Of a DNA stretch of 64,000 nucleotides, positions 1 to 64,000 are shown piece after piece. The notes beneath the pieces are model-generated. The model ran no database searches and had not been told where the DNA came from. It saw only the letters and a program-made list of their open reading frames with translations. The DNA is from Hymenobacter radiodurans. GTDB taxonomy: Bacteria; Bacteroidota; Bacteroidia; Cytophagales; Hymenobacteraceae. The stretch's first letter is position 1. Each line of letters opens with the position of its first letter. A program made the translations under genes and the position numbers. Location of the stretch: NCBI RefSeq assembly GCF_004355185.1, contig NZ_CP037922.1:1364001-1428000 (forward strand). The letters are read 5' to 3'.

Positions 1-747
1 CAGAAGGCCCAACAGTATCCAAGGCCACCGGCTCGGCGAATCGGCGACGGCTTCCACGTCGCGGGCGGTGTTGCGGACCGCGTCGCCGGTGCGGTTGGCG
101 GCCGCCGAAACGGTATTACCAAAGGTATTGGTAGCCGCGCTGGCGGCGCTGCCTACGCTGGCCGCTGCTCCACCCAGACCCAGACCGGAGAGCATGCCGC
201 CGATGTTGCCGGGCAGGCTGCCCAAAGCACCCATTATGCTGCCGCGCTGGCTGCTCAAGTAAGTTCCAAAGCCGTTGGAGTCTAAGTTGTTATCGGCCGC
301 ATGCTTGCCCAGCAAGCCCAAAATCACTGGCGTAGCCATACCCATCAGGCTGCTCGTGGTAGATGTGCGCACGCCGGCCTGCTGACTGATGCCATCTACG
401 GCGGAGGTATAATTGCTGCCAAATACGGAGCGCAGCATTTCGGCTCCCTTATTTAGTAGGCTGCCATCGGTGGCGGGTGCGGTGGTGCTGGTGCTGCTAG
501 TGCCGCCTACCAAACTGCCCAGATTACCTAGAATGCCGCTGCTGTGCGCTTGGCGGGATAGGTCGAATAATTCGGTGTTACCCCCAGGCTGTTGGGAGCG
601 AGCAAATAATCCGCCTAATACCAAGGGAATTATGCTTTTCAAGGCTGTGCCAATACTACTTTCGTTTTCGCCCAGCGCGTTGCTGGTTTGGCGTACGGTG
701 TCGCCACTGAAGTAGCTCTGAACAAGCTCTAATAAATTCTGGCTCAT
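1..747 (-). CDS. DUF937 domain protein (3' end outside window)
   Basis: Reading leftwards from the ATG at 745-747, an open frame of 249 codons runs off the window edge without a stop, so the C-terminus is missing. The start (MSQNLLELVQSYFSGDTVRQ) and the glycine-rich blocks such as VLGGLFAR and VILGLLGKH are typical of DUF937 proteins, a family of unknown role. The last visible residues (RWPWILLGLL) look like the beginning of a membrane anchor. The middle is rich in Ser, Thr, Ala and Gly. Forward-strand open frames here are shadows. Confidence 0.85.
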   Translation of the reverse strand, partial: MSQNLLELVQSYFSGDTVRQTSNALGENESSIGTALKSIIPLVLGGLFARSQQPGGNTELFDLSRQAHSSGILGNLGSLVGGTSSTSTTAPATDGSLLNKGAEMLRSVFGSNYTSAVDGISQQAGVRTSTTSSLMGMATPVILGLLGKHAADNNLDSNGFGTYLSSQRGSIMGALGSLPGNIGGMLSGLGLGGAAASVGSAASAATNTFGNTVSAAANRTGDAVRNTARDVEAVADSPSRWPWILLGLL

Positions 748-880
748 AGGGTTTTGGCATTTAGTGAAGAGATATATCAATATACGAATCCTTTCCACTT
801 AAGGGCGTTTTTATAGATATTTTAATCTTAAGTAGAACTTATTTCTGACGAGATGATGACTATAGAATTGGCGCACGGCA

Positions 881-920
881 CAAAAAAGCCCCCCAGTCAT
901 ATGGCTGGGGGGCTTTTTTG
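881..920 (-). terminator. Rho-independent terminator, G6C-type hairpin
   Basis: CAAAAAAGCCCCCCAG, an 8-base loop, then CTGGGGGGCTTTTTTG. Both arms are complete (6 C and 6 G). The hairpin lies just after the stop of the leftward membrane-protein gene and is symmetric, so it could work in both directions. Confidence 0.85.
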
Positions 921-933
921 TGCTTGAAGAAAT

Positions 934-1395
934 CTAGAATCGGAACAGCGGACGCTCAGGATTCCAGATGCCCCACGGAATCATGAGCAGCACCAATACC
1001 AGCGCCACAGCAAACCAAATAAAGGCTTTTTTGTGCTTGGAGACGGGGTTGATAGCTTTCTTGGAGAGCGAGCGGCCCACCTGTGCAATGATAACGGCGA
1101 GAATCATAGTCGCGATATGCTCCACACCCCAGAAGCGCAGTTCGGGATTTTTCATGGCGGCGCCCATGCTTTGGGTGGCTGCCTTTGCTACCGGGCTCAG
1201 CCCGAAATACAGAATCAGGCCCAGCAGCAGTTGCAGATGCATGGAGCCCACAAAGGCGGCTGCCATGCCATTGTCGGCACCGAGATAAGGACGACGATTT
1301 TGCCAACCTACGAAGGCGCGGTACAACGCAATCAGCCCAAAAATAACCACCAGCCAGCGCGACCAGGAGTGCAGCGCAAGTACGATATCATACAT
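934..1395 (-). CDS. Cytochrome-b-like four-helix membrane protein
   Basis: 153 residues from the ATG at 1393-1395 (MYDIVLALHSWSRWLVV). The frame is open further upstream, but those residues are Pro/Phe-rich and unlikely to be translated. Four hydrophobic segments are visible. Histidines sit near membrane segments (ALHSW near residue 9, GSMHLQL in the second helix, GVEHIAT in the third), which resembles small cytochrome-b-like proteins of Bacteroidota. Haem binding is an inference; no partner gene is adjacent. Confidence 0.7.
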   Translation of the reverse strand: MYDIVLALHSWSRWLVVIFGLIALYRAFVGWQNRRPYLGADNGMAAAFVGSMHLQLLLGLILYFGLSPVAKAATQSMGAAMKNPELRFWGVEHIATMILAVIIAQVGRSLSKKAINPVSKHKKAFIWFAVALVLVLLMIPWGIWNPERPLFRF

Positions 1396-1507
1396 AGGAA
1401 AAGGGAAAGGTGAGGCGGTAAAGGTCGGGAGTGGGAACGAAAATGCCACATTGGGGGGCAAAATCTTGGTTGATGGCCTTTATTAGAGGGTGGCCGAAAG
1501 GGAAAAG

Positions 1508-2074
1508 CTAAAAAAGCAGTGGGGCTTTTTCATTTTTATGCCCTTCAAAAGCGAAGACTTTTTCCTGCACGAACTGCTCGCCTTCCTGCCGCAGAATAGC
1601 GATGTTGTTGATGTTGAGCCTCAGGTTAAACGTCTCCTCATTAAGGTGTTGGAGCACTGGTCCCAGTAAATCCGGGGAGGTGTCGTGCAGGGCCAGCGAA
1701 ATGTGCGGCATCCAGCAGTCGGGGCCGCTGAACTTATCGGTGCGCAGACAAAGCGGCGCGGTGGCATTCACGATGCGCATGTGCAGCTGGTTAAGCGCGT
1801 CGGAGCGCAGTACTGGGATGTAGATTACCGGATTGGGCCCCGGAAACACTCCCAAGCCCGTCGTAAAGGCCGGAAATGGCTTGGTAGTGCGGGCTACATC
1901 GCGCAGCACAGATTTCAGCAACGACAGCTTACGCACCCCCGCCAGCTGGTAGGTGATATGCGGATCGGCGGTGGCCTGCACGTCGTCGAGGCCAAACTGC
2001 GTTTCCAACTCCTTTATAATGCGGTTGATGCGCGCCGCATTGGGCGGACTGAGCAGGGTAGTGATTGCGAGCAT
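1508..2074 (-). CDS. 2'-5' RNA ligase / 2H phosphoesterase family protein
   Basis: 188 residues. Two histidine motifs define the 2H family: HIT (in DPHITYQLAG, about residue 43) and HIS (in MPHISLALHD, about residue 122). The length fits single-domain members, which act on 2'-5' linkages or cyclic phosphates in RNA or nucleotides; the substrate here is unknown. The start lies 6 bases after the stop of the DinB gene, so the two are probably co-transcribed with DinB first. Confidence 0.85.
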   Translation of the reverse strand: MLAITTLLSPPNAARINRIIKELETQFGLDDVQATADPHITYQLAGVRKLSLLKSVLRDVARTTKPFPAFTTGLGVFPGPNPVIYIPVLRSDALNQLHMRIVNATAPLCLRTDKFSGPDCWMPHISLALHDTSPDLLGPVLQHLNEETFNLRLNINNIAILRQEGEQFVQEKVFAFEGHKNEKAPLLF

Positions 2075-2080
2075 AGGTCC

Positions 2081-2665
2081 CTAAACTACCGAATCTTGTG
2101 TAGGGTTTGCCCGCGCCCGCACTTGCTGGGTGAAGTTTTCGCTTTGCCCGCGCGGCACACTCAGGTTTTGCCACGCATCCCCCCGTATCATCTTGGCTAA
2201 AAATACCAGTTGTCCTACGTGTAAGCTGTAGTGAGCCACCTGCCGTTGCAACGCTTCCAGCACCAAGTGCGCCTCGCCCCGGATCGTAACGGTGCGCAGC
2301 AAATCGCTGGGCTGCAACGTGTTCAGTAAATCGAGTAAGATAGCCCAGGCCTGTTCCCACTGCTGCTGTAAAGCCGGTACGTAGCTGGCAGCGGTGGAAG
2401 TAGGTTCCTCAAATTCTTGGTCTCGGCTACGGGTTGGCTTTTCGCCGTCGGTGGTCAGAAAATCGGTGAAGCGGGAGCGGAGGTTGCCCACCATGTGCTG
2501 CACAATCACGGCGGCGCTGTTGGAGCCGGGGGCGGGACTGTATAGCCAGTCATCGGGCGTGAGCTGCGCCAGTGCTCGATCGGCTAGCGTTTTGTACTGC
2601 GCAAAGGTGGTGCGGAAATTGGCCAGTACAGCTTGGCCCAGCGTATCATTCGGCGGCATTGACAT
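2081..2665 (-). CDS. DinB family protein (DUF1572-like)
   Basis: 194 residues. The pattern is that of the DinB/YfiT four-helix metal-binding fold: a helical start, a histidine in IVQHMVGNLRSRF (about residue 57) and the pair HYSLHVGQL near residue 140, which would supply the three metal ligands. Many family members are thiol-dependent transferases or of unknown function. ATG-initiated and directly upstream of the 2H phosphoesterase gene. Confidence 0.85.
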   Translation of the reverse strand: MSMPPNDTLGQAVLANFRTTFAQYKTLADRALAQLTPDDWLYSPAPGSNSAAVIVQHMVGNLRSRFTDFLTTDGEKPTRSRDQEFEEPTSTAASYVPALQQQWEQAWAILLDLLNTLQPSDLLRTVTIRGEAHLVLEALQRQVAHYSLHVGQLVFLAKMIRGDAWQNLSVPRGQSENFTQQVRARANPTQDSVV

Positions 2666-2702
2666 AGCGCTTGCAACGAGGGTTTAACAAGTACTAGATT
2701 AC

Positions 2703-2738
2703 AAAAAAGGCTGCCCAAATGCACGGGCAGCCTTTTGG
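2703..2738 (-). terminator. Rho-independent terminator after the SMP-30-like gene
   Basis: AAAAAAGGCTGCCC, loop AAATGCAC, GGGCAGCCTTTT. It follows the leftward lipoprotein gene ending at 2771. Confidence 0.85.
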
Positions 2739-2770
2739 TTTTTGCGGATAGCGCCGCTGGGTTCGCTAGT

Positions 2771-3772
2771 TTAGAACCGAACTTTATTGATGCTGAAGTC
2801 TGATACTGGCGGATTTTGCCCCCCAAATAGCGCGCTCAGGTAAGCGTAGAGCACATAGGTTTCGCTGCCGCGGCGCGTGAGGGTTGTTGGGAAGACGTTG
2901 CCGGTGGCAAAATTGCCCCCCACAGTAGCCGAAGCGAAGTTATCTGTCGAGGTAAGGCGAAATACGGTGCTTTGGCTGTTTGATACGACTAGCAGCGTAC
3001 GGTTATCTTGGAGCAGAATGCCGTCGGCACCTTCCAGATTCTGAGCGCTGGCCACCGGGCTAAACGCGGCGGGGTTGCTCAACGGCACTTTATACACTAC
3101 GCCCTGTGTCGATTGGGCCACCAGCAAATAGCCATCGGGATGATAAGCGATACCGTTCAGGCCGAATGCGCCGGCTGGGGCGGCTAGCTGGCTGCTCTCG
3201 AGAAATACAGAAGCATTGCCCCGTAAATCGACCTTGTAAATAATGGGCGAGAAGCTATCCGTGATATACGCATTGCCCTGCGCGTCGACGGTAATATCAT
3301 TAGCAAAGTGCCCTTGGCCAGGCCGCAAAGCCCCCAAGTTAACAAAGGTGTCAAGCTTGCTATTGTCGGAGTTGAAAATAGCGAGGGCCGCCAACTGGCC
3401 CGCAGTGGCGGCGGTAGAGCGGCTCGAATTAGCACCCGGATCGGAAACGGCCGCCAGAAGCCGCTTGCGGTCCGCATCGAGGTGGAGGCCGATGGTGGAA
3501 ACCAGGCGGGCATCATCGGCAAACACGCGGTAATTGCCATTGTCCTGCACCTGCCCAATTGCGCCGCGCGTCAGGGAGCTGACGAAGAAATTATTGGTTT
3601 TGTCGTTGTACTGCACGCCTTCGGGATACAGCGCGGGCTGGGTGAAGGTGATGGTGTTTGGCCCAACAGGGGAGGGAAGCGCTCCGTTGTCTTCGGAGCA
3701 GGAGGAAGCGACGCTCAGCAAGCCACCAAGCAGCAAAGCAGAAAAAGCGCGCGGGGAGAAAGAGTAGGACAT
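2771..3772 (-). CDS. SMP-30/NHL-like beta-propeller lipoprotein
   Basis: 333 residues from the ATG at 3770-3772; an ATG nine codons upstream (3799) is also possible. The N-terminus is a signal peptide ending in a likely lipobox (SVASSC). The rest resembles SMP-30/gluconolactonase propellers: repeated patterns such as PEGVQYNDKTNNFFVSS, NDITVDAQGNAYITDS and NGIAYHPDGYLLVAQ, one per blade. Such proteins bind a divalent metal and some hydrolyse lactones, but the catalytic residues cannot be assigned by eye. It is probably anchored in the outer envelope. The gene contains two copies of the GCCCCCC word. Confidence 0.8.
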   Translation of the reverse strand: MSYSFSPRAFSALLLGGLLSVASSCSEDNGALPSPVGPNTITFTQPALYPEGVQYNDKTNNFFVSSLTRGAIGQVQDNGNYRVFADDARLVSTIGLHLDADRKRLLAAVSDPGANSSRSTAATAGQLAALAIFNSDNSKLDTFVNLGALRPGQGHFANDITVDAQGNAYITDSFSPIIYKVDLRGNASVFLESSQLAAPAGAFGLNGIAYHPDGYLLVAQSTQGVVYKVPLSNPAAFSPVASAQNLEGADGILLQDNRTLLVVSNSQSTVFRLTSTDNFASATVGGNFATGNVFPTTLTRRGSETYVLYAYLSALFGGQNPPVSDFSINKVRF

Positions 3773-3964
3773 AATGGGTGGATAGGTAAGCTGGAACATG
3801 GATGCTAAACCAGCAGGACCCAGTAGTGGGGGTTGGTGGGGGCTTTTATTCGTTGAACGGGGAGTAAGCTCCGCCGAAATGCCCCCACAGCCTTTGATTG
3901 CGTTCGCTTACTACCAACTATTCCACTGCGCCGGTGTTATTGGCGCACACGTTATCCCCGTTTT

Positions 3965-4123
3965 ATGCTGCCGGCCAAGCTCACCAAAGGCAACCTTCCC
4001 ACCAAGATCTGCGCCACCTGCGGCCGCCCTTTTGAGTACCGTAAGAAGTGGCGCAACTGCTGGGATGAAGTGAAATATTGCGGCGAGAAGTGTCAGCGCT
4101 CTAAGCCCAAAAGCCAGGCGTAA
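3965..4123 (+). CDS. DUF2256 small zinc-ribbon-like protein
   Basis: 52 residues starting MLPAKLTKGN. The sequence KICATCGRPFEYRKKW followed by NCWDEVKYCGEKC matches DUF2256, a short family with paired cysteines (CATC and CGEKC) that probably bind zinc. In other bacteria the family is often found near cryptochrome/photolyase genes; none is present here. A terminator hairpin follows directly, which supports a real gene. Confidence 0.85.
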   Translation: MLPAKLTKGNLPTKICATCGRPFEYRKKWRNCWDEVKYCGEKCQRSKPKSQA

Positions 4124-4128
4124 AAAGA

Positions 4129-4152
4129 AAGCGAAGCCCGCAGGCTTCGCTT
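4129..4152 (+). terminator. Hairpin after the DUF2256 gene
   Basis: AAGCGAAGCC, loop CGCA, GGCTTCGCTT, six bases after the DUF2256 stop. No long T-run follows, so it is a moderate terminator candidate. Confidence 0.6.
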
Positions 4153-4193
4153 GTAAAAGTATTGCGCGCTACGAAAAAAGCCCCCCGATGCTG

Positions 4194-5066
4194 CTATTTG
4201 TGCTTGTGGCCGGGCTCGTAGATCAGGCGCAGGAAGGAGCTGAGCCGCTGCTCTTCCCGCCGTACCGGAATGCCCCCCACAATGCCCACAAGTAGATTAT
4301 CGGCAATACCTACGCGCATCTGGGGCCGGATGGTCATGTCAAAGTCGCCGTGCTGCCACCCTTTGTTGAACTCGACGCCCAGAAAGTTGCGGGTGCCTGG
4401 TATCATGTAGTGAAAGCTGGAGTTGAGCTGATACGACCACTCGACGTGGCCTGTGGCAAAGTGCTGATCGGCAATGGGGCCGGTATAAATCAGGGAGTGA
4501 TAATTGTCGCCCCAGCGCTTGGCCGCCACGAAGAAGGGACTGTACACGTTGCCCGTAATAAACTTCTGATTAAGCTGCCGAAACTCATTCATGGTCAGCT
4601 CATTAATGTAGCCAACGGCCATCGAGGTCTTCAGCTTCTCCGAGACGAAGAAGGAATATTGAAAAGCCGTTTTTAGCCCATTTAGTTGGCTGCGGGGCTG
4701 CCGCACATCTTCCCCGCGGGCACCAGAGTAGAAAGTCAGGGGCACTTCTACTTCCAGCCCCAGGCGGTTGAGGGGCGCCCACTCGTATTCGACCAACACC
4801 TCGTAGCTGTCGTAGCGCAGATTATCGGTCAGGCCCGCGCCCACATTCCACTCTCTTTCGCCTTTTCGGGCGCCCAAGTCACGGATAAGGTCAACGAACA
4901 GAGGCTCGGCGTGCAGCACTTTATTCGGCTCCTGCGCATCCTCAATTTCCTGCACATAAAGGCTGTCGAGCGTGCTGTTGGTTGGTTCCGTGGGTTCAAG
5001 TTGTTGGGCCCAAGCCGAAGAAACTGTCAGGCAGAAAACCGACAAAAGAAGAGAAAGAAATTTCAT
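4194..5066 (-). CDS. Secreted outer-membrane-type protein, function unknown
   Basis: 290 residues. The signal peptide (MKFLSLLLSVFCLTVSSAWA, cleaved before QQ) is clear. The mature protein begins with an acidic linker, then a conserved-looking block HAEPLFVDLIRDLGARKGERE, then alternating short strands (LGLEVEVPLTFYSG, LGVEFNKGWQHGDFDMTIRP, LLVGIVGGIPV) that suggest a small outer-membrane beta-barrel. No enzyme motif is seen. A lone AAAAAAGCCCCCC word lies just downstream without a partner arm. Confidence 0.75.
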   Translation of the reverse strand: MKFLSLLLSVFCLTVSSAWAQQLEPTEPTNSTLDSLYVQEIEDAQEPNKVLHAEPLFVDLIRDLGARKGEREWNVGAGLTDNLRYDSYEVLVEYEWAPLNRLGLEVEVPLTFYSGARGEDVRQPRSQLNGLKTAFQYSFFVSEKLKTSMAVGYINELTMNEFRQLNQKFITGNVYSPFFVAAKRWGDNYHSLIYTGPIADQHFATGHVEWSYQLNSSFHYMIPGTRNFLGVEFNKGWQHGDFDMTIRPQMRVGIADNLLVGIVGGIPVRREEQRLSSFLRLIYEPGHKHK

Positions 5067-5275
5067 GAAAATAAAGGATTAGCGAAGCCGCCGGCGAACA
5101 AAAACGTTGCCGCCAGCCTGCTAGGCCACTATTTTTAATCACCTTTTAACAAGAAGCTGCCATAACCGTTTCTACTCCGACGCGAACTGACAGGGCACAC
5201 AACGCACGCTGTAGTAGCGAATGAGCAAAGGTTGTATCTGTACCAGCAGCGGTAGCTGTACCCACTTTTATTCCA

Positions 5276-6556
5276 GTGAAAAATAACCGCCGTGCCGTGG
5301 CGCTCCTGTTCACGGCCAATGCTATTTCTGGCTTTGCTCAAGGCATCACGATGCTGGCCGTGCCGTGGTTTTTTGCCCGCCAAGGCGCTTCCAGTACCTT
5401 TAATTTATTGTACGGACTAGTCACATTTGCCTCCTTATTCTGGGGCATGTACGCGGGCGCCTTAGTCGACCGTTTCGACCGGAAGCGGGTGTTTTTGGCG
5501 TCGAATATGGTGGAAGGGGCAGTGCTGCTCGGCGTGGCCAGCTATGGCTTTGCGACGGGCGGTGTGCCGCTGGGGGGCATTTTGCTGGCTTTCACTACCA
5601 CCGTGTTTGGCTACGGCATTCACTACCCCAACCTCTACGCCTTTGCCCAGGAAATCAGTCTGCCTAAAGACTACCCGCGTATCACTTCCGCCATCGAAAT
5701 TGTGGGGCAGGCTACGTCGGTGGTGAGTGGAGCGCTGGCGGCGCTGTTGCTGGAGGGCTTGCCCGCGGGCCAAACGTATACTTTGTTTGGGGCGCAACTA
5801 GCCTTGCCTTTTTCGCTGGAAGCCTGGCCTTTGCATCAGATATTCCTGCTCGACGGCATTACTTACGCGGTGGCCGTTGGGCTCATCGCTTTCATTCGTC
5901 ACCACCCAGTCATACATACCCAAGTAGAGTTGGGCTCACTCTGGAAAAGGCTGGGTACGGGCATCACATATCTGCGGGAGCACCGCGCCGTGTGGGTATT
6001 TGGCCTATTTTCCTTCTCGGTGTTTGTGGGGCTGCTGGTTAGCCTGAATGCACTTATGCCCCTATATGTGCACAATCATTTGAAAGCCGGAGCGGGCGTA
6101 TTTGGCGCAGCCGAAGTCGCTTACGCCGTGGGGGCCCTCAGTGCTGGCCTTTTTGTGCGGCGGGTATTTCTGCGCCACCCCACGTTGCGCTCCGTCATTG
6201 TACTAATGATGATTGCCGGAGTAAGCTTTGGCGTAGCTGCGGCCACGCGGTCAGTGGGATTATTTCTGGCCTTTTCACTGGTTCTGGGCTTCACCAATGC
6301 AGGCACGCGTATCCTACGAGTCAGCTACTTGTTTGTGCACGTGCCGAATGAGGTAATTGGGCGAGTAAACAGCATTTTCAACGTCGTAAATGTGCTTTTG
6401 CGCACTGGCTTCATTCTGCTGTTCTCGTTGCGGTTTTTCACCCTGGGCTCCAATATAGCGTGGGGCTATGCCTTGCTGGGGGGCTTTATTGTGGCCTCGG
6501 CAGCGGTTCTGGTGGTGCGCTACCGCGAGCTAAGCGCCACGCCAGTTCCGGCCTAG
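5276..6556 (+). CDS. MFS transporter
   Basis: 426 residues, with about 12 hydrophobic segments in two halves. The loop after the second helix reads GALVDRFDRKRVF, the MFS motif A. The start is GTG at 5276, since no ATG lies close upstream in frame and the first helix begins soon after. The overall pattern (long first loop PWFFARQGASS, broad middle loop) resembles drug or siderophore exporters of the EntS/MFS_3 type; the substrate is not identifiable. It is divergent from the outer-membrane gene on its left. Confidence 0.88.
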   Translation: MKNNRRAVALLFTANAISGFAQGITMLAVPWFFARQGASSTFNLLYGLVTFASLFWGMYAGALVDRFDRKRVFLASNMVEGAVLLGVASYGFATGGVPLGGILLAFTTTVFGYGIHYPNLYAFAQEISLPKDYPRITSAIEIVGQATSVVSGALAALLLEGLPAGQTYTLFGAQLALPFSLEAWPLHQIFLLDGITYAVAVGLIAFIRHHPVIHTQVELGSLWKRLGTGITYLREHRAVWVFGLFSFSVFVGLLVSLNALMPLYVHNHLKAGAGVFGAAEVAYAVGALSAGLFVRRVFLRHPTLRSVIVLMMIAGVSFGVAAATRSVGLFLAFSLVLGFTNAGTRILRVSYLFVHVPNEVIGRVNSIFNVVNVLLRTGFILLFSLRFFTLGSNIAWGYALLGGFIVASAAVLVVRYRELSATPVPA

Positions 6557-6962
6557 CCTCCGGCGCAGGTGGGGGGCTTTTCTGGGCTCCGAATCTGGGA
6601 GTTACACGTAGCGTTCCACGAAGCATAATCATTTCTATATCGTATACCCAGCTTCCAATGCGCGCTTTTTTTACCCTCACTAACGCTACACCAGTGCTGT
6701 ATTTTCTGCCATTGCTAAAGTCGAGCTTCAAATAGCATAATTAACGGATGGCATGAGGCTTTCATGAGGTAGATATATGGAGGAAAAGGATGAATTTTCT
6801 CCGTATAAAGTGCAAAATGCATGAGAATAGTTTAATGAAATTGCGCAAAAAATACTTATTTAAGTGATATAAATACGGGTTATTGGATTTTGTGAAATAT
6901 AACTGCTACCTTAATTACGTATGGAGATAGTCAACAATTTTCACCACTTAATACAAATAATT
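6557..6962. other. Intergenic region, AT-rich right half
   Basis: About 400 bases between the MFS gene and the ferritin-like pair. One copy of GGGGGGCTTT lies at 6571-6580, soon after the MFS stop, without a hairpin partner. From about 6720 on, the DNA is AT-rich and probably holds the promoter of the ferritin-like operon, but no clean TAnnTTTG box is seen. Confidence 0.5.
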
Positions 6963-7712
6963 ATGTCGCATATTTCTCACAAAAGCTCCGAGGCAGAAAA
7001 TGCTCAGGAGGAAGTACTAGTGCCCCTGCAACGCCGGGCGTTTCTGCGCTACTCTGGTGCCAGTGTGGCTTTGGGCGGACTGGTTTTGTCTGGCTGTACC
7101 GACGACCGTTTGAATGATATATTCAAGCAGGTTGACCGCAACAGCGGCGTAGTAAATGTAGGCAGTGGTGATGTTGGCATTTTGAACTATGCGTACGCGC
7201 TCGAGCAACTGGAAGCGGCTTTCTACGCTAAAGTGACTCAGGAGCAGTATTATCTGAACGCCACGCGCGCCGAAAGAATTATTCTGAAGGACCTGGCCGA
7301 TCACGAAAAAATTCACTCTGATTTCCTGTATGCCGCTATCAAAGCGGCGGGGGCCATTCCGATCAAAAAGCTGACCCCTGATTTCTCGTCCGTCAACTTC
7401 GCCAGCCGGGCTAGTGTATTGGGTACGGCCAAAGCGTTTGAAGATCTGGGCGTAGCTGCCTATAACGGCGCTGGTAAGCTGATCAGCAACCCAGCGTATT
7501 TGACGATTGCTGGTAAAATTGTGTCGGTAGAAGCCCGCCACGCGGCTCTTATCCGCGACTTGTTGCAGAATGGCACTTTCGTAGGACCCGATGTAGTCGA
7601 TCTGAACACAGGTTTAGAGAAGTCGAAGTCGCCTGCCGAGGTAGCTGCTGTTGCCAATACTTTCTTGGCTCAAGGCTCCAAAATCGATGTGAGCAGCCTG
7701 CCTAAGGACTAA
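6963..7712 (+). CDS. Exported ferritin-like domain protein (first of a pair)
   Basis: 249 residues from the ATG at 6963; the frame is open 14 codons upstream, but MSHISHKSS is the better start. A twin-arginine-like signal (QRRAFLRYSG), a hydrophobic stretch and VLSGC suggest export and lipidation. The mature part follows the ferritin_2 pattern: glutamates and histidines in YALEQLEAAFY, LADHEKIHSDFL, FEDLGVAAY and SVEARHAAL would bind a di-metal centre in a four-helix bundle. The family includes desiccation-related PCC13-62-like proteins. It lies 48 bases before its relative and is probably co-transcribed. Confidence 0.85.
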   Translation: MSHISHKSSEAENAQEEVLVPLQRRAFLRYSGASVALGGLVLSGCTDDRLNDIFKQVDRNSGVVNVGSGDVGILNYAYALEQLEAAFYAKVTQEQYYLNATRAERIILKDLADHEKIHSDFLYAAIKAAGAIPIKKLTPDFSSVNFASRASVLGTAKAFEDLGVAAYNGAGKLISNPAYLTIAGKIVSVEARHAALIRDLLQNGTFVGPDVVDLNTGLEKSKSPAEVAAVANTFLAQGSKIDVSSLPKD

Positions 7713-7760
7713 GGCTAGTCCGCAACATTCTATTCCTTCTATCGTCAAAAAACTTACCCC

Positions 7761-8654
7761 ATGAATATTCTCAAAATCATTACCGAAATCGAGAAAGTAG
7801 ATCCAGAAGTCTACGAGCGTCTCGATCAGCGCCGCCAGATGTTCAAGCATTTCGCTGGTTTCGGCAAAAAGCTCGCCGTGGCCGCCGTGCCACTGGCAAT
7901 GGGCTCCATGTTGCAGAAAGCTTACGGCCAATCCAGCGGGCTCAGTGCTCAGATTCGTGAAGTTTTGAATTTTGCCCTCCGCCTGGAGTATCTGGAAACG
8001 TATTTCTACCAGCTGGGCTTGGAAGCACCAGGTCTGCTCACGGGCCAGAATCGCTCCGACATCAACCTGATCTATATCGACGAGCAGAATCACGTCAAGT
8101 TTTTGCGCTCTGTGCTGGGTGCTGATGCTATTCCGGATCCTACGGTTAATGCTTTCGACTACACCGGCGCCAAGGGTGGTGCTCGTCCGGCGCTACTGCC
8201 TAACGTATTCAGTAACCTCGGTACTTTCTTGGCATTAGCTCAATCGTTTGAAGACACTGGGGTACGCGCTTACAAAGGTGGCGCGCCGTTGCTCATCAGC
8301 AACAACACCGTACTGGAAGCTGCTCTAAATATTCACTCTGTAGAAGCCCGTCATGCTTCGCACTTGCGCACCATGCGCCGCGGCGGCCCACAAAGCGAGC
8401 CCGGTGATCCAAGCAGCGCACCTCAAAGCTGGCCCTCGCTCAATGATAATGGCGGCCCGGCACCTGCTATTACGGCGGCCATCTATGGCGCCGGTAACCC
8501 AGCCAGCTTGTACCCTAGCGAAGCCAACGTAGTTCAGGGTGGCCTCAATGTTCAGAATATCAGCCAGGTATCGCCAAACGAAGCCTCTGAGGCCTTCGAC
8601 GAGCCTTTGGATATGGGAACGGTGCTTGCCATTGCCGCCAACTTCATCAAATAA
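7761..8654 (+). CDS. Exported ferritin-like domain protein (second of a pair)
   Basis: 297 residues. After a charged N-terminus, RRQMFKHFAGFGKK followed by a hydrophobic run and AYGQ looks like a Tat signal peptide that begins unusually late (about residue 24). The bundle motifs are LRLEYLETYFY, IDEQNHVKFL, FEDTGVRAY and SVEARHASHL, the same spacing as in the upstream gene, so both belong to the ferritin_2 group. The C-terminal 90 residues are Pro/Ser/Asn-rich. Metal binding is inferred from the motifs; the cellular role (iron or oxidative stress at the envelope) is not shown. A terminator follows. Confidence 0.85.
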   Translation: MNILKIITEIEKVDPEVYERLDQRRQMFKHFAGFGKKLAVAAVPLAMGSMLQKAYGQSSGLSAQIREVLNFALRLEYLETYFYQLGLEAPGLLTGQNRSDINLIYIDEQNHVKFLRSVLGADAIPDPTVNAFDYTGAKGGARPALLPNVFSNLGTFLALAQSFEDTGVRAYKGGAPLLISNNTVLEAALNIHSVEARHASHLRTMRRGGPQSEPGDPSSAPQSWPSLNDNGGPAPAITAAIYGAGNPASLYPSEANVVQGGLNVQNISQVSPNEASEAFDEPLDMGTVLAIAANFIK

Positions 8655-8681
8655 GCGCGAATCCAGTTTGCTTAAGCTATT

Positions 8682-8711
8682 AAAGGACAGCCCTCAAGGC
8701 TGTCCTTTTTG
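8682..8711 (+). terminator. Rho-independent terminator of the ferritin-like operon
   Basis: AAAGGACAGCC, loop CTCAA, GGCTGTCCTTTTTG. Confidence 0.9.
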
Positions 8712-8835
8712 TTTTAAACGAAATCGGAGCTGATTTCAATGCTGCCAGACAGCATTCTTGTTTTCAAGAAAGCCGCTAAGCAACCTTATTACCCTGGTTT
8801 CTATCTACCTTGACAAAGATTGAACTATCCGCCCA

Positions 8836-11490
8836 ATGCGCTCCTATCTACTTTTTGCTTTAGTCTTATGCAAGGCTGTCCTGTTCACAACACTATATGG
8901 GTATGCTGGTATTATCCGGGGCCGGGTGACGGATGCGCAGGGAACAGCGCTGGCCTACGCCAACGTGGCGGTGCGCACCACTGCCACCAGTACGGCCGCT
9001 AATGAGCAGGGCGATTATCAGCTAAAATTGCCCCCCGGTCGCTACGAATTGGTGTTTCAGTACGTGGGCTACAAGCCGCGCATCGAAGCCGTGCAGGTAG
9101 CCGGCGGCGACACGCTGACGGTGCTCAACGTGAGTCTGCAAACCGAGACCTATAAAGTAGGTGAGGTGCTGGTACGCTCCACCGACCGTGACCCCGCTTA
9201 CGCCTTGGTGCAGCACGCTATTCAGTGGCGACGCTACCACCGCTCGGAAATTGCAGCCTTCTCAGCGCGCACTTATATCAAAGCCATCATTCGCCTGACC
9301 GATGTGCCCGGCAAGATTCTGGGTCTTATCAAAACGGATCCTAGCCTTAAGCCGGGAGTCATTTATTTGTCAGAATCGGTGTCGGAACTATCGTTTCGCC
9401 AGCCGGGCCAGATTCGGGAACGCATGATTTCCTCGCGGGTAAGCGGCAGCAGTAAGGGCTTTAGCTTTAATCGAGCGTCGGGGCGGAGCTTTAATTTCTA
9501 CGATAACCTGATTCAGTCGGGCTTCTCAGAGCGCGGTTTCGTGTCGCCTATTGCCCAGAACGCCATGCTGTTCTACCGTTACGAGCTAGTGGGCACCAGC
9601 ACCCAGGATGGGCGGCAAATCCATAAAATACGCGTCACGCCCCGCCGCCGCAACGACCCGGCTTTCACCGGCTTTATCTATCTGGTTGATGGCACCTGGC
9701 GTATCCACAGCCTGGAATTGAGCTTGAGTAAGAATTCGGGAATCGAGTACGTGGAGAGCATTCGCATTGCCCAGCAGTTTGCGCCCGCGCCGGGGCCATC
9801 GGATGTGTGGGTGATGCAGTCGCAAAAGGTAAACTTGATAGGGGAGGGGCTGGGGTTTAAAGGCAACGGCTCGTTCAACGCTATCCTGTCTAACTACCGC
9901 GTCACGCCCACCTATCCCAACCGCCCCGACGAGAAAGTAGTAGCCGCCGCGCCTGTCGCGCCTGAAGCAACGCCCGCCCCTGTGGGCCGCGAAACGGTAG
10001 CCGATGTGAAGAAGCAGCGCCCCGATCTGGGGGGCATTTCTCGCCAGGTGCGCAAGCAAACCAAGCTGGCCGATAAGCAGCTGGAGCAGCAAGCCCGCGA
10101 GGCCGGGATTGAGCCACTGGCCAAAGGCGAAGTAATGCGCGTGGAAGAAGGGGCCAACGAGCGCGACTCGGCCTATTGGGCCCAAATCAGGCCCATTCCG
10201 CTCACCGACGAAGAGGCCCGCGACTACCAGGTAAAGGACAGCACAGAGGTAATTAAAAGGTCGAGGCCCTACCAGGATTCGCTGGACCGCAAGCGCAATG
10301 AGATAGAGCCCGCCGAAATTCTGCTCACTGGCTACGAGTATTCTAACTCGTTCCGGCGGCGCACCGTCCGGCTAGAGCCCATCTTCAACACCTTGCAATA
10401 CAGCACGGTAGAAGGCACTATTGTAAATGCTCAAGCCACCTTTACCCAGCGCTACGAAGACCGCCGCAATTACTCTTTCACGCCAACGTTGCGCTATGGC
10501 TTTGCGGCCAAACTGTTCAGTCCGAGCCTATCGGGTGGCTACACGTACAAGCCGCTTTCATTTAGCCGCATAGGCTTTATCGTGGGCCGTACCATTGAGA
10601 ATTTCGACCCAGCCAGCCAGCTGACGCCATTCATTAACACCCAGTACACGCTGCTGCGCAACACCAATTACGCCAAATACTACCAGCGCGACGGGGGCGA
10701 AATTAACTTCCGCACCGAGCTGGTTAATGGCCTGACGCTGCGCACTGCCCTTGGCTACGCCGACCGCCGCGAGCTGCCAAACGCCACCATCAAAACCATT
10801 GTGGATGTGCCAGGTCGCGCCTTCACGCCCAATGATCCGATAAATGAAGAATTGCCCAGCGGCTCCAGCTTCGGTCGCAACCAGTCACTCACGGCTTATG
10901 CCGAGCTGCTCTGGCAACCGGGGCAGCAGTACATTATCCGACCGACGGGTAAGTTTAACCTAGGCTCCAAGTACCCAACTTTCCGGTTGGGGCTGCGGCA
11001 GGGATTTGGCGGCGTGCTTGGCTCCGATGTGCGCTACTCGCGCCTGGAAGGCGGCTTGCGTAAGACGCTGGAGCTGGGTCTTTTCGGAGAAAGCAACTTC
11101 GACTTGACCGTGGGGGGCTTTTTGGGCCGCCCTCAACTCTCGTTTATGGACTACCGGCACTTCGCCGGCAACCAAACCATTTTCGCCGCCGACTTCAGCC
11201 AGTTTCAGCTGCTCGATTACTACAACTTCAGCACGCGCCGCAGCTATATTGAGGGCCACTACAATCACCATTTCAACGGCTTCTTCCTGAATAAAATACC
11301 GCTGCTTCGCCGCCTGAAATGGCAGGAAGTGGCCACGCTAAATTACCTGCGTACGCCCAACGTCGGGCATTATGTAGAGCTAGGCGTAGGCGTAGAGCAC
11401 ATTTTCAAGGTATTTCGGTTTGATGTGTATACAGCCCTGCGTTCCGGCCAGAAGCTGGATACGGGTATTCGCATCGGGGCTGGCTTTTAG
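8836..11490 (+). CDS. DUF5686 / carboxypeptidase-regulatory-like outer-membrane protein
   Basis: 884 residues with a signal peptide ending near YGYAG. Residues about 27-110 form a carboxypeptidase-D regulatory-like domain (GRVTDAQGTALAYANVAVR, NEQGDYQLKLPPGRYELVFQYVGY), as found at the N-terminus of TonB-dependent receptors. The remainder matches DUF5686: a periplasmic part (RTYIKAIIRL) and a C-terminal region of alternating strands ending RIGAGF, which suggests an outer-membrane barrel with an aromatic end. Residues 370-490 are Pro/Glu/Gln-rich. The family is widespread in Bacteroidota and has no firm function. Not co-directional with an obvious partner. Confidence 0.88.
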   Translation: MRSYLLFALVLCKAVLFTTLYGYAGIIRGRVTDAQGTALAYANVAVRTTATSTAANEQGDYQLKLPPGRYELVFQYVGYKPRIEAVQVAGGDTLTVLNVSLQTETYKVGEVLVRSTDRDPAYALVQHAIQWRRYHRSEIAAFSARTYIKAIIRLTDVPGKILGLIKTDPSLKPGVIYLSESVSELSFRQPGQIRERMISSRVSGSSKGFSFNRASGRSFNFYDNLIQSGFSERGFVSPIAQNAMLFYRYELVGTSTQDGRQIHKIRVTPRRRNDPAFTGFIYLVDGTWRIHSLELSLSKNSGIEYVESIRIAQQFAPAPGPSDVWVMQSQKVNLIGEGLGFKGNGSFNAILSNYRVTPTYPNRPDEKVVAAAPVAPEATPAPVGRETVADVKKQRPDLGGISRQVRKQTKLADKQLEQQAREAGIEPLAKGEVMRVEEGANERDSAYWAQIRPIPLTDEEARDYQVKDSTEVIKRSRPYQDSLDRKRNEIEPAEILLTGYEYSNSFRRRTVRLEPIFNTLQYSTVEGTIVNAQATFTQRYEDRRNYSFTPTLRYGFAAKLFSPSLSGGYTYKPLSFSRIGFIVGRTIENFDPASQLTPFINTQYTLLRNTNYAKYYQRDGGEINFRTELVNGLTLRTALGYADRRELPNATIKTIVDVPGRAFTPNDPINEELPSGSSFGRNQSLTAYAELLWQPGQQYIIRPTGKFNLGSKYPTFRLGLRQGFGGVLGSDVRYSRLEGGLRKTLELGLFGESNFDLTVGGFLGRPQLSFMDYRHFAGNQTIFAADFSQFQLLDYYNFSTRRSYIEGHYNHHFNGFFLNKIPLLRRLKWQEVATLNYLRTPNVGHYVELGVGVEHIFKVFRFDVYTALRSGQKLDTGIRIGAGF

Positions 11491-11533
11491 AGCCTTCATG
11501 TTACTACGCCCGGTCATGTTAACGTAGCCGGTC

Positions 11534-11618
11534 ATGCAGAGCAATGCGAAGCATCTCGCGTGCGGTCGTTGCCAAGCTAAACAATGAAGCACGCGAGATG
11601 CTTCGCGTTGCTCTGCAT
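11534..11618. repeat. GTCATGCAGAGC-family palindromic repeat
   Basis: Left arm 11534-11563 and right arm 11589-11618 are 30 bases each and reverse complements with one mismatch, separated by 25 bases. The core is ATGCAGAGC..GCGAAGCATCTCGCGTGC. A diverged copy lies at 23990-24081 and a half copy near 26310. Short open frames over it (HAEQREAS-like translations) are artefacts. Confidence 0.9.
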
Positions 11619-11720
11619 GGCGTTCTGAAATCAAGAGCCACAACTGATTCCCACTTTCCCACCCGCGCCCCGCTAGCTACCCAAGCCAACTCATCTTATC
11701 TTAACAAGAAAAAACAGAAG

Positions 11721-13340
11721 ATGAACCGAAGAGTATTTCTGCGTAACAGCAGCTTAGTTGGCGTCGCCCTTTCCACCCTCTCCCTCGACGCCTGCACCTC
11801 CGATACGAAAACTGCCGCTGCCACCGCCGCTGATACCGACGATACCTTCGCTCTCAATGAAATAACGGTAACGGAGCTACAGGAGAAAATGAGTGCGGGC
11901 CAGTACACTTCCCGCAGCATCACCGAGCTGTACCTGCGTCGCATAGCAGGAATAGATAAAAAAGGCCCCCAGCTGCGCTCTGTCATTGAGCTGAACCCCG
12001 ATGCGCTCAGCATTGCGGATGAGATGGACAAAGAGCGCCGAGCCGGCAAAGTGCGCGGCCCGCTCCACGGTATTCCCGTCCTCATCAAGGACAATATCAA
12101 CTCCGCCGACCAGATGCAAACCACCGCCGGCTCGTTGGCGCTGGCCGGCAACAAAGCCTCGCAGGACGCCTTCATTGTCAAGAAGCTGCGCGAAGCTGGC
12201 GCGGTGCTGCTAGGCAAAACCAATCTGAGCGAGTGGGCTAACTTCCGCTCCACGCGCTCGACTAGCGGTTGGAGCAGTCGTGGGGGGCAAACCAAGAACG
12301 CTTATATCCTCGACCGTACGCCCAGCGGCTCCAGCTCCGGCTCGGGCACCGCTGTGGCTGCCAACTTCTGCGCCCTGGCCATCGGTACCGAAACGGATGG
12401 TTCTATTGTGTCGCCGGCCTCGTGCAATGGGCTGGTGGGCTTCAAGCCGACGGTGGGCCTGCTCAGCCGCACCGGCATTATTCCCATCTCCGCTACCCAG
12501 GACACGGCCGGCCCCATGACGCGCACTGTCCGCGACGCCGCCATCCTGCTCTCCGCCATCGCCGGCCCCGATCCCGCCGACCCCATTACCCAGCAAAGCG
12601 CCGGCAAAACGGCCTCCGACTACACCAAATTCCTGTTTCCGCAGGCGTTGGGGGGCAAAATTATCGGCGTGGAGAAGTCCCACCTGGAAGGCAGCTCCGA
12701 CGCTATTCCGCTATTCAAAAAAGCCATTGAGCTACTCAAAGCCCAAGGAGCTACTATTGTAGAAGTAGACGTGCTCAAGCAGATCAACCCCTTGGGTGAG
12801 GCTGAATACGACGTGCTGCTCTACGAATTCAAAGACGGCGTAAACAAGTACTTAGCCACGGCCAACGCCAAGGTGAAAACCCTAGCCGACGTTATTGCCT
12901 TCAACAAGCAAAACGAGCCCAAGGCCATGCCTTTCTTCAAGCAGGAAATTCTGGAAGCCTCTCAGAAGCTGGGCGACCTGAGCACCCCCAAATACCTGGA
13001 AGCCCGCCGCAAATCGTACGCCGGCGCCCGCCAGATTCTCAGCTCTACGCTGCGCAACAACAGGCTCGCCGCCATCATCGGCATTACCAACAGTCCCGCC
13101 CCCGCCATCGACCTGATCAACGGCGACTCCTGGCCCGGGCCAGGCTTCTCGTCGCCCGCCGCTATGGCTGGCTACCCGCACATTACGGTTCCCATGGGCC
13201 AGGCGCATGGCCTGCCGGTTGGCTTGTCCTTCGTCGGCCCGGCGTACGGGGAGGCGGGTTTATTGAGCGTGGCCTACGCCTACGAGCAAGCCTCGAAGCA
13301 GCGTAAGGCGCCGGAGTTTCGGGGGCCTTTTGTGGGGTAG
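11721..13340 (+). CDS. Amidase, exported (amidase signature family)
   Basis: 539 residues from the ATG at 11721; the frame runs back through the repeat, but [14 protein letters not shown] is a clear signal start with a paired arginine and a possible lipobox (SLDAC). The amidase signature Ser-cisSer-Lys triad is present: Lys in PVLIKDNIN, and the serines in the glycine/serine-rich [20 protein letters not shown] and [11 protein letters not shown] blocks. The length suits exported amidases of this family. It hydrolyses an amide bond; the substrate cannot be told. Asp/Glu/peptide amidases and GatA share the fold, but the signal peptide argues against a GatA role. Confidence 0.9.
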
Positions 13341-13446
13341 GAGTGAACCAGTTGCTTGGCTGTGCCGAGCGACTGCGGAGGATAATCAACAAAATCTAAA
13401 CCTATTGTTTACCTGAAGGTCACTCTTATGTCAGTTTTATAGAAAA

Positions 13447-13935
13447 ATGAATAATAAAAATATATTAATCGGATTTCCACAGCCATTACTCTTAAAATGG
13501 TTGTCTGCTGTAGCAAATATTGTATTTGCGTTATTTGCATGTATTGTATTTTCCGTGTCTGAAAAAAATGACTACGGAATATCCCTACTTATTGTGTTTT
13601 GTGTAACATCATATAGTATATATTTACTGTTAACGACAGCAAATGTATCTTTAAAGGATGGGGTAATATATATTGAACATGCTATTGAAGGTGAAATAAG
13701 AAAGTCCTTTAACAATTTTGATAAGGTTAATATAGGCTTTTGGAATTGTAAAATATATTTTAAAGACGGAACAAAATACAAGTTTTTTATAGGTGCCAAA
13801 GGACTTCTATATTCCTTAGTTGGAAATAATGAGTATTATTCAAAGCTTATTTGTAAAACAATTGTGGATTATGGATACCATGCAACGTTATCAATGAAAG
13901 GAGACGCTAAAATAAGCTTTAAAAAAAGCGCTTAG
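13447..13935 (+). CDS. Hypothetical AT-rich membrane protein
   Basis: 162 residues. Two hydrophobic segments (WLSAVANIVFALFACIVF and SLLIVFCVTSYSIYLLL) are followed by a soluble part with beta-like stretches (VIYIEHAIEGEI, CKIYFKDGTKYKFF) that recalls a small PH-like domain. No family was recognised. The gene is distinctly more AT-rich than its neighbours, with A/T-ending codons, which suggests horizontal acquisition. The start is the first ATG of the frame. Confidence 0.65.
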   Translation: MNNKNILIGFPQPLLLKWLSAVANIVFALFACIVFSVSEKNDYGISLLIVFCVTSYSIYLLLTTANVSLKDGVIYIEHAIEGEIRKSFNNFDKVNIGFWNCKIYFKDGTKYKFFIGAKGLLYSLVGNNEYYSKLICKTIVDYGYHATLSMKGDAKISFKKSA

Positions 13936-14092
13936 CATACAAAAACAAGTTGTCTTTCAGCGCTCTTGTCCTTCTTGTCTCTATCATTGAGTCACTTACA
14001 CGGTAGTCTCCCACCAACGTGGTTGCGGACCCCTGGTTGTTGGTAGTAACTGAGGGTTATACTTTCTCATTCACAAAGAGCCATATAGGTCG

Positions 14093-14100
14093 TACCTTTG
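14093..14100 (+). promoter_or_regulatory. Putative -7 promoter box TACCTTTG for the ABC-F gene
   Basis: TACCTTTG matches the Bacteroidota -7 consensus TAnnTTTG, 20 bases before the ATG at 14121. No good -33 TTTG at 19-20 bases upstream is evident. Confidence 0.6.
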
Positions 14101-14120
14101 CAGCTTCATAGCAAAGTAGG

Positions 14121-16028
14121 ATGATTTCCATTAACGACTTAGACTTCCATTTTGGCTCGCGTACGCTCTACGACAAGGCCAGTCTCCACATAAAGCCCAA
14201 AGACAAAATCGGCCTGATTGGGCTGAATGGAACGGGCAAATCCACGCTGCTGCGCATTCTGGTGGGCGAGTACAAGCCCGACGGTGGTAGCATTCAGATG
14301 GGTAAAGAAGTGTCGTTGGGCTTCCTGAACCAGGATTTGCTCAGCTACGACACCCACGAGAGCATCCTCAACGTGGCCATGCAGGCCTTTGAGGAAGCCC
14401 TGAACGTGCAGAAGAAAATTGACCAGATTCTGGTCGAGTTTGAGAATAACTATCACGACGACCTCGTGCAGAAGCTCGCCGATTTGCAGGAGCGCTTCGA
14501 GGCCCTGGGCGGCTACACCATGCAGGCCGAGGCCGAAGAGATTCTGGAAGGTCTGGGCTTCACGACCGAGGAGCTACAGCGTCCGCTCAAAACCTTCAGC
14601 GGCGGCTGGCGGATGCGGGTAATGCTGGCCAAAATTCTGCTTCAGAAACCCTCGCTGCTCCTGCTCGACGAGCCTACCAACCACTTGGACCTTCCCAGTA
14701 TCAAGTGGATTGAGAACTACCTGGCCGACTACGAAGGCGCCGTTATCATCGTATCCCACGACCGTGAGTTCCTAGACCGTACCACCAACACGACGGTGGA
14801 AGTGACGGGGGGCAAATTGGTGCAATACGCCGGTAACTACACCTATTACTTGGAGGAAAAGGAAGAGCGCAACGCTATCCAAAAAGGTGCTTTCGAGAAC
14901 CAGCAGGCCCAAATCAGGCAGGCAGAGAAGTTTATTGAGCGCTTTAAAGCCAAAGCCTCCAAGGCCAAGCAGGCCCAAAGCCGCGTGAAGATGCTCGACA
15001 AGCTGGAGCGCATCGACGACGTAGCCAACGACGCGGCCCGCGTGAACATCAAATTCAATTTCACGGTGCAGCCCGGCCGCCACATCCTGCGCATGGAGCA
15101 TGTGGGCAAGAAATACGGCGACAAACTCATCTTCCGCGACACCAACCTGCACATCGAGCGCGGCGACAAAATTGCGCTCGTCGGGGCCAACGGTAAGGGC
15201 AAATCCACGCTCATGCGCCTAGTAGCAGGGCAGGAGGCGCCCTCCAACGGCAACCACCAGCTCGGCCACAACGTGATTATGTCGTTCTACGCCCAGCACC
15301 AGCTGGAAAGCCTGAACGTGAACAACGAGATTTTGCAGGAGATGAACGAGGCCGGCTCTAAGCGCAACGAGATGGAGTTGCGCTCCGTGCTGGGTTCCTT
15401 CCTCTTCACCGGCGAGCAGGTATACAAGAAGATTAAGGTGCTCTCGGGGGGCGAAAAAAGCCGCGTGGCCCTAGCCAAAACGCTCATCTCGGAAGCCAAC
15501 TTCCTCCTGCTTGACGAGCCGACCAACCACCTGGACATGCAATCAGTGAACATCCTGATTCAGGCCCTGGAGCAGTACGAAGGCACCTACATCGTCATCA
15601 GCCACGACCGTTTCTTCGTGGAGAACGTGGCCAACAAGATCTGGTTTATCGAGGATTACCAGCTCAAGGAATACCCCGGCACCTACTCTGAGTTTGAGCA
15701 GTGGATGGAAGACCGCGACAAAGCTGCCAAGAAAGCGGCTCTAATTGCCCCCCAGCCCTCTGCTAAAGCCGCTTCCAACCAAAAGCCAGCGTTTAAAGCT
15801 GAGCCGGCCAAACAAACCAGCAACGGCAGCACCAAAAGCAGCCGAGAGCTACAGGAAGTAGAAAGCCGCATCACTACCCTGGAAAAGGAACTGGCCCAAT
15901 ATGAAGCTCAACTCGCCGACCCCGGCATCTACAGCAATGCCGCCCAGTTGAAAGACGCTACGCTTAAATTTGAGCAAGTGCAGAAAGAGCTGACTCTCCA
16001 AACGAAGCGCTGGGAAGAGCTCGTGTGA
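14121..16028 (+). CDS. ABC-F family ATPase
   Basis: 635 residues with two ABC domains and no membrane segments. First domain: Walker A GLNGTGKST (about 34-42), signature FSGGWRMR (about 158) and Walker B LLLLDEPTNHLD (about 183). A charged linker (residues about 245-300, KASKAKQAQSR) corresponds to the P-site tRNA interaction motif. Second domain: GANGKGKST (about 353), LSGGEKSR and LLLDEPTNHLD. The C-terminal 60 residues form a coiled coil (ELQEVESRITTLEKEL). ABC-F proteins act on ribosomes, in translation restart or antibiotic protection; which applies here is not clear. A terminator follows. Confidence 0.92.
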   Translation: MISINDLDFHFGSRTLYDKASLHIKPKDKIGLIGLNGTGKSTLLRILVGEYKPDGGSIQMGKEVSLGFLNQDLLSYDTHESILNVAMQAFEEALNVQKKIDQILVEFENNYHDDLVQKLADLQERFEALGGYTMQAEAEEILEGLGFTTEELQRPLKTFSGGWRMRVMLAKILLQKPSLLLLDEPTNHLDLPSIKWIENYLADYEGAVIIVSHDREFLDRTTNTTVEVTGGKLVQYAGNYTYYLEEKEERNAIQKGAFENQQAQIRQAEKFIERFKAKASKAKQAQSRVKMLDKLERIDDVANDAARVNIKFNFTVQPGRHILRMEHVGKKYGDKLIFRDTNLHIERGDKIALVGANGKGKSTLMRLVAGQEAPSNGNHQLGHNVIMSFYAQHQLESLNVNNEILQEMNEAGSKRNEMELRSVLGSFLFTGEQVYKKIKVLSGGEKSRVALAKTLISEANFLLLDEPTNHLDMQSVNILIQALEQYEGTYIVISHDRFFVENVANKIWFIEDYQLKEYPGTYSEFEQWMEDRDKAAKKAALIAPQPSAKAASNQKPAFKAEPAKQTSNGSTKSSRELQEVESRITTLEKELAQYEAQLADPGIYSNAAQLKDATLKFEQVQKELTLQTKRWEELV

Positions 16029-16057
16029 GCAAGTGTAAAGTAGCTTATTAGGTATAC

Positions 16058-16095
16058 AAAAAAGCCCCCTGAAATATTTCTGGGGGCTTTTTCTT
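16058..16095 (+). terminator. Rho-independent terminator of the ABC-F gene
   Basis: CAAAAAAGCCCCC, TGAAATATTTC loop region, then TGGGGGCTTTTTC. Both arms here carry five C/G. Confidence 0.85.
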
Positions 16096-16323
16096 TAACG
16101 AATAACAATTTGTGAAGGCATTAGAATTCTTACTCAACGGCCTCATCACCTTGACGCCGATCATTAAAGGTAATTATCTGAAGCTATATACATCAGCCCT
16201 GCTTTTAAAAACCTGATGTTGTACGCCGCTCTCAAACGCGGCAAAGTTGAAGTAGAATCTATTGCATTACGGATATTTAATATTATCTTAAGTAACGCAT
16301 CCTTTATACTTAAAAGTAATTCC

Positions 16324-16767
16324 ATGAAAAAGACATGTTATTTAATCGCACTTCTACTTTGCGTTAATACAATTAATGCCCAAAGCCAGAATTCAGAAAA
16401 AGAAATCAGGAATCTAGAGCAAATCGAAGTAAAAGCCGTTCTGGAAAAAGATTCGACAATGCTTTTGAAGTTGTGGGATAAAGAATATGTGGTTAATTCA
16501 CCCGACAACGTAATTGTTTTTCCTGGAAAAACAACTTTGGATAGGCCCGTTATGAAAAGATCTAGAATGTCTTTTGCCCGTAACACCGAACAAGTTATTT
16601 TTAAAGGTGATATGGCTTTTGCAATGGGCAGCGAAACTGTTGTCACTACCGGTGATCAATCCCAAGCAGCACAAAGCATCAAGAGACGTTACACAAATGT
16701 CTGGATGAAAAAAAACACCAGTTGGAAGTTGGTTGCCAGGCATGCGAATATCATTTGTCGAGAATAA
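16324..16767 (+). CDS. Secreted DUF4440/NTF2-like protein
   Basis: 147 residues from the ATG at 16324. MKKTCYLIALLLCVNTINAQ is a signal peptide, so the upstream extension of the frame is not used. The mature part (IRNLEQIEVKAVLEKDSTMLLKLW, then NVWMKKNTSWKLVARHANII) has the layout of SnoaL-like/DUF4440 proteins: an N-terminal helix pair and a final strand with a Trp-Lys-Leu-Val core. The family contains small cone-shaped folds with varied or unknown roles. AT-rich compared with neighbours. Confidence 0.8.
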   Translation: MKKTCYLIALLLCVNTINAQSQNSEKEIRNLEQIEVKAVLEKDSTMLLKLWDKEYVVNSPDNVIVFPGKTTLDRPVMKRSRMSFARNTEQVIFKGDMAFAMGSETVVTTGDQSQAAQSIKRRYTNVWMKKNTSWKLVARHANIICRE

Positions 16768-16779
16768 AGAACTTTGACA

Positions 16780-17064
16780 TCAATAGTCCAATCTATCTTG
16801 TTTTAAATTTCTAACGTCAATTTCAGCTTGAATTTGCTTGAGATTTTGTTTTTGAATTTGTGAGTTCTTATAAATCAATAATATTAAAAATAATGGAATG
16901 GCAATATAGAGGAAGCCAAAGCCCTTCGTTACAATACCATAAATCATTATACCTACCATAAAACCTATCAGGCCCGCAGAAAAAACTGCGTTCTTTTTAA
17001 CTTTTTTCTCCTCTATTAACAACTCTTCAAGTGTTAATTCTGAGTAATCTTTTTTATCAGACAT
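16780..17064 (-). CDS. Hypothetical small membrane protein
   Basis: 94 residues. A charged N-terminal helix (ELTLEELLIEEKKVKKN), two adjacent hydrophobic segments (AVFSAGLIGFMVGIMIYGIV and FGFLYIAIPLFLILLIY) and a basic amphipathic tail. The arrangement is common in Bacteroidota, but no function is known to me. AT-rich. Convergent with the DUF4440 gene, 12 bases apart. Confidence 0.7.
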   Translation of the reverse strand: MSDKKDYSELTLEELLIEEKKVKKNAVFSAGLIGFMVGIMIYGIVTKGFGFLYIAIPLFLILLIYKNSQIQKQNLKQIQAEIDVRNLKQDRLDY

Positions 17065-17137
17065 AGTTTATTGTGTTGTTAGATTTTGTGTTGACTGTTT
17101 TGGCCACTACCAATAGCTGTTTACTCACCACACTGCC

Positions 17138-18352
17138 TCACGGATACAGCAGATACTTCAAGCGCCGCTGCTTGTACTGGCTGAGCTGCGGCTCCCAGGA
17201 GGCGCGGATTTCCTTGGCCGACTTGCCCGCTTCTATCTGTTGGCGAAACTCGGCCACGCCGGCCAGCTTGTTGATGTCGCCCATTTCCTTGCTGAGGCTG
17301 CGGTCGAAGAACTGGGCTTTGTTGGGGGAGGCGCGGTAGAGCTCCAGCATCCATTCAATGTGAATGCGGCCGGAGGTGCGCAGCTGGCGGGCGTCGAAGC
17401 GGCGCAGGTCGAGGCCGTAGCATAGCTGGTCCATGAATAGAGGCGTTTCGCTCATGCCTTTAATGCTGGTGGGCGTGAAGGAGAACGGATACTTACCTTT
17501 CAGGTGAGGGCTGCCCAGCACCGTGAACGGAAACTGCGTGCCCCGGCCCAGGTTGATGTACGCTCCCTCAAACAAGCACACCGATGGGTACAGCAGCACG
17601 CTTTGCTGGGTGTTGAGGTTGGGAGAAGGCGGTACCGGTAGCGTGTATTCCAAGTCGTGGCGGTAGTTTTTGATCTGCACGATGCGGAGCTTGCAGGTGC
17701 GCTTATCCGGTAGCCAGCCTTCGCCGTTTATCATCTTCGCAAACTCGGCTATGGTGAGGCCGTGTGCAATGGGAATCGGAAACTGCCCGATGCCCGACTT
17801 GTACTGCATATCCAGCACGGGGCCGTCGATGAGGTAGCCGTTGGGATTGGGTCGGTCCAGGATGAGTAGCTCCTTATTGTTCTCGGCGCAGGCCTCCATG
17901 ATGTTGCGCAGCACGTTGATGTAGGTGTAAAAGCGCGTCCCCACATCCTGCACGTCGAACAGCATCACGTCCACATCGGCCAAATCTTCGGTGGAGGGCT
18001 TGCGCTTAGGGCCGTAGAGGGAAATAATGGGAATACCCGTGGCCGCATCCACTTCGTTCTGCACCTTCACGCCGGCGCTGGCATTGCCCCGAAAACCGTG
18101 TTCCGGCCCAAACACCTTCACGATGTTGATGCCCCGCTTCTGAAGACTATCCACGAGGTGACGCCGGCCGATGATGGTGGTGGGGTTCGCCAGTACACCT
18201 ACGCGCTTGCCTTTCAGATAGGGGAGGTACTGCTCCGTTTGGTCGGCGCCGGTGATGATGGGGGGCTTTTTTGGCGTCTGCGGAACTGGCAGCAGGAAGC
18301 TGGTCAGCCAGAACAGGGGCGCTAGAAAATTGGAAAGCAGAATGTTGAGCAT
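17138..18352 (-). CDS. Exo-beta-N-acetylmuramidase NamZ-type protein (DUF1343)
   Basis: 404 residues from the ATG at 18350-18352; an in-frame ATG at 18373 would add seven residues. The signal peptide (FLAPLFWLTSFLLPV) is followed by a DUF1343 domain: KRVGVLANPTTI, VFGPEHGFRGNASAG, DVMLFDVQDVGTRFYTYI, LDRPNPNG and FEGAYINLGRGTQFPF. DUF1343 enzymes (B. subtilis YbbC/NamZ) release terminal MurNAc from peptidoglycan fragments, so this is probably a periplasmic cell-wall recycling enzyme. No MurNAc uptake or kinase gene is adjacent. Confidence 0.88.
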   Translation of the reverse strand: MLNILLSNFLAPLFWLTSFLLPVPQTPKKPPIITGADQTEQYLPYLKGKRVGVLANPTTIIGRRHLVDSLQKRGINIVKVFGPEHGFRGNASAGVKVQNEVDAATGIPIISLYGPKRKPSTEDLADVDVMLFDVQDVGTRFYTYINVLRNIMEACAENNKELLILDRPNPNGYLIDGPVLDMQYKSGIGQFPIPIAHGLTIAEFAKMINGEGWLPDKRTCKLRIVQIKNYRHDLEYTLPVPPSPNLNTQQSVLLYPSVCLFEGAYINLGRGTQFPFTVLGSPHLKGKYPFSFTPTSIKGMSETPLFMDQLCYGLDLRRFDARQLRTSGRIHIEWMLELYRASPNKAQFFDRSLSKEMGDINKLAGVAEFRQQIEAGKSAKEIRASWEPQLSQYKQRRLKYLLYP

Positions 18353-18492
18353 AGGAGCGCGGGATAAAGTCACCGTTAAGATAGGAAGCTGCCGCAGACC
18401 GAAGCGCCTGAGCAGGTCTGTGGTAAGAAGCGAAGCGCTAGGGCCTGCGCCGCAAAGTGATTCTACAGCAGGGCATAACCCGTGGCAAGTCC

Positions 18493-18500
18493 TATCTTCG
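18493..18500 (+). promoter_or_regulatory. Possible -7 box TATCTTCG close to the DUF5103 start
   Basis: One mismatch from TAnnTTTG. It ends only five bases before the ATG at 18506, as in several other genes of this window. Confidence 0.35.
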
Positions 18501-18505
18501 CCCTT

Positions 18506-19833
18506 ATGCGTCGCTACCTCTTTCTACTTCTGCTTGCCACTGCTTGCGTGCCCCTGGGTACGCCCATCACCGACCCTAATGCCGCCCGCTCGCCCGGCCA
18601 GCAAAGGCCCCCGAGTATTACGCCGACAAAACCCTGCGTTATCAAGACTTCATCTATAACCCCGATGTAAAGTCGGTGCAGTGCTACGTAGGCACGGGCC
18701 AGCCGACGGAAGTGTTTCAGCCGCCGGTAGCGCCGTTGCAGGGGCAAGGCTTTACGCTAGAGTTTGATTTGCTGGGCAGTAAGTCGGAGCGGCTGACGGC
18801 AAAGCTCGTGCACTGCGATGTGGACTGGAAGCCCTCCGTGCTCACCGATATGCAGTTTCTGAACGAGATAAACGAGTTTCTTATCACCGATTACCGCACT
18901 GGCGTCGGTACCAAAGTGCCTTACTACCACTACCGTTTGCGCGTGCCGCCGGTCAAAATCAGTGGTAATTACTTGCTGGTGGTGCAGAGTACGGGGCGCG
19001 TGCCGCTGCTTACGCGGCGGCTGATGGTATACCAAAACGACGTGGAAGTAGACCTGCGCCAGGGCATTCCGGTGGCAGGCGAGGAGCGCTACACCTTGCA
19101 GCAGGTTGACTTCGCCATTCGCTACGGCGCCATGAATCTGGTGAATCCGGCCCAGGAAGTGAAGGTGATTCTGCGCCAGAATTTTCGCTGGGATAACGCC
19201 AAAATCAATCTGCGGCCCACGTTCGTGCGTGATGCCGAGCGTCTGCTCCAATACCAGTATTTCAACTTCGAAAATGCCTTTCCGGGCCTCAGCGAGTTTC
19301 GCTTTTTTGACACCCGCTCCCTGCGCGTACTCGGTCAGGGCATGGCCAAACTAGACCCTGAAGCCAACCCCCGCGCTGTACTCCTGACGCTGGAAGGCAC
19401 CCGCAACGGCCAGGGCTACACCCAATATGAGGATATCAATGGCCAGCGCGTATTTGAGAACCGCGAGTACGGCAACGGCGACTCCAATGCCGACTACGCC
19501 AACGTGACGTTTGAGCTGAAAGCCGAACAGCCCGCACCCGGCCCGGTATACATCATTGGCGCCCTCACCGACTGGCAGTTTAAGGATGAGTTTAAGCTCA
19601 CCTACGATGCCGAGAATCAGATTTATCGCACCACGGCACTGCTCAAGCAAGGCTACTACAACTACTACTACGCCACCCAAACGCCTCAGGGCCCGAATAG
19701 TGTGCCGTGGGAAGGCAGTCACCAAGAAACCGAGAACCAATATGATCTGCTGGTGTACTACCGTCCGCCCGGCACCCGCGCCGACCTGCTGATCGGGTAC
19801 CAGACGATAACTGCCAATGCCCGCCGACCCTGA
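18506..19833 (+). CDS. DUF5103 / type IX secretion plug-like protein, frameshifted in this sequence
   Basis: A lipoprotein-like start (MRRYLFLLLLATACVPLG) is in one frame and the rest in the next frame. Adding one C to the run at 18608-18612 joins them as QQRPPEYYADKTLRYQDF, giving 442 residues. The body matches DUF5103: a beta-rich N-terminal part (QGFTLEFDLLGSKSERLTAKLVHCDVDW) and later VYIIGALTDWQFKDEFKLTYD. This family is the plug protein of the type IX secretion translocon, closing the SprA/Sov channel. The break is probably a sequence error, since the whole frame is otherwise intact. A terminator follows. Confidence 0.85.
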
Positions 19834-19850
19834 GCGAAACAGCGACGAAT

Positions 19851-19926
19851 AAAAAGCCCCCAGCCGCACACTAACGCTTTTTCTAAGCGACAGAAGATGC
19901 AAGTGCGCGGCTGGGGGGCTTTTTTG
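19851..19926 (+). terminator. Terminator with a long loop after the DUF5103 gene
   Basis: AAAAAGCCCCCAGCCGC and GCGGCTGGGGGGCTTTTTT pair across a loop of about 40 bases. The left arm has five C and the right arm six G. Confidence 0.75.
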
Positions 19927-19956
19927 CAGGAACCTGCTGAGCAGCACTCGCTCTAA

Positions 19957-20144
19957 AACTGGAGCTAGAAAACTAAGAGTCTAGTTCCCCTCCTCAGTTG
20001 AGGAGGGGTTAGGGGTGGTTGAAGACGTTAGAACAAGTCTAGAAGTAAATAACTAGAGTTAGTATCGTCCAACGATTAGCAACTACCCCTAACCCCTCCT
20101 CAACTGAGGAGGGGAACTAGACTCTTAGTTTTCTAGCTCCAGTT
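19957..20144. repeat. Long inverted repeat, 65-base arms, MITE-like
   Basis: Left arm 19957-20021 and right arm 20080-20144 are reverse complements with one mismatch; the spacer is 58 bases. Each arm itself contains the near-palindrome CCCCTCCTCA/TGAGGAGGGG next to TTAGGGGTGGTTG. Similar CCCCTCCTCA..TGAGGAGGGG repeats are scattered in many bacterial genomes. No open frame, so it would need a transposase elsewhere if mobile. Confidence 0.9.
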
Positions 20145-20321
20145 GCCTGTGTTGATTATACATAAGCTAATGCGCATAAGTGACCTTGAATGTCATCACA
20201 GGCAGCAGCAGGCAGAATTATGTAACTATTCGGCGACGTTGGCGTTGCAGGAACACTCCTAGTTTCCTGCTCCTTCCACGCCTCCAGACTAGTGCTGGGG
20301 GCTTTTTTGCCACCCACTCCA

Positions 20322-21802
20322 ATGAAAAGATCCTTCCTCTTCGCTAGCAATGCGGCATTTCTGCTGCTGTTGGCGGCCTGCACGACGAACCCCGTCACGG
20401 GCAAAAAGCAAGTCAGCCTGATGTCGGAAAGTCAGGAAGTAGCGCTAGGGCAGCAGTCCGACCCACAGGTGCTTGCCCAGTTTGGCTTGGTAGATAATCC
20501 AGCTTTACAGCGCTTTATTCAGGATAAAGGCCAAAAGATGGCTGCTGTATCGCACCGGCCAGAACTCAAATATGAGTTCAAGATTGTCGATTCGCCGGTT
20601 ATCAATGCCTTTGCCGTACCGGGTGGCTACGTGTACTTTACGCGGGGCATTATGGCTCATTTCAATAATGAGGCACAGTTTGCGGGTGTGCTGGGTCACG
20701 AAATCGGGCACATCACGGCTCGCCATTCAGCTCAGCAGCAAACCAAAGCCACCTTTGGGCAATTGCTCCTTATCGGCGGCATGATTGCCTCGCCCCAATT
20801 GGCTCAATATGGCGAGCAAGCCATGCAGGGCTTACAAGTGCTCTTCCTCAAATTCGGCCGCGACGACGAGCGCGAATCTGACCGCCTGGGCGTGGAGTAC
20901 TCCACCAAAATCGGCTACGACGCCAAGCAGATGGCCGATTTCTTCCTTACGCTTCAGCGCGAGCAGGATAAAGCAAGCGCCGCGGCTGGCGCCGAGCCCA
21001 TTCCCGATTTTCTCTCTTCCCACCCCAACCCCGAAGACCGCTACAACACGGTAAAGCAACTAGCGGCCGAGACCCAGCAGCAGGTCGGTACAACCAACCT
21101 GGCTGTTGGCCGCGACTCCTACCTGCGCATGATTGAGGGCTTGGTGTATGGCGAAGACCCCAAGCAGGGATTTGTGGAGAACAATACCTTTTACCATCCT
21201 GAGCTGAAGTTTCAATTCTCGGTTCCTACGGGCTGGAAGCACCAAAACTCCCCCCAGCAGTTTCAGATGGCCGCCCCCGATGGCAAAGCCCTGATGGTAC
21301 TGACGTTGGCCCCGGTGAGTCGTTGGAAGCGGCGGCCCAGCAGATGGTGCAGCAGTTCAAGTTACAGCCCGTTGAGTCGAAGCAGCTGACGGTGAACAGC
21401 TTCCCGGCTCTGGCTGTCGTGGCTGATCAGGTGGCTGAGCAACAGCAAGGCCAACCCCAACAGCAGCAGGGATCCGCTACGCGGGCGCTGATCTACCTTA
21501 TTCAGGATGGCAAAACCATCTATGCGATGATTGGCGCCAGCAGCGGCCCGGATTTTGCAACTTACTTCCCAACGTTCACCAGTTCGATGGAGAACTTTCG
21601 CCGCCTCACCGATGCCGACAAGCTTAACCGCCAGCCTGAACGCGTCCGGATAAAGTCGGTAACCAGCGCTACTACCTTGTCGCAGGCCCTGACCCGCTTT
21701 CAGGTACCCAACGACCGTCTGGAAGAAATGGCTATCCTGAATGGCATGCAGCTTACCGACCGCCTGACGGCCGGTCAACTCATCAAGATAGTAGCAAAAT
21801 AA
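20322..21802 (+). CDS. M48 family metalloprotease with LysM, frameshifted in this sequence
   Basis: Start at the ATG at 20322 (MKRSFLFASN; lipobox LLAAC). The zinc site is GHEIGHITARH with a downstream Glu in RDDERESDRLG. The frame breaks in the C run at 21310-21313; adding one C gives LTLAPGESLEAAAQQM, colinear with the paralogue downstream, and a 493-residue product. The C-terminus is LysM-like (TTLSQALTRFQVPNDRLEEMAILNG). M48 proteases of this type (BepA/LoiP-like) act in the periplasm on outer-membrane proteins. The gene is followed at about 95 bases by its paralogue. Confidence 0.87.
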
Positions 21803-21896
21803 AGTTTAGCAGTCCTTCCGTTTAGAGCGAAGAATGCCTGCTGGATTTTTACTTTCCTCCTCATTCTGGCGGCCACCTTACTCACTACTCTTCCTT

Positions 21897-23342
21897 ATGC
21901 AATCCACCCAATTTCGTCGTTTGAGTGCCGCCGCCTTGCTGACTGCACTCTTGCCCCTGACCAGTGCCAGCAGCCTGAACTCCGGCCCTACCAAAGCCGC
22001 CGCACCTGTGCAGGGCGCGCAGCCCGATCCGCAGATTATAGCGCAGTTTGGCCTGCTTGATAATGCCAAGCTACAGAGCTACATCGACAGCAAAGGCATG
22101 CAGATGGGCAAAATCTCCGACCGCCCCGCAGATGTTAAGGGCTTTACCGTCGTCGATTCGCCGGTTATCAACGCTTTTGCCACGCCCGATGGCCACGTGT
22201 ATTTCACCCGTGGTATTATGGCGCACTTCAATAATGAAGCGCAGTTTGCCGGCGTGCTAGGCCACGAAATCGGGCACATCACGGCTCGCCATGGCCAGAA
22301 GCAGCAAACGCGCTCTACCGTTGCCAATGGGGCTATTTTGTTGGGCTCCATATTCTCGCGGCGCATTGCCTCTATTGCGCAGCCCGCCGCGCAGGTGGTC
22401 GGGCTGGGCCTGCTTAAGTACGGCCGCGACGATGAAAACGAATCTGACCAGCTGGGCGTGAAATACTCCAGCAAAATTGGCTACGATCCGGCTTCCATGG
22501 CCGATTTCTTCCTGACGTTGCAGCGCACTGAGCAGAGCAGTGGCGCATCTCCCATCCCCACCTTTCTCTCATCGCACCCCAACTCCGCCGACCGGTATCA
22601 GAACGTAAAAAAGCTGGCTCAACAGGCCGAGCAGCAAGCCGGTCGTCAGCTAGCCGTCAACCGCGAGCAGTATCTGCGTCTCATCGAGGGCTTGCCTTAC
22701 GGCGAAGATCCACGCCAGGGCTACGTAGAATCCGGCACCTTTTACCACCCTGATTTAAAATTCAGCTTTCCCATTCCTTCGGGCTGGAAGTCGCAGAATT
22801 CGCCTTCGCAGTTTCAGATGGGCGAGCCCAATGGTAAGGCCGTCTTGGTGTTGTTGCCTGCCCCCGGCAACTCCCTCGATGCCGCCGCGGAAGCCTTGGT
22901 GAAGCAGCTCAGCTTGCAGTCGGCCCAGGCCCAGCGCACTACTATCAACAGCTTTCCCGCTATTGCCATCCAGGCCGACCAAGTGCAACAGGCGCAAAAC
23001 GGGCAGCAAGGCGTAAGCGCCCGCACGTTGTCTTACCTTATTCAGGATGGCCAGACCATCTATGCATTAGTCGGCCTCACATCGCCTGCCGATTTCAATA
23101 CGTATGCTCCCCAGTTTCAGCGTAGTGCCCAAGGTTTCGCCCGCCTCACCGACGCTAGCAAACTGAACCGTCAGTCGGAGAAAATCCGCATCAAAACGGC
23201 GGCTAAAGCTACCACGCTGGCCCAAGCGCTTGCCGCCAACGGTATTCCTACCGCGCGCCGCGAGGAACTCGCCGTGCTGAACGGCATGAAGCTGACCGAT
23301 CCGCTTAGCGCCGGGAGTTTGTATAAGGTGGTGGGAAAGTAA
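21897..23342 (+). CDS. M48 family metalloprotease with LysM (intact paralogue)
   Basis: 481 residues from the ATG at 21897 (MQSTQFRRLSAAALLTALLP), a signal peptide without a lipobox, unlike the upstream copy. The zinc motif GHEIGHITARHGQ and Glu in RDDENESDQLG are intact. Residues about 300-390 match the QLIEGLPYGEDPRQGY and FSFPIPSGWKSQNSPSQF pattern of the paralogue, and the end (TTLAQALAANGIPTARREELAVLNGM) is LysM-like. Probably periplasmic, while the first copy is membrane-anchored. The pair looks like a tandem duplication. Confidence 0.92.
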   Translation: MQSTQFRRLSAAALLTALLPLTSASSLNSGPTKAAAPVQGAQPDPQIIAQFGLLDNAKLQSYIDSKGMQMGKISDRPADVKGFTVVDSPVINAFATPDGHVYFTRGIMAHFNNEAQFAGVLGHEIGHITARHGQKQQTRSTVANGAILLGSIFSRRIASIAQPAAQVVGLGLLKYGRDDENESDQLGVKYSSKIGYDPASMADFFLTLQRTEQSSGASPIPTFLSSHPNSADRYQNVKKLAQQAEQQAGRQLAVNREQYLRLIEGLPYGEDPRQGYVESGTFYHPDLKFSFPIPSGWKSQNSPSQFQMGEPNGKAVLVLLPAPGNSLDAAAEALVKQLSLQSAQAQRTTINSFPAIAIQADQVQQAQNGQQGVSARTLSYLIQDGQTIYALVGLTSPADFNTYAPQFQRSAQGFARLTDASKLNRQSEKIRIKTAAKATTLAQALAANGIPTARREELAVLNGMKLTDPLSAGSLYKVVGK

Positions 23343-23357
23343 TCCCAGACTAAGGTT

Positions 23358-23405
23358 AACAAAACGAGAGAATATCACATTAGTGCATATTCTCTCTCGT
23401 TTTGT
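23358..23405. terminator. Bidirectional terminator hairpin between convergent genes
   Basis: ACAAAACGAGAGAATAT and ATATTCTCTCTCGTTTTGT pair with a two-base bulge. It overlaps the last codons of the leftward lipoprotein gene. Confidence 0.75.
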
Positions 23406-23892
23406 CTTCGGTAACATTTGATAAAATGAATTTCTTAACTTTTACTATATGATAGTATTTATTGTGAAACTTATCAATATTCACTATCCCTGCTAAGTGC
23501 ACGGTATCTACACGTTCTACTAGATCATCTTCTTCTTTAAAATAATTTTTCTCTTCGAGCGTCAGTTGAACAGCTGTTATATATTGACGTTTAGCGTGGT
23601 TTGATTCCTCAGCAATATAGAAAGAGTCGGAAGTAGAAACCCAGGCCGATTCAATAATGTCAAATTGATAAATATTAGGATTTACACGTCTTGCTATTGG
23701 TGCTTTAATATTATTCAGATTCTCCCATAGATTGAGAGTGTCATTAATTACACATGGAATAAAGTAATCAAAACTTCCATGATTGCGAGCACTGTCTAAT
23801 ACTAATATTCCATTCTCATGAATGTACTCCTTTCGCTGACTGCAATTTGAAAAGCAGATAGTTAGTGACAGGATTAAAATAAGTAGCTTCAT
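23380..23892 (-). CDS. Hypothetical lipoprotein, AT-rich
   Basis: 170 residues. MKLLILILSLTICFSNCSQ is a lipoprotein signal with cysteine near residue 17. The rest (ENGILVLDSARNHGSFDYFIPCVIND, then acidic LTLEEKNYFKEEDDLVE) matches no family I recognise. It is distinctly AT-rich, and its end lies inside the hairpin shared with the M48 gene. Confidence 0.7.
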   Translation of the reverse strand: MKLLILILSLTICFSNCSQRKEYIHENGILVLDSARNHGSFDYFIPCVINDTLNLWENLNNIKAPIARRVNPNIYQFDIIESAWVSTSDSFYIAEESNHAKRQYITAVQLTLEEKNYFKEEDDLVERVDTVHLAGIVNIDKFHNKYYHIVKVKKFILSNVTEDKTRENMH

Positions 23893-23916
23893 GATTGGCT
23901 TGGTTGAATAAAATTA

Positions 23917-23949
23917 AAACGCCCCGACCAAATAATGGCCGGGGCGTTT
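23917..23949 (-). terminator. Hairpin AAACGCCCCG...CGGGGCGTT
   Basis: AAACGCCCCGACC, loop AAATAAT, GGCCGGGGCGTTT. It lies downstream of the leftward PhnA-like gene, beyond the palindromic repeat, and upstream of the AT-rich lipoprotein. Confidence 0.7.
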
Positions 23950-23989
23950 AAGTTACAGAGCCGCCGAAGAAGTTGCAGCTTTTGTGTCT

Positions 23990-24081
23990 GTCATGCAGAG
24001 CGGCGCGAAGCATCTCGCTCGCGTCGTTATATTACTAATCCTGCGTCAGCACGCGAGATGGTTCGCTACGCTCTGTATGAC
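23990..24081. repeat. GTCATGCAGAGC-family palindromic repeat, diverged copy
   Basis: Arms 23990-24022 (GTCATGCAGAGCGGCGCGAA..) and 24049-24081 are imperfect reverse complements. Same family as the repeat at 11534. Confidence 0.85.
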
Positions 24082-24092
24082 GTTCTGAAGAA

Positions 24093-24302
24093 CTATGCCT
24101 TCTTCAAAAACTCAGTTTTCAGCACCATGGTGCTGCCGCCCGCGCGGCCTTCAATTTCCTGAGGGCTGTTGGTGAGGCGGATGTTTTTTACCATCGTGCC
24201 GCGCTTTAGCGTGAGCGACGAGCCTTTTACTTTCAAATCTTTAATGAGTGTAACGGAGTCGCCTTCGTTGAGTAGGGTGCCGTTACTGTCTTTTACGTCC
24301 AT
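24093..24302 (-). CDS. PhnA/YjdM-type small protein
   Basis: 69 residues: [20 protein letters not shown], then [20 protein letters not shown] and ending KTEFLKKA. This is the PhnA C-terminal domain (YjdM family) without the N-terminal zinc ribbon. Despite the name, a direct role in phosphonate use is not established. The start codon abuts the word AAAAAAGCCCCCC with no gap, so no ribosome-binding site can be present there; either the mRNA is leaderless or the G/C run belongs to a regulatory or attenuator element. Confidence 0.85.
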
Positions 24303-24356
24303 GGGGGGCTTTTTTAAGGTTGTCGTGTGCGTGCGCTGGCTTGCCCTTCAACGATA

Positions 24357-24388
24357 GTGGTCCTACGACATTGGAGTCGTAGGACCAC
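24357..24388 (-). terminator. Hairpin downstream of ychF
   Basis: GTGGTCCTACGAC, loop ATTGGA, GTCGTAGGACCAC: a perfect 13-bp stem. No T-run follows on either strand, so termination strength is uncertain. A second weak stem (CAACGTCTG..CAGACGTTG) overlaps the ychF stop. Confidence 0.6.
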
Positions 24389-24421
24389 CGCAGGCATCCG
24401 CAACGTCTGGAAATCCGTGGA

Positions 24422-25518
24422 TCAGACGTTGAAACGGAAGTGCATGATGTCGCCATCCTGCACCACGTATTCCTTGCCTTCCACGGCCATCTTGCCAGCT
24501 TCTTTGATCTTGGCTTCTGTCTTATAGTTCTGATAATCAGGCAGCTTGATTACTTCGGCGCGGATAAAGCCTTTCTCGAAGTCGGAGTGGATGACGCCGG
24601 CAGCCTGGGGGCTTTGTCGCCGCGATGAATGGTCCAGGCACGTACTTCTTTTACGCCGGCGGTGAAGTAGGTAATCAGGTTCAGCAACTCGTAGCTAGCG
24701 CGAATGAGGCGGCTCAAACCGGACTCTTTCAGGCCATATTCACCCAAAAACATCTCCTTTTCCTCGGGGTCTTCCATCTCCGCAATCTGCGATTCGATGG
24801 CGGCCGAAATCGGCACTACCTCAGCGTTTTCGCTTTTCACGTACTCGCGTAGGGCGTCCAGGTGCTTGTTGCCGGTGCGAATAGCAGCTTCGTCCACGTT
24901 GGCCACGTAGATAACGGGCTTAATGGTGAGCAACTGCAAATCTTCTACAGCCTCCAACTCGTCGGCATCAGCCTGGAGGGAGCGGGCATTCTGACCGGCT
25001 TCCAGGTGCTCTTTGAAGCGTTGCAGGGCCGCTACTTCTTTCTTGGCTTTGGCATCGCCAGCTTTGGCTGAGCGCTCCGACTTAATCAGCTTCTTATCGA
25101 TGCCTTCTAAGTCTTTGAGCTGCAACTCCGTGTCGATAACTTCTTTGTCGAATACGGGATCAACGGAGCCGGCTACGTGCACGATGTTGGGGTCATCGAA
25201 GCAGCGGACAACGTGAATGATGGCGTCAACCTCGCGTATGTTGGCCAGGAACTTATTGCCCAAGCCTTCACCTTTGCTGGCGCCTTTTACGAGGCCGGCA
25301 ATGTCTACGAATTCAATAACCGTGGGCAGCACGCGCTCCGGGTTTACCAGCGCTTCGAGTATCTGAAGGCGCTCATCGGGCACGGTGATGATGCCTACGT
25401 TCGGCTCGATGGTGCAAAAAGGATAGTTGGCCGATTCGGCCTTGGCATTCGAGAGGGCGTTGAATAGCGTGGACTTACCCACGTTCGGCAAACCGACGAT
25501 TCCGCAGCGGAGACCCAT
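24422..25518 (-). CDS. ychF: Redox-regulated ATPase YchF, frameshifted in this sequence
   Basis: The N-terminal GTPase-like domain is complete: [14 protein letters not shown] (G1), [13 protein letters not shown] (G3) and NVDE in place of NKxD, the change that makes YchF prefer ATP. The frame breaks in the G run at 24607-24611 of the plus strand. Adding one base gives [19 protein letters not shown], and the C-terminal TGS domain continues to the TGA at 24422-24424, ending HFRFNV, for 365 residues, the usual family length. YchF is an ancient ribosome-associated ATPase. The break is probably an assembly error. Confidence 0.92.
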
Positions 25519-25583
25519 TCTTTGTAAGTTTTGAGGGATGAATAGTAAGGGTTGAACTGGCCTTGGGGGGCAAATTCGAGGGG

Positions 25584-25591
25584 CAAAGGTA
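25584..25591 (-). promoter_or_regulatory. Putative -7 promoter box TACCTTTG for ychF
   Basis: Read leftwards, TACCTTTG matches TAnnTTTG, 65 bases before the ychF ATG. A GCCCCCC word lies between the box and the gene (25565-25571). Confidence 0.55.
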
Positions 25592-25660
25592 CGGGTTGTT
25601 CACCGGGAAAGCACGGTGAGCCAACGATATGCGTACGAGGCCCCTTGCGGATAGCAAAAC

Positions 25661-25690
25661 GGCGCGCTTTGGCCGAAACCAAAGCGCGCC
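25661..25690 (-). terminator. Terminator hairpin after the DUF3276 gene
   Basis: GGCGCGCTTTGG and CCAAAGCGCGCC form a 12-bp stem with loop CCGAAA, followed leftwards by GTTTTGC. Confidence 0.75.
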
Positions 25691-25737
25691 GCGCGCTAAA
25701 TAAATAGAGAAGTAAAAGCTTGTTTCGCTAGGCTGGC

Positions 25738-26079
25738 TTAATAAGTAGTGTCGGTGGTGTTGCCGTTGTAGGGCTCGTCGTTGTAGGCGGGGCGGGGGCG
25801 GTCTAGCTCGGCTACCTCTTCCTCCGTCAATAACTCTTCGCGCACATAATCCACGGCATCTTGCAGGGCATCTACAAACTTGGCAAAATCTTCCTTGTAC
25901 AGGAAGATCTTGTGCTTCTCATACGAAAAGGTGTCGTCGTCGCGGAGCTTGCGCTTACTCTCGGTGATGGTGAGGTAATAGTCTTGGCCGCGCGTGGCTT
26001 TCACGTCGAAGAAGTACGTGCGTTTACCAGCTTTAATGCGCTGCGAATAAATTTCTTCCTGATCGTGACGGTCTTCCAC
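25738..26079 (-). CDS. DUF3276 / PUR-alpha-like nucleic-acid-binding protein
   Basis: 113 residues. The sequence IYSQRIKAGKRTYFFDVKATRGQDYYLTI is the bacterial PUR repeat (PF11680/DUF3276), a small fold that binds single-stranded DNA or RNA as a dimer; Borrelia BpuR is a known relative. An acidic, Tyr/Asn/Thr-rich tail (about 25 residues) follows. Single gene with its own terminator; regulatory targets are unknown. Confidence 0.88.
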   Translation of the reverse strand: MEDRHDQEEIYSQRIKAGKRTYFFDVKATRGQDYYLTITESKRKLRDDDTFSYEKHKIFLYKEDFAKFVDALQDAVDYVREELLTEEEVAELDRPRPAYNDEPYNGNTTDTTY

Positions 26080-26386
26080 GGTTCCTTCGGTAAAGTTTTC
26101 TTATTAAATAGTTGAATGGCCGACCAAAGTACTCTTCTCGAATGGGATATAAAAATTTAAATCTTAGGTTTTTGAATGAAAAAGCCCCCCAAAGTAGGAG
26201 CAGCTCGGCTGTGGGTGCGAGCAGCGGTAACCACCACTAGGGGCGATTCGCTACGTATCTTTACTCTGCTTCTTATAATCTGTACAAGAAATAACTGTTA
26301 GTAAAGGGACGTCATGCAGAGCGCAAGCGAAGCATTCCGCGTGTTTTCCTTAGGCAATCTCAAAAGCATTATATCCCTAATTGCAT
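26080..26386. other. Intergenic region with half repeat
   Basis: About 307 bases between divergent genes. It contains a single AAAAAGCCCCCC arm near 26172-26183 and a half copy of the GTCATGCAGAGC repeat at 26310-26345. The -7 boxes of the flanking genes are not clear. Confidence 0.5.
26310..26345 (+). repeat. Half copy of the GTCATGCAGAGC-family repeat
   Basis: ACGTCATGCAGAGCGCAAGC then GAAGCATTCCGCGTG resembles one arm of the copies at 11534 and 23990; the second arm is absent. Confidence 0.65.
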
Positions 26387-27301
26387 ATGGCTCAACCCCT
26401 TGATTTAGCTGCCGTCAGCTCGTTTGAGAATCTGGAGTTTCTGGCCCGTCAGCTGGTCGAGGGCTTTATTACGGGCTTGCACCAGTCGCCGTACCACGGC
26501 TTTTCGGTGGAGTTTTCGGAGCACAGGCTCTACAACCCCGGCGAAAGTACCCGCCACCTCGACTGGAAAGTGTTTGCCCGTACCGATAAGCTGTTTGTGA
26601 AGCGCTACGAGGAGGAAACCAACCTGCGCTGCCACTTGCTGCTCGATGTATCGCCAAGTATGTATTACCCAGCGCCGGGCAACGACAAGCTGCGCTTTTC
26701 TATTCTGTGCGCCGCCGCCCTTATTACTCTGCTCCAGAAGCAGCGCGATGCCGTGGGCTTGGTCACGTTTGCCGATCAGGTAGAATTACAAACACCGGTT
26801 CGCTCCACCAGCACCCACCGCCACACGCTGCTCCTGACACTGCAACAATTGCTGGAAAGGCCCCCCACGCGCCGCGTTACCGATGTAGCGCACGTTATCC
26901 ATCAGATTGCCCAGCAGATTCCTAAGCGCTCCTTGGTGGTGCTCTTTAGCGATATGCTGGGCCGTGCGCCGGAGGAGCAAACGACCATGTTGGCGGCTTT
27001 GCAACACCTGCGCCACCAGCATCATGAGGTATTGCTGTTTCACATCATGGACCGCGCCACGGAGTCGGAGTTTGCCTTTGCCGACCGTCCGTATCTGTTT
27101 GAGGACATCGAAACCGGAGAGCAAATCAAGCTTCAACCCAATCAGGTGCGCGACCAGTATCGCGCCGCCATGCAGCGCTACGAGCAGGAATTGGCCCTGC
27201 GCTGCGGACAGTACAAAATTGATTTCGTGCCGGTAGATATCCGGGAGCCGTTTGATAAGGCCCTCTATGCGTACTTGGTGAAGCGGGGAAAAGTGCGGTA
27301 A
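26387..27301 (+). CDS. DUF58 domain protein
   Basis: 304 residues from the ATG at 26387. The DUF58 signature is present: HGFSVEFSEHRLYNPGESTRHLDWKVFART (about 30-60, the block with GE-RxLDW) and a von Willebrand-like segment with LLLDVSPSMYY (about 88). DUF58 proteins usually pair with MoxR-type AAA ATPases that insert cofactors or remodel complexes; no MoxR gene is next to this copy. A single AAAAAAGCCCCCC word follows the stop. A second DUF58 gene lies at 42231-43133. Confidence 0.88.
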   Translation: MAQPLDLAAVSSFENLEFLARQLVEGFITGLHQSPYHGFSVEFSEHRLYNPGESTRHLDWKVFARTDKLFVKRYEEETNLRCHLLLDVSPSMYYPAPGNDKLRFSILCAAALITLLQKQRDAVGLVTFADQVELQTPVRSTSTHRHTLLLTLQQLLERPPTRRVTDVAHVIHQIAQQIPKRSLVVLFSDMLGRAPEEQTTMLAALQHLRHQHHEVLLFHIMDRATESEFAFADRPYLFEDIETGEQIKLQPNQVRDQYRAAMQRYEQELALRCGQYKIDFVPVDIREPFDKALYAYLVKRGKVR

Positions 27302-27328
27302 AAAAGCCCCCCAGCGGGAGAAATACGG

Positions 27329-27967
27329 TTACTTCTCTGGTTTTGGGGTAGTTGGCAACGACTGCCACAAGTACTTGCAGGCCAACGTTCGATATGGCCG
27401 CCAGTCTTCCGCTATGTGCGTAATGCGGCGTAGCAGCGGCCGGCCAGTTTCTTCCAGCTGGTAGGCGCGGCGCATTGCGTTTTGCACGCCTAAATCACCT
27501 TCGGGAAACACGTCGGGCTGATCTAAGGCGAACATCTGAATCATCTGGGCTGTCCAGCGGCCTACGCCGCGAATGGCGGTAAGATGATTCGTGAGTTCCT
27601 CCTCTGTCAAGCCTGCAATGAAGGTGTATTCAAGCTTGTCTTGGAGAGAAAATTCGGCAATAGCCCGCAGATAGCCCGCTTTCTGGCGCGATAATCCAGC
27701 GGCGCGCAGCTCATCATCGCTCATCAGCACCAGCACGCTGGGCTCCGGATAGCCATCAGGCCGAAACAAGGCTTCTACCTTTTTCCAGATGGCCGCCGCG
27801 GCTTTCGTCGAAATCTGCTGGCTGACAATTGCTTTGATCAGCGCCAGATAAATGTCCTCATGGGGGCGGGGCTCAACGGGGCGGCAACCATCGATAATGG
27901 CAGCCAGGATGGGGTCGCGGCGCAGGTGCGCCACAGCCGCTTCGTGGGAAAAATCAGGGAGCAACAT
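27329..27967 (-). CDS. DNA-3-methyladenine glycosylase-like (AlkA type)
   Basis: 212 residues from the ATG at 27965-27967. The helix-hairpin-helix GPD fold is clear: LIKAIVSQQISTKAA, the HhH LTAIRGVGRWTAQM and the catalytic Asp in PEGDLGVQNAM (about residue 165). The family removes alkylated purines. The N-terminal TBP-like half of E. coli AlkA is lacking, as in short single-domain forms. It lies 16 bases after the neighbouring phosphoesterase stop, so probably co-transcribed with it. Confidence 0.88.
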   Translation of the reverse strand: MLLPDFSHEAAVAHLRRDPILAAIIDGCRPVEPRPHEDIYLALIKAIVSQQISTKAAAAIWKKVEALFRPDGYPEPSVLVLMSDDELRAAGLSRQKAGYLRAIAEFSLQDKLEYTFIAGLTEEELTNHLTAIRGVGRWTAQMIQMFALDQPDVFPEGDLGVQNAMRRAYQLEETGRPLLRRITHIAEDWRPYRTLACKYLWQSLPTTPKPEK

Positions 27968-27983
27968 AAAATCGAAAGCTGAT

Positions 27984-28643
27984 TTAACGAAAGCTGATGT
28001 CGGTGCGGTGCGTATCGACGGCAATGTATTCCAATACTTCGCCATCCGGAGTCAGTTTCACACCCGTAAGACAGTTGCCCATATAGGCGCCTGTATCAAT
28101 GTAGAGGGCTTGGTGGGCCGCATCGAAGGCCGGCCGGCAATCCTGGGTGGGCGTGTGGCCAACTATCTGCAAGCGGCCAATATTGCGCAAGGGTCCCCGA
28201 CGCCATAATACGCCGTCCTGATCATCCTCGTCCAACGGGTTGGGTGTGCTGGCCAGGCCTGCGTGGCTCACAAACATGGCTTCGTTTTCCCAGTACAAAG
28301 GGCGCTGAGCCAGCCAGATAAGGTGCGGCAGCTGCAAGTGAGCCTGCGTAGTATACTGCTCCAAGGTTTCGCGCCCGCCCCACTCCAGCCAGCTTGGATA
28401 CGGGCCTTGGGGGCCATAATATTTCAGCATTCCCGCTTCGTGGTTGCCTTTCAAAAATACAGTCTGCTTGGGGTGCTTCAGGTTGAGAGAAATGGCGGCG
28501 GCTACTGTTTCGGGCGAGAAGTTACCCCGATCCACGAGGTCGCCCACCTGAATGAGGATTTCCCGGGCCGGGTTCCAGTGCTGCAAGAGCTCCAGAAAGG
28601 TGAAATAACAGCCATGCACATCACCAACTATAAACAGGTTCAT
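27984..28643 (-). CDS. Metallophosphoesterase (calcineurin-like, PrpE/ApaH-like)
   Basis: 219 residues from the ATG at 28641-28643 (MNLFIVGDVHGC). Motifs GDVHG, GDLVDRG, GNHE, and later SHAG and HTPTQD match PPP-family serine/threonine or diadenosine-tetraphosphate phosphatases with a two-metal centre. Length fits the short bacterial branch. The frame is open further upstream, but the GDVHG motif starts at residue 7 as expected. Upstream of the glycosylase gene and probably in one transcript. Confidence 0.88.
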   Translation of the reverse strand: MNLFIVGDVHGCYFTFLELLQHWNPAREILIQVGDLVDRGNFSPETVAAAISLNLKHPKQTVFLKGNHEAGMLKYYGPQGPYPSWLEWGGRETLEQYTTQAHLQLPHLIWLAQRPLYWENEAMFVSHAGLASTPNPLDEDDQDGVLWRRGPLRNIGRLQIVGHTPTQDCRPAFDAAHQALYIDTGAYMGNCLTGVKLTPDGEVLEYIAVDTHRTDISFR

Positions 28644-28923
28644 ACGGAAGCAATCAAGCGAAAAGCCGGAGGTCAAAACGAAACCTCCGTGGGGCCGCCC
28701 ACATACCTGCTGCTGCACCACAGGGGAGCTTCGCGGAATGGGTGAGCAAAAGTAGCACAAACCCTAGTTGTTGCCTTGTTCTTCTGTCGGCACTTCAGGA
28801 ATAGATTAGCCTAGCTATCTCACCAGTAAATCACCGGAGGAATATCACGTGCCAGCCAGCGGCAATAACCATCTTATTGTTACTGCTCCCCATGAATGCT
28901 GCATGCAATGATAAAGTCAGGAC

Positions 28924-28968
28924 CAAAAAAGCCCCCCAGCTCTCTATCAGGCTACTGGGGGCTTTTTT
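28924..28968. terminator. G6C-type hairpin, asymmetric arms
   Basis: AAAAAAGCCCCCCAG and CTGGGGGCTTTTTT pair across about 15 bases; six C in one arm and five G in the other. No convergent gene ends here, so the transcript it stops is unclear; it lies upstream of nhaA and the phosphoesterase start. Confidence 0.65.
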
Positions 28969-29062
28969 ATGGTAGGATCAGAGGCCCAGATAGCTGGGGA
29001 AATGTTCTGGGTACGAATGCACATCAGGCACCCTGTTGCTCATTTATCGTTTTTTAGACTCG

Positions 29063-29070
29063 TAAATTTG
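29063..29070 (+). promoter_or_regulatory. Putative -7 box TAAATTTG for nhaA
   Basis: Matches TAnnTTTG; ends 48 bases before the ATG at 29119. Confidence 0.5.
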
Positions 29071-29118
29071 CTTTTTCCTCCGTATTGCTCTTTTGCCCGA
29101 GCACCAACGACCCTTTCA

Positions 29119-30303
29119 ATGCCCACATTTTACCGAAGAGTTATTAGCCCTATCCGCGATTTATCAGAAAGTGGAAAGCTTTCGGGCCTGCTGTTGCTGC
29201 TGGCTACGGTATTTTCGTTGGCAATCAGCAATTCGGCTTTGGGCGAAAGCTATTTGCGCCTGTGGGAAACGCACATCGGTATTGCTCCGCTTGAGAAAAC
29301 CGTGTCCCATTGGATAAATGATGGGTTAATGGTCATCTTTTTCTTTTTGGTAGGACTGGAAATCAAGCGCGAAGTGCTCTACGGGGAACTGACCAATTTG
29401 CGGGCGGCCCTATTGCCAGTAGTGGCGGCTGTGGGCGGCGTCACGGCGCCGGCCCTCATCTACTTACTATTTACCACGGGCACCGACCTAACGCACGGCT
29501 GGGCAGTGCCCACCGCTACAGACATCGCTTTTTCGCTAGGTATTCTCTCGCTGCTCGGGGATCGGGTGCCATTTAGCCTACGCATTTTCCTCACGGCGCT
29601 GGCCATTATCGATGATTTGATGGCGGTCGTGATTATCGCAATTTTCTATACCGCCGATCTGAATATGACCTACTTGCTCGGTAGTGTAGGCATATTAGCA
29701 GTTCTAGTAGCGCTAAATCGGTTGAAAATAGGTTGGTTGCCGCTTTACTTTTTGCTGGGTCTAGCCTTGTGGTATTGCGTGCTGAAATCGGGGGTGCACG
29801 CTACCATTGCAGGAGTATTGCTCGCGCTTACTATTCCTACCGATGCTATTGAGCGAATTGAGCACGCCTTGCAAAAGCCGGTCAGCTACATTATTCTGCC
29901 CGTGTTTGCCTTGGCTAATACGGCCATTATCCTCTCCGTCGATACGCTGCGTGAATTAACATCGCCATTGAGCTTGGGTATCGCGCTGGGGCTGCTTTTG
30001 GGCAAACCCATCGGAATTTTTGGGGCCTGCTGGCTCATGATTAAAACCGGAATGGCTTCTTTGCCGGCTAACGTGAACTGGCGGCGCTTGCTGGGGCTGG
30101 GCTTTACGGCTGGCATCGGCTTCACGATGGCAATATTTATCGCCAACCTTTCATTCTCCGATGCCAGCCGCATTGACCTAGCCAAACTCGCCGTCATTTT
30201 AGGCTCTATTCTTTCTGCCTTGGTCGGTATTTTTCTGCTGCGTCCGCGCCCAGATATGGTGGCCGCAACAGCTGACAAACCTAAGCTGGTGAAGGAAGCC
30301 TAA
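29119..30303 (+). CDS. nhaA: Na+/H+ antiporter NhaA
   Basis: 394 residues from the ATG at 29119; the frame is open back to 28969, but MPTFYRRVISPIRDLSESGK is a typical NhaA N-terminus. Around 11 to 12 membrane segments. The key pair of aspartates is in ALAIIDDLMAVVI (about residue 160), and ATDIAFSLGILSLLG matches the family. It exchanges sodium for protons across the inner membrane, for pH and sodium homeostasis. The stop overlaps by three bases the stop of the convergent aldolase gene. Confidence 0.93.
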   Translation: MPTFYRRVISPIRDLSESGKLSGLLLLLATVFSLAISNSALGESYLRLWETHIGIAPLEKTVSHWINDGLMVIFFFLVGLEIKREVLYGELTNLRAALLPVVAAVGGVTAPALIYLLFTTGTDLTHGWAVPTATDIAFSLGILSLLGDRVPFSLRIFLTALAIIDDLMAVVIIAIFYTADLNMTYLLGSVGILAVLVALNRLKIGWLPLYFLLGLALWYCVLKSGVHATIAGVLLALTIPTDAIERIEHALQKPVSYIILPVFALANTAIILSVDTLRELTSPLSLGIALGLLLGKPIGIFGACWLMIKTGMASLPANVNWRRLLGLGFTAGIGFTMAIFIANLSFSDASRIDLAKLAVILGSILSALVGIFLLRPRPDMVAATADKPKLVKEA

Positions 30304-31349
30304 GCACTGACCGTCGCTACGGGCACGGAAGCTAATGCTGCTTCTATTCGAGTCACCATAGCATCATCGATATCGAGGTGGGTTACGAAGCGAATCATCT
30401 GGGGGCCAAATGATGACGCCCGAATACCTTGCTCTTCCAGATGCTCCAGGAAAGCTTTAGAGGACATGTCATCGGCCAGCCGGAAGATGAGCAGGTTAGT
30501 TTCGACGGGCAGCACCTCCGCTACATAGGGCTGGCTTTGGAGAACTGCACTCAACTGGAGGGCGCGACGGTGGTCGTCGGCTAGGCGCGCTACGTTATGC
30601 TCCAGTGCGTACAATCCGGCTGCCGCCAGATAGCCCGCCTGCCGCATACCGCCGCCCATCACCTTCCGAATGCGCTTCGACTTTTGAATCAACGCTTTAC
30701 TGCCCAATAACACAGAGCCAACCGGTGCTCCTAAGCCCTTCGACAAGCACACCGAGATAGAATCAAAGTACTCGCCGTATTCCTGCGCTGATTGGCCAGT
30801 GGCAACCAAAGCGTTATAAACGCGGGCGCCATCCAAGTGTAAACTCAAACCATGACGACGCGTCACCTCGGCAATTTGCTGGATGCTTTCCATGGAGTAG
30901 CAGCTGCCGCCGCCGCGGTTACTGGTGTTTTCGAGGCACACGAGGCGGGTATCTGGGTAGTGCACGTTGTTGGCGGGCCGAATAGCCGCTTCCACCTGCG
31001 CCGCGGAAATGCGACCCCGGTCGCCGGGGAGCAGGGCCGTAGAGGCACCCGAGTGAAAGGCAATACCACCCACTTCCCACAGATAGACGTGGGCGGTCTG
31101 CTCGCAGATAACCTCAGCTAACGGCTCCGTCTGCGCTTTAATAGCAATCTGATTGGTCATGGTGCCGGAAGGACAAAACAAGCCGGCCTCCAAGCCAAAC
31201 TGAGCAGCGGCCGTTGCTTCTAGCTCCCGCACGGTTGGGTCTTCTTCGTACACATCGTCGCCGACCGGGGCGCGGAACATGGCCTCCAGCATAGCCGGCG
31301 TCGGACGGGTGACAGTGTCGGAGCGCAAATCGATAATAGGTTCAGACAT
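30300..31349 (-). CDS. Low-specificity L-threonine aldolase (PLP)
   Basis: 349 residues from the ATG at 31347-31349 ([20 protein letters not shown]); an in-frame start further upstream is less likely. [31 protein letters not shown] and the PLP lysine in [13 protein letters not shown] are those of threonine aldolases, which split threonine into glycine and acetaldehyde. Convergent with nhaA with a three-base overlap. Confidence 0.92.
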
Positions 31350-31410
31350 AGGGCTTGGGCGTGAGAATACAGATATACAAACGATGGTTTCAGGATTCAA
31401 AAATAAGACT

Positions 31411-31418
31411 TACTTTTG
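31411..31418 (+). promoter_or_regulatory. Promoter: -7 TACTTTTG with -33-like TTTC
   Basis: TACTTTTG fits TAnnTTTG; a TTTC lies 19 bases upstream (31388-31391), close to the -33 TTTG. The gene starts at 31455. Confidence 0.55.
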
Positions 31419-31454
31419 CCCCTCCTTTACAAATCGACTTTAACCGACCCGGAT

Positions 31455-31823
31455 ATGAGCGTCACCCGACTGAAGCGTAAGCACCGCAAGAACATTGCGC
31501 GTCAAAATAACAAGCAGCGTATCATTAAGCAGCTACTCCTCACGCCCGTTCTGAAGAACGTGGACATCGAAGAGCTGAAAGCCAGCTTCAATGGCGGTGC
31601 TGCCCCTGCCCAATCTGCAACGAAGGCTGAAAAAGCTGCTGCCCGCTCGCAAAAGCAGGCCGATGCTAACGCTGCTGATGCCGCTGCCCAGTCAGCTCCT
31701 ACCCAGTCGGTAGAAGCCAATCAGACCGGTACGGAAGGCTTCGACGAAGCTGAAGCTGTTACCAAGCCAGTAAACGAAGACGGCCAGGAAGGCGACAAGC
31801 CAAAGCCTGAAATTGCCCTCTAA
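31455..31823 (+). CDS. Hypothetical protein with basic head and acidic Ala/Gln-rich tail
   Basis: 122 residues from the ATG at 31455. The first 30 residues are very basic (TRLKRKHRKNIARQNNKQRI), then a short hydrophobic helix, and from about residue 45 an Ala/Gln/Lys-rich low-complexity stretch that turns acidic (EGFDEAEAVTKP). This looks like a nucleic-acid- or ribosome-associated protein of low complexity; no domain is recognised. It has its own promoter and terminator, which supports a real gene. Confidence 0.75.
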   Translation: MSVTRLKRKHRKNIARQNNKQRIIKQLLLTPVLKNVDIEELKASFNGGAAPAQSATKAEKAAARSQKQADANAADAAAQSAPTQSVEANQTGTEGFDEAEAVTKPVNEDGQEGDKPKPEIAL

Positions 31824-31862
31824 ATCGGCCTGCCACCGGCGTCGGTTGGCTCAATAATTTAC

Positions 31863-31899
31863 AAAAAGCGTCTTTCTTGCAAAGGAAAGACGCTTTTTC
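31863..31899 (+). terminator. Rho-independent terminator
   Basis: AAAAAGCGTCTTTC, loop TTGCAAAG, GAAAGACGCTTTTTC. Confidence 0.9.
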
Positions 31900-31925
31900 G
31901 TTGCAGACTTAGTCAAAGTAAATTT

Positions 31926-32420
31926 TTATTTTGGACCTAATTCTACCACTTGTAACTTTTGAATTTTGCCCCCCAGTACCTCAAATAGCAGCAGCGTACG
32001 CACTTTATGAAAGCCATGCCTCCCAGCAGCTCCCGGATTCAAGTGTAGTAGCCCCAGCTTCGGGTCGGGCATAACTTTGAGAATGTGCGAATGACCGCTA
32101 ATAAATAAGCCAGGATGCTCTTGGGCAAGCAGTAGCCGAGCGGCCGGACTGTAGTGCCCCGGATAACCACCAATATGTGTCATGAGCACGCGCAAACCCT
32201 CTAGCTCAAACGATTGGACCAGCGGTTGGGTGCGACGCACATCCTGCCCATCGATGTTGCCGTAAACGCCGCGTAGGGGGGCGATTTCTGCCAATTCCTC
32301 CGCTACCGCAGCAGTTCCGAAGTCGCCGGCGTGCCATATTTCGTCGCGGCCAGTAAGATGATGGCAGATACGCTCGTCGAGGTAGCTGTGCGTATCAGAT
32401 AGTAAGCCAATTTTCTTCAT
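31926..32420 (-). CDS. YfcE/MJ0936-type metallophosphoesterase
   Basis: 164 residues. Motifs in order: SDTHSYLDE, HAGDFG, GNIDGQD, THIGGYPG and SGHSHILKV, giving the full ligand set of a calcineurin-like two-metal phosphodiesterase (single-domain YfcE group). Substrate unknown. The stop is at 31926 with no clear partner gene. Confidence 0.9.
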   Translation of the reverse strand: MKKIGLLSDTHSYLDERICHHLTGRDEIWHAGDFGTAAVAEELAEIAPLRGVYGNIDGQDVRRTQPLVQSFELEGLRVLMTHIGGYPGHYSPAARLLLAQEHPGLFISGHSHILKVMPDPKLGLLHLNPGAAGRHGFHKVRTLLLFEVLGGKIQKLQVVELGPK

Positions 32421-32651
32421 TTAAAGTAGGAATAGGGTAGGAGGCAACGGGGTATAAACTGCATAAAACGTCGAATACGGCTCAAAATCAAGCGGTAATA
32501 GTTGAAACAGCCATATTCACCAACTCTTAAACATACTACCTCGTATCTTGCCCATCCATTAAGTAATTTTCGTTTGCGGATATTTATCCGCTGTTTTATG
32601 GCAAGCTTTGCCTGATTTTCTCTTTCCGCCCTCTCTTCATATTGCCCTCCG

Positions 32652-33353
32652 ATGAATGTGTTCATCAACGACATTCCGCTGATCATCAAGAAGAACAGCG
32701 AGAAAGTGTACAAGCACCGCTACGACCTGATTCTGAATGCGGAAGATGAATTTATCTCCAAGGATCTGGTAGGCGACGTGCTGGTACGCGACGTGACCGA
32801 CGTCTTCGTCGATCGATTATTGCGGCTGATGGAGGTGAAAAAGCTGAAAAAGCTTACTTCGTTGACGCTGCTGGCCCGCAAAAAAAAGCGTCTCATTCTG
32901 CATCTTAAAGACCAGTTCCGAATCGTGAAAGCGGCCGGGGGCTTGGTGGTAAAAGATGGCATGGTGCTGATGATATATCGACTTGGTAAGTGGGATTTGC
33001 CCAAGGGCAAACTCAAAAAGGATGAAGATCCGGCTTTAGGCGCCCTGCGCGAAGTAGAGGAGGAGTGCAACGTAAAGGTTGAGCTAGGCGAAGAGTTGCC
33101 TAGCACTTGGCACTCCTACGCCTACAATGGCAATAAAATTCTGAAGAAGACGAATTGGTACGTGATGAACTGCCTCGACGATTCGCTTATTAAGCCCCAG
33201 GCCGAGGAATATATTGAGGAAGTGCGCTGGATGACGCCCCAGGAGGCGCTAGCGGTACTTTCTGAATCCTATGCTTCTATCACGTTAGTCGTGCGCCACT
33301 ACCTGAGCGAAAAGGTTGGCACGACCTCTGCCGAAGAAGCTCCCGCGAAGTAG
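32652..33353 (+). CDS. Nudix hydrolase with an N-terminal extension
   Basis: 233 residues. The Nudix box is GKLKKDEDPALGALREVEEECNV (about 116-138), with the REVEEE core intact. An extra 90-residue N-terminal part rich in Lys, Val and Leu (NVFINDIPLIIKKNSEKVYK) precedes it, which is longer than single-domain Nudix proteins and might bind a partner. Nudix enzymes split nucleoside diphosphate-linked compounds. The next gene starts 22 bases after its stop and could be co-transcribed. Confidence 0.85.
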   Translation: MNVFINDIPLIIKKNSEKVYKHRYDLILNAEDEFISKDLVGDVLVRDVTDVFVDRLLRLMEVKKLKKLTSLTLLARKKKRLILHLKDQFRIVKAAGGLVVKDGMVLMIYRLGKWDLPKGKLKKDEDPALGALREVEEECNVKVELGEELPSTWHSYAYNGNKILKKTNWYVMNCLDDSLIKPQAEEYIEEVRWMTPQEALAVLSESYASITLVVRHYLSEKVGTTSAEEAPAK

Positions 33354-33375
33354 CATCTTCGCTCTGTGGGAGCCT

Positions 33376-33864
33376 ATGCGTTTATTTTACCCGTCAGTTT
33401 TTGCAGTACTAGTCTTGAGCGCGGGGGCCTGTACCCGCTCGCAGCCGCCGAGTGAAATAAAGCCCCCCGCCGCGGTAGCGCCCTCCGTTACACTTCCGGT
33501 AGCCGTAGACCTGCCTTCTTTAGTGGGCTATTCGATTGAAGAAATTCGCGAGCGCCTTGGCGCACCCCGCGAAACCCAGGCGGAGCCGCTTGCTGTCCAG
33601 CCGAAGCCACGCAATAGCAAGTCGCTTCGCATCAAAGACGAGGGCTGGATAAACACGTTTGAGACAGGAGGCGTTACGCTCATTGTTACTTTCAACGCCC
33701 GCACTCGTAAAGTGCGCGATATCGTGATGACGGGTAATAATGAAGAAGAACTCATGCAGCGCGGTAACCTGACCTTGACGGCTCCCTCGTACATCGTGCT
33801 ACCGGTATTCGCTCCTGAGACAGCCACCCAATTATCAGGCGTACGGGTAATTAAGCGTCGTTAG
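33376..33864 (+). CDS. Hypothetical lipoprotein
   Basis: 162 residues from the ATG at 33376. Signal peptide with lipobox VLSAGAC, then a Pro-rich linker, then a small domain that contains IEEIRERLGAPRET and WINTFETGGVTLIVTFNARTRKV. The last part resembles a compact beta-sheet fold. No family recognised. Starts 22 bases after the Nudix stop. Confidence 0.7.
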   Translation: MRLFYPSVFAVLVLSAGACTRSQPPSEIKPPAAVAPSVTLPVAVDLPSLVGYSIEEIRERLGAPRETQAEPLAVQPKPRNSKSLRIKDEGWINTFETGGVTLIVTFNARTRKVRDIVMTGNNEEELMQRGNLTLTAPSYIVLPVFAPETATQLSGVRVIKRR

Positions 33865-34343
33865 GACGCAGTAGGTGCTTCGTAGGCGGGCAAGCTGAAG
33901 GGCACAAAGCTGTCCACATTGCCACCGAAGCGATGCACCTCCCGGATGATGGTGCTGCTAATGGCCGCCAAGGCCGGCGCCGTAATCAGAAACACGGTTT
34001 CCAGTTCCGGATTCAGGTGGCGGTTGGCCTGCGCGATGGTATTCTCATACTCAAAGTCGGTGGTGTTGCGCAGCCCGCGCAATAAGTATCGTGCCCCTAC
34101 TTCCCGGGCGAAGTCGGCGGTCAGACCTTTGTAAGAGCGCACGGATACACGCGGCTCATCCCGAAAAACCTCTTCAATCATCGCCACCATTTGCTCTACG
34201 GGCAGATAGCGGCTTTTACTGCTGTTGTTGCCGATGGCAATAATAACCTCGTCGAACAAATTTGCCCCCCGGCGCACTACATCAAGATGACCATTGGTAA
34301 ACGGGTCAAAGGAGCCGGGAAACAAGGCAACGCGGGTTGTCAT
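33861..34343 (-). CDS. coaD: Phosphopantetheine adenylyltransferase
   Basis: 160 residues, the usual length. FPGSFDPFTNGHLDVV carries the nucleotidyltransferase motif (GxxD/NGH), ARYLLRGLRNTTDFEYE is a family hallmark, and ISSTIIREV is the second signature (ISSTxxRE). It makes dephospho-CoA from pantetheine phosphate and ATP in CoA synthesis. It lies downstream of the DUF3822 gene, a pairing seen in many Bacteroidota. Convergent overlap by four bases with the lipoprotein stop. Confidence 0.95.
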   Translation of the reverse strand: MTTRVALFPGSFDPFTNGHLDVVRRGANLFDEVIIAIGNNSSKSRYLPVEQMVAMIEEVFRDEPRVSVRSYKGLTADFAREVGARYLLRGLRNTTDFEYENTIAQANRHLNPELETVFLITAPALAAISSTIIREVHRFGGNVDSFVPFSLPAYEAPTAS

Positions 34344-34431
34344 AGGTATGCTGGTTTGTGCTAATGCGGATTCTGTGCAATAGCTGTCAGGGTGAAAACT
34401 TCTGACTTTTCTGTGGAATTAATGATCGGCG

Positions 34432-35319
34432 TTACTCGCAAAGATGCAGGCTGTACAGCTCAAAATAGCGGTATTCAAACACTTCATTCAGTCGATAGCT
34501 GTACGACAGATCCAGCGGACGATTGCCAAACTTGAGGTGGCGAATGTATTTGCGCAGGATAGTGAATAGCTCGGAGTGGTGCATCAAATCGCCCCACAGC
34601 ACCACGGGGTCCTGGTCAGGGTTGAGCTGGAGTTCCTGCATCACCAGGATAGTGTAGTAGATGAGGTCCTCGGCAGTGGTGAAGGCAAACGTGTTGCAAA
34701 ACTCCGGACGCTTACCGCGCACGGCTACTATCGTTACTTCCTGGTAACCAATGCTCAGGTACAGGCGGCGGGGAGTGGCCTGCTGACTCTGGTGTACGAC
34801 ACCTTCGAGCAAGGCGCTGGTTTGGTGAATAAGGCGACCCGTCGGATATACGCTGCGAAACCACTCAGCAAGAGCCTTTTCGACTGCAAACACGCTTACC
34901 ATCTCTAGGCCCGGATGCGTGTAGTGATGTACCGTTTCGTGGCCCGGATCAAAGGTATGGTGGAGCTGCAGATAACGGCCCTCGTCGCCGGCCCGGAAGA
35001 GGGGCTGAGGCAACTGCGTGAAATGACGGTTCTGCACCGCTAACCGAACGTGGTTCCAGCCCGCCTGACCCACCAGATCGTGCTGGGCAGCCAAGGTGCG
35101 AAATTGGCCAGCCAGCGAGGTGGCTGAAAGTGCGGAATACTCTTCTAACACTACAAACTTATTGCGACGCACATCGGCCACGCCTACGCGCAAGCCAGCG
35201 GGCCCCGCTGTGAGGTAAAGGTTGTAAGTGCCTAGTTGGGCAGCATCGAAGGTCTCGTCGCGCAGATCGAGCAGGGAAGTAGGCGACGAAGAGGAAAAGG
35301 TAGGGGAGGAAGCGGACAC
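34432..35319 (-). CDS. DUF3822 family protein
   Basis: 295 residues. The first segment (LLDLRDETFDAAQLGTYNLY, then RVGVADVRRNKFVVLEEYS) and the strand-rich body (RRLYLSIGYQEVTIVAVRG, ALLEGVVHQSQQATP) match DUF3822, found next to coaD and rsmD in Bacteroidota. The fold looks like an actin-like ATPase remnant, but no nucleotide-binding residues are evident to me. ATG-initiated. Confidence 0.85.
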   Translation of the reverse strand: MSASSPTFSSSSPTSLLDLRDETFDAAQLGTYNLYLTAGPAGLRVGVADVRRNKFVVLEEYSALSATSLAGQFRTLAAQHDLVGQAGWNHVRLAVQNRHFTQLPQPLFRAGDEGRYLQLHHTFDPGHETVHHYTHPGLEMVSVFAVEKALAEWFRSVYPTGRLIHQTSALLEGVVHQSQQATPRRLYLSIGYQEVTIVAVRGKRPEFCNTFAFTTAEDLIYYTILVMQELQLNPDQDPVVLWGDLMHHSELFTILRKYIRHLKFGNRPLDLSYSYRLNEVFEYRYFELYSLHLCE

Positions 35320-35448
35320 GGCAGAAAGGGCAATAAGCGCCAGGTAGACCGCTAAAGGTAAGAAGGCAAATGGCTACGTAGCTAAAAAGATAACCGCCCA
35401 AAGAAGCAAGCATTGGCTAACTAGTTCATTAGCGACAGATCTTATTAT

Positions 35449-35489
35449 CAAAAAAGCCCCCAACGCCATGTGCTGGGGGGCTTTTTTAG
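35449..35489 (-). terminator. G6C-type terminator, asymmetric
   Basis: CAAAAAAGCCCCCA, CGCCATG loop, TGGGGGGCTTTTTT. One arm has five C, the other six G. Follows the leftward Nudix gene. Confidence 0.75.
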
Positions 35490-35505
35490 GAAAATTCACA
35501 GCCAG

Positions 35506-36000
35506 TTACTTGAATTGGATATGCGGAATGTACAGGTCGTCGGGGCTGATGATTTGGTGCAAGATGGGGTGCACATGCGGCAAGGGCATGGCCACCAGTT
35601 GCCGCGGCGTAATAAATGCCAGCTGCGTAAGCAGCTGCGCATCAGTAGCGTGCTCAGGATCGGTGCCGAGTTTGGGTACGGCAGTGGCGTCCACGGGCTT
35701 TACCTCAAAGAATAGCTCTAACGCCTGCAGGTTGTTGCTCCGAAACTCGTGCAGGTGCAGAAAACGCCCCACCGTAATCGCTAATCCGGTCTCCTCCTGA
35801 AACTCCCGCACCAAGCATTCCTTTACCGACTCGCCAAAATGCCAGCCGCCGCCCGGGGGCGACCAAAAGAGTGCAGTATTGGGCAGCCCACGGTGGGCAG
35901 TAAGCAGTATCGCGCCTTGGTGCACGAGCAGGCCGCAAACGCGCACGCGCACTTGGCCATTGTAAGCGTTTAGCAAGTCGGGGTGTGATTCGGAGGGCAT
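35506..36000 (-). CDS. Nudix hydrolase
   Basis: 164 residues from the ATG at 35998-36000; a longer frame upstream overlaps the divergent thioesterase promoter and is not used. The Nudix box is GGWHFGESVKECLVREFQEETGL, with REFQEE core, followed by the C-terminal partner strands. Only 46 bases separate its start from the divergent thioesterase gene. Confidence 0.88.
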   Translation of the reverse strand: MPSESHPDLLNAYNGQVRVRVCGLLVHQGAILLTAHRGLPNTALFWSPPGGGWHFGESVKECLVREFQEETGLAITVGRFLHLHEFRSNNLQALELFFEVKPVDATAVPKLGTDPEHATDAQLLTQLAFITPRQLVAMPLPHVHPILHQIISPDDLYIPHIQFK

Positions 36001-36031
36001 AATGGGGTTGGAGGGGCCGCCCAAAAGGCGG

Positions 36032-36039
36032 TATCTTTG
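36032..36039 (+). promoter_or_regulatory. Promoter -7 box TATCTTTG seven bases before a start codon
   Basis: Exact TAnnTTTG match. The start codon at 36047 lies where transcription should begin, so the mRNA is probably leaderless or nearly so. Confidence 0.65.
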
Positions 36040-36046
36040 ACTATTG

Positions 36047-36481
36047 ATGCCTCCTACGCAAAACTCCGCCCCATCGCCCGATTTGGTCGCCCGAATCCGG
36101 CAAAAGCTCACCCGCCAACAGTTTATGCACCACATCGGTGCCGACCTAACGCTCATCGAACCTGGCCGCGTCGAAGCTGAACTTCCCCTCGAACTCCTTC
36201 ATCAACAGCAGCGCGGCTTCGTGCATGGCGGCGTCATCGCCACTATGGCCGATTTGGTAGCCGGTTTTGCCGGCGTTACGCTCATCCCGGACAATTATGG
36301 CATGGTAACGGCCGACCTGAAAGTGTCTTACCTAAATCCGGGCGTTGGGAAAAAAATCGTGGCTAAAGGGTGGGTGCTAAAAGCTGGCCGCCGCCTTCAT
36401 TTTTGCGAGGCCGAAGTTTGGTGCGACGACGTGCTCATTGCCAAAGCCACCGCGACGATGGCGGTAATTGAACCTCAGTAG
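36047..36481 (+). CDS. PaaI-type hotdog thioesterase
   Basis: 144 residues. The hotdog-fold motifs include QQQRGFVHGGVIATMADLVAGFAG (about 54-77, the HGG region with its following Asp), then MVTADLKVSYLNPG and a KGWVLKAGRRLHFCEAEV end. It hydrolyses acyl-CoA thioesters; the specific acyl group is unknown. The start is the ATG at 36047 right after the promoter box. Confidence 0.87.
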   Translation: MPPTQNSAPSPDLVARIRQKLTRQQFMHHIGADLTLIEPGRVEAELPLELLHQQQRGFVHGGVIATMADLVAGFAGVTLIPDNYGMVTADLKVSYLNPGVGKKIVAKGWVLKAGRRLHFCEAEVWCDDVLIAKATATMAVIEPQ

Positions 36482-36489
36482 ATAATTTG

Positions 36490-36726
36490 ATGGTCGCTGA
36501 TCCGAATAAGGCTTTAAAAGCAATCCACAAACTGCTAGTGCACGGCAGAATTTTAGCTCATGAAGGGCTCAAGGGGGCGGAACTAGTTGATTTTTTTGAT
36601 ACCCTAGAATATCTGCCAGCACTTATGTTGGAACGAGATGATAAAAGCGCATGGTTTGGTGAGTATCTGAAAGAGATATGCTTAAGGTTTAGATGTGACC
36701 ACATTTATCTGCGATACATTGAATAA
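36490..36726 (+). CDS. Hypothetical small protein
   Basis: 78 residues: VADPNKALKAIHKLLVHGRI, then ELVDFFDTLEYLPALM and FRCDHIYLRYIE. It looks helical and soluble, with no family recognised. It starts eight bases after the thioesterase stop and precedes the helicase by 46 bases. AT-rich. Could encode an immunity- or adaptor-type small protein, but nothing supports this directly. Confidence 0.6.
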   Translation: MVADPNKALKAIHKLLVHGRILAHEGLKGAELVDFFDTLEYLPALMLERDDKSAWFGEYLKEICLRFRCDHIYLRYIE

Positions 36727-36772
36727 TCGCTAGCAATGTTTCTGCTTTTGAATCACAGTTTTCATTATAAAT

Positions 36773-38185
36773 ATGCTTACCGTCCGCACGCCTTCTGTCC
36801 GCGATTATTTTCCGTACGAACCCACCCAGGATCAGGCGCAGCTTTTCCGACAGCTCGATGAGTTTCTGAAAGATGATCTGCCTGGCCGTAAGGTATTTGT
36901 ATTGCGTGGCTACGCGGGTACGGGCAAAACCACCGTTGTTAGTGCGTTGGTGCAATGGCTGCATCAGCTAGGCCGCAAATACACACTGATGGCTCCTACG
37001 GGCCGCGCCGCGAAGGTGATGAGCGCATACTCAGGCGTTGCGGCCAGCACCATTCACAAGAAGATTTACCGCCAGACCTCTGGCTCACCTTCCGAAAGCC
37101 TGAGTTTTCAGCGCCAGCCCAACCGCACCGCTGATACGCTGTACATCGTGGATGAGGCCTCCATGATTTCCGACGAAAAAGCCTTCGGCGAAAATGGCCT
37201 GCTCGATGATTTGCTAGGCTACGTGTTCGAAAAGCCGACTAATCGTCTACTCCTTATTGGTGATACGGCCCAGCTGCCCCCCGTAGGCCAGCTACTCAGC
37301 CCCGCCCTCGACCCGGAGCTGCTGGCGGCGCGCTTCCGGGCGAAGGTAGATTCGGTGGAGCTTCGTCAGGTAATGCGACAAGCGGAGGAATCGGGGATTC
37401 TGGTGAATGCGACCATTCTGCGGGAAGAGTTGCGGGAGGAAAAGCCGCATATTCAGTTTCACACTCGCGGCTACTCCGATATTTTTCCGGTGGGGGGCGA
37501 AAAGTTGGAAGATGGCCTACGGTGGGCCTACAAAAACTTCGGGCACGAGAACACGACCATCATTTGCCGTTCCAACAAGAACGCCAATATGTATAACCAG
37601 CACATTCGGCACGCGCTGTTTGGGGCGGAGGAGGAAATAGAAGCCGGCGACTATCTCATGGTGGTGCGCAACAACTATTTCTGGCTGCCCAAAGACTCCG
37701 AAATGGGTTTTCTGGCCAACGGCGACTTTGTGCAGGTCAGCAAAATCGTGCGGCGGCAGGAGGAGTTCGGTTTCCGTTTCGCCGATGCCCGCATCCGCTT
37801 CGTCGATTACCCGGATGAGGAAGAAATAGAGGTGAAGCTGATGCTGGATACGTTGCACACCGAGTCGCCAGCCCTGCCCGCCGACCGCAGCAACGCGCTG
37901 TATCAGACCATTTCGGCCGATTACGCGCATCTTGGCACGAAGCGCGAGAAAAGCGCGGCTCTACGCAAAGATCCGTATTTGAACGCTTTACAGGTAAAAT
38001 TTGCTTATGCCCTTACCTGCCATAAGGCGCAAGGCGGACAGTGGCAGGCGGTATTCGTTGACCACGGATTTTTGAAAGAAGACATGGTAAACGCCGAATT
38101 TGCCCGCTGGCTGTACACAGCCGTCACGCGCGCTGCCGATCGGTTATTTTTGCTTAATTTCAATAGTAAGCTACTAGCCGATTAA
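36773..38185 (+). CDS. RecD2-like SF1B DNA helicase
   Basis: 470 residues. Walker A RGYAGTGKTT (about 46-55), motif Ia LMAPTGRAAKVMS, Walker B TLYIVDEASMI, motif III LLLIGDTAQLPPVG, motif V region CHKAQGGQWQAVFVD and motif VI WLYTAVTRAADRLF. This is the short RecD/UvrD_C_2 helicase of Bacteroidota, without the N-terminal extension of RecD2. It unwinds DNA 5'-3' with ATP. Confidence 0.93.
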   Translation: MLTVRTPSVRDYFPYEPTQDQAQLFRQLDEFLKDDLPGRKVFVLRGYAGTGKTTVVSALVQWLHQLGRKYTLMAPTGRAAKVMSAYSGVAASTIHKKIYRQTSGSPSESLSFQRQPNRTADTLYIVDEASMISDEKAFGENGLLDDLLGYVFEKPTNRLLLIGDTAQLPPVGQLLSPALDPELLAARFRAKVDSVELRQVMRQAEESGILVNATILREELREEKPHIQFHTRGYSDIFPVGGEKLEDGLRWAYKNFGHENTTIICRSNKNANMYNQHIRHALFGAEEEIEAGDYLMVVRNNYFWLPKDSEMGFLANGDFVQVSKIVRRQEEFGFRFADARIRFVDYPDEEEIEVKLMLDTLHTESPALPADRSNALYQTISADYAHLGTKREKSAALRKDPYLNALQVKFAYALTCHKAQGGQWQAVFVDHGFLKEDMVNAEFARWLYTAVTRAADRLFLLNFNSKLLAD

Positions 38186-38254
38186 GTAAAAACGTATTAC
38201 TGACTTGGGGTAAGCAGTTTGGCTACGCCTCCCGTATCTGGAATTGATAACTCA

Positions 38255-38262
38255 TATATTTG
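38255..38262 (+). promoter_or_regulatory. Putative -7 box TATATTTG
   Basis: Matches TAnnTTTG, 29 bases before the DUF1573 start at 38292. Confidence 0.55.
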
Positions 38263-38291
38263 TACCTCTCAACACTTTAAGCATTCAACTC

Positions 38292-38828
38292 ATGAAAAAA
38301 GCCCTTGTTCTGGCATTGTCGCTTTCGCTGGCTGGCTTCGCTGCCCAAGCCCAAACAGCGGCCATAAAGCCGGCCAACGCTCAGCAAAAAGTAGCTGGCC
38401 CGCAGATTCAGTTTGAAGAAATGAAGTACGACTTCGGCAGCGTGAAGCAGGGCGACATCGTAGAGCACGTGTTCAAATTCAAGAACGTGGGTACTGCGCC
38501 GCTTGTCATTGCCAACATCGGCACCACCTGCGGCTGCACCGTGCCTGATTGGACGAAGGAGCCCATTATGCCCGGCAAATCGGGTACTGTGACGGCTAAG
38601 TTCAACAGCGCCGGCAAAATGGGTATGCAGAATAAAGTGCTTACCGTAGAGTCGAATTCAGCTGGTGGAAACACGATGGTAGCGCTGGTAGGCGAAATTA
38701 AAGATGCCGCAACCGCTACAACCGAAGCTATACCCGCCAAAACCGACGTCTCGGCTGGAGAAGGCGATGTCAAGCAAAAAACCAAGATGAACGACAGCAA
38801 AATCAAAGCGAAGCGCAAGTCTTCGTAA
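38292..38828 (+). CDS. DUF1573 secreted protein
   Basis: 178 residues from the ATG at 38292 with a signal peptide (MKKALVLALSLSLAGFAAQA). The DUF1573 domain (about 40-150) contains EMKYDFGSVKQGDIVEHVF, a TCGCT metal-like motif and a Lys/Asn-rich basic tail. The family resembles Ig-like MSP domains that often occur in Bacteroidota and may bind copper or envelope proteins. Its own promoter and terminator are present. Confidence 0.85.
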   Translation: MKKALVLALSLSLAGFAAQAQTAAIKPANAQQKVAGPQIQFEEMKYDFGSVKQGDIVEHVFKFKNVGTAPLVIANIGTTCGCTVPDWTKEPIMPGKSGTVTAKFNSAGKMGMQNKVLTVESNSAGGNTMVALVGEIKDAATATTEAIPAKTDVSAGEGDVKQKTKMNDSKIKAKRKSS

Positions 38829-38838
38829 GGATCAGGTC

Positions 38839-38885
38839 ACAAAAAAGCCCCCAGCAGTTCTATGAGCGTCTGGGGGCTTTTTTGT
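38839..38885 (+). terminator. G6C-type terminator
   Basis: CACAAAAAAGCCCCCAG and CTGGGGGCTTTTTTGTG; both arms with five C/G. Serves the convergent DUF1573 and DUF423 genes. Confidence 0.85.
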
Positions 38886-38912
38886 GTATTGACGCGAGTC
38901 AGAAACTCGTGC

Positions 38913-39290
38913 TTATAGTTGGCGCGCCGCCCACAATAGTCGCAGCCAGCCAGCAATCAGCAGTAGGCCGCCAATGGGCGCAACGGCGCCCATCTTGGTG
39001 ATGCCCGTAAAGCAAAGGGTGTACAGGGAGCCGCTGAACAGCAAAATGCCCCCCAGAAACAGCCAAGCGGTTAAGCTCAGTCCGCGAATGTCGGGACGCA
39101 TGGCCAGCAAAATACCCACGGCCAGCAGCGCCAGCGTATGATAAAACTGATAGCGCACGGCCGTTTCAAACGTATCGAACCGGCCGGTTTCTTCCAGCAT
39201 CTTGCGTAAGCCGTGTGCCCCAAAGGCGCCGATACCGACGCCCAGGGCACCAAGCAAAGCCGCGATTTGAAGAATTAAGCGAGCCGTCAT
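38913..39290 (-). CDS. DUF423 family membrane protein (YgdD-like)
   Basis: 125 residues with four hydrophobic segments. ALLGALGVGIGAFGAHGL, FYHTLALLAVG and SGSLYTLCFTGI match DUF423, a small inner-membrane family without known function. Confidence 0.88.
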   Translation of the reverse strand: MTARLILQIAALLGALGVGIGAFGAHGLRKMLEETGRFDTFETAVRYQFYHTLALLAVGILLAMRPDIRGLSLTAWLFLGGILLFSGSLYTLCFTGITKMGAVAPIGGLLLIAGWLRLLWAARQL

Positions 39291-39375
39291 AGTAGATCGG
39301 ATAGGATGTGTCGTGTGATGGAGAAGCGGTTTTTGAACGAGGAAAGAAAGCGGCTATTGAGCTTAAATCTTGCTG

Positions 39376-40056
39376 TTAGCCTTGCGGAGTTGGCCGGGCA
39401 CCAAAAATAGCGCTGCCCACCCTGATAAGCGTGCTACCTTCTTCAATAGCCAGCTTATAATCGGCGCTCATACCCATCGAAATCTCCTGGAACGCGGGCT
39501 GGGGGGCAAAATACCGCTCCTTCAGTAACTCAAAGTAGCCCCGCAGCTCCCGAAACTCGTGGCGTAGCTGATTTTCATCGTTGGTGAAGGTGGCCACGCC
39601 CATCACACCTGTTAGCTGCACGTGCTGCAAAGTGCGGAATGCGTCCGAGTGCAGGATTTCCTCCGCTTCCGCCAAGCTCAGACCCGACTTCGTTTCTTCC
39701 GCAGCAATATGGAATTGCAGTAGTCCGTAGATAACACGGTTGTGTTTGGCGGCTTGCTTTTCGATTTCGAGCAGCAGCTTCAGGCTGTCGATACTCTGAA
39801 TGGTGTGTACGAAAGGCGCGATATACTTTACCTTGTTCGTTTGCAGATGACCGATAAGATGCCATTCCACGTCGGGGGGCAAATCGGGCTGCTTGGCGGC
39901 CATTTCCTGCACTTTATTTTCGCCAAAAAGCCGCGCACCAGCATCATACACTTCGCGCAAGCGCTCTACTGGATGCGTTTTGGTGACAGCTACTAAACGG
40001 CAGTTAGTGCCTTGCAACTCGGTTTGTACGGCGTGAAAATTATCGGCGATGGACAT
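39376..40056 (-). CDS. YggS-family PLP homeostasis protein
   Basis: 226 residues. VAVTKTHPVERLREVYDAG holds the PLP lysine (Lys about 26), GENKVQEM, WHLIGHLQTNKVK, and SMGMSADYKLAIEEGSTLIRVG are family signatures. YggS proteins bind PLP, control its level and have no strong enzyme activity. It contains two GCCCCCC words (FAPQ and LPPD). Confidence 0.94.
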   Translation of the reverse strand: MSIADNFHAVQTELQGTNCRLVAVTKTHPVERLREVYDAGARLFGENKVQEMAAKQPDLPPDVEWHLIGHLQTNKVKYIAPFVHTIQSIDSLKLLLEIEKQAAKHNRVIYGLLQFHIAAEETKSGLSLAEAEEILHSDAFRTLQHVQLTGVMGVATFTNDENQLRHEFRELRGYFELLKERYFAPQPAFQEISMGMSADYKLAIEEGSTLIRVGSAIFGARPTPQG

Positions 40057-40126
40057 TAATTTGAATTAGTGGTAATCAGTAATACTCAGCCTGCTAGGCA
40101 GCTATTAAATGCGAAGGACGAGCAGT

Positions 40127-41191
40127 TCAGTCCTCCAAAGCATTAGTCAAAAACGTATTTTTCAACCCCAGCCAAACGAGCCACAAACCTATACAGCAAA
40201 ACAGATATAAGCGGTAATAGTCTTTGGTATTGCGAAAACGAGTCTGTTTAATTTCTGATTTTTCGTACGTATTGATCTGGCGGAACACGCGCTGCAAGCC
40301 GGCGTTGTCGGTGGCCCGGAAGAATTGCCCTTCGCCCGCCTGGGCAATCTGGCGCATGGTGGTCTCGTCGAGGCGAGTTTCGACGTAGCGCGGCCGGCCA
40401 GTTTCATCGGTTCCGTAGGGCACGGTTCCATCCTGGCCAAGCCCTACGGTGTAGATCTTGAGGCCATAAGCATGTGCTAGCTGGGCTGCCGTCAGCGGGT
40501 CGAGGCTGCCGGCGGTGTTTTCGCCATCTGAAATAAGGATGATAACTTTCGTGCGGCTGCGGGAGTCGCGCAGGCGGTTGGTGGCTACACCTAGGGCCGT
40601 GCCGATGGCCGTGCCGTCGTTGGCAATCATGCCCAGGCGCAAGCCGTCGAGGCTTTCGCGTAGCAAATCGTAATCGGTGGTGAGGGGCGCAAGCGAGTAA
40701 GCATCACCAGCAAAAACCACCAAGCCCAGCCGGTCGCCGATGCGTCCGGCTATAAATTCCCGCCCTACCCGCTTCGCTGCCTCTAGTCGATTAGGCAGCA
40801 AATCCTGTAGTTCCATCGAGCCCGATACGTCCATCACCAGCAGCATATCAATACCCTCGCCGGTTTGTACCACGCGTTCATCCGTGCGCTGAGGGCGCGC
40901 CAAGGCCACTAGGCCAAATGCCAAGCTGAACATCAGGACAATATCGGGGAGGAAGCGGAGCAGCGCACTCCAATCGCGCCTTGCTTGGCCAGCTACAAAA
41001 GCAACGTCGAGGTGCGGGCGCCGCCGATGCACCAGCAGCCAGCGCAGCCCAAATAGCAGGGGTAGCGCCGGAATCAGCAACAGCAGGCGCGGCTCTTGCC
41101 AGGTGTAGCTACTCAGCGTGGCATAGCGCAGCCCATCAAGTAAAGGAGCCAGAAAGCGTTGCCAGAACTGTTCAATCATGAGTTGTTTCAA
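40127..41191 (-). CDS. VWA domain membrane protein (BatA-like)
   Basis: 354 residues. Two hydrophobic segments near the N-terminus (LLLLIPALPLLFGLRWLL and LPDIVLMFSLAFGLVAL), a von Willebrand A domain with MIDAS residues DVSGS (about 119) and ISDGENTAGS, and a last membrane segment at the C-terminus (LYLFCCIGLWLVWL). This is the BatA architecture of the aerotolerance locus. The ATG at 41179 (MIEQFWQRFL) is an alternative start. Upstream gene 66 bases away. Confidence 0.88.
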   Translation of the reverse strand: MKQLMIEQFWQRFLAPLLDGLRYATLSSYTWQEPRLLLLIPALPLLFGLRWLLVHRRRPHLDVAFVAGQARRDWSALLRFLPDIVLMFSLAFGLVALARPQRTDERVVQTGEGIDMLLVMDVSGSMELQDLLPNRLEAAKRVGREFIAGRIGDRLGLVVFAGDAYSLAPLTTDYDLLRESLDGLRLGMIANDGTAIGTALGVATNRLRDSRSRTKVIILISDGENTAGSLDPLTAAQLAHAYGLKIYTVGLGQDGTVPYGTDETGRPRYVETRLDETTMRQIAQAGEGQFFRATDNAGLQRVFRQINTYEKSEIKQTRFRNTKDYYRLYLFCCIGLWLVWLGLKNTFLTNALED

Positions 41192-41257
41192 TCCTTAAGT
41201 ACTGAGCCAAGCTGCCATTTGCTTTTCTATATCTCCTAAAAAAGCACCCCAATGCTA

Positions 41258-42244
41258 TCAGCTTCTGGCCGCTCCACTAAGCAAGGTATAACGCCTGTCG
41301 GCAAAGTCGCGCAGCAGGTCGAAAGCAGTACCGGTTTCCGTGTCATCTTCGTTAAACTGGTTGCCATATATCAGCCGATCCGTGATGCGCAGGGCGCGGC
41401 TCACCGCCACATCATTCTGATAGTAAGCCACAATCTCACGCGTGGTGAGGCTGTTGATGGTGTTGTTTTCGAGGGTTGTGAGGTAGTTTTTCCAGAGCGT
41501 AATGGCGCGCTCCATATTCGTGAGGGAGCGCGACAGCTCGAACCGCTCAATATGGCGCGCATATTGGGCCAGGAAATATGCGTGGTTTTTTCGCAGCTTA
41601 TACAGCTGGTAGCGGCGGCGCCAGTAGCTGCCAAAGCCAAACCACAAGCCGGCGCCCACCAGTGCTACTAATCCTAGCCCCGCCAGCCAAAACGGATAAT
41701 TGAACGCCTCATCTACTGGCAGTAACGTGGTATTTTGCTTCAGCACAGGCGTAGTGGGCGGAATAACTTCCGGCACTGGTGCCGTGCGCTCCAGCCGAAT
41801 GCTGGCTACCTGCGTGTTCACAGTAAGCGTGTCGTGCCCGCGCAGAATCATAACCGGCAAACTCAGTCGCTGCACCGAGTCGAGGCTGAACGTGCGGAGC
41901 TGATATACAGTCCGGTCGAAGCTGCGGCCCCGGCGGGTGAGCGTGGGCTGAAAGGTTTTGCCCACATACTCAAACGGTTTAAACTCGGCCGTAGAATCAG
42001 GGAATACAACCTCCAGCGTAGGATCGTGACGAAAGGTGAGCTCAAAGCTGACGACTTCTCCCACGCGCACCGATTGGCGAAGAAAACGTCCCTGCGGCTG
42101 CTCGGGGGGCAATTCCTGGCCCTGCACACCTGACGAAAGGAACAGCAGCCAGACCAGCCATATGCTGGGTGCCAGCAACTGCACATTGCCCCGCAACAAA
42201 ACGACTGGGGGGCTTTTTTTCGCTGAATCCTTACGCACGTCCAC
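41258..42244 (-). CDS. Bat-locus membrane protein
   Basis: 328 residues. A first hydrophobic segment (IWLVWLLFLSSGVQG) acts as a signal; then a beta-rich region (VRVGEVVSFELTFRHDPTLEVVFP) like the oxygen-tolerance BatD fold, a membrane helix (FWLAGLGLVALVGAGLWFGF) and a helical tail. It overlaps the upstream DUF58 gene by 14 bases, so they are translationally coupled. Position between DUF58 and VWA genes supports a Bat role. Confidence 0.75.
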   Translation of the reverse strand: MDVRKDSAKKSPPVVLLRGNVQLLAPSIWLVWLLFLSSGVQGQELPPEQPQGRFLRQSVRVGEVVSFELTFRHDPTLEVVFPDSTAEFKPFEYVGKTFQPTLTRRGRSFDRTVYQLRTFSLDSVQRLSLPVMILRGHDTLTVNTQVASIRLERTAPVPEVIPPTTPVLKQNTTLLPVDEAFNYPFWLAGLGLVALVGAGLWFGFGSYWRRRYQLYKLRKNHAYFLAQYARHIERFELSRSLTNMERAITLWKNYLTTLENNTINSLTTREIVAYYQNDVAVSRALRITDRLIYGNQFNEDDTETGTAFDLLRDFADRRYTLLSGAARS

Positions 42245-43133
42245 CCCGCTGATTGCGCCGCCGAAACAAGCTGGCCAACTGCGTCACGTAGTCGGCATCG
42301 GTGGCAATGGATAAGAACTCCGTTCGATGACGCCGGCAAATCTGCCCGATTTGCGCCCGGTTCTGCTCATAGGTGGCCCGGTACCGCGCCCGGAAAGACT
42401 CCGCCGAGGTATTCACCCACATCGTGCGGCCGGTTTCCTGGTCGTGGAGCGGCACAATGCCAAGCGGCGGAAATTCCCGTTCGCGCTTGTCGAGCAGCTG
42501 CAACACCACTAAGTCGTGCTTGCGGGCCAGCATGGTTAGCTCCCGCTCGTAGTTGGTATCAATAAAATCGGAAATCAGCAGCACAATGCTGCGGCGCTTC
42601 AGCATGCCTAATGCTTGCTTGATTCCGGCCCCGACCGCCGTGCGGGGAGAGCGGGGCGTCAATTCAAACAGGCGTTTTATGAGGCTATAGGCGTGCCGGA
42701 TACCTTTGCCGGGGGCCAAATACAGCTCTTTTTGATCAGAGAAAGCCAGGATTCCGAGTTGCGCATCCTGGCGGGCAGCGGCCAACGCCAGCAGCCCGCA
42801 GATTTCACGGCCCACATCGAGCTTGCGCCGGCCAGCGGCACCCACTTGCTGCGAAGCACTGACATCCAGCAAAAGCAGAACTGATTGCTCGCGTTCTTCC
42901 TTATACGTTTTGACGAAGGTGCCGTGGCCTTTGCTCGATACCGCCCAGTCGATGGCCCGCACCTCATCGCCGTACTGGTAGAGGCGCACATCGTCGAATT
43001 CAAGCCCCGTACCTTTAAAGACGGAGTGAAAATTGCCCTGCAACTGCGCATCTACTGTCTTGATGATGCGTATCTCCATCTGCCGAAGCTTACGCACGAG
43101 TTGCTGGAGCGGAGTGAGGTCGGCGGTATTCAT
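42231..43133 (-). CDS. DUF58 domain protein of the Bat locus
   Basis: 300 residues. FHSVFKGTGLEFDDVRLYQYGDEVRAIDW (about 32-60, the DUF58 block) and LLLLDVSASQQVG (about 88) are clear. The gene is first in a three-gene run with a membrane protein and BatA-like VWA protein. The MoxR-type ATPase that usually precedes it is absent; the upstream neighbour is divergent. Function in envelope stress or complex assembly is inferred from the family. Confidence 0.9.
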   Translation of the reverse strand: MNTADLTPLQQLVRKLRQMEIRIIKTVDAQLQGNFHSVFKGTGLEFDDVRLYQYGDEVRAIDWAVSSKGHGTFVKTYKEEREQSVLLLLDVSASQQVGAAGRRKLDVGREICGLLALAAARQDAQLGILAFSDQKELYLAPGKGIRHAYSLIKRLFELTPRSPRTAVGAGIKQALGMLKRRSIVLLISDFIDTNYERELTMLARKHDLVVLQLLDKREREFPPLGIVPLHDQETGRTMWVNTSAESFRARYRATYEQNRAQIGQICRRHRTEFLSIATDADYVTQLASLFRRRNQRGGRA

Positions 43134-43157
43134 TTCAGCTAAACTACGGGTTCCTCC

Positions 43158-43165
43158 TAACTTTG
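43158..43165 (+). promoter_or_regulatory. Promoter -7 box TAACTTTG five bases before a GTG start
   Basis: Exact TAnnTTTG match. The start codon at 43171 coincides with the expected transcription start, which suggests a leaderless mRNA. Confidence 0.6.
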
Positions 43166-43170
43166 CCGTT

Positions 43171-43569
43171 GTGAAAAAGCTCCCTGCATCCCTTTACTCT
43201 ACCTTAAGCCTGCTGCTGATGCTGATATTTACGCAGTGTCAGCGCCCCGAAGAGCCATTGGTGCCACAGCCATTGTTACCGAAAGATAAAATGGTAACCA
43301 TGCTCATCGACGTGCATCTGAACGAAAGCCGCGTAGATGCCGCTGCTTTGCCCCCCGATTCAGCTCGCGCGGCCTTCAACTTGCTGCATCGTCAGCTGCT
43401 GACTCGTTACAAGGTCACCGACACTATTTTTCAGCGCAGCTACCGCTATTACGCCATCCACGACAAAGACTTGGATGATATTTACGGAGCCGTCATCGAC
43501 AGCCTCTCTGCCCGCGAGGCCAAGCTAGGAGCAAAAGATCAGGCCGAGGAAGCAAAGCGTCGGCAGTAG
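43171..43569 (+). CDS. DUF4296 lipoprotein
   Basis: 132 residues from GTG at 43171; the open frame continues upstream into the DUF58 promoter region, but KKLPASLYSTLSLLLMLIFTQC is a lipoprotein signal with its start here. Mature residues DKMVTMLIDVHLNESRVDAA, then YAIHDKDLDDIYGAVIDSL match DUF4296, a Bacteroidota lipoprotein family without known function. Confidence 0.83.
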   Translation: MKKLPASLYSTLSLLLMLIFTQCQRPEEPLVPQPLLPKDKMVTMLIDVHLNESRVDAAALPPDSARAAFNLLHRQLLTRYKVTDTIFQRSYRYYAIHDKDLDDIYGAVIDSLSAREAKLGAKDQAEEAKRRQ

Positions 43570-43570
43570 A

Positions 43571-43920
43571 TTAAATCAATCGGCTGCCATTGGGTACTGG
43601 GCCGGCAAGCGCCGCCAATACGATATCACCGTTTTCGTCGGCGGCACCGGTTACCAGCACTTCCGAGCGGAAGGGACCAATTTTCTTCACCGGAAAATTA
43701 ACCACGCACAACACCTGCCGGCCCACTAAATCCTCGGGTTGATAGTGGCGGGTAATCTGCGCGCTGGAGCGTTTGGTGCCAATCTCAGGACCTAGGTCTA
43801 TCAACAGTTGATAAGCGGGCTTGCGCGCTTCGGGAAAAGTACGGGCTTCCAACACGGTACCAACGCGCAAATCAACGCGCTCAAACTCTGACCAAGTAAG
43901 GGGGCTACTGATGTTTCCAT
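43571..43920 (-). CDS. csaA: CsaA-type tRNA-binding-domain protein, frameshifted in this sequence
   Basis: The OB-fold tRNA_bind domain is clear: FERVDLRVGTVLEARTFPEAR, then KRSSAQITRHYQPEDLVGRQ and the final NGSRLI. In the domain frame there is no ATG start; one extra base in the G run at 43900-43904 joins it to the ATG at 43918-43920, giving METSVAPLTWSEFE, a 116-residue CsaA-type protein. CsaA binds tRNA or unfolded proteins; its role is not settled. A one-base-short -7 box (TACTTTG) lies just before this ATG. Confidence 0.83.
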
Positions 43921-43941
43921 GGCCGCAAAGTAGCAAAAAGG

Positions 43942-44532
43942 CTATTTCCCGGTGGTGGGCTTCGAAGCATATTGCTCTAGCAAAGCCATTCGCTGCTTTA
44001 CCTGAATCTCCCAGGTTTTCTGGCGGTCCAGGTTCAGACCGTGGTTGGTTTCCTGGTCATAACGCGCTTCCTCTTTTTGCCACTCCGTGAAAATAGCGTT
44101 GGTCGCATTTTTAAAAGCGGGTTGCAGGCGTTTGCAGTCCAACTTCAGCAGCGCTATTTTCTGGCGCATGCGCCGGGCGTGCAATTCCGTGATGTTAAAG
44201 TGTATCTGCTCGTGACGCAGCAAGTTGGGTGTGGCCGTAGCCGAGTCGCGCACCCATGATTCGGTAGGCACAAATACGGCTTGCACCGAAGACGTGAACT
44301 TGAAATCGACGCAGCCAGCTTTTACGTCAATAGTGGCTGAGGTAAGGGCTGCCAGTCTATCGGCTGGGGTGGGCTTACTCTTAAAATCGGCCCAGGTAAG
44401 CGGCCGGTTTGCCGCCCAAACAATGGTACCAGGCGCATCGGCTGGAGCAGTAGGCGCGCTCTGAGGTGGACTAACAACCGGTAGAAAAGGAAGCAAAAAG
44501 GAAATAAAGGAAAGCGGCAAGCCGTGCAACAT
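43942..44532 (-). CDS. DUF922 predicted secreted metalloprotease-like protein
   Basis: 196 residues with a signal peptide (PLSFISFLLPFLPVVS). RPLTWADFKSKPTP, a candidate zinc motif LRHEQIHFNI (HExxH) and EEARYDQETNHGLNLDRQKTW match DUF922, annotated in COGs as a predicted secreted Zn-dependent protease. The word AAAAAAGCCCCCC lies 12 bases upstream of the ATG. Confidence 0.8.
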   Translation of the reverse strand: MLHGLPLSFISFLLPFLPVVSPPQSAPTAPADAPGTIVWAANRPLTWADFKSKPTPADRLAALTSATIDVKAGCVDFKFTSSVQAVFVPTESWVRDSATATPNLLRHEQIHFNITELHARRMRQKIALLKLDCKRLQPAFKNATNAIFTEWQKEEARYDQETNHGLNLDRQKTWEIQVKQRMALLEQYASKPTTGK

Positions 44533-44645
44533 AGGAAAGGGGCTGGGGGGCTTTTTTAGAAGTGAATGGCGATTCTGGAGTATGAACGCAGCTACCTAAC
44601 GGTTGAGTGCAACCGTCCGTGCTAAAAAATAATGCCAGCCTCGAT

Positions 44646-46007
44646 TTAATGCACCGCCACCACCGCTGGCACCGGTACCACGCTTAGCCGACGGAAGCGC
44701 CAGAGCAGAAGGCCAGCCACCAGCGTAAGGCCCGTGAGCAAGCCTATCCAGATGCCAACAGCGCCCATATTCAGCTTGAAGCCAAGGCAGTAACCCAATG
44801 GCAAGGCTACCGCCCAATACGCTAGCAACGCCACCACAGAGGGGATTTTGACATCTTCCAGCCCTCGCAATGCTCCCAGCCCCACAACCTGTAAGCCGTC
44901 GGATATTTGAAACAGCGCTGCGATGAGCAATAGCGTAGCCGCTTGCGCCACCACGGCTGCATCGTTGTTGTAGAAATAGGGAATAAACTCACGAGCCAGA
45001 ATCAAAATCAAGCCCATCGCACCCATAAAGAGAAAGGTGAGGCCATAAGCCGTAAACCCTGCTTGGCGTGCTCCCTCCGCATCGCCGAGGCCGCGCATAT
45101 TACCCACCCGAATGGTAGCCGCCGCTGCAATGCCGCTGGCCGCCATATAGGTAGCCGAAGCCACATTAATGGCGATTTGATGCGCGGCCAGACTGGTAGT
45201 GCCCAACCAGCCAATCATGACGGCCGAAAAGCTGAACGCGCCCATCTCAAACATCATCTGCACGCCAATAGGGGAGCCCAAACCCAGCAGACGCCGCAGT
45301 GTGGGGCCGTGGAGGCCCAGCCCGCTTGCCGCTGCTTCGCGGTAGGGCCGTAGGCGGGCGGCGCGCAATACATACGTAGCCATCAGGATGGCCATCAGAA
45401 CACGGGAAATGAGCGTGGCCCAGGCGGCCCCAATCATGCCCATCTGCGGGGCGCCAAGGTTGCCGAACACGAACATGTAGCACAGCAGGGCATTCAGCAA
45501 ATTGGCTCCTACTGACAGATACATCGCCTGACGTGTGAGACCCAAGCCTTCGGCAAACTGTTTGAAGCCCTGAAAAATCATCAGGGGCAGGAAGGATAGG
45601 AAGATGAGGCGGACCCACGGCATGGCCAAGGCTACTACCTCCGCTGGCTGATTGAGGTATCGAAGCTGGGGGGCAATTACAAGCCCCAAACCCGCCAGCC
45701 CCACGCCAGCCAGGGTGCTAAGTAGTACTCCATTTACCAGCAGCCGCCCCAACAAAGGCATATCGCGCTTGCCATCAGCGGCCGCAACCAAAGGCGTAAT
45801 GCCCATCGATAAACCCAGTCCCAGCACCATTACCACCGTGCTCACGCTTACGCTCAGCGACACGGCCGCCAACGCAACTTTGCCGGTTTGGCCTACTACC
45901 ACGCTGTCGACTACGTTTACCAGTACGTGGCCTAATTGGCTAAGTATTACTGGGTAAGCCAGTAACAACATAGGTTTGATATGCGGACGAACAGCGGTGA
46001 GCGGCAT
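44646..46007 (-). CDS. MATE family multidrug exporter
   Basis: 453 residues, 12 predicted membrane segments. The first lines (PVILSQLGHVLVNVVDSVVVGQTG) and SLSVSVSTVVMVLGLGLSMGITPLV are the MatE pattern with the family's polar residues in helix 1 and 2; the second half repeats it (GSPIGVQMMFEMGAFSFSAVMIGWLG). Exports drugs or cations with Na+ or H+. Upstream gene is the aminotransferase, not in the same transcript evidently. Confidence 0.92.
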   Translation of the reverse strand: MPLTAVRPHIKPMLLLAYPVILSQLGHVLVNVVDSVVVGQTGKVALAAVSLSVSVSTVVMVLGLGLSMGITPLVAAADGKRDMPLLGRLLVNGVLLSTLAGVGLAGLGLVIAPQLRYLNQPAEVVALAMPWVRLIFLSFLPLMIFQGFKQFAEGLGLTRQAMYLSVGANLLNALLCYMFVFGNLGAPQMGMIGAAWATLISRVLMAILMATYVLRAARLRPYREAAASGLGLHGPTLRRLLGLGSPIGVQMMFEMGAFSFSAVMIGWLGTTSLAAHQIAINVASATYMAASGIAAAATIRVGNMRGLGDAEGARQAGFTAYGLTFLFMGAMGLILILAREFIPYFYNNDAAVVAQAATLLLIAALFQISDGLQVVGLGALRGLEDVKIPSVVALLAYWAVALPLGYCLGFKLNMGAVGIWIGLLTGLTLVAGLLLWRFRRLSVVPVPAVVAVH

Positions 46008-46091
46008 GAGGCAATGGAAAAAAGAGCCGCAAAGGTACGCCCCTAATTCGGGCTATGGGCCAGACTTACCAGAGTAAAACGCTCCTGACCG

Positions 46092-47257
46092 TTAGCTCAT
46101 CCGGCTTGCCTGGCCTAAGAGAACGGCTTGCAAGCGCTGCAGTGCTTCCCGTAACGCCAGCTCAGGCACAGCATAAGAAATGCGCGCAAAGCCCGGCGCT
46201 CCACAACTTGCGCCATCCACCACATCTACCCCCCGGCCCGCAACTGCGCGACCAATGCCGCCGAAGATTCCGTTGCTGAGTGCGCGGGGGGCAAAAACGG
46301 CCGCAAATCAGCGAAAACGTAGTAAGTACCTTCCGGCTCCACATAGCCCACACCGGGCAGCGCCGACAAGGCAGCTAGGAGCAAAGAGCGGGTGGGGGCT
46401 AACCGTGTGAGCAACTCTTGGGCAATTGTCGCGCTATGCTCCGTTGCCGCCAGGGCTGCGTGCTGATTCGGCACGGGAACGGGCGCGCCAGTAGCAAATT
46501 GCCCCCCAGCCGCCGCCCGAACCACCGCTGGCGGCGCCACCAAATATCCCACGCCCCACCCAATCAGTGCCAACGATTTGGAGAAGCCATTTACGACTAA
46601 GTGCTGCCCATGTGGGTCGGGAAATGCCAGCAGAGTGGGCACCGGTGCCGAACTGAAGTTGATGAGATTATATATCTCATCGGAAAAAACAAACAGTTCT
46701 GGGTAGCGGCGCGTGACGGCTAACAAGGCCTCCACCTCATCGTGGCGATAGATTCGGCCTGTCGGGTTATTCGGATTCGAAAAGAGGAAAACCCGCGTGC
46801 GCGGTGTAAGAGCGGCTTCCAGTACTTCCGGCCGCAGGTCATACCCATCGGCTGAGTCTAGGGGGAGGGAGCGCATGGTCCCACCGGCCCGGGTAATCAA
46901 TTCACCAAAGCCAAACCAATTGGGAGTAGGCACCAGTACCTCGTCGCCGGGGCGCAGAATGGCTTTCAGCAAAGCAACCAGCGCTACCTTTACTCCGGGC
47001 GTAACCATGATATGGGCGGGCGTAATCTGGGGGGCTTTTTGGCGATGATAATTTGTTGCTATTGCCTCCCGTAGCGCCAGCAAGCCTTCCACCGGCCCCG
47101 GTGTAAGCTGGTCAGCATGAATACTAGCGATGGCCCGCTCAGCGGCAACAGTTGGCGTAGCAAAATTGCCGTAGCCCGAAGCCAGACTGATAACAGCGGG
47201 GAAATCGGCCGCAGCCGGGGGCGTTGTCACGAAGGAATCGGGTAGCAAATCAGCCAC
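46092..47257 (-). CDS. Fold-type I PLP aminotransferase, frameshifted in this sequence
   Basis: Start GTG at 47255-47257, five bases after the EgtD stop. PGVKVALVALLKAIL, SNPNNPTGRIYRHDE, SDEIYNLI and the PLP lysine in VNGFSKSLALIGWGVGY mark an aspartate-aminotransferase-like enzyme. The frame stops at 46226 within a C6 run (46229-46234); one more base continues it through GGVDVVDGASCGAPGFARIS to the TAA at 46092, for 388 residues. The operon with egtB and egtD suggests the missing C-S lyase step or an amino-group transfer, but known EgtE enzymes belong to another PLP subgroup. Confidence 0.85.
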
Positions 47258-47262
47258 TGCTT

Positions 47263-48230
47263 TTACGCTTGCGGAGCCAGGACTACATCAACAAAATAGG
47301 CCTGCTCATCGGTGAAAAAATTCTGCACTTCCAGCCCCGCTTCCGTCGCTAACTGACTGATGAGAGGCCGGGTAAATTTGTAAGAATTTTCGGTGTGAAT
47401 AATTTCCCAAGCAGCGAAATCAACGGTTTGGGCCAGTGCCTCCAGGTGTACTTGCTGGGCGCGGGTGCTCACTAAAAAGGAGCGTACAACGCCCGCAATC
47501 GGGTCATAATCGGTGTAGTGCTGCCAATGGGCTAGGTCAAAATTGCCCCCCAACTCCCGGTTCAGCCGGGTAAGTAGGTTAAGGTTGAAGGCCGCCGTTA
47601 CGCCCTGGGTATCATCGTAAGCGGCGCGGATAAGGCGGGGGCTTTTTGCAGATCGAAGCCAATGAGCAGGCGGTCGTCGGGGGAGAGCGGCTGCGTGAGG
47701 GCGCGTAGAAATTCGCGGCGGTCGGAAGGGGAGAAGTTGCCGATGTTGGACCCCAGAAACAGCACCGCTTTCCGGCCGGGCCGGGCGGCCATCAACGTGA
47801 GCGCCGCCGTGTACTCGGCTACTACTGGCTCCACCCGCAAGGTGGGCAATTCAGTGCTCAGACTAGCTGCCAGTCCATCTAAGGCCCCCGACGAGATATC
47901 GACGGGCACATAGCTGAAATTGGCCCCCAACTCCAATAATTCACGCAGTAATATCTTGGTTTTCAGTCCATCACCGGCGCCAAGCTCTATGAGATAAAAC
48001 GGCTCATCAGAGGCTGGACGCAGGGCGGCGGTAATGGCGGCGCGGTGGGTAGTTAGCAATCCAAACTCCGTGCGCGTAGGGTAGTACTCCGGCAGCGCCA
48101 TAATCTGCTGAAACAGCTCGCTGCCCGCGTCATCATAGAAATACTTGGAGGAAAGCGTTTTAGGTGTTTTTTGCAAACCCGCAGCTACATGGCTGGCTAA
48201 TTCGGTGTTGGCAGTGGCGAGGCGAGGCAT
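47263..48230 (-). CDS. egtD: L-histidine N-alpha-methyltransferase EgtD, frameshifted in this sequence
   Basis: The N-terminal half (KYFYDDAGSELFQQIMALPEYYPTRTE, LIELGAGDGLKTKILL, VLFLGSNIGNFSP) matches the SAM-dependent EgtD, which trimethylates histidine to hercynine. The frame breaks in the G run at 47637-47641. Adding one base gives DLQKAPRLIRAAYDDTQGV, and the second half follows (AAWEIIHTENSYKF; a 322-residue protein), the family length. egtB lies upstream and an aminotransferase downstream in one probable operon. The break looks like a sequence error. Confidence 0.92.
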
Positions 48231-48321
48231 GGGGAGCAGTTACGGATGAAATAGGGGATTACTGGCCTTGCTCCGCAGCAAGTATAAGCTGCGTGATTTG
48301 ACCAGAAATGGCAGCTAAAGC

Positions 48322-49626
48322 TTAGCGTGCCAAGCGGATACCGGTGAATTGCCAGCGCTTATCCGCGTGAAAGAAATTGCGGTACGTGAGGCGAATATGG
48401 CTCGCGGAGGTAGCACAGGAGCCGCCGCGCAGCACCAATTGATTCAGCATAAACTTGCCATTATACTCGCCCAAAGCGCCAGCTGCGCGCTCATAGCCGG
48501 GGTAAGGGTGGTAGGCCGAGTACGTCCATTCCCACACATCGCCCAAAAGCTGATGACATTGCTCGGGATCCGCATCGGCGGGGAGAGGTTGAGGATCAAA
48601 TAGGTTGCTTTCCAGGAAGTTGCCGGCCGCAATCTGCGGCTGAAACTGGCGGGCCGCTATTTCCCATTCCTGCTCCGTAGGCAGCCGGTAACCGGCCCAG
48701 TGGGCGTACGCATCGGCCTCGTAGAAGCTAATATGCGTGACCGGCGCGGCCCAATCGACGGGTTGCAGGCCGTGGTGGGTAAAGCGGTGCCACACGCCAT
48801 CTTTCTGCACCCAATACAAAGGCGCTTCCCAGCCAGCCTGCTCGGCCAGTTCCCAGCCTTCGCCCAGCCAGTAGCGGAAGTCGCGGTAGCCACCCGCTTC
48901 CATAAACTGACGGTACTCGCCGTTGGTCACTAAGCGGTTTTGTAGCGCGAAATCGGCTACGTAGGTATCGTGGGGGGCTTTTTCGTTGTCAAAGCAGAAT
49001 CCCTCTTCCTCAAAGCCAATCCGATAAACGCCGCCCGCCACCGGCAGCCAAGTGGCTGGGGTAGGCTCGGGCGTGGGCGGTGCTTTCGGAGCCGACTTAT
49101 AAGCCGGCGCCAACGGACTGGTGCTCAAAATGTACTTTATATCCGTAACGAGCAACTCTTGGTGCTGCTGCTCATGCTGAAGGCCCAACTCAAAGATTTC
49201 GGCGAAGCTGGGGGGCAAATCGTTAGGGGCAAGCGTGGTAAGCAAGCGGCCCATGTGCTCATCTACGTGCGCGCGGTAGGCGTACACATCGGCGAGAGCA
49301 GGGCGGGAGATAGTGCCGCGGTCGGCGCGGTTTACGCGACTGCCCAGCGAGTTATAGTAGGAGTTGAACAGGTAGGCATAATCAGGATGAAATACCTGGT
49401 AGCCAGCTAGGTATTCGCGCAGCAGGAAGGTTTCGAAAAACCAGGTAGTATGCGCTAAGTGCCACTTCGGCGGGCTCACATCGAGCATAGGCTGCACCAC
49501 AGTATCCTCCGGCAGCAAGGGCCGACAGAGGTCTTCCGTTTGCTGCCGCACGGCGTGGTAGCGAGCGGGGAGTTGGGCCAACATGGGCTCGGCAACGGTT
49601 TGGGGGGCAAATACGGAGGAAGACAT
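48322..49626 (-). CDS. egtB: Ergothioneine biosynthesis protein EgtB
   Basis: 434 residues from the ATG at 49624-49626. N-terminal DinB-like half with WHLAHTTWFFETFLL and the iron motif HEQQHQE (HX3HXE); C-terminal formylglycine-enzyme-like half (GGVYRIGFEEEGFCFDNEKAPH, LPTEQEWEIAARQ, RGGSCATSASHIRLTYRNFF). EgtB is the non-haem iron sulfoxide synthase that joins hercynine to a thiol in ergothioneine or related thiol-histidines. Which thiol (Cys or gamma-Glu-Cys) cannot be told. First gene of the egt operon. Confidence 0.93.
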   Translation of the reverse strand: MSSSVFAPQTVAEPMLAQLPARYHAVRQQTEDLCRPLLPEDTVVQPMLDVSPPKWHLAHTTWFFETFLLREYLAGYQVFHPDYAYLFNSYYNSLGSRVNRADRGTISRPALADVYAYRAHVDEHMGRLLTTLAPNDLPPSFAEIFELGLQHEQQHQELLVTDIKYILSTSPLAPAYKSAPKAPPTPEPTPATWLPVAGGVYRIGFEEEGFCFDNEKAPHDTYVADFALQNRLVTNGEYRQFMEAGGYRDFRYWLGEGWELAEQAGWEAPLYWVQKDGVWHRFTHHGLQPVDWAAPVTHISFYEADAYAHWAGYRLPTEQEWEIAARQFQPQIAAGNFLESNLFDPQPLPADADPEQCHQLLGDVWEWTYSAYHPYPGYERAAGALGEYNGKFMLNQLVLRGGSCATSASHIRLTYRNFFHADKRWQFTGIRLAR

Positions 49627-50017
49627 AGACACAGGAATAGGGGTTAACTACTTATTAACCTTAACTCAAAAAACGACGACGGGTTTTGTTCTAGAGGGCT
49701 TCGAGTTTAATTAATCAGCCCCAAGACTACGGCAAATACCGAGTACAAATGCTTAGCGAAGACCTCGTTTGGTAGACGTCGCGGCTAGTACGTAGCACAA
49801 CAGTAGCAGCGGGTATTTATCGCGTTTACGGCAAGCTCAACTACGGAGTAAACGTCGGTAGAAAGCGGTATTTTGGGCTGGAAATGCGGTTTTTGGGTTC
49901 CAAATCGTTATCCTTACTATCGCTATTTCGTTCAAATAAGGAGTGGTTCAGCACCTGTTTTCCTTCTTTGGGACGCAATCAAAATACCATAGATACTTCT
50001 CCCAAACCCCAAACGCT
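49627..50017. other. Intergenic region
   Basis: About 390 bases between the divergent egtB and KGG genes. No hairpin, repeat or clean TAnnTTTG was identified. Confidence 0.4.
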
Positions 50018-50293
50018 ATGATCTCGAACCAGCAAAACCAGCGCGGCAATGCCGCAACTCAGTCGTCAAGCCGTAGTGGCGCGACTAAGCAAGCAACTTC
50101 TACGGGCAAAAGCCTGCGTGGCTTCGCCGCTATGGATCCAGCTGAGCAGCGTCGTATTGCCAGCGAAGGTGGTAAAGCCTCGCACGAAAGTGGTCGCGGC
50201 CACCGGTTTACATCAGAGGAAGCCCGCGCCGCCGGCCGTAAGGGGGGTCAGGCGAGCCGCGGACGGAGCAACCAGGGCGGTGCTACCCGATAG
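50018..50293 (+). CDS. KGG-repeat stress protein (GsiB/YciG/con-10-like)
   Basis: 91 residues from the ATG at 50018. The C-terminal part repeats the KGG pattern: KSLRGFAAMDPAEQRRIASEGG, ASHESGRGHRFTSEEARAAG, RKGGQASRG. These small hydrophilic proteins are induced by starvation or dry stress. The N-terminal 40 residues are Gln/Ser/Thr-rich. Own terminator. Confidence 0.87.
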   Translation: MISNQQNQRGNAATQSSSRSGATKQATSTGKSLRGFAAMDPAEQRRIASEGGKASHESGRGHRFTSEEARAAGRKGGQASRGRSNQGGATR

Positions 50294-50347
50294 TTTCCAT
50301 TGATGTAACGACGGCACTTCTCCCGTAGCGGTGCCGCCGACTTTGTA

Positions 50348-50388
50348 AACCAGCCTTTGCGCACAGCGCAAAGGCTGGTTTTTTTGTT
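50348..50388 (+). terminator. Rho-independent terminator
   Basis: AACCAGCCTTTGCGC, loop ACA, GCGCAAAGGCTGGTTTTTTTG. Confidence 0.92.
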
Positions 50389-50473
50389 CGTTACTTGTCA
50401 GACGGTTGAAATCCCGAACAGCCGGTTCTGAAGTGTATACGATTCCGCTGATAGCCAGCACCTGCCCCGCCCA

Positions 50474-51556
50474 ATGCTTCATCTTACGTATTGCCAGCGC
50501 GCTTTGCGCTTCAACTTTCCGGCCCGTACCTCGCGTGGGGCGCTTACCGAGCACGTAGCCTATTATTTAGTATTGCGCGATACAGCGCAGCCGGAACATC
50601 TGGGGCTGGGAGAAGCAGCGCCATTGGCTGGCCTGAGCCCCGATTTTGGGCCTGCTTTCGAGCCTAGAGTAGCTGCGCTATGCGCCGATTTTAACCGCCG
50701 CCAGCTCACCGATTTGCCCCCCAATGCATCCATCTACTTAGTTGATGAGCTTGTAGAGCCTACTTGGCCCGCGCTCCGATTTGCGCTTGAAATAGCCTTG
50801 CTGGACTGGCAGCTCGGTGGCCGACGTCAGCTTTTCGATAATGCATTCAGCCGGGGCGAGGTGGGCATTCCTATCAACGGCCTCGTCTGGATGGGCGAGG
50901 CGGCCTTTATGCAGACCCAGATTCAGAAGAAGCTAGCCGATGGCTATTCCTGTTTAAAGATGAAAATCGGGGGAATTGATTTTGCCACCGAATTGCAGCT
51001 ACTAGCTGAAATCAGGGCCGTAGCTGGCCCCGAGCAGCTCACACTGCGCGTAGATGCCAACGGCGCATTTGCCCCCCACGAGGCTTTGAGCAAGCTGGAG
51101 CAGCTGGCCCGCTTCGATCTGCATTCCATCGAGCAGCCCATTGCGGCCGGGCAGCCGGCGCTCATGGCGGATCTGTGTCGGCAGTCGCCTATTCCTATTG
51201 CGTTGGATGAAGAACTGATTGGGGTGACGCAGCCTGAGCAGCAACAGGCGCTGCTGGCCCACATTCAGCCAGCCTACGTTATACTCAAGCCTACGCTGGT
51301 AGGCGGACTGCACGCCACCCGGCAGTGGCTGCGCGTGGCGGAAGCAAACAATGCCGCCTGGTGGCTGACTTCGGCCTTGGAATCGAATGTGGGGCTAAAT
51401 TCCGTGAGCCAGTTGGCGGGCGAGTACGCCCGGTCCGATTTTCCCCAAGGCTTGGGCACGGGCCAACTTTATCATAACAACGTGATGGCACCCCTCCGAA
51501 TAGCATCCGGCCACCTGCACTATGACCCCGCGGGAGATTGGGAAATTCCGTGCTGA
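50474..51556 (+). CDS. menC: o-Succinylbenzoate synthase (enolase superfamily)
   Basis: 360 residues. The enolase pattern is complete: KMKIGG (Lys acid/base, about residue 160), RVDANGAF, SIEQPI, ALDEELIG, and VILKPTLVGG with TSALESNVGL, which is the OSBS (MenC) signature in Bacteroidota. It dehydrates SHCHC to o-succinylbenzoate in menaquinone synthesis. An L-Ala-D/L-Glu epimerase is the alternative within the superfamily, but the TSALES pattern favours MenC. Confidence 0.88.
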   Translation: MLHLTYCQRALRFNFPARTSRGALTEHVAYYLVLRDTAQPEHLGLGEAAPLAGLSPDFGPAFEPRVAALCADFNRRQLTDLPPNASIYLVDELVEPTWPALRFALEIALLDWQLGGRRQLFDNAFSRGEVGIPINGLVWMGEAAFMQTQIQKKLADGYSCLKMKIGGIDFATELQLLAEIRAVAGPEQLTLRVDANGAFAPHEALSKLEQLARFDLHSIEQPIAAGQPALMADLCRQSPIPIALDEELIGVTQPEQQQALLAHIQPAYVILKPTLVGGLHATRQWLRVAEANNAAWWLTSALESNVGLNSVSQLAGEYARSDFPQGLGTGQLYHNNVMAPLRIASGHLHYDPAGDWEIPC

Positions 51557-51625
51557 TATACGTGGTTGATAAGTGGTGCTAAGGCGGTTTTTTCAGTAAC
51601 TTACCCAACCCACCACCCTCCCTGC

Positions 51626-52921
51626 ATGATTGCCTCTTGGCTCGTTACTGTGCTGCTTTTCGGAAGAACCCTGCGGGGCTGGGGGGCTTTTTTGGGGTTG
51701 CTGCTAAGCTTAACAGCTACTGGCCAGTCAACCCAATCGGCAACCGCAGCATTCAGTTTTAAGAGTGCCAAAACGCGCAGCCTTGCGGTGCCCGTCGAAT
51801 TGCAGCGCAACCTGATTATTATCAGCGCTTCCCTTAACGGACAGGGGCCGTTCAACTTTCTGCTGGATACCGGCGTGAGTACGTCCATTCTCACCGACCC
51901 AACGCTGCGCACACAGTTGGGACTACGGCTGGGGCAGCGCTTCCGCGTAGCGGGTGCCGGCGAGGATCAGGCCCTAGAAGCTTTCCAGACCGATAGTGTG
52001 CACGTGACCTTAGCCGATGGCAAGGTGGAAGCGCCAGCCCTCACGTTCCTGATTCTTTCCAGTGATGTGCTCAACCTGTCGGGCTACGTGGGTATGCCCA
52101 TCCATGGCATTCTGGGCTATGATGTGTTTCGCAGCTTTGTTGTGCGCATTCACCCGGTCGAGTCCCGGGTAGTGTTGATTAATCCCGCGTCGTTTCGGGC
52201 GCCCAAGGGAAGGCGCTGGACTTCTATGGGCATCGATATGGAAGGCAGTAAGGCCTACTTACGTACCGAGGCCGTGGTGCACGACTCGCTGCAGCTGCCG
52301 CTCAAGCTGGTGCTCGACACTGGGGCAGGGCACGCGTTGTCGCTCGAAACCACCTCCGACCCGCGCCTGACTCTGCCGCCGCGGCGGATACGGTCGCAGC
52401 TGGGCCGGGGACTCAATGGGCTCATTAATGGGTACCTGGGCCGGGTAACATCGTTGCAGCTAGGTAAATACAAGGTCAAATCCTTAGTTACCTCTTTCCC
52501 CGATGCAGCCGATGTAAGCCATCGGGCCGAGGTATTTCGTAATGGCAACGTGGGTCTGGAGCTGCTCAAGCGTTTCGATATTATCATTGATTACACCCGC
52601 AATCGGCTCTGGTTGCGTCCCAATAGTCTTTATCGCGACCCCTTCGAGCACGATATGAGTGGTATCGACTTGCTGGCTACCGGCTCCGACTATCACCAGT
52701 ATATTATCCTCAAAGTAGAAAAAGGTTCGCCCGCTGATGAGGCCGGCCTGAAGCCCACCGACGAGATTATAGCTATTAATCTGATGCCCGTAGCGGGCCT
52801 TTCGCTCACCCAAATCAGCCGAATTCTGCACTCCGATGATGGCCGCCAACTCCTGTTCATCGTGCGCCGCGCCGATGGCGAACTGATCACAACCAGTGTG
52901 CGTCTAAGGCGTCAGATTTAG
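51626..52921 (+). CDS. Aspartyl protease with C-terminal PDZ domain
   Basis: 431 residues from the ATG at 51626. A signal helix (WGAFLGLLLSLTA) is encoded by a copy of CTGGGGGGCTTTTTTGG. Two retropepsin-type motifs, LLDTGVSTSIL (about 87) and LVLDTGAGHALSL (about 225), and a PDZ domain at the end (VEKGSPADEAGLKPTDEIIAIN). This layout is known in envelope-located aspartyl proteases of Bacteroidota. The target is unknown. Confidence 0.9.
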   Translation: MIASWLVTVLLFGRTLRGWGAFLGLLLSLTATGQSTQSATAAFSFKSAKTRSLAVPVELQRNLIIISASLNGQGPFNFLLDTGVSTSILTDPTLRTQLGLRLGQRFRVAGAGEDQALEAFQTDSVHVTLADGKVEAPALTFLILSSDVLNLSGYVGMPIHGILGYDVFRSFVVRIHPVESRVVLINPASFRAPKGRRWTSMGIDMEGSKAYLRTEAVVHDSLQLPLKLVLDTGAGHALSLETTSDPRLTLPPRRIRSQLGRGLNGLINGYLGRVTSLQLGKYKVKSLVTSFPDAADVSHRAEVFRNGNVGLELLKRFDIIIDYTRNRLWLRPNSLYRDPFEHDMSGIDLLATGSDYHQYIILKVEKGSPADEAGLKPTDEIIAINLMPVAGLSLTQISRILHSDDGRQLLFIVRRADGELITTSVRLRRQI

Positions 52922-53011
52922 CCGTATGAGCAGTTGGCTGCGGTTAGCCCTGCTTACAAATTGTTCATAAAAGCACTACATTAGAAGCCCACCTACCTTG
53001 CTTTTCGCCTG

Positions 53012-54172
53012 ATGCCAACGGCCCCTTCGCCCGCGCTGCCGCTACCGTCGCCTGCCATCTTGGCCAATCAGCACATCTACTCCGATTATTTCGACGAGGA
53101 ATACGTGCGGGCCGTCGACAAGCACCTGCTGCAGCTACTCGATCGGGTGTGGTTCCGCTCCAAGCTGGTGGGTTTCGAGCAGTATCCGCAACGGAATAAC
53201 CCGGAGCGCCCATTGCTTTTCGCCAGCAATCATTCGGGCATGGCGTTTCCCTGGGATGCCATGGTAGCCCTCTCGCACTTGCTGCGCGTGCTGCCTGGTA
53301 TGTACGACCTGCCGCGGCCCCTTTCAGCGCCCATGCTCTCGCAATCGGTGCTGATGAACCCGTATCTGATTCCGCATTTCTGGAAGAAATGCGGCTGTGT
53401 TGATGCTACCACGCTCAATTTTGAGACGATGATGTTCTGCAACGACCACAACTTGATGCTGTACCCCGAGGGCGTGCCGGGCATTGGCAAAGGGTTTAAC
53501 CGCAAGTATCAACTGCAGCGCCTCGCTACCAGCATCATCCGGCTAGGCATCGAGCACCGCACCGATATTGTGCCGTACTATACCGTAAATGGGGAATACC
53601 TGAACCCCTACGCTTATAGCTGGGACTGGCTGAACAAATGGACCAAAAAGATTGGGATTCCCTTCATTCCCGTGGGGCCCATTATCATCATGGTGCTGCT
53701 CCAGCCCTGGTTTTTTTACCTCGCGTATCCGGCCAAGCTCACCTTTGTGTTGGGCACGCGCATCAAGCCCTACGAACTGACCGAAAAGCCCCCCAGCGAG
53801 CTTACCCGCGAAGATTATCTGGCCTTGTCGGAGCAAGTGCGCCAACAAATGCAGACGGAGCTGGATGCGGCTGTGCGCAACCACGGCAAGCATCCTTACT
53901 GCTGGAGCGAGCTTTGGCAACGTATGAAAGCCAACTGGAGCTACTTTCCTTTCTTTCTGCCCTTTGCCTGGCCCGAACTCTTCCGGGAGTTTGAGCGCCA
54001 ATACGCAGAGAAAGGTCCCGAGGGGGTAGATCTGAAACTAACTAAGCGCGGCTCTTGGCTGCGTATGATTTGGCGCAACCCCTTCACCCTCACTTTCTTC
54101 ATTCCCGTATTAGGATGGATACCTATTGCTATTCGCGGCTACAAGGGGCATCGAATAGGAAAAAAAGCATAA
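53012..54172 (+). CDS. Lysophospholipid acyltransferase (PlsC-like)
   Basis: 386 residues. Motif I SNHSGMAFPWDAMV (about residue 72; a longer His-Asp spacing than HX4D) and motif III LMLYPEGVPGIGKG (about 150) are present. Two hydrophobic parts in the second half (LQPWFFYLAYPAKLTFVLG and PFTLTFFIPVLGWIPIAI) attach it to the membrane. It transfers an acyl chain to a lipid; the acceptor is unknown. A TACCTTGC box lies 10 bases before the start. Confidence 0.84.
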   Translation: MPTAPSPALPLPSPAILANQHIYSDYFDEEYVRAVDKHLLQLLDRVWFRSKLVGFEQYPQRNNPERPLLFASNHSGMAFPWDAMVALSHLLRVLPGMYDLPRPLSAPMLSQSVLMNPYLIPHFWKKCGCVDATTLNFETMMFCNDHNLMLYPEGVPGIGKGFNRKYQLQRLATSIIRLGIEHRTDIVPYYTVNGEYLNPYAYSWDWLNKWTKKIGIPFIPVGPIIIMVLLQPWFFYLAYPAKLTFVLGTRIKPYELTEKPPSELTREDYLALSEQVRQQMQTELDAAVRNHGKHPYCWSELWQRMKANWSYFPFFLPFAWPELFREFERQYAEKGPEGVDLKLTKRGSWLRMIWRNPFTLTFFIPVLGWIPIAIRGYKGHRIGKKA

Positions 54173-54293
54173 CCAGTCATTGGGAAGGATTCCCCAATTC
54201 TTGCCACCAACAATATTCTTGCGTGTAAAAGCCCCCCGCTACTGCTCGCAGTCCGTACCCGCCCTGCCTCCCTTCCCACCCAATAGTATACAA

Positions 54294-55286
54294 ATGCCCT
54301 CCACCCAGCATTTACTGCTCAAACAACTCCTGACGGCGGCAACTGGCCCGCTTGCCCGCAAGCGGCCCGGCCTTGGAGCCATGCGGCTAGCTATGGAAGT
54401 GAGCTCGTTGTTTCAATTTATGCCGTGGGGTGTACACCTCGAAAAGACAACGATTGACGGCATGAGTGCCGAATGGGCCCGGCCCGCCAATGCGGATCCG
54501 TGCCGAGTAATGCTCTATTTGCATGGCGGCGGCTATGTACTCGGCTCTCTGAATACGCACCGCAGCTTGGTAGGAACGTTAGCCAAACGCTGCAATACCA
54601 ATGCTTTAGCCATCAACTACCGTAAGGCCCCCGACTATCCTTTCCCCGGTGCCCTCGACGATGCCTTGCTGGCGTATCATTGGCTGCTAAAGCAAGGATT
54701 TGACCCTCACAACATTATTGTGGCCGGCGACTCGGCCGGCGGGGGCTTAGCTCTAGCCTTGCTTATTGCCCTACGCGAAGAAGGCCAGCCCTTGCCTGCT
54801 GCGGCCGTGGGGCTTTCTCCCTGGACCGACCTTGATATGCCTGATGCGCTGCTGCGCCGGGTAGCGCGTGAGGAAACCCAGTTGTTGGAGGCCCTTGAGA
54901 TGCGCGGCTGGGGACCGCACTACGCCGGCGAAACGTCTCTCACGCACCCGTTAGTATCGCCGGCCCGCGCCGCGGTACACGGATTGCCGCCGCTGCTCAT
55001 TCAGATATCGGACTCGGAAGTGCTGTGCGAAAGCGTCTTGTGCTTTACCGACAAAGCCCGCACAGCCGGCGTAGCGGTTACTCTGCAATCGTTTACAGGG
55101 TTGGTACACTGGTGGCACCTGTTCTGGCGCTTGCTACCCGAGGCCCGCGAAGCCCTCGATGGCGTAGCCACCTTTGTCAATGCTATATGGGCGGCTCAGC
55201 CGACGATACTACCTCTCCCTACTCTCAGGCCCAGCAGCCCGATAGTCATAGCAACTGCCACGCGGCCCCGTAAAAGAGCAGCGTAA
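54294..55286 (+). CDS. Alpha/beta hydrolase, hormone-sensitive-lipase type
   Basis: 330 residues from the ATG at 54294 (the frame is open from 54180, but contains no likely N-terminus). The HSL motifs are YLHGGGYVLG (oxyanion hole), VAGDSAGGGLA (nucleophile Ser, about residue 147), SDSEVLCES (acid) and TGLVHWWH (catalytic His). It hydrolyses short esters. Downstream of the acyltransferase by about 120 bases. Confidence 0.9.
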   Translation: MPSTQHLLLKQLLTAATGPLARKRPGLGAMRLAMEVSSLFQFMPWGVHLEKTTIDGMSAEWARPANADPCRVMLYLHGGGYVLGSLNTHRSLVGTLAKRCNTNALAINYRKAPDYPFPGALDDALLAYHWLLKQGFDPHNIIVAGDSAGGGLALALLIALREEGQPLPAAAVGLSPWTDLDMPDALLRRVAREETQLLEALEMRGWGPHYAGETSLTHPLVSPARAAVHGLPPLLIQISDSEVLCESVLCFTDKARTAGVAVTLQSFTGLVHWWHLFWRLLPEAREALDGVATFVNAIWAAQPTILPLPTLRPSSPIVIATATRPRKRAA

Positions 55287-55419
55287 AATTGAAACGAAAA
55301 AAAGCCCCCAGGCATTAGGAATAGGTGAAAAAACCCATAAAACACGGTTGTATGAAGAGGCGGTGACGAGGAATCTGAAAAATTTCTACCTCAGCACCAA
55401 CTATATAGCTATGTTTTCG

Positions 55420-55427
55420 TAGGTTTG
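55420..55427 (+). promoter_or_regulatory. Putative -7 box TAGGTTTG
   Basis: TAnnTTTG match, 96 bases before the phasin-like ATG, leaving a long leader. Confidence 0.5.
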
Positions 55428-55523
55428 CCAAAAGTAGTCGGCTTGCATACTATTTTTTCCGGCGTGCAAATCCGTAACGCCATTTTTCGTTTCATTTCAC
55501 CTCCTTTTAACTAACTCAACAAC

Positions 55524-56054
55524 ATGGAAGATCTGTTTAAAAAATTCATCAATGCCGGCGTTGGTTTTGTTTCGCTGACCAGTGACCGTTTCCAAAGCAC
55601 CATCGATAAGTTGGTGAAGGAAAGCAAGCTGTCGGAAAAAGAGGGGCAGAAGATCATGGATGATCTGAAGAAGAATACCGATACGAAGCGGAAGGAGTTG
55701 GAAGCACAATTCACGGGTATTGCCAACCGCCTGATGAAAGGTGTGGGCGTAGCTACCAACGCCGATGTAGAAGAGCTAAAGCGCAGTGTGCGTGGCACTA
55801 AGACCTCAACGGGTGCTGCTGCCGGCAGCAAGAGCAGCGCCAAGCCAGCTTCAAGTACAACTGCCAAAGCCGCAGGTGCTACCAAGAAGGCCGCCGACAA
55901 AGTGAGCAGCGCCGCTGGTACTGCCCAAAAATCGGCTGCTGCTAAAGCAGGGGCCGCCAAGCCTGCTGCCAAACCTGCCGCTAAGCCAGCAGCTAAAAAA
56001 GAAACCCCAAAGCCCGCTGATAGTGGCAACAATGGCGCTTCCAACGCGTCATAG
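55524..56054 (+). CDS. Phasin/PhaF-like protein with Ala/Lys/Pro-rich tail
   Basis: 176 residues. Residues 1-95 are helical and coiled-coil-like (EDLFKKFINAGVGFVSLTSDR, VKESKLSEKEGQKIMDDLKKN), like poly-hydroxyalkanoate granule or PhaF/PhaI proteins. From about residue 95 it is low-complexity, ending in AAKPAAKPAAKKE-type repeats like histone H1 tails. A DNA-binding or granule-associated role is an inference. Own promoter and terminator. Confidence 0.75.
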   Translation: MEDLFKKFINAGVGFVSLTSDRFQSTIDKLVKESKLSEKEGQKIMDDLKKNTDTKRKELEAQFTGIANRLMKGVGVATNADVEELKRSVRGTKTSTGAAAGSKSSAKPASSTTAKAAGATKKAADKVSSAAGTAQKSAAAKAGAAKPAAKPAAKPAAKKETPKPADSGNNGASNAS

Positions 56055-56076
56055 TTTTGCTATAAGCGCCTTGCGT

Positions 56077-56115
56077 GAAAAGCCAGCGCCGCTACTGCGG
56101 GCGCTGGCTTTTTCG
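56077..56115 (+). terminator. Rho-independent terminator
   Basis: AAAAGCCAGCGCC, loop GCTACTGCG, GGCGCTGGCTTTTTC. Confidence 0.92.
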
Positions 56116-56242
56116 TAGACACACCGTACGCATCGCACTTCAAGCGGTGCGGTTTTGATTTTTAGCTAGCTGGGGGGCATTTTGCTTACCTTTCTTGTCG
56201 AGGCTGGCCAGGCTGCCTCTTCACGGGCTTCTTTTTTCGCGC

Positions 56243-57925
56243 ATGTTCAAAAACACGATTTCTAATCTGGGCCGCATCCGGCAGGTAATGGAGGTGCTGG
56301 TGCGCTACGGGTTTGAGGATGTAGTAACCAGCACGGCCCTACGCCGCTTAGTGCCCCAAGGACGTCGGGTATCGTGGCAGCACGCGGAGAAAACGGTGTT
56401 TGACACCAACCGCTGGGAGCGTATCCGCTTGATTATTGAAGAATTGGGCCCCACGTTTATCAAGCTGGCCCAAGCCTTGAGCAACCGCCCCGATTTGCTC
56501 CCCGAAGCCCTGATTGACGAGTTTGAGAAGCTGCAAAGCGACGTGCCGCCCTTTGATGTTGTCACGGCCCGCCGCCTGATTGAAGAAGAGTTGGGGCGGC
56601 CCATCTCAGAGGTTTTTAGTGAATTCAACGACGTAGTACTGGGCTCGGCCAGCATCGGGCAGGTGCATAAGGCCCGCCTGCTCACGGGCGAGGAAGTAGT
56701 GGTAAAAGTGCAGCGCCCCGGCGTGCAGGAAAAGGTGCGCACCGACCTGAGTTTGCTGCGCGAACTAGTGCGTCTGACAGCCGGTTTTCTGCGCAAGCAG
56801 GGCCTTAGCAACCCGCAGGATATTGTGGACGCCTTCGAGCGTAGCATGACTAAGGAATTGGACTACACCTCCGAGGCCCGGAGCATGGACCAGTTTCGCA
56901 AGCTCTACGCCGACTACGAGACGTTTTATGTGCCGAAGCCTTACCGTGAGTTCTCTACTAGCAAGGTTCTGGTTATTGAGTTTGTGAGTGGCTGCAAAAT
57001 ATCCAACAAGCCGCAACTGCTGAAATGGGGCCTCGACCCCGCCAAGGTGGCCGAAACGGGCATGGATATTTACCTGACCCAGATTTTTGAGTTTGGCGTT
57101 TTCCACGCCGATCCGCACCCTGGTAACGTACTGGTGCGGCCCGATGGCACCATCGTGCTCATCGACTTTGGGATGGTGGGCAAGCTCACTAAGCAGCAGA
57201 AATACGCTTTTGCCGGTGTGTTTATCGGGATGGCGCGGCAGGATGCACGCAGTATGGCGCTCAACTTCCGCCGCCTCGCGCTCCACGCCGAAATTCCGGA
57301 TATGCGCCGCTTTGAGGCCGACCTCAACGAGCTAATCGAGGATTTTACGGTGCTCGATGTGAAGGAGATGAGCATGTCGGACCTCGCCGACCGCCTGCAA
57401 GTCATCATCTACGATTATAAGCTGCAAGTACCGGGGGCTGTCTTCCTAATTCTGCGGGCGCTCGTGATTCTGGAAGGAATCGGAAAGGTGCTGCACCCGT
57501 CATTCAATACGTTTGAGTTCGTGCGGCCTTACGGCGCCCGCATTATTGCGGAGCAATACTCGCCCGAAAATTTGATGAGTGAGGCCCAATACACGGGCGT
57601 GCAACTTCTGTCGTTGCTGAGCACCTTGCCCACGGATGTGCGGCAAATCATGCGCAAAATTTCCCGAGGAGATTTGCGTGTAAAAGTAGAGTTGGGCGGT
57701 TATCAGCCGCTGCTACGCAAAGCCGACCAACTCGTAAGCCGCACCATTATCGCTCTGCTGGCAATAGCGTTTCTCCTGTTTTCGGGCCTGAGTCTGATGG
57801 GCAGGTATTCGCCCGAAATGGCCTATCACCGCGGCATTCCCATGCTGACGTGGTTTAGTCTGGGCGTAACTGGGTTTCTGTTGCTAGTGCTGGTTATTCT
57901 GGGGCTACGGAAGCCGCGGGAGTAA
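56243..57925 (+). CDS. ABC1/UbiB-family atypical kinase
   Basis: 560 residues from the ATG at 56243. LGPTFIKLAQALSNRPDLLP (the KxGQ-like region), SASIGQVHKARLLTG (A-rich loop), HADPHPGNVLV and VLIDFGMVGKL are the family motifs, and two membrane helices close the C-terminus (TIIALLAIAFLLFSGLSL, FSLGVTGFLLLVLVILGL). These proteins support quinone synthesis or membrane lipid handling with an atypical ATPase activity. A copy of TGGGGGGCATTTT lies 65 bases upstream. Confidence 0.92.
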   Translation: MFKNTISNLGRIRQVMEVLVRYGFEDVVTSTALRRLVPQGRRVSWQHAEKTVFDTNRWERIRLIIEELGPTFIKLAQALSNRPDLLPEALIDEFEKLQSDVPPFDVVTARRLIEEELGRPISEVFSEFNDVVLGSASIGQVHKARLLTGEEVVVKVQRPGVQEKVRTDLSLLRELVRLTAGFLRKQGLSNPQDIVDAFERSMTKELDYTSEARSMDQFRKLYADYETFYVPKPYREFSTSKVLVIEFVSGCKISNKPQLLKWGLDPAKVAETGMDIYLTQIFEFGVFHADPHPGNVLVRPDGTIVLIDFGMVGKLTKQQKYAFAGVFIGMARQDARSMALNFRRLALHAEIPDMRRFEADLNELIEDFTVLDVKEMSMSDLADRLQVIIYDYKLQVPGAVFLILRALVILEGIGKVLHPSFNTFEFVRPYGARIIAEQYSPENLMSEAQYTGVQLLSLLSTLPTDVRQIMRKISRGDLRVKVELGGYQPLLRKADQLVSRTIIALLAIAFLLFSGLSLMGRYSPEMAYHRGIPMLTWFSLGVTGFLLLVLVILGLRKPRE

Positions 57926-57927
57926 AT

Positions 57928-57964
57928 TATGAAGCCAACGATCATATTGATCGTTGGCTTCATA
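57928..57964. terminator. Bidirectional terminator between convergent genes
   Basis: TATGAAGCCAACGATCA, loop TAT, TGATCGTTGGCTTCATA: a perfect 17-bp stem between UbiB and the leftward gene. Confidence 0.88.
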
Positions 57965-57988
57965 GTAATAAGAGCACAAGACTAGCGT

Positions 57989-58477
57989 CTATACTCTTAA
58001 GGTTGAAGCTATTTCGACGCCTAGAATTTGCTTTAAGTTCTCTGCCTTAATTAAGGCTTGATCTTGCTTTTCAATGGCCGCGATAATACCGACGCGGGAA
58101 TTTTGGATACTAAGCAGCACTTTATATAAGCCACGTTCTTGAACTGTCATACTTGGAGCTATAGAATCATTCATAACATAGGCTGCATTGAAAGGCGCAA
58201 CTGTGATCCGTACTACTTCGGGCAAGTGTAACCATTCTTCGCCTTGACGAAAACCAGCAACCCAATTATAGTTAGTGTATCGTTTGGTACGGGCGTCAAT
58301 CGTGATGCCTTCGTAACTAGTGACCATGGCATACCCTAATGCTAGACAGATCGGACCCGCCAATAATTGAATGAGAGTTACTTCTCCTGAAAGTAAACCC
58401 GCTACTGATGTAAGTAAGATGAATCCGCCTAAGCCTAAGAATACGAAACCAGCAAATCGGGCCGTAGACGGAAACAT
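57989..58477 (-). CDS. Hypothetical membrane protein
   Basis: 162 residues. Two hydrophobic segments (FVFLGLGGFILLTSVAGLL, LLAGPICLALGYAMV) and then a beta-rich part (ITIDARTKRYTNYNWVAG, VRITVAPF) like the AT-rich protein at 13447. No family recognised. Moderately AT-rich. Confidence 0.68.
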   Translation of the reverse strand: MFPSTARFAGFVFLGLGGFILLTSVAGLLSGEVTLIQLLAGPICLALGYAMVTSYEGITIDARTKRYTNYNWVAGFRQGEEWLHLPEVVRITVAPFNAAYVMNDSIAPSMTVQERGLYKVLLSIQNSRVGIIAAIEKQDQALIKAENLKQILGVEIASTLRV

Positions 58478-58521
58478 GTGCCTTACTTTTCCATCATATC
58501 GTAATGCGTGAGAATCTTTTA

Positions 58522-60258
58522 TTATTTCAACTTCATATCCTCAATAATCCGGGCAATTTTGCCCCCCAGTTCTTCATAACCTTGCTCAAACTTATCTACT
58601 GAATCGAGCGGCTGTTTTACGCTGAAATAGAACTTGATTTTGGGCTCGGTGCCGGAGGGGCGGGCGGAAATCTTGCTGCCGTCTTCGGTTAGGAACTGGA
58701 GCACGTTGGAGGCCTCTAAGCCGGTGCGCGTTTCCTGGCCGGTGCGCAGGTCGCGGACGATACCTGTGTGATAATCGCGAATTTCTACTACCGGCGAGCC
58801 AGCAATGGTGTGGGGCGCCTGGGCACGTAGGTCACGCATCATCTCCTGAATTTCCTCGGCACCGCGCTGGCCTTTTTTAGTGAGCGAAATCAGGTCTTCG
58901 CGGTAGAGGCCGTAGGTGGCGTACATCTGCACCATTTCCTCGTAGAGCGTGCGTCCGTTGTCTTTAGCTACGGCGGCCATTTCAGCTATCATGGCGCAGG
59001 CCGACACGGCGTCCTTGTCGCGCACAAAGTCGCCAATCATGAAACCATAGCTTTCCTCGCCACCACCGATGTATGTTTCCTTGCCTTCCAAGTCGCGGAT
59101 GAGACCGGCGATGTACTTGAAGCCCGTCAGCGTCTGGTACGACTTCACGCCGTGCGCCTTGGCAATGTCACCCAGCACTTCGCTGGTTACGATGGTGTAG
59201 ACGATGAAATCCTGCTCGGTCATTTTGCCGGCATTTTTGCGCGCCGACAGTAGGTAGAAAGTGAGCAGTGCGGCCGTTTGGTTGCCATTTACCAGCACCC
59301 ATTCGCCCTGGGTATTTTTCACGGCAATACCTACGCGGTCCGCGTCGGGGTCGGTGGCAATGACCAGGTCAGCGTCGAGTTGGCGGGCTTGGTCGAGGGC
59401 CATTTGCATGGCAACTTTTTCCTCGGGGTTCGGCGAGACAACGGTAGGGAAGTTGCCATCGGGAGTAGCCTGGGCCTCCACAATGCTGACATTGGTGAAG
59501 CCGAAGCGCTCCAATACTTTTGGTACTAACGTAATGCCGGTGCCATGGATGGGCGTGTACACAATTTTTAGATCGTGCTGCCGCTTAATGGCTTCGGGAT
59601 TGATGCTAAGCTTTTGAACTTCATTCAAATAGGCTTCGTCCAGCTCCGCTCCAATCAGATGAATGCGCGACTCAACGGCTTTGAACTTTACCGCGTCTAC
59701 GCTCTGAATCTCATTCACTTCGCGGATGATGTTCGTGTCGTGTGGCGCAACTACTTGCGCACCGTCGTTCCAGTACACTTTGTAGCCGTTGTACTCCTTG
59801 GGGTTGTGCGAAGCCGTGATAACCACGCCGCTTTGGCAACCCAAGTGGCGGATGGTAAACGACAACTCCGGTGTGGGGCGCAGGGCTTCGAACAAGTAAA
59901 CTGTGATGCCATTCGCAGAGAAAATCCCAGCGGCAATGCGCGCGAACTCGGAGCTATTATTACGCGAATCGTGGGCTACGGCCACCTTTATTTCCTGACT
60001 CGGAAAGGAGTCCAGCAGGTAATTGCATAGTCCTTGGGTAGCCATGCCCAAAGTGTAGCGATTCATGCGGTTGGAGCCCGTACCCATGACGCCACGCAGA
60101 CCACCTGTTCCAAACTCCAAGTCGCGGTAGAAGGCGTCATTCAGGGCCTCTTCCTGATTGCTGTCGAGCAACTGTTGGATGTCGGCTTGGGTTTGGGCGT
60201 CGTAGTTGCCTTTTAGCCAGGTGTTTATTTTTTGCTGAACGTCGGAGGTGAGGGCCAT
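58522..60258 (-). CDS. Phosphoglucomutase/phosphomannomutase (phosphohexomutase)
   Basis: 578 residues from the ATG at 60256-60258. VITASHNPKEYNGYKVYW carries the phosphoserine, ATDPDADRVGIAV the metal loop, GGEESYGFMIGDFVRDKD the sugar-binding loop, and ARPSGTEPKIKFYF the phosphate loop. This is the PGM2-type phospho-sugar mutase; glucose 1- and 6-phosphate are interconverted in glycogen and wall sugar supply. Confidence 0.93.
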   Translation of the reverse strand: MALTSDVQQKINTWLKGNYDAQTQADIQQLLDSNQEEALNDAFYRDLEFGTGGLRGVMGTGSNRMNRYTLGMATQGLCNYLLDSFPSQEIKVAVAHDSRNNSSEFARIAAGIFSANGITVYLFEALRPTPELSFTIRHLGCQSGVVITASHNPKEYNGYKVYWNDGAQVVAPHDTNIIREVNEIQSVDAVKFKAVESRIHLIGAELDEAYLNEVQKLSINPEAIKRQHDLKIVYTPIHGTGITLVPKVLERFGFTNVSIVEAQATPDGNFPTVVSPNPEEKVAMQMALDQARQLDADLVIATDPDADRVGIAVKNTQGEWVLVNGNQTAALLTFYLLSARKNAGKMTEQDFIVYTIVTSEVLGDIAKAHGVKSYQTLTGFKYIAGLIRDLEGKETYIGGGEESYGFMIGDFVRDKDAVSACAMIAEMAAVAKDNGRTLYEEMVQMYATYGLYREDLISLTKKGQRGAEEIQEMMRDLRAQAPHTIAGSPVVEIRDYHTGIVRDLRTGQETRTGLEASNVLQFLTEDGSKISARPSGTEPKIKFYFSVKQPLDSVDKFEQGYEELGGKIARIIEDMKLK

Positions 60259-60330
60259 AGGATTATAAAAAAGTGCGATTGGACTAAAGAACGAGCGTAA
60301 AGAAAAGAGGTTTGATGAAAGCAATCACAA

Positions 60331-60375
60331 AAAAGAACGTCATGCTTTGGCTTCGCCTCGGCATGACGTTCTTTT
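60331..60375 (-). terminator. Palindrome AAAAGAACGTCATGC...GCATGACGTTCTTTT
   Basis: 15-base perfect arms at 60331-60345 and 60361-60375 with a 15-base loop, followed leftwards by a T-run. It ends the leftward hppD gene. The GTCATGC core recalls the GTCATGCAGAGC repeat family. Confidence 0.8.
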
Positions 60376-60394
60376 ATGAGCGTTCTATTACGTA

Positions 60395-61528
60395 TTACAA
60401 ATTCCCGCGTAGCGCCTGCTCACGCTCTATGGACTCAAACAACGCCTTAAAATTGCCTTTACCAAAGCTTTTGGCGCCTTTACGCTGGATGATTTCATAA
60501 AATACCGTGGGCCGGTCTTCTACGGGCTTGGTGAAGATCTGCAGTAAGTAGCCTTCCTCGTCGCGGTCCACCAAGATGTTCAGATCCTTCAGCGTCTGGA
60601 GGTCTTCCTCAATACTACCGATGCGCTCCAACAGGTCGTCATAATACACGGCTGGCACAGTTAGGAACTCTACGCCGCGGCGGCGCAACTCCGTGACGGT
60701 GTGACGAATATCTTTGGTGGCAATGGCGATGTGCTGCACACCGGGCGAATGATAAAAGTCGAGGTACTCTTCAATCTGCGACTTCTTCTTGCCCTCGGCT
60801 GGCTCGTTGATAGGGAATTTGACGTACCCATTGCCGTTGCTGACCACCTTGCTCATTAAGGCCGAGTACTCAGTGGAAATATCTTCGTCGTCGAAGGTCA
60901 GCAGGAGCTTAAAGCCCATCACGTCTTCGTAGAATTTCACCCACTGGTTCATCTCGCCCCACCCTACATTGCCTACGCAGTGGTCAACGTGCAACAGACC
61001 CACGGGAGTAGGTTGTGGAATCAGGCTGGTTTTGGGCACGAAGCCCGGCATAAAAGCCCCCCGATAGTTACGGCGCTCCACAAACGTGTGGATGGTTTCG
61101 CCATAAGTATAGATACCCGAGAGCGTTACTTCGCCGTGCTCGTCGCTGATGGTATAGGGCTCGAAAGCGGCCTTTGCGCCGCGCTTGGTGGTTTCTTCGA
61201 ATGATTTGCGGGCGTCATCTACCCACAACGCCATCACTTTTACGCCGTCGCCGTGCTTGCGTACATGCTCCGAAATGTCGGAGTCGGGGAGGAGGGAGGT
61301 GGTGAGTACTAAGCGGATTTTTCCTTGCTGCAATACGTAACTGGCGCGGTCGCGGAGGCCGGTTTCGGGGCCGGCGTAGGCTACCAACTCGTAGCCAAAG
61401 GCCGCTTGGTAATAATAAGCCGATTGCTTGGCGTTACCAACATAAAACTCAACGTAATCAGTACCGTTCAGGGGGAGGAAGTCGTGGGCGGGGTGGGCCT
61501 GCACGGCCGGCGAGGTCATCGTCTGCAT
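60395..61528 (-). CDS. hppD: 4-Hydroxyphenylpyruvate dioxygenase
   Basis: 377 residues. Two glyoxalase-fold halves: LNGTDYVEFYVGNAKQSAYY and LHVDHCVGNVGWGEMNQWVKFYEDVMGF. Likely iron ligands are His in LHVDHCVGN, His in VQHIAIATKDI and Glu in VFYEIIQRKG. It converts 4-hydroxyphenylpyruvate to homogentisate in tyrosine breakdown. No neighbouring hmg or fah gene in the window. Confidence 0.93.
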   Translation of the reverse strand: MQTMTSPAVQAHPAHDFLPLNGTDYVEFYVGNAKQSAYYYQAAFGYELVAYAGPETGLRDRASYVLQQGKIRLVLTTSLLPDSDISEHVRKHGDGVKVMALWVDDARKSFEETTKRGAKAAFEPYTISDEHGEVTLSGIYTYGETIHTFVERRNYRGAFMPGFVPKTSLIPQPTPVGLLHVDHCVGNVGWGEMNQWVKFYEDVMGFKLLLTFDDEDISTEYSALMSKVVSNGNGYVKFPINEPAEGKKKSQIEEYLDFYHSPGVQHIAIATKDIRHTVTELRRRGVEFLTVPAVYYDDLLERIGSIEEDLQTLKDLNILVDRDEEGYLLQIFTKPVEDRPTVFYEIIQRKGAKSFGKGNFKALFESIEREQALRGNL

Positions 61529-61710
61529 AGCGGATGGGGTGGAAATCGGGTGAGAAAAATGTTAGTTTGGTAAAAATAAGGGTTTAGGTTAAATAGCTTG
61601 GGCAAATACGCTAGTCTGGTGCGCTGGGGGGCAAAAGTGCCCTATGTCTGACCCGACACAGAATTGCCGAATCCTACGCACCTTTGTACTACACTTATGC
61701 ACGAGTAGCT

Positions 61711-62109
61711 ATGAATAAAGAGGAATTAAATAAAGCCCTGGTCGCCCTGATCGAGAAGAAGCAGGAGTTGCACAAACTGCCTTACAACCACGACAGCTAC
61801 GACGACATTGAGGAGGAACTGCACGACCTGGAGGATGACTTCAATGAGGAGTACGGCGCTTACCTGGAAGAAGTGCTGGAAAAAGTACACCAGCAGCTCT
61901 GCCCCGACACCGACGTGCTGCTGCCCACCGCCTATCTGCCCAACGACGTGGGCGGCGACACCGGCTACGAGCCTTCGCATAAGGAAGGCGTATGGGTCGA
62001 TTCGGATGAGTTCCCGGGCAAAGAAGCCCGCCTTGTGCTTGTGCCCAATCCTACTCGCCTGATTCTGTCGGTAGGCAAAAAGGTGCGCAAAGAAGTGTGG
62101 CAGGCGTAA
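61711..62109 (+). CDS. Conserved hypothetical acidic protein
   Basis: 132 residues from the ATG at 61711. The first 60 residues are a helical hairpin (LVALIEKKQELHKLPYNHDS, EEELHDLEDDFNEEYGAYLE), the rest compact (LLPTAYLPNDVG, FPGKEARLVLVPNPTRL). Acidic overall. No family named. A near-consensus box CACCTTTG (61679-61686) lies 24 bases upstream. Confidence 0.75.
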   Translation: MNKEELNKALVALIEKKQELHKLPYNHDSYDDIEEELHDLEDDFNEEYGAYLEEVLEKVHQQLCPDTDVLLPTAYLPNDVGGDTGYEPSHKEGVWVDSDEFPGKEARLVLVPNPTRLILSVGKKVRKEVWQA

Positions 62110-62156
62110 GCACGCTACCATTTTCGTAACAAGCGTTTTCTCTCTGGTGCACTTGA

Positions 62157-62203
62157 AGAACCTCTCCTGCAATGGTAGCTACTGTTGCGAGAGAGGTTCT
62201 TTA
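62157..62203 (+). terminator. Hairpin with 12-base stem
   Basis: AAGAACCTCTC and GAGAGGTTCTTT pair across about 24 bases; the T-run is short. Confidence 0.65.
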
Positions 62204-62240
62204 CGTTGTGCTGGGGGGTAAATACTTCCCGCTTTCTACC

Positions 62241-62597
62241 ATGATTTATCGCATCGCCGAACTAGCTGATTGGCAACATGCTCAGCAAACCGGCTTTTTT
62301 GCCAGTGCCGATTTATCGGCCGAAGGCTTCATTCACGCTTCCGAACTGTATCAGGTAGAAGCCACTGCGAACCGCTACTACGCTGGTCGCTCCGATATTA
62401 TCCTGTTGGAACTCGACGAATCGGAGTTGTGGGTGGCGGCGGTGCCTGTGAAGCGGGAATACGCCGAAGCGCGCAATGACTATTTTCCTCACATTTTTGC
62501 GCCCATTCCGCTCGCCGCTATTGCCCGTGCTTTGCCATTTCAAGTTGGTTCCGATGGACAGCACGAGTTGCCGCCGGAGTTAGAAGATGAAGCTTAA
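62241..62597 (+). CDS. DUF952 family protein
   Basis: 118 residues from the ATG at 62241 (MIYRIAELADWQHAQQTGFF). SADLSAEGFIHASELYQVEAT, then ADDLILLE-like SDIILLELDESELWV and FPHIFAPIPLAAI match DUF952, a small fold related to ADP-ribosyltransferase-like proteins without a known function. The residues FIHAS are typical. Own terminator. Confidence 0.88.
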   Translation: MIYRIAELADWQHAQQTGFFASADLSAEGFIHASELYQVEATANRYYAGRSDIILLELDESELWVAAVPVKREYAEARNDYFPHIFAPIPLAAIARALPFQVGSDGQHELPPELEDEA

Positions 62598-62605
62598 TAC
62601 GTGAA

Positions 62606-62644
62606 GAAAAAAGCCCCCAGAAGTACTTCTGGGGGGCTTTTTTC
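62606..62644. terminator. G6C-type terminator, asymmetric
   Basis: AAAAAAGCCCCCAGAAG and TACTTCTGGGGGGCTTTTTT. One arm has five C and the other six G. It serves the convergent DUF952 and ABC-F genes. Confidence 0.88.
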
Positions 62645-62659
62645 TGCTGTTTGTTGATA

Positions 62660-64000
62660 TTACATAAAGTCGGCTAGCTCTAGCCACCGCTCGCCTTTGC
62701 TATCTAAGGCAGCGTCGGTGCGCTTTAGTTCGGCGGCCCAATCAGCCAAGTCTTTATGGGAACCAGTGCCGGCATTGAGCTTCTCGATAAGCTGCTGCTT
62801 CACTTCTTCGAGCTTCTCGATTTCCTTTTCTAAGGTCTCGTACTCCTTTTTCTCCGCGAAAGTGGCCTTGCGTTTTGGTGCCTCAGCAGGGGCAGTTGCT
62901 ACTGCTTTCACTGGGGCAGCTGAAGGCGCTACGCCTGCAGCCGCTTTGGCCGTTTTGGCTTGCTCTTTCGCGTATTCTTCGGCGTTGTTTTCCTTCTGCC
63001 ACTCGCGGTAGTCGGTGTAGTTGCCGGGGAAGTGTCGAATTTGCCCCCCGGGCTCCAACACAAACACGTGCTCCACCAGCGCATCCATGAAGTAGCGGTC
63101 GTGGGAAACAATGAGCAGGCAACCACCAAAATTCAGCAGAAAATCCTCCAGAATATTGAGCGTGATGATGTCCAGATCGTTTGTGGGCTCGTCAAGAATC
63201 AGGAAGTTTGGGTTCTTGATAAGCACGCGCAGCAGTTGCAAACGCCGCTTTTCGCCTCCTGAGAGCTTACTAACCAGCGTGTACTGCTGGGCTGGCGGGA
63301 ACTGGAAGTGCTGCAAAAACTGCGACGCCGTGACCACCTCGCCGTTGGCCATTTCCACCACTTCGGCCACCTCCTTCACAATGTCGATGACGCGCTGGGT
63401 AGGATCAAATTCCAGCTCCGTTTGGGTGTAGTAACCGAAAACGGTGGTCTGGCCCTTGTCGATGGTGCCGCTATCCGGCTCCTGGCGGCCGGTGAGCATG
63501 TTGAGCAAGGTAGATTTGCCGGCGCCATTCGGGCCAATCAGGCCAATACGGTCCTTTTTCTTGAATACATAGCTGAAGTCATCGAGCACTACTTTATCGC
63601 CAAATTGCTTGTGCAGGTGCTCCACCTCAATGATTTTGCCCCCCTGACGCGTGGTTTTCACCGATAGCTCCAGCTGCGGACCGCTAATCTTGGTCTTGGC
63701 CTTTTCTTGGGTTTCGTAGAAGGCATCGATGCGGGCCTTTTGCTTCGTGCCGCGGGCTTGCGGTTGCCTACGCATCCAATCCAGTTCCTTACGTAGCAGG
63801 TTGCGGGCTTTTTCTACCTCCGCTACCTCAATCTGCTCGCGCTCAGCCTTTTTCTCGACGAAGTAGGAATAATTGCCCTGGTAGCGGTGCACGCGACCTT
63901 GGTCGAGTTCCACGATTTCATTGGCTACTTTATCGAGGAAGTAGCGGTCGTGGGTCACCATTAATAAGGTGAGATTAGGCGAAGCCAGCCGGTTTTCGAG
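62660..64000 (-). CDS. Uup-like ABC-F ATPase (5' end outside window)
   Basis: 446 codons are visible; the N-terminal domain's first part is beyond the right edge. VTHDRYFLDKVANEIVELD closes domain 1; domain 2 has Walker A GPNGAGKST, signature LSGGEKRRLQ and LILDEPTNDLD. The C-terminal 110 residues form a Lys/Glu-rich coiled coil (EYETLEKEIEKLEEVKQQL) as in Uup, which binds DNA or ribosomes. The visible first ATG (63961) lies inside the domain and is not the start. Confidence 0.9.
   Translation of the reverse strand, partial: LENRLASPNLTLLMVTHDRYFLDKVANEIVELDQGRVHRYQGNYSYFVEKKAEREQIEVAEVEKARNLLRKELDWMRRQPQARGTKQKARIDAFYETQEKAKTKISGPQLELSVKTTRQGGKIIEVEHLHKQFGDKVVLDDFSYVFKKKDRIGLIGPNGAGKSTLLNMLTGRQEPDSGTIDKGQTTVFGYYTQTELEFDPTQRVIDIVKEVAEVVEMANGEVVTASQFLQHFQFPPAQQYTLVSKLSGGEKRRLQLLRVLIKNPNFLILDEPTNDLDIITLNILEDFLLNFGGCLLIVSHDRYFMDALVEHVFVLEPGGQIRHFPGNYTDYREWQKENNAEEYAKEQAKTAKAAAGVAPSAAPVKAVATAPAEAPKRKATFAEKKEYETLEKEIEKLEEVKQQLIEKLNAGTGSHKDLADWAAELKRTDAALDSKGERWLELADFM

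Follow-up and report, generated by a model that had tools for sequence, protein, structure and literature searches.

The word GGGGGGCWWW (W being A or T) recurs throughout the Hymenobacter genome that contains the 64-kb window, by which we mean the whole stretch of DNA analysed, and it is kept there by selection or drive. The best reading of its behaviour is a likeness to DNA uptake sequences (DUS/USS), a putative class assignment made by analogy. On balance we favour a genome-wide self-recognition signal that would work as DUS do and be driven via DNA uptake. It is close to an even call, leaning slightly towards yes, that this is the first self-DNA uptake word in Bacteroidota and the first whose uptake route has no recognisable type IV pilus ATPase, with a single origin on a short branch of Hymenobacter.

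Abundance, placement and shape of the word

In the window, GGGGGGC occurs 60 times on the two strands, against 16.2 expected from dinucleotide shuffles, and GGGGGGCWWW occurs 55 times against 2.1, with 30 copies on the plus strand and 25 on the minus strand (Table 1). The trinucleotide after GGGGGGC is AAA, TTT, AAT or ATT in all 55 copies. These counts bear out a preliminary description of the window, which had claimed about 60 and about 55 copies, a strand split of roughly 30 to 25, and the same four endings. The recurrence is real, and larger than that description knew, as the whole genome holds 3168 copies (1564 and 1604 on the two strands) compared with 60 of the reversed word. A long run of plus-strand copies in the genome listing proved to be an artefact of the listing; stretch L001 has two unlisted minus-strand copies.

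The excess also held against shuffled and Markov models of the kinds that the preliminary description had proposed. A 464-kb stretch contains 299 copies, against 38 expected under a fifth-order Markov model, and 226 of these lie in its 332 genes, against 16.5 ± 4.7 in 100 codon-preserving shuffles; the gene set for this count, and for the frame and synonymous counts below, is our own selection of open reading frames by codon score rather than a published annotation. Codon or peptide preference is ruled out as the source by these shuffles, and the earlier view of the word as a DNA signal stands. Within genes, 108 of the 226 copies are antisense, and all six frame and orientation classes are occupied (sense 34, 11 and 73; antisense 54, 4 and 50). 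The placement in genes and terminators and in both orientations described earlier is correct, but the restriction to two frames is not.

Among the 301 words of G119 with an alignment in the window's genome, 49 read G5 in the latter, which looks like homopolymer under-calling, and the true copy number is therefore probably above 3168. A shortening from G6 to G5 at 15 of 48 sites in G010 lowers the count for that genome, and in both assemblies the shortening presumably reflects base-calling errors.

The conserved unit spans 13 bp (−1 to +11) and consists of T or C, exactly six G, C, and about five A/T bases. It is not palindromic, differing from its own reverse complement. TpA steps are rare in the A/T stretch, with 474 of 515 WWWW tetranucleotides free of them compared with 1270 of 2567 after other GGC. 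Perfect words outnumber one-mismatch words by 467 to 184, a ratio of 2.5, or 1.4 if the form with T for the first G is counted.

Table 1. Positions of the word, and of inverted pairs of G5 near-words, in the window
Sequence	Position	Strand	Comment
GGGGGGCTTT	885..894	-	terminator-like hairpin, left arm (partner 907..916)
GGGGGGCTTT	907..916	+	right arm of hairpin with 885..894; z -8.1
GGGGGGCAAA	1453..1462	+	
GGGGGGCAAA	2815..2824	-	
GGGGGGCAAT	2912..2921	-	
GGGGGGCTTT	4177..4186	-	
GGGGGGCATT	4269..4278	-	
GGGGGGCATT	5572..5581	+	
GGGGGGCTTT	6478..6487	+	
GGGGGGCTTT	6571..6580	+	
GGGGGGCAAT	9027..9036	-	
GGGGGGCATT	10029..10038	+	
GGGGGGCTTT	11112..11121	+	
GGGGGGCAAA	12282..12291	+	word absent in two aligned outgroups
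GGGGGGCAAA	12650..12659	+	word absent in two aligned outgroups
GGGGGGCAAA	14807..14816	+	inside ABC-F gene; four substitutions against outgroup G031, gap-free
GGGGGGCAAT	15744..15753	-	
GGGGGGCTTT	18260..18269	+	
GGGGGGCTTT	19913..19922	+	
GGGGGGCTTT	24303..24312	+	
GGGGGGCAAA	25565..25574	+	
GGGGGGCTTT	26181..26190	-	
GGGGGGCTTT	27303..27312	-	
GGGGGGCTTT	28928..28937	-	hairpin partner: G5 copy 28957-28965 (+)
GGGGGGCAAA	31965..31974	-	
GGGGGGCTTT	33459..33468	-	
GGGGGGCAAA	34261..34270	-	
GGGGGGCTTT	35475..35484	+	hairpin partner: G5 copy 35453-35461 (-)
GGGGGGCATT	39045..39054	-	
GGGGGGCAAA	39501..39510	+	
GGGGGGCAAA	39874..39883	+	
GGGGGGCAAT	42104..42113	+	
GGGGGGCTTT	42207..42216	+	
GGGGGGCAAA	43347..43356	-	
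GGGGGGCTTT	44545..44554	+	
GGGGGGCAAT	45668..45677	+	
GGGGGGCAAA	46286..46295	+	
GGGGGGCAAT	46498..46507	-	
GGGGGGCTTT	47029..47038	+	
GGGGGGCAAT	47542..47551	-	
GGGGGGCTTT	48972..48981	+	
GGGGGGCAAA	49210..49219	+	
GGGGGGCAAA	49602..49611	+	
GGGGGGCAAA	50713..50722	-	
GGGGGGCAAA	51068..51077	-	
GGGGGGCTTT	51681..51690	+	
GGGGGGCTTT	53785..53794	-	
GGGGGGCTTT	54228..54237	-	
GGGGGGCATT	56172..56181	+	
GGGGGGCAAA	58558..58567	-	
GGGGGGCTTT	61053..61062	-	
GGGGGGCAAA	61626..61635	+	
GGGGGGCTTT	62631..62640	+	hairpin partner: G5 copy 62610-62618 (-)
GGGGGGCAAA	63040..63049	-	
GGGGGGCAAA	63635..63644	-	one substitution against outgroup G031
G5 near-words (GGGGGCTTT), inverted pair	16061..16090	.	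terminator-like by arrangement, not folded
G5 near-words (GGGGGCTTT), inverted pair	38844..38880	.	terminator-like by arrangement, not folded

Clade restriction, conservation and origin

The 12-mer is present in 2392–3304 copies in each of four Hymenobacter genomes out of 120, and in at most 30 copies in each of the other 116. The four carriers form one clade with a support of 100/100 in a one-gene tree of the 30 genomes, of the 120, most like the query. Some genomes of the same order show small excesses of GGGGGGCWWW over the reversed control, the largest being 121 against 62 (G046), with 51 against 6 in G037 and 41 against 3 in G055, all far below the carriers. At aligned window sites the word is present in outgroup G031 at none of 24 and in outgroup G139 at none of 20. 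No similar over-represented word was found in 80 kb of either outgroup, where such words are mostly of CTG/CAG and GGCC types and the commonest listed 10-mer occurs 19 times. Absence of the word from sister species, which the preliminary description had held to speak against a signal, thus holds for the genus at large, whereas within the clade the word is conserved. No report of GGGGGGCWWW, or of any Bacteroidetes uptake sequence, was found in the open-access literature searched, a scope outside which subscription papers and preprints lie.

Across 255 sites compared with G119, mismatch was 0.044 in the core and 0.153 in the flanks, with a quiet footprint from −1 to +11; taking G119 words as the starting point gave 0.057 and 0.169. 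The 10-mer is identical in G119 at 190 of the 255 sites, compared with 454 of 1459 controls. Synonymous change affected 5.1% of 684 word codons and 27.3% of 102,550 others, a five-fold reduction that answers the earlier proposal to examine synonymous sites in related genomes, and that again argues for a DNA signal over a codon or peptide preference.

The copies tested appear to have arisen mostly by substitution. Comparison with G031 covers 50 of the 299 sites, the other 249 having failed to align; 35 of the 50 are gap-free over 13 bp, while 15 are gapped with varied length differences, compared with 45 gapped among 297 complete flank 13-mers. Insertion of a REP- or MITE-type element is ruled out as the origin of most copies by these gap-free alignments and by the place of copies in genes. 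Changes relative to G031 average 4.6 at the word and 3.2 in the flanks and are of many types; those that make the core and A-tract comprise C>G (53), G>A (33), C>A (13), C>T (10) and G>T (10), plus others. Relative to the outgroup, amino-acid change is raised (38.6% of 140 word codons against 20.1% of 22,400 others) and synonymous change is nearly equal (35.0% and 34.1%), a comparison biased by the choice of sites for a derived word, which alone raises change counts there. Copies would therefore have arisen where the amino acid was free to change, or else with some harm to the protein.

Uptake as the favoured driver

The word is scarce in DNA that looks acquired. Its density is 0.71 per kb in DNA that aligns to G119 and 0.42 per kb in the remainder, a 190-kb plasmid-like contig has 18 copies, and a 28-kb low-GC polysaccharide locus has the word at one place. 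Together with this scarcity, the uptake-like reading draws on the copy number, the clade restriction, the origin by substitution, the conservation and the lack of polarity (below), as well as on the ratio of perfect to one-mismatch words, the inverted pairs at terminators, the TpA-poor A-tract, and the presence of ComEC and HHH proteins.

We infer uptake as the driver, and the groove shape, as follows. A protein of the uptake path would have come, in the stem lineage of one Hymenobacter clade, to prefer double-stranded DNA in which Y-GGGGGG-C precedes about five A/T bases free of TpA steps, the G-run allowing base readout and the stiff A-tract narrowing the minor groove. Kin DNA with a chance near match would then have been imported and recombined more often. 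Point mutations towards the word could thus spread by molecular drive at thousands of places where neither proteins nor terminators stood in the way, and copies that had decayed would be restored from kin DNA.

The machinery gives a mixed picture. ComEC was found in all eight genomes searched, and an HHH (ComEA-like; HHH_3) protein in all ten searched, but both are found equally in word-less relatives. No convincing clade-specific gene lies beside the comEC or HHH genes. Some no-match open reading frames beside them look spurious, and a few at the L258 end are without a match in two outgroup stretches, which may not reach so far. The uptake-sequence system of Neisseria uses type IV pili. That of H. 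influenzae does so too (PMC7811141, in part). Against the uptake reading, none of eight genomes has a T2SSE-family (pilus/secretion) ATPase (PF00437) over cut-off, with one sub-threshold match in G139, and DUF5689, a domain of a Riemerella competence surface protein, is over cut-off in none of the four carriers and in two of six other genomes. Riemerella, of the same phylum, is competent via proteins of no known transformation family (PMC8459023). Also against it are the 15 gapped outgroup sites, mixed results on evenness of spacing, and the small number of full inverted pairs in the 464 kb (three in terminator arrangement and one oppositely facing within 20 bp).

Alternative explanations

Among the candidates in the preliminary description, the uptake-like word agrees best with the data, Chi and KOPS agree less well, and for most copies the mobile-terminator half can be dismissed. 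Most of the evolutionary evidence is also what a binding site under strong selection would produce, and the main rival, possible but clearly the weaker account, is a site bound by an abundant protein of the chromosome, such as a nucleoid-associated or condensin-loading protein, with a lineage-specific reader and about one site per 1.5 kb selected for chromosome structure. Consistent with such a protein, copies are spread evenly over the chromosome (9–18 in each of 20 evenly spaced 20-kb stretches), gaps below 500 bp are rarer than random in G000 (19.5% against 27.5% expected), conservation is strong, a G-run with an A-tract suits readout of double-stranded DNA, and the plasmid-like contig is poor in the word. 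However, no nucleoid protein is known to have driven thousands of copies of one exact 12–13-mer de novo in a shallow clade, and this lack of precedent counts against the proposal. The raised amino-acid change, partly an effect of site choice, would need strong selection at each site, and intergenic DNA shows no enrichment when TTT copies are left out (24 + 5 copies in 85 kb, compared with 178 in 379 kb).

We consider it improbable that the word is HIP1-like and stems from a mutation or repair bias, for instance a lineage-specific modification with short-patch repair that converts near matches. As with cyanobacterial HIP1, the word is lineage-specific and highly iterated, and its genome-wide occurrence, also in genes, and its one-mismatch forms suit such a bias; HIP words vary by lineage and accompany methyltransferases (PMC4390886, in part). 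HIP1, however, has the palindromic sequence GCGATCGC and is linked to orphan methyltransferases (PMC4390886, in part), whereas the Hymenobacter word is non-palindromic and needs many substitution types, a variety that one repair bias does not produce.

Less probable still is a role like that of Chi, as a recombination hotspot that an AddAB-type enzyme would recognise in double-strand-break repair. The word resembles Chi in being G-rich, over-represented and denser in shared DNA, and an AddB-like nuclease domain is present in all ten genomes searched. Against this, the domain is found in carriers and non-carriers alike, yet only four of 120 congeners carry the word, which is absent from sister species outside the clade, and RecC was found in none of the ten genomes. 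The A-tract is degenerate, and AAA and TTT are equally accepted, an unexpected tolerance in a signal that is read on a single strand. Unlike Chi, the word has no strand polarity: the origin-to-terminus check suggested earlier gave no two-arm skew in 20 evenly spaced 20-kb stretches, the best imbalance being 33 of 277 (p 0.36) and the best-case leading-strand share 56% (p 0.36). A KOPS/AIMS role is disfavoured by this lack of skew and by the four carriers among 120 congeners.

That the word is one half of a transcription terminator, mobile or recurrent, is very improbable, for although some TTT-type copies form strong terminator-like hairpins (four folded) and 44 of 68 intergenic copies in the 464 kb are of this type, most copies lie in genes, many antisense, the AAA and AAT types yield no run of U, an upstream AAAGCCCC arm accompanies only 18 of 83 TTTT copies, and the outgroup alignments are mostly gap-free, the gapped ones varying in length difference.

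Comparison with known systems

As of 2020, strong short-sequence uptake preferences were known in two proteobacterial families (PMC7811141, in part), and whether thousands of copies come by drive or by benefit is still debated (PMC1939737; PMC2397512, both in part). In a phylum with poorly known uptake machinery, the Hymenobacter word provides an apparently independent case that is phylogenetically shallow and has close outgroups lacking the word. If the uptake reading is true, the making of the word could be read from four carriers compared with 116 word-less congeners; if it is not, one lineage has rewritten about 3000 sites for some DNA-binding factor, and that would be no less surprising.

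Like the H. influenzae uptake sequence (USS), the word joins a GC core to an AT tract of predicted narrow groove and evolves by point mutation, and the USS copy number of 1,465–2,206 is similar (PMC7811141, in part). It differs in having one adjoining A-tract rather than two, in its core (GGGGGGC, not GCGG), and in the lack of a T2SSE-family ATPase over cut-off. This last difference also separates it from neisserial DUS, along with an unrelated sequence, another phylum and few full inverted pairs. DUS occur in lineage-restricted dialects (PMC3630211, in part), and new DUS have been argued to come by recombination rather than point mutation (PMC2397512, in part), routes that are indistinguishable in the present data. 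The word resembles DUS (10–12 bp) in being non-palindromic and exact, at about one per 1–1.5 kb in both orientations, with some inverted pairs at terminators, depletion in acquired DNA and conservation far beyond its surroundings, and the DUS/DUS-1 ratio of about 2.4 stands beside 2.5 here (PMC2397512, in part).

Form and abundance of the word

The preliminary description had reported about 60 copies of GGGGGGC in the window, about 55 of them followed by three A/T bases, and a recount of both strands gave 60 (16.2 expected) and 55 (2.1 expected). The base 5' of the G run at these 55 sites is T in 42, C in 12 and A in one; G never precedes the run, which is therefore exactly six G long. The triplet after the core is solely AAA, TTT, AAT or ATT. 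The logo of 332 sites, drawn from 464 kb (the window and 20 spaced stretches of 20 kb, L001-L020), reads (C)T-GGGGGG-C-WWW-T-T, with TpA-containing triplets at 16 sites. Across 824 kb, WWWW without a TpA step follows the core in 474 of 515 cases, compared with 1270 of 2567 after other GGC. The A/T part of the word, judged by its sequence, is an A-tract pattern with no fixed base string, from which we infer a groove shape. Perfect copies outnumber one-mismatch forms by 467 to 184, a ratio of 2.5 with the T-for-first-G form set aside; counting that form, which is of the TTTT type in 115 of 144 cases, lowers the ratio to 1.4.

In the whole genome (4.92 Mb, two contigs) the word occurs 1564 and 1604 times by strand, against 32 and 28 times for the word read backwards, and the 20 stretches spaced along the chromosome hold 9-18 copies apiece. 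The excess proposed earlier withstood both types of model: 226 copies were seen in 332 called genes against 16.5 +/- 4.7 after codon-preserving shuffling, and 299 were seen in the 464 kb against 8 to 38 from second- to fifth-order Markov models. As a separate observation, the palindromes CTGCAG, CTCGAG, GAGCTC and CCCGGG are strongly under-represented in the window and L001-L020, as under restriction.

Distribution among genomes

Counts of YGGGGGGCWWWW across 120 Hymenobacter genomes single out four carriers: the window's own genome, G000 (2856), G010 (2392), G102 (2928) and G119 (3304). As read from the survey tables, none of the other 116 genus members exceeds 30, and none of 394 other genomes of the phylum, three belonging to Hymenobacter, exceeds 46. 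In a single-gene tree of the query's 30 most similar genomes, the carriers form one clade with support of 100/100, so a single origin of the word suffices. Some genomes of the order have slightly more copies of the shorter form GGGGGGCWWW than of its reverse, 121 at most; in G037 (51 versus 6), G055 (41 versus 3) and G046 (121 versus 62) this excess perhaps reflects terminators.

GC content in the compared stretch is ~54% in G000 and G119 and 61% in G031, a word-less Hymenobacter outgroup. We also observed a palindromic, MITE/REP-like dispersed repeat with arms GCGAAGCATCTCG, one copy of which overlaps the predicted start of an ORF. Its arms number 42 in 824 kb of G000, 31 in 480 kb of G119 and 0 in 480 kb of G031, and it is perhaps a second clade-specific repeat.

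Coordinates of features in the window and in G000
Feature	Locus	Position
GCGAAGCATCTCG repeat, copy at ORF start	window	11546-11606
GCGAAGCATCTCG repeat, further copy	window	24005-24066
ORF overlapped by repeat	window	11544-13340
28-kb word-poor locus	L190-L192	G000:C2 ~1482315-1510257
20 kb with metal-efflux genes	L248	G000:C1:1-20000
stretch with AddB-like gene	L285	G000:C2:2328001-2338000

Conservation and origin of copies

Across 255 sites aligned between G000 and G119, mismatch was 4.4% within the word and 15.3% in its flanks, with the quiet stretch running from -1 to +11, and the entire 10-mer was identical at 190 of the 255 words compared with 454 of 1459 other S7W3 10-mers. Starting from G119 words gave the same outcome (5.7% versus 16.9%). 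Between these two carriers, synonymous change was 5.1% in 684 word codons and 27.3% elsewhere which, together with the shortfall of the shuffles, upholds the view that the word is a DNA signal and not a codon or peptide preference; amino-acid change was 5.3% versus 6.3%. In the comparison with the outgroup, amino-acid change was 38.6% in 140 word codons versus 20.1% elsewhere, and synonymous change 35.0% versus 34.1%. These codon comparisons indicate that, as it formed, the word either imposed amino-acid changes or arose where the amino acid could vary, and that it is now maintained as DNA sequence. We conclude that it is a real, clade-specific and maintained genome word.

At aligned window sites the word persists in G119 (39/50), G102 (11/18) and G010 (31/48, with 15 more reading five G, or G5) and is absent from the outgroups G031 (0/24) and G139 (0/20). 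Loss in sister species, which the preliminary description had set against a genome word, thus holds for the outgroups and not for the carriers. Just 50 of the 299 sites in 464 kb align with G031; over 13 bp, 35 of these are gap-free and 15 gapped, and in the flank control 45 of 297 complete 13-mers are gapped. At the gapped sites, the 42 columns around the word show net length differences of -6 to +20, with no shared one-word length. The gap-free 13-mers carry a mean of 4.6 changes and neighbouring 13-mers 3.2, an excess partly due to the choice of sites bearing the derived word, and the substitutions are varied (C>G, G>A, C>A, C>T, G>T and others). Because most aligned sites are gap-free with varied substitutions, and the gapped sites have no common length, the word mostly took the place of pre-existing bases; recombination import of a variant would look the same as substitution in place.

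Of 301 aligned G119 words, 49 read G5 in G000, probably through homopolymer under-calling, otherwise through slippage at the word. An AddB-like gene has two frame breaks at words that are G5 in G000 and G6 in G119. In stretches L161-L164 of G010, runs are shortened at 5/18 G6, 3/9 C6, 0/13 A6 and 0/11 T6, as in long-read assemblies.

Placement in the genome

The 299 copies in 464 kb comprise 118 sense, 108 antisense, 68 intergenic and five straddling gene ends, at densities of 0.86/kb between and 0.60/kb within genes. The TTT type (core then TTT) accounts for 44 of the 68 intergenic copies and makes up the intergenic surplus; 27 of the 42 counted lie behind a gene of the same reading direction, so terminators have come to include the word. 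Hairpin folds at four chosen window sites beat the mean of shuffles (z -2.8 to -8.1), and full words on opposite strands within 20 bp form four pairs in 464 kb.

Chi is described as strand-polarised (PMC8022716); the origin-to-terminus skew by which a KOPS- or Chi-like role was to be recognised did not appear, no replication-arm polarity being found. Spacing averages 1.55 kb, and gaps below 500 bp are rarer than random in G000 (19.5% versus 27.5%) and G119 (27.3% versus 31.6%). Despite this the evenness is mixed, as the coefficient of variation is ~1 and pairs within 100 bp in G119 exceed random (9.9% versus 7.3%).

The word is scarce in acquired-looking DNA: density is 0.42/kb in DNA unaligned to G119 and 0.71/kb in aligned DNA, a 190-kb contig holds 18 copies, and a 28-kb locus of 43% GC, where five of 10 scanned ORFs match surface-polysaccharide-type families, holds one word place. 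At a roughly matching place, judged by coordinates, G119 has a word-poor stretch. Elsewhere, L248, with its metal-efflux genes, matches plasmid NZ_CP049908.1 (Hymenobacter sp. HDW8) at 100% identity.

Uptake machinery and comparison with known systems

ComEC was found in 8/8 genomes and a multi-HHH-repeat protein in 10/10, and neither separates carriers from non-carriers. No T2SSE-family ATPase scored above the cut-off in eight genomes, and DUF5689, a domain of a Riemerella transformation protein, is absent from all four carriers. Riemerella, also of the Bacteroidota, is described as transforming via ComEC, DprA, ComF and RecA, together with four proteins outside the known transformation families, of which one carries an HHH domain and another DUF5689 (PMC8459023), so DNA uptake without a known pilus may be possible in the phylum.

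The best fit to these observations is an uptake-sequence-like self signal, in which biased uptake followed by recombination would have spread the word through the carrier genomes. In the main rival reading, a new chromosome protein would bind the word; the mixed evenness of spacing and the 15 gapped sites make this slightly more probable, and biased uptake slightly less so. Because the pilus feature was not found and the uptake bias is putative, we describe the word as behaving like DUS/USS, not as a DUS or USS.

HIP1 is described as a palindrome linked to methyltransferases (PMC4390886). For DUS, PMC2397512 gives ~97% identity, compared with ~85% for the surrounding sequence, and a DUS/DUS-1 ratio, defined for aligned regions, of ~2.4; it also describes pairs in terminators and a shortage of DUS in acquired DNA, and argues for recombination as the source of new DUS. 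USS are described as evolving by point mutation and molecular drive, with a GC core and narrow-groove AT tracts (PMC7811141). The Hymenobacter word resembles DUS in its conservation over flanks, perfect/one-mismatch ratio, terminator use and scarcity in acquired-looking DNA, and USS in its substitution-type origin and a GC core joined to an A-tract.
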